This document shows, one piece after another, positions 1 to 64,000 of a stretch of DNA of 64,000 nucleotides (positions are counted from its first letter, which is position 1; each line of letters begins with the position of its first letter). The stretch comes from Monosiga brevicollis MX1 (Eukaryota > Opisthokonta > Choanoflagellata > Craspedida > Salpingoecidae), in the NCBI RefSeq assembly GCF_000002865.3, contig NW_001865042.1:192162-256161 (forward strand), read 5' to 3'. The notes under the pieces were generated by a model. That model was not told the origin of the DNA. It saw nothing but the letters and a program-made list of their open reading frames with translations, and ran no database searches. The translations under genes and the position numbers were made by a program.

Positions 1-841
1 GCCTGCATCAAGGTGGGCGCTGCCCTTCGCCGAGCCGAAAAGGAGAAGCGCGACTACTACACCGGTTTCAACCATGGAAAAACTCTGATCGTCCCTGCGG
101 CGATGACGACAACCGGTGGGTTCGCCTCCTCCTTTGTGGATCTGCTTGGTCAGCTCGCCCGCTGCGCCGAGGCCCGTGGTGTGTACCAGCCGGGGCTGGA
201 TGAGGCCTTTGTTCCTCGGTGGAAGGGTCGCTTTGCGGCGCTGGTCCATCAGATGAACGCTGACCACATCCAGCGCCACTTTGGCGGTGTCTGCCTGCGC
301 TCGTCGTAGGTAGGCACCGTCTCGGGGGTCCCTCTGTGGGGATCCCTGTGTGCACCTGTTGCTCCCTAGGTGGTTCTCGTTGTGATCTTTTGATGGCTTG
401 ACTTGTATTTTTGTTTTAATTTTACTTTGATTTTTACTGTATTTGTGTGGTATTTTTGCTGAATTTTTGTAAAGTCCTTTGTATGATGACTTTTCTTTCT
501 GTGGTCGGTTGCCTTTTCAACCCGACGCTGTCTCTTGTTGTATGTGAGCGTGCCGTGGTGTTCTTTATGTTCGTGCTGTGATGGCTTGTAGTTGTGAAAT
601 GTGTGACTCCCTTTTTGGGTGTCTTGTGTTTTAAATGGCCGTATCTCTGGTTATACTTAGTCGTTTTTCATGATTTTTGTTTCCTTGTGCGTGATTCTTC
701 GCGCTTGTACTTTTCAGAATGATAGAAGCCGATGAAAATGTCTTGTTCTCTTGTGTTGTTTTGCGTGCCGTCGTGATTTTGATGTCGGGGTTGCACAGCT
801 TTGCTTTCAGCTCTGAGGTTCAAACACCTAATTTATTATTA
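1..841 (+). mobile_element. LINE-like element, 3' end, copy 1 (cut by window start)
   Basis: An open frame from the window start to a TAG at 307-309 matches the coding part of copies 2 and 3. It is followed by a T-rich untranslated stretch of about 530 bp and a short TTA-rich tail near 830-841. The protein has a pattern I recall from the C-terminal region of some non-LTR retrotransposon polyproteins: an acidic-hydrophobic 'IDVTV' (seen in copies 2 and 3), then a basic 'EKEKRDYY', then 'LIVPAAMTTTGGF'. The shared 3' end, the tail and the lack of long terminal repeats fit a LINE rather than an LTR. No reverse transcriptase is visible, so the assignment is by pattern only. Confidence 0.6.
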
Positions 842-1296
842 TCATAAAAGCAACGATCAAGAACAATGGGGCGCAAGACACCATCAACATCAGTCACGAG
901 CAAAGACACGGAGCCGACGGCTTCAGCAGCCGTCACGCCGTTGGCAGTCACAATGGTCTCAGAGCTTGGAGCAAGGTCACGAAATAAATCACGATCAACA
1001 AAAAAATGAGCAGTGGCACCACTGTCCACCAATGCACGATTGCTGGTGGCCAGGTTGGTGGCTGACAAACAAGTCAAGAACAACTCGTGGTGACGATAAT
1101 GTGTTTGTGCGGGCGAATAATTCACAGCAGGAGCAGCGGGCAAATGGGAGGGGGGTGGAAGAGACAAGGTCGCGGTCATGACGGGGGCCGCAAACTGCTT
1201 GCCATTGTGCTTCTCGTGCGCGCGCTTCTTGCGGCACTGAGATGCATCGTGGCCATAGATGCGACAAAATTCACAGTTGGCATTGATGCGCTCACT
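842..1296 (-). mobile_element. Ty1/copia-like retroelement fossil: zinc knuckle and protease fragment
   Basis: On the minus strand this piece carries a CX2CX4HX4C zinc knuckle (about 1220-1260) of the gag nucleocapsid type. It is followed by the start of a retroviral-type aspartic protease with a DSGAT core (about 1010-1030). Both ends abut LINE-like copies. No reverse transcriptase, integrase or LTR is visible. The element is an incomplete, broken fossil, interrupted at least twice. Its age relative to the LINE copies is older, because they appear to sit inside it. Confidence 0.7.
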
Positions 1297-2290
1297 CTAC
1301 AACGCCAACGGTCAGATATAATATATCAGGTCAGAGCTGCCGCATCGACCTGCACTGCCGCAACCCCTTTCCCGGCGGTGCCTTGGGCCCAGCTCTGCCC
1401 GACCTGGGCATTGACGTGACTGTGCGCACAGCCCAACCCCTGACCACCTCGCAAGCCTGCATCAAGGTGGGCGTTGCCCTCCGCCGAGCCGAAAAGGAGA
1501 AGCGCGACTACTACACCGGTTTCAACCATGGAAAAACTCTGATCGTCCCTGCGGCGATGACGACAACCGGTGGGTTCGCCTCCTCCTTTGTGGATCTGCT
1601 TGGTCAGCTCGCCCGCTGCGCCGAGGCCCGTGGTGTGTACCAGCCGGGGCTGGATGAGGCCTTTGTTCCCCGGTGGAAGGGTCGCTTTGCGGCGCTGGTC
1701 CATCAGATGAACGCTGACCACATCCAGCGCCACTTTGGCGGTGTCTGCCTGCGCTCGTCGTAGGTAGGCACCGTCTCGGGGGTCCCTCTGTGGGGATCCC
1801 TGTGTGCACCTGTGGCTCCCAGGGTGGTTCTCGTTGTGTCTGTTGATGGCTTGACTTGTATTTTTGTTTTAATTTTGCTTTAATTTTTGCTGTATTTTGT
1901 GGTATTTCTGCTGAATTTTTGTAAGGTCCTTTGTATGATGCCTTTGTCTTCTGTGGTCGGTTGTTTTCTCAATCCGACGTTGTGTCTCGTTGGATGTGAG
2001 CGTGCCGTGGTGTTCATTGTGTTTGTGCTGTGATGGCTTATACTGATGTGTGACTGCCCTTCTGGGTGTCTTGTGTTTGAAATGGCCTTATCTCTGGTTA
2101 TACTTGGTCGTTTTGTACGATTTTTGTTTCTATGTGCGTGATTCTTCGCGCTTGTACTTCTTGGCATGATAGAAGCCGATAAATGTAACTTGTTCTCTTG
2201 TGTTGTTTTGCGTGCCGTCGTGATTTTGATGTCGGGGTTGCACAGCTTTGCTTTCAGCTCTGAGGTTCAAACACCTAATTTATTTATTTG
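1297..2290 (+). mobile_element. LINE-like element, 3' end, copy 2, inserted in the copia-like fossil
   Basis: This is nearly identical to copy 1 where they overlap (TAG at 1761-1763, same 3' UTR, tail near 2278-2290) and extends further 5'. Near its 5' end (about 1314-1337) the hexamer GGTCAG is repeated around an AT-rich spacer of about 13 bp that copy 3 lacks. That looks like a small internal duplication or a junction scar. The copy separates the gag piece (2291-3156) from the knuckle/protease piece (842-1296), which are in the same orientation and order as one copia-like element. I could not identify a clear target-site duplication. Confidence 0.65.
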
Positions 2291-3156
2291 GGTGGGGCCC
2301 GTGGTGTATACCATGGCGACCACGGCTACGACCACGTCCACGACCGCGTCCGCGACCACGTCCACGGCCATGCCCGCGCCCGCGCCCTCCACCATGCTCA
2401 ACAGCAAAGGCACCCTGTTTAGGTTCGGCGCGGGCACCAGCAGGCGTGAGTTTGTGCAGGTTAGCAGTCACCACCTCAAAGAACTTGCCCAAATCCCAAG
2501 ACGGTTGATACAGGTTTGCAATCACGTCCCTGAGTTTCGAAGGCAGGCCATCAACCAGTTGGGCGATGACGAGTGTAGCCGAGTAGGCGCCCTCAATGCG
2601 AAGGGTGTCGACGGCGGCAGTGATGGAGGAGCGGTAGACAGGAAAGTCGTCGGCCGTGCGGATGCGTTGGTCGCGAAGAGCCTGAGAGGCTTGGGTAATG
2701 TCGTGACGAGTGGTCTGGAGGAAGAGGGCGCCCATCTGTTTGAACCAGGCGCCCAAGACGATGCGTTGGCGTGATTTTTCGCGCTGAAACCGAGAGGCAA
2801 GGTCACCTCTCAAGCACGGTAAGATCCAGTCAACCATGATGTCGTTGACGTAGATGAGGTAGTCCAGGTCGGAAGAAATGTCGCCATAAATATCCTGGAT
2901 ACCAGCGGCGGTGCAGCCCTCTAGATCGAGGGTGGCCATATGCAGCAAGGGCTCGGCTTGGAGAAGAACGAGGGCCGAGTTGACATTTTCTTTGAGGGAG
3001 TCAAGACCTTTCTTGCTGTCACCGCGATAGGACTCCCACTTTGTTGAGGTTTGGTAGGCTCGGTGCCAAACATGGTGGGGTGGTTGAGTCCGAGAGCCGG
3101 CCCGTGGTGGCGCATTGGTGCCAAAGGCAACACCAAATTGGGATGCATCTACTGCT
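2291..3156 (-). mobile_element. Ty1/copia-like retroelement fossil: gag fragment
   Basis: A minus-strand open stretch encodes a gag-like protein: a helical, Trp- and Leu-containing body (about 2450-2950), then an Arg-Gly-rich basic tail (about 2310-2390) typical of nucleic-acid-binding gag C-termini. It lies in the same orientation as the zinc knuckle/protease piece at 842-1296 and is separated from it by LINE copy 2. At its other end it stops at the tail of LINE copy 3. Broken and incomplete; family assigned mainly from the neighbouring knuckle and protease. Confidence 0.6.
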
Positions 3157-4145
3157 TAATAATAAATTAGGTGTTTGAACCTCAGAGCCGAAAGCAAAGC
3201 TGTGCAACCCCGACATCAAAATCACGACGGCACGCAAAACAACACAAGAGAACAAGACACTTTCATCGGCTTCTATCATGCCGAGAAGTACAAGCGCGAA
3301 GAAGCACGCACAAGGAAACAAAAATCATGAAAAACGATTAGGTATAACCAGAGATACGGCCATTTAAAACACAAGACACCCAAAAAGGGAGTCACACATT
3401 TCACAACTACAAGCCATCACAGCACGAACATAAAGAACACCACGGCACGCTCACATACAACAAGAGACAGCGTCGGGTTGAAAAGGCAACCGACCACAGA
3501 AAGAAAAGTCATCATACAAAGGACTTTACAAAAATTCAGCAAAAATACCACACAAATACAGTAAAAATCAAAGTTTAAAACAAAAATACAAGTCAAGCCA
3601 TCAAAAGATCACAACGAGAACCACCTAGGGAGCAACAGGTGCACACAGGGATCCCCACAGAGGGACCCCCGAGACGGTGCCTACCTACGACGAGCGCAGG
3701 CAGACACCGCCAAAGTGGCGCTGGATGTGGTCAGCGTTCATCTGATGGACCAGAGCCGCAAAGCGACCCTTCCACCGAGGAACAAAGGCCTCATCCAGCC
3801 CCGGCTGGTACACACCACGGGCCTCGGCGCAGCGGGCGAGCTGACCAAGCAGATCCACAAAGGAGGAGGCGAACCCACCGGTTGTCGTCATCGCCGCAGG
3901 GACGATCAGAGTTTTTCCATGGTTGAAACCGGTGTAGTAGTCGCGCTTCTCCTTTTCGGCTCGGCGAAGGGCAGCGCCCACCTTGATGCAGGCTTGCGAG
4001 GTGGTCGGGGGTTGGGCTGTGCGCACAGTCACGTCAATGCCCAGGTCGGGCAGAGCTGGGCCCAGTGCACCGCCGGGAAAGGGGTTGCGGCAGTGCAGGT
4101 CGATGCGGCAGCTCTGACCGTTGGCGTTGTAGCCAGACTTTTCCA
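3157..4145 (-). mobile_element. LINE-like element, 3' end, copy 3, inverted
   Basis: This is the reverse complement of copies 1 and 2. The tail lies at about 3157-3168, the stop codon at 3685-3687, and the open frame runs back past 4145. The frame encodes the same C-terminal domain (CRIDLHC, then PDLGIDVTV, then EKEKRDYY) without the small 5' duplication of copy 2. Copies 2 and 3 face each other across the gag fragment, forming an inverted repeat with arms of about 990 bp. Identity looks above 90 percent by eye, so both are fairly young. Confidence 0.65.
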
Positions 4146-4200
4146 CCCAGACATGGCAGAGGGCAACATTTTGAAGAAAGAGTCTATTATTTTATTGGTT

Positions 4201-4254
4201 ATGGTGCCGGGGCTGCATAGCTTTGCTTCCAGTTCTGAGGTTCAAACACCTATT
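4201..4254 (+). mobile_element. Old scrap of the LINE-like 3' end
   Basis: About 50 bp match the last part of the repeat (through 'GAGGTTCAAACACCT') with roughly 15 percent mismatches. This is far more diverged than copies 1-3. It suggests an earlier insertion of the same family, in the plus orientation. Confidence 0.55.
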
Positions 4255-4821
4255 CTGTGATCACTGCCCGTTGTTCAAGGGTCGCAGTGCGGACTTTGAT
4301 CTATCAACGCATCAAGTGGAATTTGACACTGGCAGCTCATTTCCTGGGTATTCATCTGTTACTTCGAACCCCGTAGGAAAATATTGGTGCTCGGACGCCA
4401 TGAGAGAGACCTAACATGCAAGTTAGCTATCTCAGAACGAACAAAGTGTCGGTGTTCCTCATCATTCGTTTTGCGCAAACACAGGGTGATGGTCTTTCGG
4501 ATGGGTGCCGCCGAAAGTTGTGTGATTGACTTTTAGCGGTAAGGGAAAAAACTTAATCTCAAAGGACGTGAAATTCAGTCTCTTGAAAAAGACAACACAA
4601 ACATGACATTGGGTGTTCGTTCACCAAGACGATTAGCATGCGACACGGTTGGTCAAAGCCGGAATTGGCACTGCCATCCTCTATCATGGCAAAAGCTGAA
4701 AAAGCCTACAAATACAAGCCTGTGGACGGGAAAAAAAAAGGGGGAATGCAATGAATGAGTATGTTCGCCAATTTCTAGAACCATACGCCCTTCAAAAGCC
4801 TCATGATAATCTTCAAAATGA
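4255..4821. other. Spacer between repeat nest and PSMC1
   Basis: I found no coding exon here. It holds the presumed 3' flank of PSMC1, which is on the minus strand and ends at 4822. A short poly-A run sits at about 4731-4739. No polyadenylation hexamer is obvious on the minus strand. Confidence 0.4.
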
Positions 4822-7142
<2,321 letters not shown>

Positions 7143-7504
7143 GTTGAAGATTCACTGAGAGCGAGTGGCTTGACTACGCGAAGCCAACCCAGTGGCATCC
7201 ACAACCGCGCGCATCAAACGGGGAAAGAGATGAGATATGAACCGTCAAAACAGGCTGTCCAAGCAAGCCCCGCCTTCTCTTCCTGCCTCATGCCCAGCAA
7301 GGAGCGACGCGACTGCCGTTTCTGGTCTCTCACCACGTCACTTGCAAACAAAGAGCTCGAAAAATGTGTGTGTGTGTGTGTGTGTGTGTTCAGTGACTTT
7401 TCCTTCACTTGAATTACACTTTGACACACTTGAGTAAATTGACGAAAGCAGTGAGGTTGTCCATATTATTCTGCAATACCCTCTCTAAGTTCATACGATT
7501 GGTT
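7143..7504. promoter_or_regulatory. Spacer upstream of PSMC1 and downstream of TOP6B
   Basis: There is no supported coding exon in this 362-bp gap between two co-oriented minus-strand genes. It should hold the TOP6B 3' UTR and the PSMC1 promoter. It contains a (TG)12-13 run at 7365-7389. No TATA box is evident. Confidence 0.4.
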
Positions 7505-11723
<4,219 letters not shown>

Positions 11724-12314
11724 CCTCTTTCGCAACCCCAGCAACACCTACAGCCAAACACCCCTGAATCCCATCAAACAACCCAACGGATCGTATCCCT
11801 CCGCTTCACTGTCCAAGGCGGCGCATAAAACTGTGCAAACGCCACCACCGCCACCGCCACCACCAGCTGATGCTTTGTAACGGTCAGTAGTGCTAATTTT
11901 GAATCTACTCCTTGGAAGTGTTTGTCATCATTTTCTTTGTGTCGACACAGCAAAACAAACAGAAAAATTCGATGCAGGTTCCTTCGTTTCAAATGAAAGT
12001 TGTCTGTCTTTTTCTGCTACGTGTGGTAGTTCTTTCCGCCCTCTTCTCTCTTCTTCTCTTTATCTATCCCTTCTTCTCTTTCTCTCTTCTCTCTTTCTCT
12101 CTCTCTCTCTCTTTTTTTTTTTCTGCTTGCTCTCTGATCTGATCTTTTGAGGCAAAGAGGGAGGGGCGGGCGAGGCGGTGGGCTGGCTGTGTCGTCCGGC
12201 TGTTAATGCAGCAAAGGCCCACGGGTCTTGTCTTTGGATTGTGGGGTGAAGCTTATGCTGGCAAGGAGCAGCGGACGTCTCGAAGGGTGTCGCCACTGAT
12301 GCCACACCAGTGAC
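11724..12314. promoter_or_regulatory. Divergent promoter region TOP6B / golgin-84
   Basis: A 591-bp head-to-head gap. It contains (CCACCG)-like repeats near 11842-11866 and a long C+T-rich tract at about 12045-12125 that reads as pyrimidine in the golgin direction. No coding exon is supported. Confidence 0.5.
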
Positions 12315-14357
12315 ATGGCCTCGCTCTTTACCTCGTTGACCATGATGTTGGAGGATGCGGATCGACGAGCTGCGCATGCGATGGAAGAGGCCGAGCGACA
12401 AGCTCGGCGTCGCAAGATCAAGGACCGTGCACTCGCTGGAAATCCACTCTCATCGGGCGAGTCGGGCGACGATGAGGAGAGTCAGCAACCCCACGAAGAG
12501 CCCGATGCCAGCGCAGCTGAACCGACACATGGCTCGACCGCACAGGGTGAGGCTCAACGGACACCGTCAACCACAGCACCAACCTTGAACCTGGATTCAC
12601 CAGAGTCCCCAGCTCGATCAAAGTCGGTCACTGCGGATGATAGCAGAGAGCTGGCAGGGCTTCGGGCTGAAAATGAAATGCTGCAGCGCGAACTGCGGGC
12701 GTTGGAGGCCGAAATTGCCACGAGTGAATCGCGACATGCAGCTTCTCAAAACACCATCGGTGATTTGCGCCGGCAGCTCGAGCAAACGGAACAACGCATG
12801 AAGGATCTACGGCGCCAGCGGCATGACGGCGATCAATCGACTGAGCAGCTGCGAGCTGACCTGCGCCACGCACAGGATGAGATTGAGCAGATGCGCAATC
12901 AGCTGCAGACGGCTGAACGATCTTACGAGCATCTGCGCCGCAGCATGCGCTCGCAAGAGGACGCGCATCGCGTAGCCGTCGACTCATTTAACAGTGAAAT
13001 TGCTCACTTGCAACACAAGTTGGAGCAATCCCAGGCTCCAGCGAATCAAACCGACCTCAACTCTGAAGCGTCCACAGATGCGCCCGCGGCTTCATCCTTG
13101 CTTCAGCAAGCTCAGCAAGAGCTAGAAGCGCGCGTGCAAGAACTTGAGCAGGAATTGCAGCAAACACGAGGTAAAGTATCCTCACAGCCAGAGCCCTTGC
13201 CTTGGGGCACATTCATTTCGCCTCTGAATAGTGGTTGGCTGCCTGTTCTTTCCCTCGGTCTTCCGTTTTCCCAGGCCAACTCGTGGCAGCTCAACGGCAA
13301 CAACAAGCCTCTCAAGCCGAGCTGGCTGAAGCCCAGCGTGAGTTTGATGACTACAAAACCAAGGCCCAACGCATTCTCCAGGTATGTAGGCGTTTGCGTA
13401 GCTGCAGGCAAGGCGTGAATCTCAACACGGCTGGGCACACGTTGCTTCCTTAGGCGAAAGAGAAACAGTTGCAGGAGCGTACCGCAGATAACAGCATGCT
13501 GGACATGTCCTCGGCCCTCACACAATCAAGTCTCAACCGAGAGGAAGAGTTGCGCCGTCTTCGCGACGAGCTTCATGAGGCAGAAGCCATGCGTCTCGAG
13601 TATGAACGAACCATTGAGGTGAGCCCATCCCGCTCCAATGTCGCCAAAGCACCCGGTATTGGCTCGGCAAGGCCGCCATGTGACCGTGCCTTCTTTTCTA
13701 TCGTGGTAGGAGCTGCAACAACAGCAGGAGACGGACGCAGACATGGCCAGCCAGCATTTTCAAGACCTTGAAGCGGCCCTCGCTACCAGCCGACTCGAAC
13801 TAGGTGCAGCCACCGAACAATTCGAGCGACGAGTTCGTGCCTTGGAGCAGGAGCGGGACACTCTCATCCGAGAGAAGCAACAGCACCAAAGCCAGGTTCA
13901 AGAGCTTGAGGGAGCTCTCGATCAACACCGGACGCGCCTTCGTGAAGCCGCAGCCACTGAGCATCAAGCCACGATGGCTTCAGAAGCGGGCAGCCACGTT
14001 GCTGAGCTAACGCGGCAACTTGTTGCTAAGCAAGGACAACTGGAGGAACTGCGCAAGGACCTGAGCATGGCCCGCCTTGAAGTGGACGAGGAGCGGCGCA
14101 AAGCTCAGATGGCTACCAAGCTGGCGCAGGATCGAGCAGCCAACATGGCCCAATGGGAAGAGAGTAGGTTTGAATTTGGCCCCGTCACCTTGCTGGGATT
14201 CCTGTCCACTGACATGCAATTGCGCCTTCTTGGCACGGCTCGCTCGATGCAGCAATGCAGATGGAGCCGCTCATGCAACGGGATATGCTGCGCAACGCGC
14301 ACGTCAGCGAGATGGAGCGACGCTTGCAGTCGGCCGTGTCGCACCTGGATGCCATGA

Positions 14358-14388
<31 letters not shown>

Positions 14389-14772
14389 TCTCTCTCTCTC
14401 TCTCTTTTTGGACTTGCATCTGCGCGATAAACACACCTTTGGAAACCTCCATGAATGAGAAACGCGCTGCCACCTCCCTTCCCTGTCTAACTTGGCTACA
14501 TTTGCATGTATGGCTTGATTTTTTAAGCATCCGAATCGGCTTGTTCTTGCGGCGCTATCCCATTGCCCGCCTCCTTGTTATGGTCTATATGGTGAGTCGT
14601 GCCAACTAATTGGTCTTCTTGCGCTTGCGCGTTCTCGTGTTTCATTTACGACGACCTGGCTGCCCTTTTGCAGATTTTACTGCATCTTTGGGTCATGATT
14701 GTCCTCCTGACATATCAACCAGAGATGCACAACGATCACCCATCATCCCAATTTCATCCGCAGCATCCGTAG
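12315..14772 (+). CDS. GOLGA5: Golgin-84 (GOLGA5) homologue
   Basis: Tail-anchored coiled-coil tether of the Golgi rim. Exons 12315-13170, 13275-13381, 13454-13618, 13710-14163, 14253-14358, 14528-14591 and 14674-14772 keep frame and give 616 residues, against about 730 in human. A short N-terminal helix and a low-complexity Ser/Glu/Pro region (residues about 45-110) precede long heptad-rich coiled coil (about 110-545). The diagnostic part is the C-terminus: IRIGLFLRRYPIARLLVMVY, then LLHLWVMIVLLTY and a short luminal tail, closely matching the animal golgin-84 membrane anchor as I remember it. The anchor is split by an intron at 14592. The donor at 14359 opens directly onto a (GT)n run, so slippage in donor choice is possible. 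Tail-to-tail with ERO1. Confidence 0.92.
14359..14404. repeat. (GT)n(GC)n(CT)n compound microsatellite at a splice donor
   Basis: GT repeats at 14359-14379, GC at 14380-14388 and CT at 14389-14404 start exactly at the 5' splice site of golgin-84 intron 5. Each GT is a formal donor dinucleotide. Confidence 0.9.
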
Positions 14773-15020
14773 AGATGCATGATTCACGTCGGCAAGCGAG
14801 TCGTCTGCTTCGTATGGATATTATGTTGCCGGCGAAAGTTTCTTGCCCCGAGCGCCACGGCTGAGCCGTCGATTTCTGAAACCATGTTCAATTCATTCCG
14901 ATCTTTTTGCCTTGTCAAAGACAACACGTACAACCTTTTGATTGCCTCTATATTTTTTGCGTTTGTTTGATTTTTTTTTGGTTTGTTTTGTTTTGTTTTC
15001 AACTATGGTGGCAGCATTTG
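14773..15020. other. Convergent 3' region golgin-84 / ERO1
   Basis: A 248-bp tail-to-tail gap, T-rich near 14945-15000. It holds the 3' UTRs of both genes. No further gene seen. Confidence 0.5.
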
Positions 15021-17393
15021 CTACGCAAATGGCAGAGTGGGCTCCGAGTCCATGATATTAGAATCCTGAGTCGACGCATTGAGAGGCAAGCATGGTAAAG
15101 GCAAATTGCGTCAGAACGAGTCCGGGTGAAAACTCGTTCAATAAGGGACACCCAGGGCCAAGACACTCACACTGAGTTGGCGAAATGTATTGATCTCTTC
15201 GATGGCTTGACTGAACCTAGGCACAGCAAAAACAAAATAAAATCAGAACGCAATTCAATATCAAGAAAGTGGACGCATGGCCGGGCATAAAGCCTGGAAC
15301 TATGGCTTTGAATATTGCAACGTACTGGGCCAGAGTGTTGAAGAGAGCCACGACCTCGTTGCGGGACAGGACAAGGGTTGCCGAATCGTCCGCGAAGAGA
15401 ATTCGCATGGCAGCAGCCAACCCGTGCACTTTCAATTTGCCCCACAAGCGGCAGGTTGAGCACTCGACACAATCCATGATCAGTGAGATGTTCTGAAACT
15501 TGGTTTGGAACTCTTGCTAAAAACAGGGCAACACTTTTGTCAGCGAGCACACTTTATCGCAGACGGTTGTCTGGTGCCAAAATGGCGATGGCGCACCTTC
15601 AATTCTAGAGATTCTGGGCCATTGAACATAAGGGATTCGTCGAATGTACTGGGACACGTCCTGTGATTGGTCAAAGGCCGCGAGAAATAGCGAATAAGAA
15701 CTTGGGCGTAGCTGTTACACCAAGCATCAGAAGTGCTGGAGGCGAGAACAGCAGTGTGCAACATGTACCGCGGGGCCGAGTCAATGAGCTCTTTCACAAT
15801 GGCCGCCACCTCCTCGTCTTGCTCGCTGTTGTGGGTATAAAAGCGCTCAGCTTCCCAGAGGGAGGACGCCTTGGTGATGGCGCGCACCACCAGCAGGTAA
15901 TTGAAATAAATGTTCTTCAACCAGTTGGGACCTGGGGCGTTTGGACAAGGGATGATCAAAGCATTGAGCGTCACACTGCACAACTCAATATCCCACATCC
16001 AGACTCGGACGACATCATTGTTGCAAGGTACCATCGATCGCCGACACGCGCACCTTCACCCCATGTCTTCGCGGGATGAAAAAAGCGCTCAAAGAGCGTC
16101 ACATTTGGCCCCCAAGACTCTTGGCCCAAAATAGACTCGCGTGGATAGTGTGCAGCAACATGCATGTTGATAGCAGCATGCAGCCCAGAAACGATGCGGT
16201 AGAAGACCCGTTTTTCCATGCACATCCCTGCTACCACCTTGGAAGTCAAAAATTTGGCCGAGGCATCGTCGGGTCTGTCGAAGAGATGGGGATTGTCCAA
16301 ATGCGAATACAAGCTGTGAGTGGATGCTTGGAGGAGACACGACACTCAAGTAACCAGCATTGGCAACAGCACGCACTGAAAGCAATTTTCACCGTAGATG
16401 GCCTTCCAAATCTGGGCCGGGGATCGGCCCGAATAGCCAGTGAAACGCTCGGGATTATCCACCAAATTGACGTAGTGTAGGGTGGCGCTGTTTTCATCTA
16501 TAACAGAGCAACATGACATCCCATCAGAGAGCAGGGGGCACGATTTGGCTCGAGGCACGAGGCTTTTGCTGAAGTAGGGCACTCGTTTGCACAGACCGTC
16601 TTGGAAGCAATAGCTATCCGTGTGCACATGCCAACCCGCAACTTGCTCTGCCTGGTCCGCACTAAGCATGTGATTAAAGCCAGAAGGTGAGGGGTAAGAA
16701 GGGGCCAACAAGGCAGCGGTCAGTGCAGGCCAAAGTCATGCGTGTACGCACACCGCGTACACCCCAGCAAACGATGGTACACTCGGGCACCGGGTAGGGT
16801 AGAGGCGGAGGATTAGATGAGCACAAACCTGACAGTGTCACGAAGTTGGCCCAGCTCGGTCATGTCGCCCATAACACACTCAAAGGCAGATGGGTCCTGA
16901 TCCAAAGCCCGCAAGCGCTCCGGTACTTCATTCTAGGCGATGAAACAAACAGAGCAAGCAGAAAAGGGGGCTCAGCATTGAACACAAGGCGATGGTTGTG
17001 CAGTGGCTTTCCGCGGCTGGGGATGACTTCATCTGCCCACAGAGATGGGGACGTGTCCCTCGAATCCAACCCCACCTCATCGCACGGCTCAACAGAGCAG
17101 CGATTGGAGCCACATTCAGCAAGCTCCTGGCGCCAAAACTTGCAGGGGCGATCCATGTTGACACGATAATACTTGAAAAAGTCACTTTCCGCGAGCCGGG
17201 TGACCAACGGAGCCACGTGCTCATTCAGACGGTTCACATCCTCAATGGAGCAGCAGCAATCATCAATCACCCCAGAGAGTTGGCAAAAGCACTGCTCCTC
17301 ATCGGCACAAGATGCACCGGGCACGCACAAAGCCAGCACCAACGCCAGCACCAGAAGCAGCCCGCCCGTCCTGGCCCTCAGGTGGACCAGCAT
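15021..17393 (-). CDS. ERO1: ERO1-type endoplasmic reticulum thiol oxidase
   Basis: FAD-dependent oxidase that recharges protein disulfide isomerase in the ER lumen. Exons 17076-17393, 16829-16932, 16597-16661, 16377-16497, 16060-16313, 15769-15931, 15597-15660, 15326-15516, 15171-15216 and 15021-15065 keep frame and give about 456 residues, close to human ERO1A (468). A clear signal peptide ([18 protein letters not shown]) is followed by [30 protein letters not shown], a CX4C shuttle pair (CGSNRC), [10 protein letters not shown], the FAD region [19 protein letters not shown], and the CXXCXXC active site (CVECSTC). The end of exon 1 is uncertain: a second possible donor lies 45 bp downstream in frame. 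The last 15-residue exon is inferred from phase and acceptor only. Confidence 0.95.
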
Positions 17394-18343
17394 CGTCGTT
17401 GTTAATGAAGTCCAGTACCTCTATCGCGAAACCGCAAAAAGCATCGAGCAAAAGATCAGCGCCCCGTTCCCAACATCAATCCCCAAAGCCCGCTGATCAG
17501 AGTGCCGCAAAGCACCGAGATCATGCGCTCATGGCGAGCCAACCAGTCCATCCGCAGACACTCGCATCTCTGGCGCACGCAGCACACATGACCACCTCAC
17601 CTAGCTTCTCTCTGTCAAACTGATGAGTTTTTCTTTTTTTTCTTTTTTTTTTGAGTCAGAGAGAGAAAGAGGTAGGGAGTCAACGCCAGAGACAGATGCC
17701 GCTATCAGAGGTGATCAAGAGCAGTGTGCATAAGAGAATACAGCAGCGGTCAGAGGTACGAACCAGGTGTCGCTCAAGAACAGAGATGAAAAGCATCGGA
17801 GGTGCAAGTTCGACATTGTCATCATTCCACGTCAGCAAAAGAAGTTTCGAGTTTGCCAACAACTCGTGTGTGTGTGTGTGTGTGTGTGTGTAGAGGAGAG
17901 ATTTTTTATTTTTAAGACTCAAGTTTATGAGGGTTGCACACGCGATGGTGAACAGGTCCAAGGACAATGATTCTGGGTCATGCGGCTGTGGACTCGGTGG
18001 CCAGGAGGTCTCGATGTGCGGTGCTGATAAAAATGGTCGTGACACCAACGAATGCACTGAATGAATTTTGGGGGATTCAGACCGAACGCCGTGCATCATA
18101 GATGCGTCGCCTCGACGGCAACGCCGCTGAGGCGCCGAGCGGAACGCGCGGAAACATGAGAGAAAGCATGAACAGAACAAGGCATGATGAAACAATCAGT
18201 GTTTGGAATGTGGATCCGCACCACAAACAAACAAGCAAGCACAAAGAAACAATAAGGTCACCACACGACAAGGCAGCACACGACAAGGCAGCACATGAGC
18301 GGCCTTGTTTGAGTTTGAATGGGCTCTTGTTGGCTCGGCCCAT
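17394..18343. other. Spacer between ERO1 and POMP
   Basis: About 950 bp between two minus-strand genes: ERO1 promoter side and POMP 3' flank. It contains a T-rich tract at 17627-17652, (TG)12 at 17868-17891, and three CACGACAAGGCAG-like short repeats near 18260-18297. I see no exon with homologue-like coding. Confidence 0.4.
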
Positions 18344-19723
18344 TTACCACCGCATAGCCTCGGCTGCTGCGTGCACGTTGCTGATCGCCTCGGGATCCTC
18401 GCCGGCTAGAGTGGAACGCGGGACATCCATGCGCATGAGTTGACAGAGCATCTGCACCCGCGTTGAGAGACAAGAGCGGAGAGCAGAGCCCAACCACGTA
18501 CTGTTCAAGTAATCTTCAAAACCAATGAGCTGGTCATAACCCATGGCCACTTCCAGACCAAGCATGGTGTTGGGTAGGGTAGGCAGACGCTTGCGCTAGA
18601 TCACACGATGCAGCCGCAACCAAAGTCAATTCAATGCAGAAGCCCGCCGCTCCGGGGTGTGGATCAAGGCCAGCCACGGTGGCTCAGCACATGATCGCTT
18701 GAAAAGAGTCAAACGTGAACCAACCTGAGCCAATGAACGACGCTCTTGCAGCATCACCTGACGCATGTAATCACCCTGTCCGAGTGTTGCAAACCCATCC
18801 AAAACGAGAAAAGGATGAGATGAAAACACCGCCTGCACTTGGAAATGGCCCTTGTCACGGCGCAGGCCCTCACCTGACTGGCAGCCACCAGGGACAGCTT
18901 GAGATCTTGCTCGTGCTCCGCGCGCTGAGAAAAAGAAGGTGCCCCAAGCAACAACACTGGTGAACCTCAGCCTCAAGGTACCAAGTCAATCTCGTCATAT
19001 CGCATCGCGTCACGTTGCATCGTATCCAAACCTTGTTCTGCGCCACTTCTACAGGATGCTTGGCACTAAGCACCTCGCCTGCAGCAGCGGGACTAAAGGC
19101 CAAACATGGTGAGATGAGATACACCTTGACCGTGTGCGTTTTCAGGCACCAGAGCAACATGAAAGGGAAGAATGGACGAGGAAAAACGAAAAAAAAAAAA
19201 AAAAAAAAAAAAGAGAAGTTTCGGAGAAAGACGAGCATGTTCCTTACCCGAAGCGCAAGGTATCATGAACACCCATGTTGTGCACGGGAAGCTGCGTGGC
19301 GGTCACGGCGCTTGCCGTCGGCCGCAGAGGAGGAAAGTTGTGCGCCTAGAGACAACGTAGTGATGGTGAGCGGCTACGACAGGTGACGCGTGCAGCTTTT
19401 GGACAAATCTCGCACAGTCCACACACGAGCAATAAGAGCTAGTAGAGGCGCGGTTCATCCAACAAGAACCAGGACAAGGCCCATGCAAGGCACGCGAGAC
19501 CTAAGACCAGCCCGGCGGTTCCAGGTCCTTGGAGCTCGTCTGACGTGGCCAGCCAGAGCTTTGTGCTTCCTCCGCCTCACTCTCATCCCAGACACATCTG
19601 GGAAGACACTCTTGACAATTGGCCCCCAAAAGCCCATTCGGACTCTGGTACACCCCACTGCAGTCCCAGAAAGCCTCCTCCCTCCACCCCAACGACGCCC
19701 GGCGCTGCCATTTGACTCACCAT
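18344..19723 (-). CDS. POMP: Proteasome maturation protein (POMP / Ump1)
   Basis: Chaperone for assembly of the 20S core, degraded as the first substrate of the finished particle. Exons 19721-19723, 19248-19345, 19032-19092, 18874-18924, 18725-18775, 18502-18595 and 18344-18405 keep frame and give 139 residues; human POMP has 141. Matching points are GVHDTLRFG, the SAKHPVEVAQNK block (human SHPLELSEKN), RLPTLPNTMLGLEVAMG, and IGFEDYLN followed by a short acidic tail and NVHAAAEAM. The first exon is just ATG followed by GTGAGT, chosen because the next exon starts in phase 0 and has no other nearby ATG. A strong GTACGT donor after EDYLN was preferred over reading on, since it restores a normal C-terminus. 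Confidence 0.9.
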
Positions 19724-19916
19724 CTTGTATCAGTGTCGATCAGTGTGAGAAATGGCCACAGAGAGGGACTGGGATTGAGACTGAGAGACTGAGAGACTGA
19801 GAGAGGAAAACAAAAAGGAAGAACACTTGGTAATATTATAGACACGAACTCAGTGACGATATGCAAACCTCAACCCTGAAAAAGTGGTCGCATAACTAGA
19901 ACTGCAACGCAACGTG

Positions 19917-19974
<58 letters not shown>

Positions 19975-20183
19975 TCAGCATCGTGTGACGAGCAAGTGGA
20001 GCTGGTGAGGGAGTGAGCCGCCCCTGTCCGACGCCTTCCTGTCTGCTCCACCGCCGCCCGCGCTGGGCCTTGATGGAGCTTGAATGCTGAATGCCGGCTT
20101 GATTGTGGTGTGCGCATGCCATAGATCATCGGTGGAGACAGAGCTATCGTGTGTGTTGCTCTCAGTGTGTTTTGTGCGTTACG
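19724..20183. promoter_or_regulatory. Divergent promoter region POMP / CARS1
   Basis: A 460-bp head-to-head gap. It holds four GAGACTGA-type tandem units at 19770-19805 and a (CA)28 run at 19917-19973. No coding exon is supported. Confidence 0.5.
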
Positions 20184-23100
20184 ATGGCTGCTGCTACAAG
20201 CACGGTCGAGGCTGCTCCGGCCTCGCCGGCAGTGTCGAGTGGTCCCAAGCCTGCCGATCTGTGGCAGCTCCCTGCGGCCGCGCAGCAACATCGCCTCCAC
20301 CTTCTTGATAGCCAAAGCCGCACCAAGGTAGCTATCTGGCCCACTCGGGCTTGTTAATCGCTCATTCGGGCAGCCCTTTTTCCTTCCGCGTCTCGATACC
20401 AGAGACCGATTTTGACGGTGTGCCAATGTCTCGTGCAGCGCGAATTCGTTCCCCAGCAGGGTCCCCGTGTGACTTGGTACGCCTGCGGTCCGACGGTTTA
20501 TGATGCAGCCCACCTCGGCCATGCTCGGTATGCTTTCTTTTCCCTCCCTTTGCCTGGTCCACACGTTTTTGGGTCCACGGTGGCGCTTGCCACAGCCCTT
20601 CACCGCCTTGCATGTCGGGGCCTCACAGATCATATGTCAGCTTTGATATCCTTCGCCGTATTCTGCGTGAATATTTTGGTTACGACGTTCAGTTTGTCAT
20701 GAACATCACGGACATCGATGACAAGGTCTAGCAGCAGCACGGCGCGGAGTCTGCCAAGCTGGGGTATCCGTGCCCCCGACAACAGCTGCTCGACCCTGAC
20801 CATGTTGCGCCCGCCTCCATCATGATCCCGTAGATTATCATTCGCGCTCGCCAGCAGCACCTCGTGGCCCAATTTCGTGCGCAGGCTCTTGAGGATCCAG
20901 CCAGCTCCCTGTCCACCATCACCCACGCCATTGGTAAGGCCAAGCCATGCGCTTGCTTGTACCGACATGCAGCTCAACAGTCATATGAAGCCGCTAATAT
21001 GGCACGCCTCTTGCATTCGTCCACCCCACACGCCCAAACCTTGGCCCAGCTTGTCTTGCAGAGGATGCTGGTCGGGAAGAGGATCCCGATAAACGCGGCA
21101 TGCTCGAAAAAGCCCTGGTCTGGCAGTGCTGCGCTCGCTGGCTTATTGGTCCCACCCCAGCTCGATCCGCAAAAAGAATCTAACATGCTCCTTTTTTTTA
21201 TGCCCTTCTCGATGGTCTTCAGGCGGATATCAACGCTGCCGAACGCTTGCATCAAACCCAAGCCAACCCCACTGAAGGCCTTTTGCCCCTTATTGATGCT
21301 GCCGACTTTGCCCTCGCTCGCTACCTTGATGCCAATCGCACCACCGGTTCGTTTGCCCATGTTCCATCCTGACCGCTCCTATTTCAACTCGTAGGTGTGA
21401 TGTTTGAATGAAACCCCCTCGTCTCAATCTCATCTGCGCTTAGATGAGTTTGACAAGGACATTTTTCTCAAGCTCAGCCAGCACTGGGAAGCCGAGTTCT
21501 TCCAGGACATGAGTGCGCTCAACGTTAGTGGCCTGCACAGCGTGGCTTTTGCGTCCTCCAGCGCCTCGCCCCTCGCCTCTCGCCTTTTGACGTCGTTACC
21601 TGCAACGACGCTAGGTTGAGCCAGCCGATGTTATTACTCGCGTGACGGGCTACGTGCCGCAAATTGTGGCCTACATTCAACGCATCATCGACAATGGCTT
21701 TGCGTACGTCAACCCGAGCTAGCCTCATCCCCAAAGTAGGCCCTGCGTATGAAACTCACCCCACCACCACCACCACCGCTGGGACACTTAGCTATGAGTC
21801 GAATGGATCAGTTTACTTTGATGTGACCAAGTTCCGCACCGACAAAGACCACACCTACGCCAAGCTGAAGCCCGAGGCAGTGGGCAACGACAAGCTCTTG
21901 AGTGATGGCGAGGGCGCCCTCAGCGGCGCTGGCTCTGAAAAGCGCAACCAGTCTGACTTTGCTCTTTGGAAGGCCAGCAAGCCCGGCGAACCCTCATGGA
22001 CATCGCCCTGGGGACAGGTACGCCTCCCATGCTCCACGTGACCTTGTTGTCTCACTAAAGACTGCCTCCTCTCGCCCTCTGACCTGCAAACTGATGAATA
22101 AATTGGTGCCACGGTCTGGCTGTATGGTGCTTCAGGGTCGTCCGGGCTGGCATATCGAATGCTCGGCCATGGCCAGCGATATTCTCGGCGACAATATGGA
22201 TATTCACTCGGGGGGTGTTGACCTGCAGTTCCCCCATCACGACAACGAGTTGGCACAGAGCGAGGTTTGTCACTGCAACTGCTGTTGTCTTCAAACTCCG
22301 CACGGTACCCCATGCCCTGAACAAAGCTTCATCCACATCTTGATGACTCATCTTCTTGCCATCCCATGTGCATTGACAACAGGCATACTTCCAGAATGAC
22401 CAATGGGTCAACTATTTCCTTCACTCGGGCCACCTTCATATCGAAGGGCTGAAAATGTCCAAGAGCCTCAAAAACTTTATTACCATCAAGGTACGTATAG
22501 CGCCCTAGTCGGTTTGGCCCAGGTGCACGGAATCAACCATTGCCTCACATGTTTGCCTCTATTTCTCCTATCTCTTCCTTTCCTGGGTCCATACGGGTAA
22601 CTTTCAATAGCAAGCACTCGAGACCTACACGGCCCGCCAAATTCGTTTCATGTTTCTGCTTCACTCGTGGACAGATACTCTCAATTACAGGTATTCGCCC
22701 TGGCCGCCACAACCCCGCCCCGCCCTCCGATGGTGACCATTGGTGCATTCTTGTCGCTTCATTTGCCGTCCTCTGCCCGTGTTCTATACAGTGCGGATGC
22801 TTTTGAAGAGGCTCAGGTTTACGAGCGAGTCTTCAAGGAATTTTTTCTCAACATCAAGGTTTGTTCGTGTGAGGGGGCCTGGTGCAGTCCTTCGATATGA
22901 AGTTTGAAAAAAAGGGATGCTGACTCATGCCTTTTCCACTTGGGCTCGGGAATCGCCAACCTGCAGGCTTTGTCGCGCGAGGCACAAGGCCGCGATGCCG
23001 GCGAAAAAGATCTGTTGGCCGTGTTTGAGACCAAGAAGCTGGCCATTCATACTGCACTCTGCGACAACATCGACACGGTTCGTCGGCCAGCGCTGATGTG

Positions 23101-23453
23101 GCCTGATGGTGTCAATAAACCTCTAGGTGTCTTCGAGGCTAAGCCACCATCGCCTCTCCATTGAACGGTGGCTTTCCCTTAGGCTACGGCTATGCAGCAT
23201 GCCCGTGACCTCGTGTCCGAGTGCAACACACGCTTGCAGAGCATGAGTGCCCTTACCCACGCCATGCGCGCTGTGGCCGAATATTTGACCCGCCTGTTTG
23301 TGTGCTTTGGTTTGATTCCTTCCGGGGAAGAGATTGGTTTTCCCCGGGATGACGGAACCGTCAGCGCGGAGGCAGTGCTAATGGAGCCCCTTCTTCGCTT
23401 TGCCGAGCTGCGTGATCAGATTCGCCAGCTCGCACGCGCCAACAAAGGTTCGC

Positions 23454-23500
<47 letters not shown>

Positions 23501-24240
23501 TTGTTGTTGTTGTTGTTGTTTTTTTTTGATGACTTGTTCTCGCAGGCGTTCCTTTCCTCTTTTTCCATTCATCGTGGAAACTGTTGCATTCTGAACAGAT
23601 AAGGATGTTTTGGAGCTGTGTGACAAAGTGCGCGATGAGGCGCTGCCCAAATTGGGCGTTCGCTTGGAGGACAAGGAATCTGGTGCCGTTGTCAAATTGG
23701 TCGATGCGGAAGAGCTCATGCGTGAGAAAGAGCAGGAAGCCGCCTTGAAGGCCGCCAAGGAAGAGGAGAAGCGACGCAAGGCTGCTGAGCGGGCCGCTGC
23801 GGAACGCAAAAAGCTCGAAAAGGGCAAGCTTGCGCCTGCAGACTTGTTTAAGGACGATCCGGAGTTCAAGGACTGCACCTTTGACGAGCGCGGTGTACCT
23901 GAGCGTGATGCTGGTGGGTAACCTTGGATTTCTTTTCCCACACGCTTGCCCTGTTTGATGCTTGTTTGTCTTTGCATGAGCTGTCTGGATGAATGTTGAG
24001 CTGTGCTGATGACGTAATTGCCGCATCGTTGGGTGCCAAAGAGGGCAATGAGCTGCCCAAGTCGACGAAAAAGCGCGTGGAAAAGGCGTACAACAACCAG
24101 GCCAAGCTGCATGATAAGGTCAGACTGCTTGCACTTTGTGCTGTCGAGCAGCAGCAGTGGGAGATGTGCGCTCACCGGGTGCTTCTCTGTCGCGCTTTCT
24201 ATTGCAGTGGCTGGCATTTTTGGCCAAAAACCCTGAATAA
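20184..24240 (+). CDS. CARS1: Cysteinyl-tRNA synthetase, cytosolic type
   Basis: Class I aminoacyl-tRNA synthetase charging tRNA-Cys. Eighteen exons keep frame and give 729 residues (human about 748): 20184-20327, 20439-20527, 20629-20725, 20834-20933, 21062-21117, 21223-21346, 21444-21523, 21615-21703, 21792-22017, 22136-22264, 22383-22490, 22611-22690, 22792-22858, 22967-23077, 23183-23447, 23599-23913, 24042-24118, 24208-24240. Motifs: [17 protein letters not shown] (HIGH-type), [57 protein letters not shown] (KMSKS), ALCDNIDT. A eukaryote-type Lys/Glu-rich C-terminal extension follows. The join after exon 4 and the acceptor of exon 17 (AAG) are the least certain. No mitochondrial presequence is evident. 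Confidence 0.95.
23458..23527. repeat. Poly-T and (TTG)n tract in a CARS1 intron
   Basis: About 41 T, then six TTG units, then a second T run. The tract starts about 10 nt after the 5' splice site of the intron at 23448-23598. Confidence 0.9.
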
Positions 24241-25130
24241 GCTGTGTGGCGCCCGCTTCGCCAGCTCAGTTGTCGCCAGACTGACTTGAATTGGATCAAC
24301 TGAACGTTTTGGGGGCGGTTGTGTGCAGCACAATCACCACACGCATGAATCTTTTTTTTTTTTTCCTTGGTGTTATTGTGATCTTTGACTTTTTGATGCC
24401 CTCGGTCAACTTGCTCAAAAACTGATATCATTTGCCCAGATTTCTGGTGCAAAAGTGTGTACTAAAAACGGTCGGTATGTGGGCCTCCGGTATGTTCTCG
24501 ACCTGTGCAATTTAGATGCACTCTCCAGTATCCAAGCTGTGGGAAAATGCAATCACCCACGATCCAAAGCATGCTTGAAAATTTACATTACCAAAGCGTA
24601 TTTGGTGCGTATTTGGTGGTCGTCGGCACATGGGGAACACGGTACCGACCACGGGACAACGACGAGCCATCTGCTGTTTATTTGTAAAATCTCGTCAGTC
24701 ACGAAGTCAAGAGTATGTACATCACACACGCAAAACATGATACCATGCACATTTCTGGATGAAAACAATGGCCGGATACGAATTTGCCTTGAATTTTTTT
24801 GAATTTGGTTTTACATGACGTAAAGCATTCATGGGGAGTCGGCCATTCAGCTCAAAACCGAGCAAGCCAGTATGACCTGCCAGGTTTCAACAGCCAGACA
24901 ACAATTGAAGCACGCGGGCTGTGATGGCTCTCAGACATGAAGATAAAAACGTCTGAATAAATAGATTAATATGAGTAACGGATGAGAATCAACCAAAATT
25001 GCCATGACACGACATGCCAGGCTCCACGATAAATAGAGGACGGATCCGGCGCTAGCACTACAGCCGGGTGTTGTAACATATTATCATCTAATAAAACTGT
25101 GAGGATCCCTTAAACTCGCATTTTGAAACG
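24241..25130. other. Convergent 3' region CARS1 / coiled-coil gene
   Basis: An 890-bp tail-to-tail gap, more AT-rich than its surroundings. AATAAA occurs at about 24956 on the plus strand, and TTTATT at about 24677 could serve the minus strand. I see no further gene. Confidence 0.4.
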
Positions 25131-25843
25131 TTAAATCGGAAAACCCGAGCCAGAAGCCTTTGGTGGCGGCGAGCACCGTTCAGCACGCGGCGTAAAATTG
25201 GGCAAAAGATCACGGACCACGCCATACAAACGCGCCTCAAGTGCTCGGCGCTCCTCATGCTAGTGAGCCAACACACCCACAGGGAGGTCAGTACAGGGCG
25301 CATGCAAGGCGAATGAAGAGAACAGGAAGGATGTGCAGATGTATGCACCTTGCGTTTGAGAGCGAGTTGTCGACGCCAGCAGCGTAGAGCAGCCAGAAGA
25401 GCCCTGGCCATGCCAGTTCACGTGGCAGGTGAGACGATTCAAACCATCAACGTTGAGGAACAGCCAGTAAGCAAAGGGCAATACAACCAGACATACTGTG
25501 ATGGCCGTTGTCGTAGATGCACCGCCAAATCGGCGTCTCGCATGCGCCAGTTACATTGCAGCTGCCACCAATGTCGCCAGGCACGTCGCATCCGTGTGCG
25601 GTTGATTTGCACAGTCGCCAGCCGGCATTGGGCGTGGCAGGCCGCCAACATGCGGCGCCAGTGGTGCCAAGCGACACGCTGTAAGCACTGATCGGCGTGT
25701 TGCTCAGCATGCTGCAACATTTGGCGGCGACGTTCGCGCAAACGTAGCTCTGCCCCCATTTGTCACGATGAAGTCAAGGCCAGGTTAACCAGGTGAGCAG
25801 TGGGATCAAGCGACAATGCTGCTTCAAAGACCGGGGAACAAGA

Positions 25844-25903
<60 letters not shown>

Positions 25904-28306
25904 GAAGGAGCTCACCATGTGCATGTCGCCACTGCAACCAGCATGCGCGAAGAAAGTGTCGGTCCCGCTCGCAGATATATTCGTTGCAGCGTAGCTCTCG
26001 TTGCTGAACTCGGTCATGCCAAGCCCTCAAAATGTTTCGACAAATAACCCGCCGTCGGTGGCAGCGAGCCAAGCCTGTGTGAGCCACGCATATCAGTGTC
26101 ACACAGATTGACAATAGTGTTGGGTCAAGTGTACTCGCGCACCTGTGGCCACGGCCTCGCGAGCAGCCTGACGCTCGCGCATACGTGCGCGTTCCTGACG
26201 ATTGAGTCAACAACATGGGGTATTGAGCAAAGAGAGGCCTCGAGCTAGGTTGTGGCTCGCGCTTGCACATGTAGAGAGCCGCTTTTGGGAGGCCGGACTT
26301 TTCGATAGCAGACATGCATACCTGCTCGGCCAGCTTCTTGGCTTGTCGTTCCTGGTGCGCTTCTCGAGCCTGCTGAAGTTTGGCATCGGCTGCTGCTTTT
26401 TTAGCTGCTGCTTCGGCTGCCTGTACATCGGTGTTGCATGAGAAGAGCAGTGCGCTCTGCCGGCTTCCAAGGCTAGATTGCCTGCAAGGGACAGCAAGGG
26501 GCGGAATCATCGTACGGCTGCCGCTTGTTGCTGCTCTTGTTGTCGACGCAGACGCTCCTGACGCACGAGCTGGCGATGTGCTTCCCGCTCCATCATGCGC
26601 TGCACCAAAGGGGGCGGGTTTTTGGGCCGCGCCTTGGAGGCTTGTGTTGCTATCGGGGCGTCGGGCGAGGTCTGTGCTGGGACATCCGAGGGCTCTGGCT
26701 TTGGTTCGGGCGAGGTCTGTGCTGGGACATTCGAGGGCTCTGGCTTTGGTTCGGGGTTATCTGGAGTGCTGGGGTTGTTAGGTAACGTTGGTTTTTTGGG
26801 CCTAGGGTCTTGAGCATGGGCGGGGTGCGCCACAGAATGGGGCACGGGGGGCGATGGCGCAGGCACAGCCTTCACCGGGGATACGGCACGCAGGGGTTCT
26901 GAAAATGCCGCTGGGGAAGATGCGGGTGTTGTAGGCGGCTCCCCTACTGCCTGCACGCTTGCTTGTGGGGATGAATCTACGGCGGGAGCGAGGTGCTCCG
27001 GTCCTGCCAGTCGAGCGAGAAGGTGCTGGGCTTTTGACTACCGATTCAATAGCCCAGCGGTGGAGCGCGGCCAAGGATCAGGCAGGCACGATCTTTGTTG
27101 CAGGATTGGAGTTTTGTGATTTTTGGATGTGCAGATGCGAGGCCAAGCAAAGGGCGGCGGAGTAGATGGGCACACCACCGCTGACCTCACGAAGTTTGTG
27201 TTGGGCTTGTAAGAGTCGTGTTCGCTGAGCCCAGCGCTGCGGCAAAGCAGAAGCCATCCATGAGCGTGTGCGGCATCCAGGAGTGCCTCATGCAAGGCGG
27301 CGCAAATGTCTAGGAGGTACAAGGAAGACCAACCTTCCAGGCGAAAAACACCGGGGCCAAGCGGCGGGTTGCATCAAACTGGCATGCTATCGTCCACTTG
27401 ACCTAGATTAGGCAAGAACCCATAGAGGTTGGCGAGTAAGAAGACAACGGTTTGCCGAGCATGAAAATGCCAGACTAATACCTTGAGGCGCTGCTCGGTT
27501 TGAGCTGCCCGCCGCTGTCGGGCATCTTCGAGGGCACGGCCTTGCCTTGAAAGAGCGGCGCGCCCAGAATCAGATGGTGAGGGATGAAGGCGGCGGAGGG
27601 GAGGAATCGGAGGGGTGAGAAGAGTCATCCTACCGCTGACGAAGGCGAGTTTGCCAGATGATCCAATACGTTCGAAGATGGCGTCGTTGACAACGTGCAG
27701 CCAACCTGAGCAGGCGTGCGCATTGAAGCAAGCACACATACACGTGCATTACGGGAGGCCAGGTGGAGGCCAGTGATGAGCAAATGCACGAGGGGAAGGG
27801 GTAGGGGGGGGGAAGTCAAAGGACGGAACGCACAGTTGACCACGATCGTGGCAATGCAGTGCCGTTTGTTTCCAAGCGTCAAAGATACGCCGTAGTAGCT
27901 GCAAGCAAATCGGTACACGTCGGGTCAAGGGAGCCGTGGAAACGTGTGAGTTCTTAGGAGCATGGCCGACACCCAAAAGCACGAGACAAAGAGAAAGCAG
28001 GCAGCTCACCCTCAGGCGGAGTTGGTTTTGCTTGAGTTCTACCAGACAGCGGCGTCGACGACGCAGTTGCCGTCGAACTTCCCGACTGGGGGACTGAGCG
28101 TCGATGGGGAGTCCTGTGGCTGTGGCTGCAGAGGCAGGCATGGGTGCGAGCGCTGCCCAGGCCCAGGCTCCGGTGGCATGATCAGGCCATGAAGGCTGCC
28201 CCTGGTACCTTGGGGCAGTCCTGGTCGGGTACACGTGTACTGGGCGCGCATAAGGATCCAACAACCCTCGAGCCGCGGCCAACGCCTCTTCCAAGCGCGA
28301 AGCCAT
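25131..28306 (-). CDS. Tryptophan-repeat coiled-coil protein, CCDC191/Sfi1-like
   Basis: Exons 28010-28306, 27834-27898, 27634-27705, 27482-27545, 27334-27402, 27191-27236, 26516-27030, 26322-26420, 26143-26194, 25916-26074, 25497-25749, 25349-25403 and 25131-25259 keep frame and give 624 residues. Repeats with a central Trp among Arg, Gln and Leu occur before and after a Pro/Glu-rich linker: [80 protein letters not shown]. This spacing recalls Sfi1/CCDC191-type proteins, often linked to centrins, centrosomes or cilia. The linker holds a 16-residue tandem repeat (PEPKPEPS(N/D)VPAQTS). An [17 protein letters not shown] stretch starts an Arg/Glu/Gln coiled coil. The function is not established; the family call is by repeat style only. 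Confidence 0.75.
25849..25903. repeat. (GA)n microsatellite in an intron
   Basis: GA repeat in the intron 25750-25915 of the coiled-coil gene. It reads (CU)n on its transcript and begins about 12 nt after the 5' splice site. Confidence 0.9.
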
Positions 28307-29485
<1,179 letters not shown>

Positions 29486-32400
29486 ATGGCTTTCCTTGTC
29501 ACAGCCTGGCGCACTGTAGTGGCACTCGTTACACTGCTCTGTGCCACCGCCCACGCGGACCTGGTCGACGTTCGCGTCGTCTCCGATACCGGCTCGACTT
29601 TTACCTTTGAAAACGCCTTTACGGTGCTTGACGATGGTAACATCACGGCCGTCAATCCGCCATTTGGCCAGGCAGGAACCCGCGTGACGATACAGGGCCA
29701 CAAGTTTCTGGGTGGAGGCACTTCCATTGACCACGCCTCCCTTGGTGGCGTTGAAGCCTCCGTCATCTTTGGCAACGATACATTGGTCATTGTTGAAGCT
29801 CTGCGCAACGAAAGTTTTGACGGAACAGGCGCGATCGTTCTCACAGCCAATACCGGAGCACGTACTGTCGGTCTTGACCAGTTTGCTTACCGCCGTGAAG
29901 GCAGCATTGACACAATCGAGCCTGCTCAAGGCCAACATGGTACGCTCAATTCCGTTTCACCTCTTTGTCCTCAAACGGTCCACGATCCGCCATGACGCTC
30001 ACACATTCAACCCCTCGGCCCTGCATCTCTCGCCTTTTCTTGCTTTGATCACACAGGCACTTATGTGACCATTCGCGGATCCAGCTTGCTCGGGCATGGT
30101 ACTGAGCTGACCACGGTCAACCTGGGCGGTGTCCCGGCCGAGATCGTCTCAGCATCAGACTCAGAAGTGCTTGTTCGTGCTCAAACAGCTCCGACCTCGG
30201 TCAACTTCACGCTGGTCGAACTCATTGCCGACACGCACGCCCGTGTGGCCAAGGCCGAGGGCTTTCGCTATTTGCCCGAGGGGTTCATTGCATCCATCAC
30301 ACCATACAGCGGCCAATGGGGCACCTTTGTAACGCTGCGTGGTGTCTCGCTTTTGGGTCACGGTGCTGCCCTGCATGCCGTACGCTTTGGCCCCATTCAT
30401 GCCATTCCTGTCAATGTGTCCAATGAGGAGATTGTTGTGCGCGCGAGCCCTCCAACTCACCTCGGTTCCAATCTGGCATTGGGGGGCTTCCCTGAAGCCG
30501 TGGTTATCGAAGCCGACACTGGCGCTCTGGTGGCCAACCTGTCCAACGCTTCCTTCACCTACGGTCCGCCAAGCAACATCTCTAGTCTCTCCGTCATGGA
30601 GGGTCAGCTTGGTACCCGTCTCCAGGTTCAGGGCGAGCGCCTCTTTGGTCGCGGCAGCACCATTGTCAGCGTGCGATTGGGAGACACGCCGGCCGAGATT
30701 GTCAATGCCTCTTCAACGAGCATCCATCTCCGTGCCGCAGCTGGTCCACTCAACGGATCGCCCAACCTCAACGTCACGGTGGAGTCTGACACGGGCGCAC
30801 TTGCGCTACTCCGCACCGTGTGGTCCTATCTCCCTCAGTCTCGCGTCGTGACAAATTCGCCGACGCAGGGCCAGCACAAGACACGGGTCTTCATCAATGG
30901 GCAATATCTCTTTGGCGGTGGCTCACGCATTGCTGCCGTTCATTTGGCTGGCGTTCCCGCCACCGTGGTTGTTCAACTCGACAGCCTTGTCGTAGTGGAA
31001 GCTGGCTTTACAACACAAGTGGGCTTGGGTGATGTGGTGATTGAAGCTGACACTGGCGCTCAAACAGTCATCCCAAATGGGTGGCGCTACGTTGAGCCCA
31101 GCAACATCTCAGTGGTTACCCCCACCTCAGGTCGCGAAGGCACTCGAGTGGTCATCCATGGAGAGCATCTTCTCAACGGCGGCGACTACATCGAGAGCGT
31201 TACCGTAGCTGGCTTTCCCACAACTTTGCTCAATGCGTCCGATTCTGAAGTGCACGTCGTGCTTCGTGCCGGTTCACAAGGTCCCGGTGACGTCATCCTG
31301 CGTGCCAATACCGGGGCCGAGGCCATTGCCGTCGATGGCTTTGCCTACACCCACCCAGGTCTCATTACAGGAGTCGCACCCTCCGTCGGTGTGATGGGCA
31401 CTCGTGTCACGCTTAGCGGTCGAGATCTGCTGGGCGGTGGTGCAAGTCTCGCCGCCGTCACGCTGGCGGGCGTGCCCGTGGCTAACGTGCGCTTTGCCAA
31501 CGAATCACTCGTGATTCTGACAGCCAGTGGTCATGCAGTCGCAACCGCCCCTGGCATTGTCGAGCTGGTGGCCTCGTCCGGTGCCACACACACCACGTAC
31601 AACGCCTTCCGCTACGCCTCCCCGCCTGTCGTCACCGCTTTCGAGCCTTCCCAGGGGTTTCGCGGCACCATCATCACTGTCACCGGAAGCAATCTCTTGG
31701 CCAGTGGTGCGGCCATCCAGTCCGCCACGGTTCCGGGGGCAACCAATCTGACCGTGATTTCGGCCAGCTCTAACCGCCTCGAATTGCGCGTCCCCCCCGA
31801 GCACGACGTGTCTGCTGCCGCGGGTCCCATTGCCGTTGTGGCTGACACCTTTGGCGCCTATGCTTCAGAGTTCAACTTCACCTTCCTACCACCGATGGCC
31901 ATCACTCAGGTGACGCCCACCGCGGGTAAAGTTCGCGACATTGTGGTTATCCAGGGCGAGCGTTTGCTCGGCGGCGGTAACGTGTCCCTCGTCGAGGTGG
32001 CCGGCCGCCCTGTGCTTGTTTTGAACGCGTCGGACGATGCCATTACTGTACAGCTGACACTTAATGAGCCACAGACAGGTGACGTTGTGGTGCATTCCAC
32101 CACTGGCGCGCTAACGTCGGCCTCAGATGCCTTCACATATGCCGCCGTCAACAAAGCTCCCGTGCTGGTCATTGCCAACGCCAGCACTCCTGAAGACACA
32201 CCACTGGCGTTGCTGAATCTTTCAGTGTCCGATGCCGACCTGGCCGATTCAGCTGGGCGCCTCTCGCTTACGCTCAACGTGGACGCTGGCCAGTTTGTGT
32301 TTGACGCCAACGCTGTTGGACCCATGCTACAACTCAACGGAACTGTTCCCGAGCTCACTGCGTGGCTCACTGATCTCATCTTTGTGCCCGCACCGAACAT

Positions 32401-35400
32401 GTTCGGTCCCGTGCATCTTGTTATTGCTGCCAACGATAATGGTCACACGGGCAGCCCCGGCCCTCGTGAGACCATGGCCGCGGCTGTGATCCAGGTCACA
32501 CCTGTGAATGATCCGCCAATGCTGCCCAACACTGTGATCCAGCTACCAGCCGTGGCGGAGGACACGGCCGCCAACGACATTGCTGGTATATTCGTCAGCC
32601 AGCTCGTGGCTTTGGCGACGGATGTGGACTCCTCGCCCCTGGGCGTGGGGTTGACAGGTCAGACCGGGCAAACCGGCGGCCTGTGGCAGTATCAGCTGGA
32701 CGCTTCAAATTGGACCGCCCTGGGCAATCTGTCTGACAGCTCGGCCTTGCTCTTGCCTGGCCGCGCGCTGATGCGCTTTGTGCCTGGGCCCAACTTCAAC
32801 GGCGAGGTTGAGCTTGCCTTTCGCGCCTGGGATGGCTCTGCTTACGCAGAGTTGGCGCGGACCTCCATCGAGTTTTCGCCGAGTGGCTCTGTCAGTGCCA
32901 ATGTCACCAGGGCACGGTTGGTGGTTGAGAGCGTCAACGACGTGCCAGTCGTCACGTCTGCAGTGACGCAAGGTACTTTTGGGGGTACTTTCCCCGTTGT
33001 GTTCTTGGAAGGCGGTGGCGCCACTCAGGTGTTGCCGCCCGACTTGCTGATCGAGGATGCCGACCATGCTGCCCTGGCCTCGGCGCAAATTATTCTCTCT
33101 GGGGCAAGGGATGGCAATGATGAACTTGTTACACTCGATGCCGTTGCCCTTGGCATCAGAGGTCTACAGGTTATTTCTGATTTGAATGGCTCGCAGCTCA
33201 CTGTCACCGTGCGACCTCGCACCGGTGTCGCGGTGAGCATCTCCTCTCTAACAGAGGCATTGCTGACAGCCCAATACCGCAATCAAGCCGATGAGCCCAC
33301 GCTGGGCGCTCGCCTGCTGCAGCTCGTTGTGTTTGACGGCTTGGATTGGAGTCAGCCACTTTATTCCGAGGTGACCATCACACCCATCAATGACCACGCC
33401 CCCGTGCTTGCCTTGTCTCCAACCGCACCACGCGTTGCGGTTGTCGAGGATACGGGACCGCTGGCCATATTTGATTCTGCCTCCACTGGTGTCTCTATCA
33501 ACGTTTCGGATGCCGACCACACGGGTTTCCTGCTCCAGGCCGCCGCCGTCGAAGTGCGCAGCACTTCGTCTACTGCGCTCGATGAAGTGGTCCTGCTCGT
33601 CAATGCGACGGGCACAAATCTCAGCTATTCTTATGATGCCGGTAATCACACCCTGCGCGTGACAGGTGCTGCCTATCCCGAAGTCTATGCCCAGGTATTG
33701 CGTTCGCTCACCTACAACGATGGCGCTTCCGAGCCCGTGGATGTGGCCCGATCTCTCCACATTCAGGTCTGGGATGAGAGTTATGCCTCCAATAGCGTTG
33801 TAATTGCCGTCGACGTGACCCTCATCAATGACCAAGCCCCCGAAGTCTACCTCGGCCCCGGTGGCGTTGTCAACTTTTCCACCACCTTTCAAGAATCGGG
33901 CACGGCTGTGCCACTCGTAGCGCTCGATGCTGCGGTGGTTGATCATGACTCGGGCTCGTTCTCTCTCACCGGGCTCCATGCGACCATCCTCAACGGGGTT
34001 GATGGCGTCCTGGAGCAGCTTGCCGCCACAGGCTCGGCAAACATCTCGGTCAGCTATGATGCGGCAACTTACGTGCTGACTGCCTCTGGCCATGCGACCG
34101 CGGCCGAATATACCTCAGTTCTTCGCAGTCTGAGCTACACCAACCTTGCAGACCGACCTTCTGATGCCAGCGGGCGTTTGATTCAGGTGCAGGCTTTTGA
34201 TGAAGCCTTTACAAGCAGTCCAGCTGCCGTGAACCTCAGCATCATCTTCATCAATGACCCACCACAGATTTTCGTCGGACCTCCTCCAAGTGTTGAGATC
34301 GAGGGCCTGTACGTGGAGGGCGACAATGGCACCCTTATTTTTCCAAACGGTTCCTTGACCATCACGGATGAAGATCATCTGATGCTTACCAACGCGACTC
34401 TACGCCTCATCAACGCGCCCGACTTTGAGGCGGAGACGATTGAGCTTGATGTTCTAGACACGGGCTTGATGTACGTTTACGAAGCCCTTGTCAATCACAA
34501 TCGTGGGCCGGGCGAAGGTCGCGTTGCCGCACACGCCACATTGCGCGTACCCGGTGTTGCGCCGAGTTCTTGGCGCAGCAGTGCTGAGGCCCAAGCTACC
34601 TGGGCTGCGGTTTGGAGCGAGCTTTTGGGAGCTCGGTTGGGTGTGACATCAGCATCGATCGAGGTCACCAACGCCACAGCAACGGCGGATGTCAATTCCA
34701 GCGCGAGTGAACCCATTACTGCGTTGTCATTCGTGCTGGTTGTCCCCGATAATTTTACGTCTCAGCTTGCGGCTGACGTGTCAACAATCGTGGCTTCGGG
34801 CGATTTGCTCACCCTTTTGCAAAGCCGCAGTGGTGCATATTACTACGCCACAAACGTGTCGTTTGCCGCAGAGCCTGTGATCCAAGAGTTTGATGTTGTG
34901 GAATTTTTTGGGGTGGCTCACCTTACAGGTAGTGCTTCGCTCGAGGACTATCGACGGGTTTTACAGACAGCACGTTATCGCAACGCTGTTGCGCGACCCG
35001 GGTTACCGGACGGCCGTCCTCGTCAGTTTGAATTGCGCGTGTCCGACGGTGCGCTGGAGAGCAATGCGGCACACTCGATGCTGCTGTTCCAGCGCGTAAA
35101 TGATGGCCCCTTCTTCCGGCTACGGGCGCCCAATGGTCAGCCCTTTACGGCAACCTTCCGCGAGGAATCTAGTGGCGTACATGTTGTCTTGGGCAACGCC
35201 TCGGTCCTGGACGCGGACAATACAACCTTGGTCGCACTGACCATAACGCTTTTGGGGGCACCTGATGGTGCTGCCGAGGGCCTCCGAGTGAACGCGTCTG
35301 GCCTCGACATCACGTCTAGCGGTGCGGGCCACGTACTCAACTTGACTGGTCGAGCGTCGTTGGCGCAATACACCGAGGCATTGCGGCGCATCGAGTATTT

Positions 35401-37517
35401 CAACGAGGCCGACGAGCCGGTTGACGTAGTGCGGCAATTGCATTATATTGCCGACGATGCCTTGACTCGGGGCCTCGCTGCCAGTAGCTTTGTGCGTATT
35501 CAGTTTGTCAACGATCCGCCCCGTTTGAGCCTGGGCACCGACCCTTCCGGCAATTACTCAACATCTTATGAGGAACAAGCCCTCAACGTCGCTGTGGCGG
35601 GTCCTGGCGCGCTGATTGAAGATGACGATGATGCGCGTCTGTCGCGAGCCATTGTCACACTGCTGAATCCACTCGATGGCTCGGACGAGTTTCTCTATGC
35701 GGCGGGCACGGCTCTGTCGGGTCTATCCATCTCGGGCAACAGGAGCACCGAGGTACTTTTGTCTGGCAACGGCACCCTTGCCGACTGGACCCTAGCTTTG
35801 CAGTCTGTATTTTACGTTCATTCGTCCAACAATCCCACAGTGACTGCATCACGCATCGTGAAGGTGGTGATTTGTGATGCTTCAACTATTGCCGAGGCCG
35901 CGGCTCCCTCGGAACCGCGTTTCGCTCACTTGGACATTCAGCCCATCAACGACGCCCCCTTTGTCAGGAGTCCATTGGCTGAGAGCAGCGGCGCCACCAT
36001 CTTCTTTGAGGGTCGCGGGCCTGTGTTCATCGCCGAGGACTTGTCGGTTCATGATGATGACAGCTTGATGCTCACCGAGGCCACAGCTGTACTGCTCAAT
36101 CCAGTTGACCGCGATGTGGTACAGCCAGAGTTGCTGGCCGTGAACACCACCGGCAGCGGTCTCGCTTTCTCATACAGCGTCAACGGTCTTCTGCGCCTCA
36201 GCGGGCCTGGCAGCACGGCAACCTACACGTCCGTTCTGTCCACGCTGACTTATGAAAATACGGACGCCAATCCCTCTCATGTCCAGCGCCTGGTCGAGGT
36301 CCAGGTCTCGGACGGCGCGTTGAACTCGATGGCCCTTCAACTGCGCGTCAACATTTCAAGTCGCAACGATGCGCCAGTCATCGATCTCAATGGCGCAGAC
36401 GCGGTGGGTCTGGATCATGCTACAGTGCATCTGCAGGGTAGCTCGGGCGTGCCTCTGATGAATGCGGCGACCACTCTCTTGTACGATCCAGAGGAGGATT
36501 TGTTGGAGCGCGTGGATGTGCAAATCGATCCGCTTCTGGATCAACCAGCAGAGTGGCTAGTCATGACGTACGAGGAACCCTCGGTTGGAATCATGCTGGC
36601 TGACCGCATGGCTGTTAACACTCCCATCACGTCAAGCTGCGGCGTGCAAGGTCACTGCGTCAAGGCCACTCTCTCCCTCCCGGCCGGCGCCGGCGAAACG
36701 GTCGCTGATGTGGCCGTACACATGGTTATTGAGCACCCCAACTTGAATGACCTGGTGGTGTATCTGGTTCACGAGGCCCGGCGGATTACCCTGCTGTCCA
36801 ACGTCATTGATCCGTCGCAGACAGGGGTCAATCGTTTCTGCTCTGCCGCCAACTATCAAAGCGTTGTCTTGACCGACGATGCTGCAACGGCCATTCAGAC
36901 CACATGTGCCAACAATCTTCGCGGTGCTTTCCTACCGCTCAACAATTTGGCGCAATATGCTGGGCTTTTGGCTGGCGGAGATTGGACTCTGGAGGTGTAC
37001 GACACCAACACGGGATTCTCGGTTGGAACGTTCGTGTCGTGGGGGATTGTCGTTGCCACGGGCTCTCGCACGACGTATACCCAGCAAGCTACGCCATTTT
37101 CTGCTAGCGAAAGCCCCATGGAATTGATCTTCAACGTGGTCGAAACGGGTCTGGTTGAGGACTTGGACATTTTTGTCCAGCTTAGCACCGATGACGCACA
37201 TGGCATGGTTCTCGAATTGGAGAGTCCCAGAGGGGTGATTGTGCCGCTGTGGGCTGCTGTTGACAACTGTGGCCTCGACGCGACAGCTCTTTATTTCGAT
37301 AGTGCTGGCGTGCATGACAATGCGTCGGTCTGTTTGCATGGCGCTAGAGCCTTGCTGGACGTTGGGTTTGGAGCAGCGCTGGTGAGTGAGCAGGTGGCAA
37401 CTGGTGCTTGGACCCTTCGGTTGACGACTGCGGCTGCCGGTACCCTGGATCTGGCGCAACTCAGATTCAAACTACGTACGTATTCTTTGCCATCGCTGTC
37501 GGCCTCTGACGTGGGGG

Positions 37518-37568
<51 letters not shown>

Positions 37569-40500
37569 CCCCTCGTTTGGTTTGTGTGCTGCCCCGTTCT
37601 TGCTTGCCGGCTCAACTCCCATTTCTTGCTCTGTCCTATTGGCCTCTACTGGCTTCTTCTTTTTGGCGCCTGTTTTGAGTGCCATGATGTGGTACAGCCT
37701 CACAAATGGATGGATTGCGGCCCTGGTTCAAATGTAGGTCCCAACATTGAGTCTAGTTTCTCGCCCGCGACGGGCCTGCTGTCTTTGACGGGGCGTGACA
37801 CGGCTGCAGCCTACCTTCTGCTGCTTTCTTCCTTGGTATATGTAAACAATCAAACAGTACCAACCGATGTCACACGCAACATCAGCATCGTGGCCACCGA
37901 TGCCAGCAACAGCTCTGCACCAGCCATTGCCTTTGTTAGCATGCACAATGCTCCCCTGCTTTTCCTAAATGGCACTGGCTTGGGTGGTCAGCGCGATCGT
38001 TTTTTGACGTATTCGGAGGACGTCGGCCCTGCTTCTTTGCTATCCTCAAATAGCTTGTATGGCTACGCTGACGATCTCATCCAGAGCGCCACGGTGCGCA
38101 TCGAGAATGCCTTTGACGCCACCAATGAATCTGTGGCTCTCGATGCAACCACTACTGGGGGCGCCGTGTCCGTCACCGGGAGCGGATCGCACAGCATGCT
38201 TGCGTCAGGCGTGGCACCCATCACGACCTACCTGGCCCTGCTAGCCTCATTGAAATATGATAACGTTGCGCAGAACATGACAGGCACTGAGCGTCTCATC
38301 TCAGTCGAACTGAACGATGCTGCGGGTCTCCCCTCCATTCAAGCTTTTATTCGTGTGAGCATGGTGCCCGTCAACGACCGACCCCACATCTTGGATCCGC
38401 GGTTGCTTGGGGCAGGGCCTCGGGTTTCCTGGACCGAGAATGCAAACGCCACCGCGCTAGCTCCTCAGGCAGCGATTTTTGATGAGGATGACACTGCGTT
38501 TTCGCGCATTGTTGTCAGCATTATGCCCCCGCTGGATGGGTCGGCCGAGGTGCTCACGTTTCTAAACGGAGCTGGTATCGTGGCCAGCAACACCTCACTC
38601 GTTGGAGATGCACTTGTTTATGACTACGACGTCACAGGCATGGCCACCACTCACGAGTCAGCCTCGGAGCTGATTCAGGCCTTGGCTTACCATAACGCGG
38701 CAGATGAGCCAACTGCAGGCTCGCGGAACGTTACGATCGTGGTCTACGACGCCCAGGGATTGGCAAGCGCACCGCTTCACATTTCAATCGCTGTTTCACT
38801 CGTCAACGACAATGCGCCTGTGCTCGCACTGACGCAATCGGTCGTTGAGTTGGTGGAGGATTCGGGTGTTGTAAGTGTGCTCGCAGGCTCACTGGCAGCC
38901 ACGGATGCGGACGTGCACGATCTTTTCCCTATGACTGCAGCTACAGCTGTTCTGAGTAGCCCGGATGCCGCATTTGAGCGTCTTGTTGTCAACGCGTCTG
39001 CAGGAGCCCCTTCACTCGCTCTGATGTACGACAACAATACACACACACTCTCAATTCAGGGCCAAGCTGAGCTTGAGGTATACGAAGCCCTGCTCAACAC
39101 GCTCACGCTAGTTTCGATGATTGAGGAGCCGTCGCCTACAAACCGTACCGTGGCTATTACCCTCACTGATCAGGCTCACGTCAGCAACCTAGTTCAGGTG
39201 GTTGTTACCGTCCGCCTGATCAATGATCAAGCCCCCAAGCTAGATCTCAATCCCGTGTCAAATTCCAGCGATGGCTCGGTCACTTTTATTGAGGAGGGCA
39301 CTGCTGTTGATGTACTGCCTGGTGGCACACGTCTCACTGATGCGGACAGCGGTGAGCCTGGGCAGTATCCACGCCTGCTACATCGTGTCGTGTGTCAGCT
39401 TGCTGCTCTTGATGGTGCGTCGGAAGGGCTGATCGCCGGTAACCACACCGGCAGTGTGGCCATAGCGGCTGGCAACAATTCTCACGAGATTATCTGGGAG
39501 GGACCAGCCATGCCGGCGCAGTTTGAGCCAGCCTTGTCGACCATGGCGTACTTCAATTATGCTGATGAGCCCGCCTATCCCCGGATGCGCACCATCAATT
39601 GTACCGCTTTCGATGCCTCTCTGGCCTCGGAGCCTGCTTTTGTGACTGTAACCATACAATCGGTCAACGACGCCCCACAGCTGGACTTGGATCCCCTAAA
39701 TACAGGCATTCACAAGTACAGCCAATACGCTGAGGGCGGGGGTCCTATGCTACTCCTTGTTGATGGGGTCACGCTTGTCGATGACGACGACCTCACCTTG
39801 ACATCGGCGTGGGTGCGCCTGCTCAACGCCCCCGATGGATCGGAGGAGATGATTTGGATAAATGAGACTGCGACTGTCAGCGTGCACCCCTATCATCACG
39901 GGCTCGTGTTATCTGGCAATGCAAGCTTGACGGAGTATGCCAATGCGCTGGGGACTCTCGGATACACTCACACCAACGCGCATCCCGGAAATCCTAGTGC
40001 GGGGGTACGTGAAGTACACGTGGCTGTCTCTGATGGTCGCCTCAACGCCTCTACAGCTGTCATCTTTCTCGACTTTGATACGGTCAATGACCCCCCTATT
40101 GTGGATCTCAGCCCGGGGGATGAGACATTTGACTTTGCCACCTCATTCATCGAGGAAGGTAGCCCAATTGCCATTGCAGCGGCCGATGCGACCGTCATGG
40201 ACATTGACAGCCCGCTGTTGCAACGTATCGAGTTTGTCATCACCAACGGCGCTGATGGGAATCTGGAGGGCTTTGACACCGATAACGCGACGCTGCTGTC
40301 TGAATTGGAGGCGCTCAACTTTACCATAGACTATAATGAGGCCTCCTACACGCTCACCCTGCAAGGTGAAGCAACGCCGGTCAAGTTTTCCAGCATTTTG
40401 CGCTCAGTGCGCTACTTTAATCTTGCAGACGAACCCAACTTTTCGACTCGTGCCGTGGAAATCCAAGTCACTGATGTGCTTAATGCGACATCCGTCTCAC

Positions 40501-43500
40501 GTTACGCCATGATTGAGATGGTGTCGGTGAATGATGCCCCACGCTTGACCACTGCTAGTGTCAATCCTTCGAGCTTTGTGGAAGACGCTGGTCCCATTAC
40601 TTTGTTTACAGCTGGAGTTGTTGCCCAGGACGATGATGGAGACACCTATACGGTGATCAGCATTGCGTTGAGCCCTTTGCTCGACAGCGATCTACACGAG
40701 GTGCTCTCGATTAATAATATGACAAGCCAGGGCCAGAGTGACGCACTAAGCTTGACGCTGACAGGTGCGCGATCGGGAGCGGAGGTTGAAGCCTTACTTG
40801 CCAGTCTGCAATACGTTAATTTGGCAAACGCTCCTCATGAGGCTCCGCGCCACGTAAGCGTTCGCGTCATGGACGAGTTTGGAGCTTGGTCCAACGCCCT
40901 GAACGTTTCATTCACTGTTGTGGCCAGCAACGATGCTCCCTTGCTTGTTGCCACAAATATCTCCTTGCCTGCTGTTGATGAGGATGGTCAAGTTGTGAAT
41001 GCTGATTCGAACACCCTTTGTCTCCCTCTCATCACCGAGCCAGACCTGCAGCCTCTGCGCGGTGTGGCCATTGTTGCTGCTGATACAGCAAACGGGGCTT
41101 GGTATGCGACTCTCAGCAACTCTAGCAGTTTGCTCATCGAGAACGTTGGCGAGACAAATGCCCTCCTCATACCCTTGAAGTCACACAACGTGACTGTGCA
41201 ATTCGTTCCTCGACCAGACTTTTATGGCGAGGCCTCCCTGGCCCTCAAGGCCTGGGACCAGACGAGCGGCGCCCCGTGGGCGCCAGGGGCCGACACCAGA
41301 TACAGCAGCAATGGTGCATTCAGCTTGAATCAAGTGCATATCGTCGCGACAGTGTTGTCTGTCAACGACGCGCCCGTGGTACAACTGCAGGGTGCGCTCG
41401 GGGTCAACAACAGTGCTGCCTTTGTGGAGGAGGCCGGTGCCGTGTCGGTGGTCAATGCGTCGGCACTATCACTGACAGACGTTGATCACTACCAACTGCA
41501 ATTTGTGGACGTGACACTGCAGAACCCGATGGATGGCGCGGCCGAGCAGTTGCTGGTGGACGAGGGCGTGCCTGGCTTGCTCGTGACGGAGACACGGAAC
41601 GCGAGCATGGTACATCTGCGTTTGCAGGTGGGCAACAACGCGTCAGACGCCTCACACCCGCCTGATTATGCGAATCTGGCACAGCGAGATGATCAAATGG
41701 TAGCACTGGAGACGGCGCTGCGATCGCTGCAGTACAATAACACGGCGTTGGAGCCGACCCTGGCAGAGCGAGTCTTGATGGTGACTGCGTTTGATGGAAC
41801 TGCTTGGAGCACACCGGCCTGGATCGTGGTCACGGTTGAGCCAGTGAATGACAATGTACCCGTATTGGTGATGGGTGATGCACCGGCGGCTTACGTGGAG
41901 AACCAAGGGCCTGTGACATTGGTGAACGGGACGGCGTTTGCGTTGCACGACGCGGATCACAATGACGTGTTTATGCTTGAGGCGGCTTCTGTGGCGTTGA
42001 CAGCAGGTGCCGTGGATGGCGCAGCAGAGACGTTGAGCGTTGTGTCCCAGGGCAACGTGGAGGCGATGTACAATGCCAGCACGCGTGAGCTGGTGTTGAG
42101 TGGCGCGGACAGCGTCTCGACGTATGCGGCAGTGCTGGCGAGTTTGACATACAATCATACCGGCGCAGAGCCCACGCCCGGCGTGCGTGAGGTGACGGCG
42201 TCTGTGTTTGACGGGGTGTTTGCATCAAGCCCGGCGGTGTTTTCGCTGGTGGTGGAGGTCATCAACGACCGACGGCCGGCGGTATTGTTGAGCGGTGTCG
42301 CGCTGGATGCGGCGGCAACATTTGTGGAGGAGCAAGAGACGTTTACGAGTTTGGCTGCGTCTGCGACGGTGACAGATGCGGACAGTGGTGCGTTGAAATT
42401 GGTTGAGCTGCGTGCGCGGATCGAGGATGGCCTGGACGGGGCGCTGGAGGAGTTGCGCGTGGCCGACGGTGGTGCCCTGTACTCGGTGGCGTATAATGCG
42501 ACTGGTTACGAGCTTGTCGTTCGGGGAGAGCTGAGCGTGAGCGAGATGGAGGGCGTGTTGCGGTCGCTGTCGTACATTAATCGGGCAGACGAGCCCTCGG
42601 GAGCGGCTGTGAATTCGCTGGGCGCCGATGGGGCAGCCTCACGCAGTGTTGTGGTGACGGTGGACGATGGCGCACACGTCAGTGTGCCGGCCCGCGTGAA
42701 CCTCACCATTGACATGGTCAACGACCTTCCCGTCTTGGATGCCAATGGGCCCATGCCTGGCGTTGACCATCTCATCGTGTTTGTCGAGGAATCTGCAGCG
42801 CTTTCGCTGTTATCGTCTGATGCCTGGCTGTACGATGCTGATGACAGTCTTCTTGCTGATGTCACCATTGCCGCAACTGGACTGGGTGACCTTCCCATGG
42901 AATACCTCAATCTTTCAACGAGTGGAACAATCATTTCGGCGTTTAACAACGGCAGTTTCGTTCGTCTTGAAGGACCAGCCCCGCTGGCTGACTTTGATGC
43001 GGTGCTTCGCAGCGTCACGTACTTTAACGGGGTTGTCGACCCCTTGCTCCCGTCGGCAGGCGCTCGCGTCTTCGAGATCACAGTCAACGATGGACAAGGC
43101 ACTGCGGTCACTAGTGTGGAGGTGGAGTTTGTACGTATCAACAACCCACCCCGTCTCGACCTGAATGGTCTGCTCGTGGGTTTTGATAACGCTGTTGCCT
43201 TTATAGAGGAGGGTGCGCCCGTCCTCCTCGCCCCAAGCGCCAATCTTAGTGACAGTGACAACGCCACACTCAGCTGGCTGCAGCTGTCCATTGTGGACTC
43301 CCCCGACATGGGTGCTGAGCTCCTCAGTGCTTCGCCTCCCTCTGGCCTGACCGCAGTGTGGGACCCGTCATTGGCGCGGTTGACCGTTTCTGGTACCGGC
43401 ACGGTAGCCGACTATCTGCAAGCGTTGCGGGGCACGGCATTTGTCAATTCTCAAGACGAGCCTGCTGCACCCTTTTCGAGGGTCATTGAAGTGCGCGTAT

Positions 43501-46500
43501 CGGATGGCCTGGCCGTCTCGGTTGCACGCACTGTGGCTCTTGAGATCGTGATGATCAATGATCCTCCTCGCCTGCTGAATGCTAGTGCATCAGTGGACTA
43601 CATCGAGGACGGTGCCCCCGTGCTCTTGTTTGACCAGGAACTGATTTTGGAAGATGATGATGACACTGCCATGCAACTCGCGCTCATCACAATCGAAAAC
43701 GTTCTGGATACGGGCGACGAGCATCTCGTGCTACTCGGTGCTCACCCAGCCGTCCAGACATTCATGACAAACGCCTCCGCGCAATTGACGATTGCTATGA
43801 TTGCACCAGCATCAGCCTACGCTGCAGCACTCAAGGCAGTGGCCTACGTCAATTCAGATCAGGCTCCTTCGTCAGCGAGCCCACGAAACGTCAGCCTTGT
43901 CGTGACTGATGTCCAGGGCGGGCGCAGCAATCGCATCGAGTCAACAGTCTACGTCACGCGCGTCAATGACGCACCTACGTTAAAGGCGTTGACGTTTGTT
44001 TTACCCATGCTTTCAGAGGACGTGTCATCTTCTGACAATACCGGCCTAGCTCTGGCTGCTGAAGTGTGTCCAGATATCGACGACGTCGATGACAATGCTC
44101 TCTGTGGTGTGAGTATTGTTGCTGCCGACAACATGCACGGTCAGTGGCAGTACAAGATGCCAAACGGCACGTGGGCTGGGGTGGGTGATCCAGACGGTGG
44201 ACATGCTTTGCTTCTACCCTCGGCGGCTTTCGTTCGCTTCGTGCCACACCAGCATTACCATGGCTCAGCGTCAATCAACTTTAGAGCCTGGGACCAGACG
44301 ACAGGAGTTGCATACACCACAGCAAATGTATCGGCTGCGCCACATGACGGCACAGGTGCTTTCAGCTCACATATTGCTTCAGCACAAGTCGTGGTGCAGT
44401 CCGTAAACGATCGACCTTTCTTCTTGGCGAGTGCTGCGCGCAACCTGTCCGACATTTATGAAGATATCGCTGAAGAGTTCAACCAAGGTGATTTGCTTGC
44501 AGATATGCTGCTTTCGGCATGGTCAGATGATGACTTGCTGTTACATCAGAATCAGCAGTTGACGGATCAGTCCGTGCCGGGCATGCTCGTCGTGAATGCC
44601 GATAAGAATTTAGGTACCTGGGAGTTCAAACAGCAAGGCATTTGGGAGTCTCTTATGGGTGCCACGCCGGCCGCCGCCATTGCTCTCGCCTTGGCAAATA
44701 ACACAACGGTTCGCTTGGTGCCGTATGCCAACGCGTACGGCACCGCTTGCTTGCAGGTACTCCCTTGGGATCAGACGGACAATGCCGCGCCCGGATCGGC
44801 CATCGACACGCGCACCCCGCAGACAGACGCTGCTTTTGGTAACGACACTCTATCGGTGTGCATCACCATTCAGCCTGTCAACGACCGGCCTGTCTTGCTG
44901 GCTTGCCCGCAACCTCTTGCCGTACTCGAGGACGCCGATGCCGCACTGAACGTCGGTGTGTCGATAAATCATCTGGTTGCTGAGACGTGGGATAATGACA
45001 CGGCCTCAGCATCTGGCGTCGCCTTGTTCAATGTCAGCGTTGATCACCTCGGTACCCTCGAGTACTCGACTGATAATGGGTCTTCGTGGCAGGCCTTGCC
45101 TCACTTGACCATGGGCGAGGCTTTCCTTTTACCGGCTAACAACGAAACTCGAGTGCGAATGAACCCGGGTCTAAATCTTTATGGTGAAGGCCGTTTCCAT
45201 TTTCGCGCTTGGGATCAGACTCAGGGTACATCTGCTCAAGTCGGGTTCATTAACCTCAGTGCAACACCCACCTTCGTCCCAGCTTTTTCGTTGGAATATT
45301 GCTCCGTGCCCGTCCACGTTCTTGAGGTGAATGATGAGCCGCTCATGCAGGAAGGCACGGTCACACTGCCGGCATTCCCAGAAGACGGCCAAGGCGATTT
45401 CAGTCACCTCTTGGCCAGCGTTGTTGGCAACCGTACGCATGACGTCGATGACAACACGACACTTGGGATTGCTGTTGTCGCAGTCGATGCTCACAATGGA
45501 GCCTGGCAATATTCCTTGGGAGGCATGTGGAAGATTATCTCAGATCTACGCAACGAAACATCTGCCTTGCTGTTGCCATTGAACGCCAAGGTCCGCTTTG
45601 TTCCTCGACCAGACTTTTATGGCGATGCCTCCCTGGCCCTCAAGGCCTGGGACCAGCGTGGTTCAGGCACGGTTGAAGACAGCAATGTAGACACAACCTT
45701 TGTTCAGCATGGGTACTTTAGCCAGGATCAAACAGTCCTCACGCAGCCAGTGTTGTCTGTCAACGACGCGCCCGTGGTACAACTGCAGGGTGCGCTCGGG
45801 GTCAACAACAGTGCTGCCTTTGTGGAGGAGGCCGGTGCCGTGTCGGTGGTCAATGCGTCGGCACTATCACTGACAGACGTTGATCACTACCAACTGCAAT
45901 TTGTGGACGTGACACTGCAGAACCCGATGGATGGCGCGGCCGAGCAGTTGCTGGTGGACGAGGGCGTGCCTGGCTTGCTCGTGACGGAGACACGGAACGC
46001 GAGCATGGTACATCTGCGTTTGCAGGTGGGCAACAACGCGTCAGACGCCTCACACCCGCCTGATTATGCGAATCTGGCACAGCGAGATGATCAAATGGTA
46101 GCACTGGAGACGGCGCTGCGATCGCTGCAGTACAATAACACGGCGTTGGAGCCGACCCTGGCAGAGCGAGTCTTGATGGTGACTGCGTTTGATGGAACTG
46201 CTTGGAGCACACCGGCCTGGATCGTGGTCACGGTTGAGCCAGTGAATGACAATGTACCCGTATTGGTGATGGGTGATGCACCGGCGGCTTACGTGGAGAA
46301 CCAAGGGCCTGTGACATTGGTGAACGGGACGGCGTTTGCGTTGCACGACGCGGATCACAATGACGTGTTTATGCTTGAGGCGGCTTCTGTGGCGTTGACA
46401 GCAGGTGCCGTGGATGGCGCAGCAGAGACGTTGAGCGTTGTGTCCCAGGGCAACGTGGAGGCGATGTACAATGCCAGCACGCGTGAGCTGGTGTTGAGTG

Positions 46501-49500
46501 GCGCGGACAGCGTCTCGACGTATGCGGCAGTGCTGGCGAGTTTGACATACAATCATACCGGCGCAGAGCCCACGCCCGGCGTGCGTGAGGTGACGGCGTC
46601 TGTGTTTGACGGGGTGTTTGCATCAAGCCCGGCGGTGTTTTCGCTGGTGGTGGAGGTCATCAACGACCGACGGCCGGCGGTATTGTTGAGCGGTGTCGCG
46701 CTGGATGCGGCGGCAACATTTGTGGAGGAGCAAGAGACGTTTACGAGTTTGGCTGCGTCTGCGACGGTGACAGATGCGGACAGTGGTGCGTTGAAATTGG
46801 TTGAGCTGCGTGCGCGGATCGAGGATGGCCTGGACGGGGCGCTGGAGGAGTTGCGCGTGGCCGACGGTGGTGCCCTGTACTCGGTGGCGTATAATGCGAC
46901 TGGTTACGAGCTTGTCGTTCGGGGAGAGCTGAGCGTGAGCGAGATGGAGGGCGTGTTGCGGTCGCTGTCGTACATTAATCGGGCAGACGAGCCCTCGGGA
47001 GCGGCTGTGAATTCGCTGGGCGCCGATGGGGCAGCCTCACGCAGTGTTGTGGTGACGGTGGACGATGGCGCACACGTCAGTGTGCCGGCCCGCGTGAACC
47101 TCACCATTGACATGGTCAACGACCTACCGTTTTTTGATGCCGACCCAAGCTCGCCGAACTTCAACGCTGCCTGGCGTTACGTGGAAGGCGACGGGGAGCG
47201 TCCCATCTTCATGACTGGCGCCGCCTTTTTTGATATTGACGACTCCTTGCTCGAGAGCGCTTGGCTTCGTTTGCTCGACGCGACAGATGGCTTGGCCGAA
47301 CGCATTGAGATCGGTCCCTTGTCCTCAAATATCACAGTCATTGCGGACGCACACTCCATCGTTCTCTCAGGCCCAGCCACATTGCTCGAGTTTTCCCAAG
47401 CCCTCTCCTCTGCTACATACATCAATACTCTTGCTCTGCCTGGGCGACCTCGTGTCAACACGCGCACAGTCGAGGTTGCGGCCTTTGATGCGCAAGGAAA
47501 CAGCACGACGACTTCCGTCTCAATCGTCTTCAGTCCTGTGAACGACCCTGCCCAATTGGATCTCAACGGTTTGTCGGCAGGTGTCAACCACTCCGTTTTG
47601 TTTTCGGAGGAAGGCGGCGCTGTGCCACTGGTTGCAGCCTCTGCTTCGCTGGTTGACATTGACAACACGACGCAGGAATGGGCTGAGGTATCGTTGCTCA
47701 ATCCCATGGATGGTATGGAAGAGCGGCTGCAGGTTGTTAATTTTAGTTCTCCTGCCATATCTTTCAATACATCCCTGAATGGGCACGTGGTACGCTTTTA
47801 CGGCACTGGAAACGTCACCGAGTATCTAGCCGCGCTGCAGAGCGTGCACTACATAAATGAACTCGATGAACCTTCTTTTGCTGATCGGATGGTGCGTTTC
47901 GTTGTGTCTGATCGCGAGGCGAGCAGCATCCCACGCACGACGACCATTTCTATCGTACCACGCAATGATCCTCCCTTTATCGACCTCCACCATGATGCAA
48001 GCGTTGCGCTGCCGTCTTACTCGGTCGACGACCATCTGCCAACAGCGTCCTTTATTGCCAACTTTTCGGAGAACAGTGCGGGTGTGCATATTGCTGGTCA
48101 TGTCGAAGTGGGCGACGACGACTCGGAAGACGCGACGATGACCTTGGTTGTGGAGCTGCTGAATCCCATGGATGGAGCGAACGAGTCACTTTACGTGGCT
48201 GGCGCACCACCTGCTCTCTTCACCGGCAACAATAGCCATACCCTCATGGTCGCCGTTGAGACGGGTTTCTCAGCGGTGCAAACACTCTTAACCAACACGT
48301 TTTACGTAAACACGGACAAGAGCCCAAGTGTTGTGCAGCGGCGCGTTCGTGTGACCGTGCGCACTCGCGGCGATTTGGTGGCCACCTCTCAACCGACTTT
48401 GATAAACATGTTGCCAGTAAATGACCCTCCACAGCTTGTTGATGCCGCCCGGCACCTCGTCTTTGCTGATGTGCCCGAAGATCATGTCACCAATCTGGGC
48501 ACTTCCATGCTTGAGGCGCTTGTACATCACCCTTTTACCGACCCGGATGAGTCCACAGTGCAAGGGCTTGCCTTCGTTGCTCTGCCCGCTATCAACGGCG
48601 CGTGGGAGTATCAGCTGAGTGGAGCTGGTGCATGGATCACCATCGTTGACGTGGTGTCGGAGAGCTCGGCCTTGTTGCTTGCAGGCAACGACCGCCTCCG
48701 CTTTGCTCCCAACACCGATTATTATGGTGAGGTTGAGGTCCGCGCGCGAGGTTGGGATCAAACAGCCAGTGCCAGCGGGGTGCGGTTAAATGCGTCCGAA
48801 TTGACCTACGGTTCTTCTGCTTCAGTTTCTTTGAATTCTGCGGTGGGTGTCTTGACCGTGACACCAGTCAATGATGCACCTAAGCTCCTGTGTGTCGATC
48901 CCACTCTGACGATGCTTGAGGACTCTGTGCAAGTGCTGCCCAGCATTGTCCTGTCAGATGTGGACGCCAGCAATCAAGAGCTTCAGCTTACCATTGAGCC
49001 TAGCTTGGGCACTGTTCACCTCGATGGTGTTATTTCTGATTCCCTTGTACTCGTGGCTAACTTGAGCGCCCTCAATCTTGCTCTTAGCCGCGTGCAGTAC
49101 ATGCCTTCGACAAATTTTGAGGGCTATGCCAATCTAAGTGTCGTGGCAAGCGACCTTGGTCATTTTGGTGCCGGCGGACCGCTGACAACGAGGTTGAACA
49201 TCAACATGACGGTTGTGGCCGTCAACGATGCACCTGTGTTGCGGGATGCGGCGACCGTCATGGAGGGTACAGATGAATTGAACCCAGTGGTGCCACATGT
49301 GTTGAACCTGTCCCTCATGGATCTGGCAGCCCGGTTTGTGGATGTGGACACCGGCCTGTCCCCACCTGGTCTTGGCATTGTGGGTGGCACCACATCGCAG
49401 GGCGTGTGGGAGCTGTACAACGACACCAGCGGTGCCTGGGGCATTGTGGATCTGGACACCTCGCCTCTCTTGCTTTTGATCGACACCAGTACCTCGCTCC

Positions 49501-52500
49501 GGTACCGCCCTAAAGCTTATTCGTTTGGCCAAGATGAGCTGACCCTCGTGGGCTGGGACCAATCCACCTTGGTTGCTGGCAGGCAGTCTATTTTACCAAC
49601 AGGTCCAGCTCTTACAGCGCTAAGTGCGGCGAACCTGACACTTGTGGTCATGATTGAACCTGTCAACAATCCACCGAGTGTCAATCTCAGCAGCGTTGCC
49701 ATCAGTGTTGGTGAGGACCGCCAAGCACCATTGCCAGTTGCAGTGGTATTCGACATTGACGCAGATGTTAGCGGTGGAGTTGAGCTACTCGTTGAAGCTG
49801 AAGGTGGGCGCTTAGTCCATAATGCCACCGCAGTGGCTGCTAGCTTCCTTTTGCGGGGCAACACCAGCGTCGTTTCAGCTCAGGCGTCAGGCCTCTCCTT
49901 TATGCCCTCGCCGAACTACCATGGTGTTGCACGCATTTGGTACAACGTGAGCGATCTGGGGCACTTTGGTCGCGGCGGAACTTTAGTCGACAGTGCTGAG
50001 TTGACGATAACGGTTACACCCAACAATGATGCTCCAAGCGTAGCCAGCGCATCTGGCGTGTTGAATGACATCATCGAGGACGTACGCGAGGCTGCCAACT
50101 TTGGCACGTCTGTGTCAGACCTCGTGTTGGGTGCCGCAGACATTGATGGGGACGATCTCGGTCTTGCGCTCGTGAATCATCACTCAGTGCACGGTTCATG
50201 GCAGTTTTCCAATGGTAGCATCGGCGCAGCTTGGGAGACGGTTCCCATTGTTGCCGGTAATGCGGTCTTCTTACTGCCCTCGAGCGCGCGACTGCGTTTT
50301 GTGCCCGTGAGCGATTTCAATAGTGCAGTGACGAGTACAGCTCTAATTTGGGATGGTCACTCGGGCAGCGCATTTGCGCAAGCGTCTGTCCCTGCAAGCT
50401 TTGATGAGGAGGGTACCTTCAGCAACGACTACCTCAATTTGACTGTGATGGTGATTCCCGTGAACGATGCACCCGTGGCCAACTCGATTCGAAACGGGGT
50501 GCGTCAAGCTTGCCTTGAGGGGTCCTCTGGTTGCATTGTCTTTGACGATGCGACCGTATCGGACATTGACAGCGAGCGCGCTCTCGGCTTGGACCTGAGA
50601 TTGAGTGGGGTGCGCGACTGGCACGATGAGGCGCTTCGATTGACTGCTGTGCCCGCTGGCCTGAACGTGGGCATCTCAGTGTCAACGAACGGCTCCGCAT
50701 ATGAGATGCAGATCCGACCGACGCCAGGGCAGACGGCGCCATCCTTTGAGCAACTTTCAGCGTTGCTTCAGGCCGTGACATACGTCAACACCAAGGACGA
50801 GCCAACGCGCGGCGATCGCCTCATCGAGTGCTGGGCCTTTGATAGCGCCGGCGTCCCGTCAGCATCCATCTTCACCACGTTCGGCCTCAGCATGATAAAC
50901 GATCACGCACCCATCTTGGACACGGTCGTAGCCAATGCCACTTTTGTGGAGGAGGGCGCGGCCGTATGGCCCTGGGCTGTGGTCATGCTTAATGACGCTG
51001 ATCATGGTGACGAGTTCAATATGACCAACGGCACGGTGGCACTCACTTCGCCTGGTGACGGAATTCATGACCGTCTTAGCGCCTCGGCGCTGCCCGCGGG
51101 CCTCACATCTTCGTACGATCTGATTGCGCGTCGGCTCACAATCGTCGGATCAGCATCCACGTCTGCTTACGGCGAAGCTTTAAAGGGTGTGCAGTATTGG
51201 TCAACGGCGACTGAAAACGATCTCGCGGCACGCAGCCTTGAGATGTGGGTGCATGACGGTCTGCACAAGAGTAATGTCGTCACAGCTGTGGTCACCATCA
51301 CTCCCGTCACAGATTCACCTCCAAGCTTTGTTGGAAGCACTTTGTCCGATGTTTTTGTGGAGAATGGTGCAGCCGCCGCCCTTGCACCCAGCGCCTCGCT
51401 TGCCGACGCCGACTCGGACGGCTCTCATCTCGAGGGTTTGACTGTCGCCTTTGAGGATCCTGTAGACTTGGTTGCCTGGACGGTTCCCCCGCTACCCGCG
51501 CTCGTCACACAGGAATTGCGCGAAGGGCGCCTCGAGTTTTCGGGTCGCGCGACCCTGGCCGAGTACACAAATATCTTGACAGGTTTGCGCTTTGCCAATG
51601 TGGCTGTGCAGCCAGCCCTGCCATATGAGCGGCGCTTCAACGTGACCATTTCGGATGGAACTCTCGCGTCGACAGCCACGTTCATCATGGCCATTGAGCC
51701 TCGCAACGACGCGCCACATCTGGATCTGAGTGGCAACAGTACCTCCAGTGATAACTTTCACGTTTTGTATCGTGAGGGCAGCGGTAACGTGTCTGTGATC
51801 GACCCCTCAGCGCACGTGACGGATCTGGACAACGCAACGCTTGAGTGGATTGAGGTGGCGCTTTCGGCACCGGATGCAGCAAGCGAGCACGTGTACGCTA
51901 CTGCCGTAGGCCATGCCATGACGCTTGTACACATCAACACCACGGCGCTACGTTTGCAGGGTCCCGCAAGCGTCCTCAACTTTTCAGAAGCCCTGCGGTC
52001 CTTGACCTACGAACATCGGGACGCTAATCCTGGCAATCCCGACCTCAGGAACCGGGTCATTTGGATCGTAGCTCACGATGGGATCGATGCGTCGGCTGCA
52101 GCCAAGGTAACCATCCACTTTGGCGCTGTGAACGATCCTCCTGAGGTTGACCTCACTTCTCCCGGTGAGGCGTCATGCCAAGTTGTCTTCGTGGAGGAAG
52201 GGCCTGCGATCCCGGTGGCCTGTCTGGGTGCTACTCTGCATGATATTGACAACACCAGCTTGGCTGGGCTTGAAATCGAGTTGATGCATGCAGCAGGTAC
52301 AGAAACACTACAGGCAGTAGTTGATGGCATGGTACAGGCCAGTGAGGACGGCGTGCTTGCGCTCACAGGCTCACGCAGCTTGGATGCTTACCAAACTTTG
52401 CTGCGCAACGTGACTTACCAAGACCGTGCCGACGAGCCCGAGCATGCGTCACGCACAGTACGTGTGCGGGCCTTTGACGGCCTGGCTTGGGGTCCTACAG

Positions 52501-55500
52501 CTGAGACCACAGTACTGATCAGCCCCGTGAACGATCCTCCGCGTCTTGTGCTCCACGCGGCCGAGTCGGCTGCAAATCGCTCAACTGTGTTTGTTGAGGG
52601 CACAACGGGCGCCGCCCTTGTCGATGCGAGCGGCGCACATCTCGAAGATGACGATGACTCCTTGTTCTTTGTCGTGCATGCTGAAATTATGAACGCAGCC
52701 GATGGCAGCGCTGAGCGATTGGTCTGGGCTGGCGACGACGAAGCCACCATGGCTGGTTCAAATCGATCTAGCGTGCTCCAGGTTGCCGTGAGTGGCGGTA
52801 ATGCACTCAACCAAAGCCAAGCTCTGGCTCTGTTGCACCAAATGCGCTACATCAATCTAGATCCGGACATGACGGTTGGGTGGACGCGCACAGTCGCAGT
52901 TTGGGTGCAGGATGCGGGTGCAACGGGGCCTGCTCAACGTAGCAATGCATGCTACGTGGCCATTGATGTTGTGCCCGTTAATAACCCTCCCACGGTCTCC
53001 ACTCACGCAAGCATCAGCTTCACTGAGGGCTCTGCGCCCGTTCCTGTGGATCCCATGCTCACCCTTGAGGACCTGGACGGCGACACGATCACCGTTGCCG
53101 AAGCGCGCATCAGTGACGTGCATGATTTCGGAGACGTTGCGCCGTATGAGGTCCTGTCCGTGGATACTGGGTTGACGCAGGGCGCTGGGTTGGTCGTCGA
53201 CTTTGATCCGATAGGAGAGCTACGCATCACGGGCGCCGCATCTGTTGCAACATACCAGACCGTGCTGCGCACGCTGGCTTACGTGAATCTAGACCAAGAC
53301 CCCAGCAGCGCTGCGCGGACAATCGATATTTACGTAGCCGACTTGTCGGACAACGGCCCAGCTGCAGTTGTGCAGCTCACAGTCTTGCCCGTCAATGACG
53401 CACCTGTCGTTGCGGTCACCGGCAGTGCTGTTTACGTTGAAGGGGCCCATGCTTCGACCATCTTTGACACTGTGGTTGTAACCGACCCAGAGCGTGATCA
53501 CTTGGTCAACGCCACGGTGCAGTTGATACCCGCACCAGATGCTGCGCTTGAGACACTGTCCGTGGAGATTGAGTCTCCCATTCCAGCCCTTTCCATCGGG
53601 ACTCGGCACCTTGGTCTCAACTCCTCCATTACAACGGCATGCGAGCATGAGACCGCGTACCTGTGTAGCCAAGATACCATCACCCTCTCTTCTACTCCCG
53701 GTGACGCCTCTGGTGCCGCTTTGACCCGTCTGACCATATCCGTCGATCTTTCTCACGAGCATGTGGGTGATCTGCAAGTGTATCTCTATCATGCTGGTAC
53801 CACGGCATTGCTGATGGACCGTCTGGCCAGCTCCAACCGCGCGCGAGGATCCTGTGAACTGGGCAATCTGACTCTTGTATTCTCCGATGATGCCAGCACA
53901 CCTGTCGTTGAAGCTTGTGCTCTTGGCAACCAAGGGCTGGTGCGCCCAGCCACTTCGTTGCTCGAAAGCTTTGCTGGTCTTCCCCGCGACGGTGAATGGA
54001 CCATCATCGTGGTGGACACGTATGCAATGTTCCGCTTTGGTCAGCTCAAGAGCTGGGCTATTGTCACCGAAACTGACGCGCGCCAAACGGCCCTGGCTGA
54101 GGTGTCAAGTGTCGTGGCGGTGGGAGAGACACTCAGCGCGCCCGTTGAGGTTCCGTATACGGGCCGCATCGTCGACCTTGACGTGGTTCTCTACGGCCAG
54201 GTCAGCGCTACCTTTGAATCCGCCACCATTGAGCTGATTAGTCCAGCCGGAACAACCGTTCGTCTTCTTCGCCAGGCCGGCGTGCGTTGTGCCCTCGAGG
54301 GCGCATCGTTCCTCGTGTTTGATGACCAGGCCGACAGTCCTGTCACCATTAATGCTGTGTGCACCAACCCCGAGGGCATGACTTTCCAAGCTGGAGACCG
54401 ACTGCGTGCCTTCAACAACTCGTGGATGTTCGGAACCTGGACGTTGCGAGTATCCCAGGTCGTGGGCGGCCCCCTCACGCTACACGCTGTGGCTCTCAAA
54501 GCCGCAACACGGCCCAACATTGCATCCTTCTACAACACCGACACGGCCACATTGACATTGCGCGGCGCTGACAGCAGCGCTGCATACGCGATGGTGCTCA
54601 GCACTGTTCGGTATCTCAACACCGCTACACGACCCAATGGCATCAACCGCACCGTTGTCGTCGCTGTGGCCGATGCAAATGTCGGTCCTCCGTCCAGCGT
54701 CCCCCTGCTGGTGCACATCAGCCCTGCTGTGAATTCACATCCTCCCAACACCAACGGCTCAGTCGACTATGTCGAGCAAGCGGGCGCCATCGCCCTGATG
54801 CCCAGCGCTGCGGTTGCGTTTGACAACTTGTTCTCGTTGACAAATCTCTCCGCCTCTCTGGTCGATCCTGAAAGTGATGACCGACTAGTAATTGCAGACG
54901 AAGCGCTGTCTTTGGCCCTGCTTTTGAATCTCGACGTTGTGCAAACAAACCACGCGGTAGCGGTGTCGGGTGAGGCCACGGTGGCCGAGTACGTCTCGCT
55001 CTTGCAAGCGCTTTCCTTTGATCACACAGGACGGGACCCGGCCCAATCAGCACGCGTTGTAGCCGTGTGGCTGGGTGACTCGAGCCCCCGACGCGGCCCC
55101 ACCAGTTTTGTCACTATTGCCATGACAACTATCAACGATGCCCCTTACTTCAGCGCCGCGCGAGAGCTCTCCACTTTTGTCGAACAAGGCCCACCTGTCG
55201 AACCGGGCATTGGACTAAGCATACTTGATGATGACGACCGCTACTTGCAACGCCTAACTGTGAGCGGTTTGGTGCCTGACGCCACCGAGCACCTCCGGGT
55301 GAACGTGGGGGGCTTGGCGGCCACAGTGGACGAACAGCTTGTAGTGGAACCCTGTGTGCCCGGCTCAACGTTTTGCTCCGTGAGCCTGGATGTAAACCGC
55401 TTGACACTCACCGTAAGCGGCAATTTGACGACAAGTGAGTTTACGGGGTTGCTGCGTGCCGTGCAATACACGCATGATGCCGACGAGCCCACGCCAGGCG

Positions 55501-58500
55501 TACGCGCCTTTGACGTCGTGGCCTTTGACGGTCAGATCAACGGAACTGGTTTGGAGCTTTTGGTCAACGTAACGCTGATCAATGAGCACGCTCCTGTCCT
55601 TGATGAGGGAGCTTGTCAATGCACTGCTTTGCAATGCGACGTGCACCCTGGCTTCCTGCCGACACGGCCCTGGTGCTATGTGGACGCACTACGCTGTGCC
55701 GACACGTTTGGTTTTGAGAACAATCAACACTACTGCACGCCTCGGATCTTCAATGAGAGCGGCGCGCCACTCGTGCTGGTCCCCGATGTGATCCTCACCG
55801 ATGCTGATGAGCATCCCAGTTTCATGATGCACGAGGCCACGATTACGCTCTCCCGATCAACCGAGGCAATGCTCGCTAATGATAACGAAGTTCTTTTGTT
55901 TGTGAACCTTCTGCCGCCCCAATTATCTTTCAATTGGAATGCTAGTAGTGCGCAGTTGCGTCTTTCTGGTCCCGGATCAGTAGCAGAGTATCAGCAAGTC
56001 CTTCGCACCGTGGCCTACCTGAATTCCGAGGATGAGCCGACCCCCGGTCCGCGACAGGTTTCAGTCCAGGTCTACGACGGTGCAGCTTGGTCCAACGGGC
56101 TGACTGTAGAGCTCAACATATCTCTCATCAACGACCAGCAACCGGAGGTTTACTTTGGCTCCAATGCCTCCTCCGTGGAGCTGGGCCCCATGATTGAGGA
56201 GGGCCCAGCAGTCAGTTTGGCCGATAGCGGTGTGCGTGTTGTTGACGCCGATTCGGGCAGCTTTCCTATTCTGGGCGCCACGCTGGTGATCACAAATTGG
56301 TTTGATGTTGAAGAAGATCTTTTCCTAGACCCCACCGTCGCGACTGCTGCTGGGCTTGACTTGATGTACAACGCTTCAATGAAGCGAATGGAGCTGGTGG
56401 GGCCCGCCGCGCCTGCTACTTACACCGAAGTCTTGGCGCATGTTGCTTACCGCAATTTTGCAAACGAGCCATCCTCTCCCGATCACACACGCCATATCGA
56501 GGTCGTGGTCCAGGACGCAGACTATCAAAGCCGCTCGGCTGTGGCCTTTGTTCCTATTGTGATGATGAACGACGCACCACGCGTTTTGCTGCACAACGGA
56601 ACACAACACGCTATTGCTGTGACCCGCAGCTACGCCGAAGGTGATGCCGCTGCGGCCATTGTCACTTCTGAAGCGCGCATTGAAGACGACGATGATGCAC
56701 GGCTTGTCACCATGAGCATAACGCTCGATGACTTTGACGTCGGCGCTAACAGCGAGCATCTCGAGTTTGGATCAGACGTGGCCGCTGCGGCTCTGGACGC
56801 GGGCCTCAACTTGTCGTCCACGCTCAACGGCACTCGTCTCACGGCACATGGCTTGGTGGACTTGACTGTTTATCAAAACTTACTTCAGGGCTTGCAGTAT
56901 GTGAATGCGGATACGCGCAACCCATCTCGTGGTGTACGTCGCGTAGTCATTGTTGTTACGGACCCGGCGGGTAACGAAAGTGCCCCAGCGACAATCTTTG
57001 TCAAAGTTAGTCCTGTGAACGATGCGCCCTGGGTCGATCTCAACGGCGAGGTGACGGGCACAGACACTGCTGTCACGTTTCTTGAGGAGGGGCCGCCTGT
57101 GGTGCTGGCAATGCACGCCAATGTCCTCGACGTGGACAACGATACTTTGAGTGAGTTGACAGTCCAACTTAATGTCAGACCTGACGGAGCCCTGGAAGGC
57201 CTCTCCGTAGGCAATGCCCACGGTTTGAATGTGACAAACACGACCCTGGGGCTCATTGTGCAGGGACGAGCAAGCGTAGAGACATATGCTGCGGTCCTAC
57301 AGTCGATCATGTATTACAATCTGGCTGATGAGCCCATCTCCACGCCTCGTGTGGCACGTGTGAGCATCACAGATGGCTTGGCTACGAGCCTCGTGCGCAG
57401 TGTTACGGTTTCCATCGAAACTTTCAATGATGCGCCCATCTTGACGCAGACGGGCCCGAGCATGCTTAATTACATTGAAAACGCCGAGTCAGTAACTTTA
57501 TTCCCAGGCGTGTTCGTCTCGGACACGGACAGTGCCGTTCTTACGGAGCTGCGAGTGTGGCTAAGCAATGTGCAAAACGATGGTAGTGAATCCGTCTTTT
57601 CCGACCCCTCCGCAGCTACGCGCTACACAGAGAGTGCAGTCAGCAATGCGACAGCTCGTGTGTATCTTCGAGGCACGGCCTTGGCCAATTGGCAAGCCTT
57701 TTTGGCTCAGTTGCTGTACACCAACTTTGCAGATGAGCCGGTGGCCTCGGAACTCCGAGCCGCTCACCTTTCCGTCGTCGACTCGGGCAATGCTGTGAGT
57801 AACGTCGTGACTGTTTGGATCAATGTCACAGCGCGCAATGACCCGCCTATGCTCTCAGCTGGTACCGTGGTTGACATGTCAACTCTTCTCGAGGACGATA
57901 CGGCTGCAGCTGGCGACACTATTGCGCAGCTATTCATGGGCGTGACCAGTGATCCGGACGCCAATGCCCAGCTGGGTGCTGCCATAGTAGCCGCGGACAA
58001 TGCACATGGCGTTTGGCAGGTATCCTTCAACACCAGTGGGTGGATGTCGCTGCCGGAGCTTGTCGCCGGTGATGCGTTTCTTCTCGGTGCTGCCGCGCGT
58101 GTCCGCTTTGTACCGCACCAAGACTTCACGGGATGGGCCAGCTTTTCGGCACACGCTTGGGATCGTACGGATGAGCGCCACGTTGGTTCCTTGGCGCAAA
58201 CGTCGGACCTGTTGGCACCCACGGGATCTTTGAGCAGCATGACGGCAGAGATCCGCGTGCATGTCTTGCCGGTCAATGACGCACCCGTTCTTCATCCGAC
58301 CGCTCTGCTACCCTTGCCCGTGGTAGAGGAGGACGTGCCGCTGGTGGCCAATTTGGGTGCAGCAGTTGGCGAGTTGCTCGGTCCTGCTGCAGTGGGCGAC
58401 GTCGATGCCAACGCCACCCACGGCCTTGTTGTAACGTCTTTGTCTGGTGCTGCGCAGAGTACCGGTGAGTGGCAGTGGCAGCGAGCCCGTGACGCGGGTC

Positions 58501-61500
58501 AAAACTGGTCAAGCGTTGTCGTTGGTTTGTACCTGAGCGAAAGCGCCCGCTTGCGTTTCCAACCTAGCCAAAACTTTTACGGCAATGTCACGCTGGGCGT
58601 GCGGGCTTGGGATCAAACCATGGGCGTGGAGGGGGCAGTTGTCAACACGTCAGATCTTTCAATTGGCGGCACAGCTGCGCACTCCCTTGCATGGGGTGAA
58701 GTGGTACAATCAGTCCTTCCCGTCAACGACGCCCCTGTCTTGCGGTCCCCTCAGCCGTGGAATCTGGCCGCGATCTTGGAGGACGTGCACACCGATGCAA
58801 ACCTGGGCTTTGTAGTTGGTGAGATGGCCGCTGCACGTTTTGCGGATGCTGACAACCTTGACGTGCTGGGCGCGGTTGCGTTGCACGTCGACAACCGTCT
58901 AGGGAATTGGCAAGTGCAAAGCACAGCCAACGGCTTGTGGACCGCGCTGTCAGCTGGCGACGCGTTGCGCCCCGATGCTCGTGTCCGCTTTGCACCTGCT
59001 CTCAATGCTCACGGTTCGGCGGAGCTGCAGGTGTTGGGCTGGGATCAAAGTCGCACCCCCACACTGGGTGGCTCTTGGACCGCCATGGACAGTACATCGG
59101 TCGAGAACATTAGCATTGTTGCGACTGTTTTGGCCGTGAACGATGCACCCGTCCTGCTTGACGACTTGATGCTGGACTCGATTGCGGAGGATCTTCCATC
59201 TAACGTGAATCCCGGCCGCGCCGTGCGAGAGCTCGTCGTAAGCAGTATCACGGATGTGGACGGCGACACCTTGCTGGGACTGGCCGTCGTTGGCAGTGCC
59301 TGTACCACGGGCACTTGGCAGTATCGCCTCAGCAATCAGTCTGCTTGGACGCCATTCTTCGGCAACGTCCTACCCAACGGTGCCTTCTATCCCGCCGATG
59401 CCACCCTTGAAGCAGCTACGCTATTGGGCCCCGCTGCGTGGATTCGTTTCGTGCCCCATCAAGACTTTTTCGGTGCGGCAGCGCTCCGCGTTCGCGCGTG
59501 GGACATGACAACAGGATATTCAGGTGCATACGCTGTCAACGCTTCTGAGGCGTCGTCGGCCTTTTCTGTTGCCTTGGCCAACGTCACGGTCATTGTGCAG
59601 CCGGTCAACGACCCACCCGTGCTGTCGGTTGGCGTCAGCAGCTCAACTAGCCTATCTTATGTCGAGAACGATGGGCCCTTATCTATCGCACCCCACGCCG
59701 TGCTTCGGGATGTCGATGATGCGGTCATGGAAGTCATTCACATTGTGCTCGAAGGCAATCTGGATGGCTCCGAGGAAAACCTTAAAGCGGATGCACACTC
59801 GGCGTCAGGGTTTGTCTGTACGGGTTTCGGGGGTGCATCTGACCTCTATTGCTCTGGTGCAGCCACTCTCTCGGCAGTTCAGGCTCTACTGCAAAGTGTG
59901 CAATATGAGCACCACGGCGTGGAACCCACTCCTGGCCGACGCATCGTTGTGCTCGCTGTTTCGGACGGGTCTGCGGTGGTCAATTTGACCGTGACAATTG
60001 ATGTGGCGACCATCAACGACGAGACGCCGCAAATTTGGCCATTACTGTTTGAGCACGAGCTGTCAGAAGGCTCTCCGGCCTTTGCACCCTTTGCCTCGGC
60101 CACCCTCACGGACTTGGACGACAATGCCGTCTACCAGTTGGCCAGCCTAGAGTTTGAAGTCTTTCCCCTTTGGGACTCGGCGCAAATCCAGCTCAACGGA
60201 TCCGTTGTTGTGCCATCGCGGTATGGTTTGGTCTCAGTGGACTCACCCATGACCGTCGCCTCAGCTCAAGACCTGTTACGCTCTTTGACCATCATTGATA
60301 CCAACACGCAATGGCAGCCCCGCAGCGTCAACGTGACGGCCGTGGCGTTTGACGGCTTACATCGCTCAGTGCCCGCCGTGGCTGTTATTCAGCTGCTGCC
60401 AGTCAATGATCAAGCACCCTCTGTATTTTTGGCGGGGTCCGTGCTGGAGCAGAACGCTTCTTCCAACCCGTTTGTGGAGGAAGGCGCGGCGGTCGTTCTG
60501 GTACCCGAGGCTGTCATACAGGACGAAGACACGGGTGATTTTCCAATCGTTGAGCTTGGCGTGCGCCTTCTCAACCCCGTGGATGAGAGCGAAGAAGGAC
60601 TGACGTTGGATATCGGCTTGGCGCAAGGCTTTGGCTTGGCCGTGGTTGCGGACGGACCCGTTCATTCCAATACGGGCACCGCCCATGGATGGCTCACAAC
60701 GGGACCGGCCACCCCCGCCACATACCAGGCAGTGCTGCGCACACTGCAGTACCGTCACGCAGGCGAGGAAATGTCCGAGCCCATGGAACGCCTCGTCGAA
60801 GTCTGGGTACGCGATGAGGACTGGACCAGTTCTGTGTCGGTTGTACTTGTACCACTCCAGCCCATTAACGATGCGCCGTCCATCACCTTTGCGGACCAAA
60901 ACTACGTGCGCGTACTGGCGTACGTCGAGGGTGATGGGCCCGTTGCCATTGCAGATGAAGGAACGGTCATCACCGATGCTGATAATCTGCGGTTGCAGAG
61001 CTTGTCCGTGCGTCTGGATGCCCGTCCAGACGGTGAGGCCGAATTTCTGTTCCTGGAATCCACTCTGGCGAGTGCTGTTGGGGTGGAGGTTAACAATTTG
61101 GGGAGTGAGGTGATACTTTCAGGCCCCGCCACGCTGGCCGAATATGCAAGCCTCTTGCGTCAGGTCACGTATGAGCACGGGGATGCACATCCAGGCAATC
61201 CCAACTGGTCCGCCCGCCGCATTGAAATTACGGCCATGGATGAAAATGGTGGCATGAGTTTGGAGGCCGTTGTGCATGTGAGCTTTGAGGCGGTGAATGA
61301 CGCGCCCATTCTTGACTTGAACGGCCCTCAACGCGGCACCAACTTTTCGGTTGACTTTGTCGAGGAAGGGCCTTCCGTGGCGATTGTGGCAGCAGATTCC
61401 ATGACCTTGGTCGATGTGGACAGCGAGCGTCTGACCTGGGTAGAAATTGAGCTCATGAACATGCCCGATGGTGAAGCCATGGAGGCCGTTTACGTGGATG

Positions 61501-64000
61501 CACCCCGCTCCCTGACTGTGCAGCGACATGGCGCGCTCCTGCGTGTCGAAGGCAACACGTTTACCTCAGTGTATCAAGACGTTCTTCGTACCGCCCGTTA
61601 CGAAAATCTGGCTGGCGAGCCATCTGAGGAGACGCGCGTCATTGAGGTCCGAGCAAGCGATGGCGTGGCCGTGAGCGTACCTGCGCAATCCATGGTGCGT
61701 ATTGTTTTGGTCAACGACGCCCCCGTCTTGACCAATGGAATTGATACCCTGACCGTAGCAGAGAATAGTGAGATGTTGTTGTTCAGCACTCTAGTGATCA
61801 GCGACCCCGATGACCTCTTCCTTCGCCGTGCCACCGTCGTCGTGACTAATCCGCTGGACGGGCTACTGGAGAGCGTGCAGCTAGCCCCGGACGTTTCTCT
61901 TCCTTCGGGATTGTCCTTGACGGTGCAACACGAACACTTGCTCGTGCTTGAGGCCACGACCGCCAACATCACTGTTGACACCTGGCACCAGGTGCTTTCT
62001 CAGGTGCGATTCGTTACTGACAGTGACAAACCCCATCCCGAGGCGCGCGACATCACGTTGCAGGTCGAGGATATCGCCAGTTCCTCCAGCAACCTGTTGC
62101 GCGTAGATGTCTCGGTCCAACCCGTCAACGATGCCCCTCAGCCACGCGCCTCCTACCCATACGCACATGGTGTCATAAGTGTCCCGGAAGACGGCCTCCG
62201 CGTTTTGCCTATCCTTGCTCATCTGATTGATGCAGACGACGTACTGACGGCCGAGCATGTTTCCATCACAGCACCACCCTCGAACGGTCAAGCTTCCGTG
62301 CTTCCCGATGGGTCCATTCAGTACACCCCTCATCCCGACTACTTTGGGTCGGATGCCCTGGCTTTTGCAGTCTGCGCCCGCGACGTTTGCTTTGATGATT
62401 CCATTGCTCTGAACGTAACAGCCATCAACGACCCCGTAACCGCGAGTCCTGTCCAGCTCGTGTGCACCGAGGATGACCATGTTGCCGTTGATCTTCAAAT
62501 GCACATTTTTGATGTTGAAGACAGTCCGTTGGCCCGTGTGCACGTTTGGGTAGACTCGCCTCAGCACGGACGTGTCTACTGGGCCGCAACCAATCTCGGT
62601 GAGGGAGAAGATGACGACGACGAGGATGTGGCCAGTGGTAGCGGCAGCGGTGACGTTTCCATGCTGGACAATGACGATGAAGGCAGTGGAGACAGCCTCT
62701 TCCCGGCGTCCACTTCGGTCCCGTCGGATGATCAGTATGATCTGACGCTAGTCTATGTGCCCAGCCCCAACTATGCGGGAACGGATGGCTTCAATTACAC
62801 GGTCTGTGATACGGACGGCGCCTGTGCCACGGCAACCATCACAGTGGTGGTAGTAGGCGTGAATGACGTGCCCGTTAGTACGAATGCCACCATTACGGTG
62901 GCTGAGGACGATGAGGGGGCGTTGAATGTCACTGGCCTCGTTTGGGACGTAGAAGAGCCAGCTTCAGCTCTGACTGCCAGCATCGTACAAAACCCGACCC
63001 ATGGCACGGCCACCCTTTCTGGGCCCTGGCTAATCTATCTGCCAGCGGTCAACTTCTTTGGGACCGATGTCATCGTGCTTGAGTTTTGTGATGCTCAAAT
63101 GGCATGCTCGCGTGCACACGTGCTTGCAGCCGTGACCCCGGTCAACGACGCACCTGTCGCTCGCAATGCTTCCCTGTGGGTGCGTGAGGACGAGCAGCTA
63201 CAGATCAATCTACTTCAATATGTGGAGGACGTCGAAGACCAGTTGACAGGGGCGGCCGTGACCGTCGTTGATGGTCCCGCCCACGGCGCACTTGCATACA
63301 CGGCAGCAACCGGCACAGCCATGTACACCCCCGAAGCCAACTACCATGGCCCGGATATGGTTGTGTTTGAGGTTTGTGACTCGATGTCAGCATGCCGCCT
63401 CGGGCACTTAGCCATTAATGTCACGAGTGTCAACGACGTGCCTCAAGTCAATGATACCTCCGTCCAGATTATTGAAGATGGAGCTGCCACTGTGGCTCTG
63501 GCACCCCTGGTTTGGGATCGCGAGTCAGGACTCGCGGCCATCTCATTCGGCGTTGCACAACCGCTGGCACACGGTCAGGCCACCATCAACATTGAAAACC
63601 AATCTGTTTACCTCATGCCCACAGCAGACTTTGCTGGCACCGATGAGCTCATCTTTGAGGCGTGCGACTCGCATGGCGGGTGTGCCGTTGGTCGGATCAC
63701 GATTGAAGTACTCCCAGTCAACGACGCGCCCGTGGCGCTCAACGCCAGTGTCAGCACCAACGAGGATGAACCTTTCCTCTTCCTCACTCGCGACTACGTT
63801 GCGGACGTGGACAACACGGACGCTGAGCTAATCGTGTCGATTCATACACGTATGTTGGCCCACGGTCAGCTGGAGGTGGATCAGCGCACGGGCATCATCA
63901 CGTACACCCCCACGCCTAATTTCTGGGGTGAGCAGTGGTTTACCTATCAGGTCTGTGATCCTGCTGGCCTGTGCGACTCTGCTTGGGTCAATGTCACGGT
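29486..64000 (+). CDS. Giant secreted TIG/cadherin-like/P-domain multirepeat protein (3' end beyond window)
   Basis: Not recognised as a named gene. Exon 1 is 29486-29939, exon 2 is 30057-37475 and exon 3 is 37738 to beyond 64000, phases 1 and 1. At least 11,378 residues are visible and no stop appears before the window end. I spot-checked the frame near 43.1, 45.3, 48.8, 56.0 and 63.9 kb. A signal peptide (VVALVTLLCATAHA) opens the protein. Then come nine IPT/TIG repeats, about eleven cadherin-like repeats, a P-domain pair, a long mixed repeat array, a second P-domain pair, an acidic Ser-Gly linker and Big_9-like repeats. Most units end in a VND-P motif and carry acidic clusters (DADN, DVDN, DDDD) fit for calcium. 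N-glycosylation sequons are frequent. A huge extracellular or surface protein for adhesion or matrix is inferred. No membrane segment is visible yet. Confidence 0.9.
29637..32150 (+). other. Array of nine IPT/TIG repeats
   Basis: Nine units of about 90 residues each begin with I-x-x-(V/I)-x-P-x-x-G-x-x-G-T-x-V-T-(I/V)-x-G and contain a (L/F)LGGG or LLGHG turn and a (G/A)GVPA segment. Examples are ITAVNPPFGQAGTRVTIQG (29637), IDTIEPAQGQHG (29910), IASITPYSGQWGTFVTLRG (30290) and ITGVAPSVGVMGTRVTLSG (31360). The first intron splits the second unit. IPT/TIG folds are immunoglobulin-like and occur in plexins, Met and fibrocystin-type proteins. Confidence 0.85.
32150..36600 (+). other. First cadherin-like repeat array
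   Basis: About eleven units of roughly 125-150 residues. A typical unit has F-x-E-(E/G)-x-G near the start, then a D-(A/V/D)-D turn, 'LNPLDG-x-E' or similar, 'G-x-A-x-x-x-Y-x-x-x-L-x-x-L-x-Y', 'EP', a 'V-x-V-x-D' strand and the terminal (I/V)ND-P. The second unit (about 32550-32990) is of a different kind with W-Y and FRAWDG. I place these as cadherin-like from the VND-P ends and the acidic turns; the match to classical cadherins is weak. Confidence 0.7.
36600..37475 (+). other. First pair of P-domain-like modules
   Basis: Two consecutive modules (about 36625-37060 and 37080-37475) resemble the proprotein convertase P (Homo B) domain. Each has a beta strand, then H-x-x-x-x-D-L-x-V-x-L, a Leu-Leu segment, a disulfide-like Cys pair, F-x-x-L/AG-x-W-x-L-x-V-x-D, and G-x-(F/L)-x-x-W. 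They interrupt a cadherin-like unit whose first half ends near 36590 and whose second half resumes at about 37745. Intron 2 lies at the end of the second module. Confidence 0.7.
37476..37737 (+). other. Intron 2 of giant gene with poly-T tract
   Basis: A GTACGT donor at 37476 and a TGTAG acceptor at 37733-37737. About 42 T lie at 37527-37568. The frame of exon 2 runs on into the intron for about 200 bp before a stop. Confidence 0.85.
41350..42727 (+). repeat. Duplicated 1.38-kb block, copy A
   Basis: Matches 45748-47125 at a constant offset of 4398 bp (1466 codons). I saw no difference in the stretches I compared. It covers about three cadherin-like units. Confidence 0.95.
45748..47125 (+). 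repeat. Duplicated 1.38-kb block, copy B
   Basis: Second copy of the block at 41350-42727. The flanks diverge sharply at both ends, although the 65 bp around 41205-41270 and 45600-45665 are also nearly identical. Confidence 0.95.
53660..54515 (+). other. Second pair of P-domain-like modules
   Basis: Two modules (about 53670-54070 and 54110-54515) show the same features as the first pair: SHEHVGDLQVYLYH, a Cys-containing middle, DGEWTIIVVDTYAMFRFGQL then W, followed by ATIELISPAGTTVRLL and FGTWTLRVSQV. A cadherin-like unit begins before them (about 53400-53640) and finishes after them (about 54520-54740), so the pair again lies inside one unit. Confidence 0.75.
54515..62100 (+). other. Third repeat array
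   Basis: About 19 units. Most are the cadherin-like type. Four consecutive W-Y / RAWDQT-type units occupy about 57850-59640. A Cys-rich insertion at about 55605-55740 (around eight Cys in 45 residues) interrupts one unit. Confidence 0.7.
62105..64000 (+). other. Big_9 / tandem-95-like repeats (run past window end)
   Basis: Units of about 95-100 residues with HG-x-(A/L) after a DVE/VEDVED segment, Y-x-P-x-x-(N/D)-(F/Y)-x-G-x-D, F-x-x-C-D-x-x-x-x-C and VND(A/V)P. This is the pattern of the bacterial Ig-like Big_9 / VCBS-associated repeats as I remember them. The paired Cys in the D-x-x-x-x-C strand is regular here. Confidence 0.65.
62599..62703 (+). other. Acidic Ser-Gly linker inside a Big_9-like unit
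   Basis: A low-complexity insertion reads EGEDDDDEDV, then ASGSGSGD, then DNDDEGSGDS. Ser-Gly dipeptides flanked by Asp/Glu are the usual context for glycosaminoglycan attachment in animals. No other part of the visible giant protein looks like this. Confidence 0.7.

Follow-up and report, generated by a model that had tools for sequence, protein, structure and literature searches.

The gene and its extent

This locus raises two questions: whether three long open stretches on the forward strand of a Monosiga brevicollis contig form one gene, and what kind of protein such a gene would encode. The preliminary description of the window (i.e., the whole stretch of 64,000 nucleotides that was analyzed; C53:192162-256161) proposed one giant three-exon gene for a secreted protein, with an open frame that continued to the window end. 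We followed this frame beyond the window and searched the genome (39.5 Mb in 57 contigs). The elements of the gene are as follows (positions are those of the window).

29486..29939, + strand: exon 1, with the start codon, a predicted signal peptide (approximately aa 1 to 24), and TIG unit 1
29940..30056, + strand: intron 1 (GT...AG, 117 bases); unspliced, it leads to an in-frame stop at 29993-29995
30057..37475, + strand: exon 2, with the remaining TIG array, the first A and B units, and nested P pair 1
37476..37737, + strand: intron 2 (GT...AG, 262 bases), with homology unbroken across the join
37738..64000, + strand: in-window part of exon 3, open past the window end to a TAA codon

The three exons join in phase, as had been claimed, through two GT...AG introns and without a stop in 11,378 codons. 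Both introns are needed, because the exon 1 frame stops at 29993-29995 and the exon 2 frame, if unspliced, reaches a stop directly after 37675. Another in-frame stop lies four codons 5' of the ATG. Protein homology extends without a break over both exon joins and so supports them. TIG unit 2 (aa 139 to 225) spans codon 152, where exons 1 and 2 meet, and aligns with the other eight units, and a stretch containing a P pair and an A unit (aa 2255 to 2671) aligns with aa 7844 to 8262 (29% identity; E = 2e-40) through aa 2625, where exons 2 and 3 meet. Extending the gene to its stop codon, a check proposed in the preliminary description, led to a TAA at window-scale 66309-66311 (i.e., 2.3 kb beyond the window). 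The coding sequence comprises 36,447 bases including the stop and specifies 12,148 residues (1.28 MDa), which ranks among the larger single polypeptides. The open frame of exon 3 alone (9,628 codons) has a chance probability of approximately 1e-150 at its own base composition, and the other five frames of the region contain 201 to 482 stops each.

Within exon 3, one block of 460 residues occurs twice.

41352..42731, + strand: duplication copy 1 (aa 3830 to 4289; approximately three A units)
45750..47129, + strand: duplication copy 2 (aa 5296 to 5755)

The two copies are identical in protein sequence and differ at 2 of 1,380 bases; they may have arisen by recent duplication or by conversion, or they may be an artifact of assembly. 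Given this near-identical block and the 8,704 N bases among the 40 kb downstream, local assembly faults are possible, and the same two features could be taken to mean that two or more adjacent genes, or an assembly error, have been read as one gene. We regard that as highly improbable: the joined 36.4 kb run without a stop or a frame break, homology crosses both exon joins, and a paralogue on contig C33 (described below) holds the membrane half as a single open frame of 6,256 codons.

Domain chain of the ectodomain

The ectodomain consists of 9 TIG units, approximately 48 A units, 13 B units, and 7 Big_9-like units (C units), together with two inserted P-domain pairs, so that the whole protein is a chain of some 80 bead-like domains. 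With the joined frame open and this chain of domains found, the proposal of one giant three-exon gene holds.

29636..32143, + strand: nine TIG units (aa 51 to 847; interrupted by intron 1; 85 to 106 bits each with our own model)
32534..62138, + strand: A/B array (aa 978 to 10758; A units of approximately 131 aa and 13 B units of approximately 145 aa)
36704..37051, + strand: first P domain of nested pair 1 (aa 2368 to 2483; Pfam PF01483, 28.4 bits versus a cutoff of 21)
37157..37429, + strand: probable second P domain of pair 1 (approximately aa 2519 to 2609; below the Pfam cutoff, with E values of 0.088 and 0.17)
53727..54515, + strand: nested P-domain pair 2 (aa 7955 to 8217), inserted within an A unit
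62166..64000, + strand: Big_9/tandem-95-like C units (from aa 10768; approximately seven, the last running past the window end)

The nine TIG units claimed earlier were all matched by a model built from the same nine units; Pfam PF01833 alone marks six TIG stretches (five in exon 2 and one in exon 1). The "dozens" of cadherin-like units likewise correspond to 50 A-model matches (approximately 48 units) plus the 13 B units. In the nested P-domain pairs, the first P domain of each pair exceeds the Pfam cutoff and the second falls below it. The second P domain of pair 1 is homologous to that of pair 2, for which the Pfam E value is 0.0026 (below the cutoff) and the predicted fold is the P-domain fold. 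A P-domain search of the same genome returned three matches (on C56, C33, and C53). The C block scores 240 bits against the NCBIfam tandem-95 model NF012211 (cutoff, 90 bits) and is the one piece of seven above the cutoff; five of the seven match below it and one has no match. Of the 12 pieces scanned, 3 gave partial-model matches to Pfam CLSTN_C over the cutoff, along multiunit stretches. No subtilisin-type peptidase, laminin-G, G8, or parallel beta-helix domain was matched in the Pfam scan of the 12 pieces.

The cadherin-like character of the A units is suggested by their conserved positions and predicted structure. In all 15 aligned A units (chosen from approximately 48), the E, D, E, G, R, D, N, and D positions are invariant, and the conserved acidic positions suggest calcium-stiffened joints of the cadherin kind. 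A structure model of an A-A pair (pLDDT, 89.8) found LI-cadherin as its best Foldseek match (E = 1e-7), and cadherins or protocadherins made up 41 of the best 50 rows; the modeled pair, which folds confidently, appears to resemble tandem cadherins in fold class. The cadherin EC repeat PF00028 gave no match in the 12 pieces scanned with Pfam (E up to 0.001 or up to 0.1). Cadherin-like arrays thus exist that Pfam EC-repeat searches miss, and their units are common to sponge and bacterial proteins (see below).

Membrane end and topology

The preliminary description called the protein secreted. This part did not survive the extension of the gene, since a single strong helix and a tail devoid of N-glycosylation sites lie beyond the window.

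65007-65018 (window scale), + strand: RRRR site (ARRRR), 205 residues before the helix
65622-65705 (window scale), + strand: transmembrane helix, with the tail running on to 66308

The mean Kyte-Doolittle hydropathy is 2.99 for the C-terminal helix, 1.95 for the signal peptide, and 1.84 for the next stretch; in this protein, as in the C33 open frame, no segment other than the helix reaches a threshold of 2.0. The 11,918-residue ectodomain carries 213 N-glycosylation sites (shuffled mean, 91; z = 13.5), and the 200-residue tail carries none; in the C33 paralogue, the ectodomain has 92 (50 expected) and the tail again has none. These topology calls rest on hydropathy, with the confinement of sequons to the ectodomain as added support. 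With one strong helix and with sequons only in the ectodomain, the protein is predicted to be a type I single-pass membrane protein (i.e., a signal peptide, one helix near the C terminus, and a tail) and not a secreted one.

Release from the cell could still follow if the ectodomain were fully freed by cleavage at the ARRRR site, the membrane stub being a mere carrier for a secreted matrix or theca protein. The position of the single RRRR site, 205 residues before the helix here and 250 in the C33 paralogue, would suit this reading, which we nonetheless consider unlikely: the cleavage is putative, both tails carry DPF motifs (two here and five in the C33 paralogue, with none in either ectodomain), and the chains of some receptors remain joined after they are cut.

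A paralogue with the same membrane half

C33:122130-140897: open frame of the paralogue (6,256 codons), with 14 A, 8 B, and 7 C matches

The C33 paralogue shares with the giant protein the A, B, and C units, a single ARRRR site (250 residues before the helix), one transmembrane helix, and a proline-rich tail. Like the giant gene, it has a Pfam P domain, which lies near the start of its frame. It differs in being approximately half as long, and no TIG match lies on C33 among the at least 143 genome matches listed. A PPAxASMRxxxDPFA stretch is visible by eye in both tails (11 of 15 positions identical). A two-sequence alignment of the C-terminal ends covers the region before the helix (24% identity; E = 6e-17), and within the tails it returns only a 50-residue block (E = 0.083). 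When the end of the giant gene was used to search the genome, its C33 match was confined to the Big_9 part and the tails were not linked; a search with the C33 end matched C33 alone.

An A-unit stretch gave at least 37 matches in the genome, on C53, C33, C22, C10, and C30. Two further loci were considered as relatives and set aside. The frame at C55:714436-746379 (10,648 codons) has no A, B, or C match, and the C10 open frame was rejected as a family member on account of its C terminus, which by sequence reading comprises cadherin repeats, a helix, and a tyrosine-phosphatase-like region.

Relatives in other organisms

Two sets of relatives were retrieved, one with a 5,000-residue query from exon 3 (12 proteins among 548 scored) and one with exon 2 (50 proteins among 8,000 scored). 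With our own models, none of the 62 relatives combines TIG and A units, a count that is not a full test because retrieval was limited to proteins between 0.55 and 1.75 times as long as the query, to the best matches listed, and to those with shared words. No named M. brevicollis protein was among the matches of the two protein searches.

A counterpart in unit order is P0002 (4,951 aa; source, ena), which reads A6 B3 A3 B3 A3 B4 A6 C2 with our models. One of its A units encloses two P domains, which align with both nested pairs of the giant protein, and it alone among the 62 has PF01483 in its precomputed Pfam list. It differs in that it looks incomplete, has no TIG unit, and shows no membrane end. 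P0008, a Fat4-like giant cadherin of the sponge Oopsacas minuta, and similar proteins are very large and contain A units in series (22 in P0008), but they also have Pfam EC repeats (PF00028) and other domains, whereas the giant protein has no EC match. A units are also present in the bacterial proteins P0010 (Hydrogenophaga), P0020 (Microcoleus), and P0036 (Chloroflexota), with B units in P0010 and P0036 and a C unit in P0036; these three differ in lacking TIG units by our model and PF01483 among their listed Pfam domains.

Several familiar architectures share single elements with the giant protein. Calsyntenins, which are approximately ten times smaller, share the partial CLSTN_C matches, but the giant protein has no EC-repeat or laminin-G match. 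Fibrocystin/PKHD1-type membrane proteins likewise combine numerous TIG units with a single membrane helix; the giant protein, by contrast, has no G8 or parallel beta-helix match and carries a cadherin-like array instead. The P domain is shared with proprotein convertases, whereas their subtilisin-type protease domain was not encountered. The preliminary description held that the architecture matched none that could be named and might represent an undescribed class. The absence of TIG units combined with A units from all 62 relatives retrieved favors this view, and the C33 paralogue and the unit order of P0002 weaken it. In the titles and abstract openings found, neither the gene nor a giant TIG/cadherin-like choanoflagellate protein is named; King 2008, Abedin and King 2008, and Nichols 2012, the main papers on the M. 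brevicollis genome and cadherins, may mention it.

Proposed role

Overall, the product is best read as a glycosylated type I membrane protein with a cadherin-like rod that acts as an extended tether or coat fiber at the cell surface, a reading to which we assign a probability of roughly 0.6; that it is a giant adhesion or matrix protein is plausible. A cadherin unit is 4 to 4.5 nm long, so approximately 80 beta-sandwich-like units chained through calcium-stiffened joints would form a thin rod of roughly 0.3 micrometer. The far-end TIG units and the nested P domains would be the likely contact sites. Furin-like proteases cut RRRR sites, and the ARRRR site, approximately 200 residues outside the membrane, would likely be cut by such an enzyme to give a two-chain or sheddable molecule. 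DPF motifs bind the AP-2 adaptor, and the short proline-rich tail may in this way couple the protein to the endocytic machinery. The most likely function would be that of a surface tether or coat fiber of the collar, flagellum, or cell coat, acting in adhesion or prey handling. Of these features, the joined open frame, the chain of domains, and the paralogue are direct findings, and the signal peptide, helix, topology, glycosylation, and fold are predictions; we infer that the giant protein binds calcium, is cleaved, and undergoes endocytosis, and its location and role are inferred as well.

Alternatively, the protein might be a structural fiber of the flagellar vane or the collar links instead of an adhesion receptor, with many copies lying side by side as filaments. 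In the passages of the two sources that bear on these structures, the vane filaments of Salpingoeca rosetta are approximately 3.5 nm wide and begin at the flagellar membrane (PMC9671500), the collar microvilli of S. rosetta and M. brevicollis are joined by links of approximately 70 nm (PMC4012994), and the composition of both is left open. A long, glycosylated, membrane-anchored chain of beads would fit such structures. However, according to the same passages, the vane withstood proteinase K, and its authors favor carbohydrate or glycoprotein over protein (PMC9671500; data not shown); EGTA left the collar links in place, a poor fit to calcium-stiffened units, and the links are shorter than the estimated rod (PMC4012994). 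We therefore judge this alternative quite improbable, and we give little credence to its extension, in which the giant protein and the C33 paralogue together make up vane or collar-link filaments and represent a premetazoan class of giant TIG-plus-cadherin-like membrane fibers. As a putative surface tether or coat fiber, the protein is a candidate for the long surface fibers of choanoflagellates, which are close relatives of animals, and it is encoded by a single gene that could be tagged or removed. A giant membrane protein is of interest here because the makeup of the vane and collar links is described as open in the relevant parts of these reports (PMC4012994, PMC9671500).

Other observations

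The ectodomains of both paralogues are very poor in lysine (0.34% here and 0.46% in the C33 protein). Similar values were obtained for the next TIG frames (0.40%), the C10 cadherin (0.35%), and the C55 frame (0.95%), and six relatives from other sources contain 0.03 to 0.98%. The cell-interior parts are richer: the tails of the two paralogues contain 4.0 and 4.3% lysine, and the cytoplasmic part of the C10 protein contains 1.3%.

Additional TIG-bearing loci were seen in the genome. On the same strand downstream of the giant gene (window-scale 68400-85202), open frames of 3,752 and 1,810 codons have many TIG matches. The single open frame at C55:714436-746379 (+ strand) has TIG matches near its end and is possibly another giant gene. 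At C54:1458399-1469333, many TIG matches recur in equally scoring pairs spaced approximately 6,978 bases apart, a pattern that could arise from the duplication of a 7-kb segment of a giant gene. A 2,002-codon frame at C30:285127-288597 (+ strand) received both TIG and SH2 matches on its own strand and may encode a single TIG receptor that carries an SH2 domain; genome-wide, there are at least 114 SH2 matches, an abundance that points to a holozoan. By sequence reading, C10:60643-67998 (- strand) has cadherin repeats, a helix, and a tyrosine-phosphatase-like region in one frame, with A units elsewhere on C10. Within the window, a topoisomerase VI B transducer domain was strongly matched at 8516-9211 (- strand; E = 8e-26), with neighboring matches to ERO1 (16863-17393, - strand) and cysteinyl-tRNA synthetase (21902-22396, + strand).
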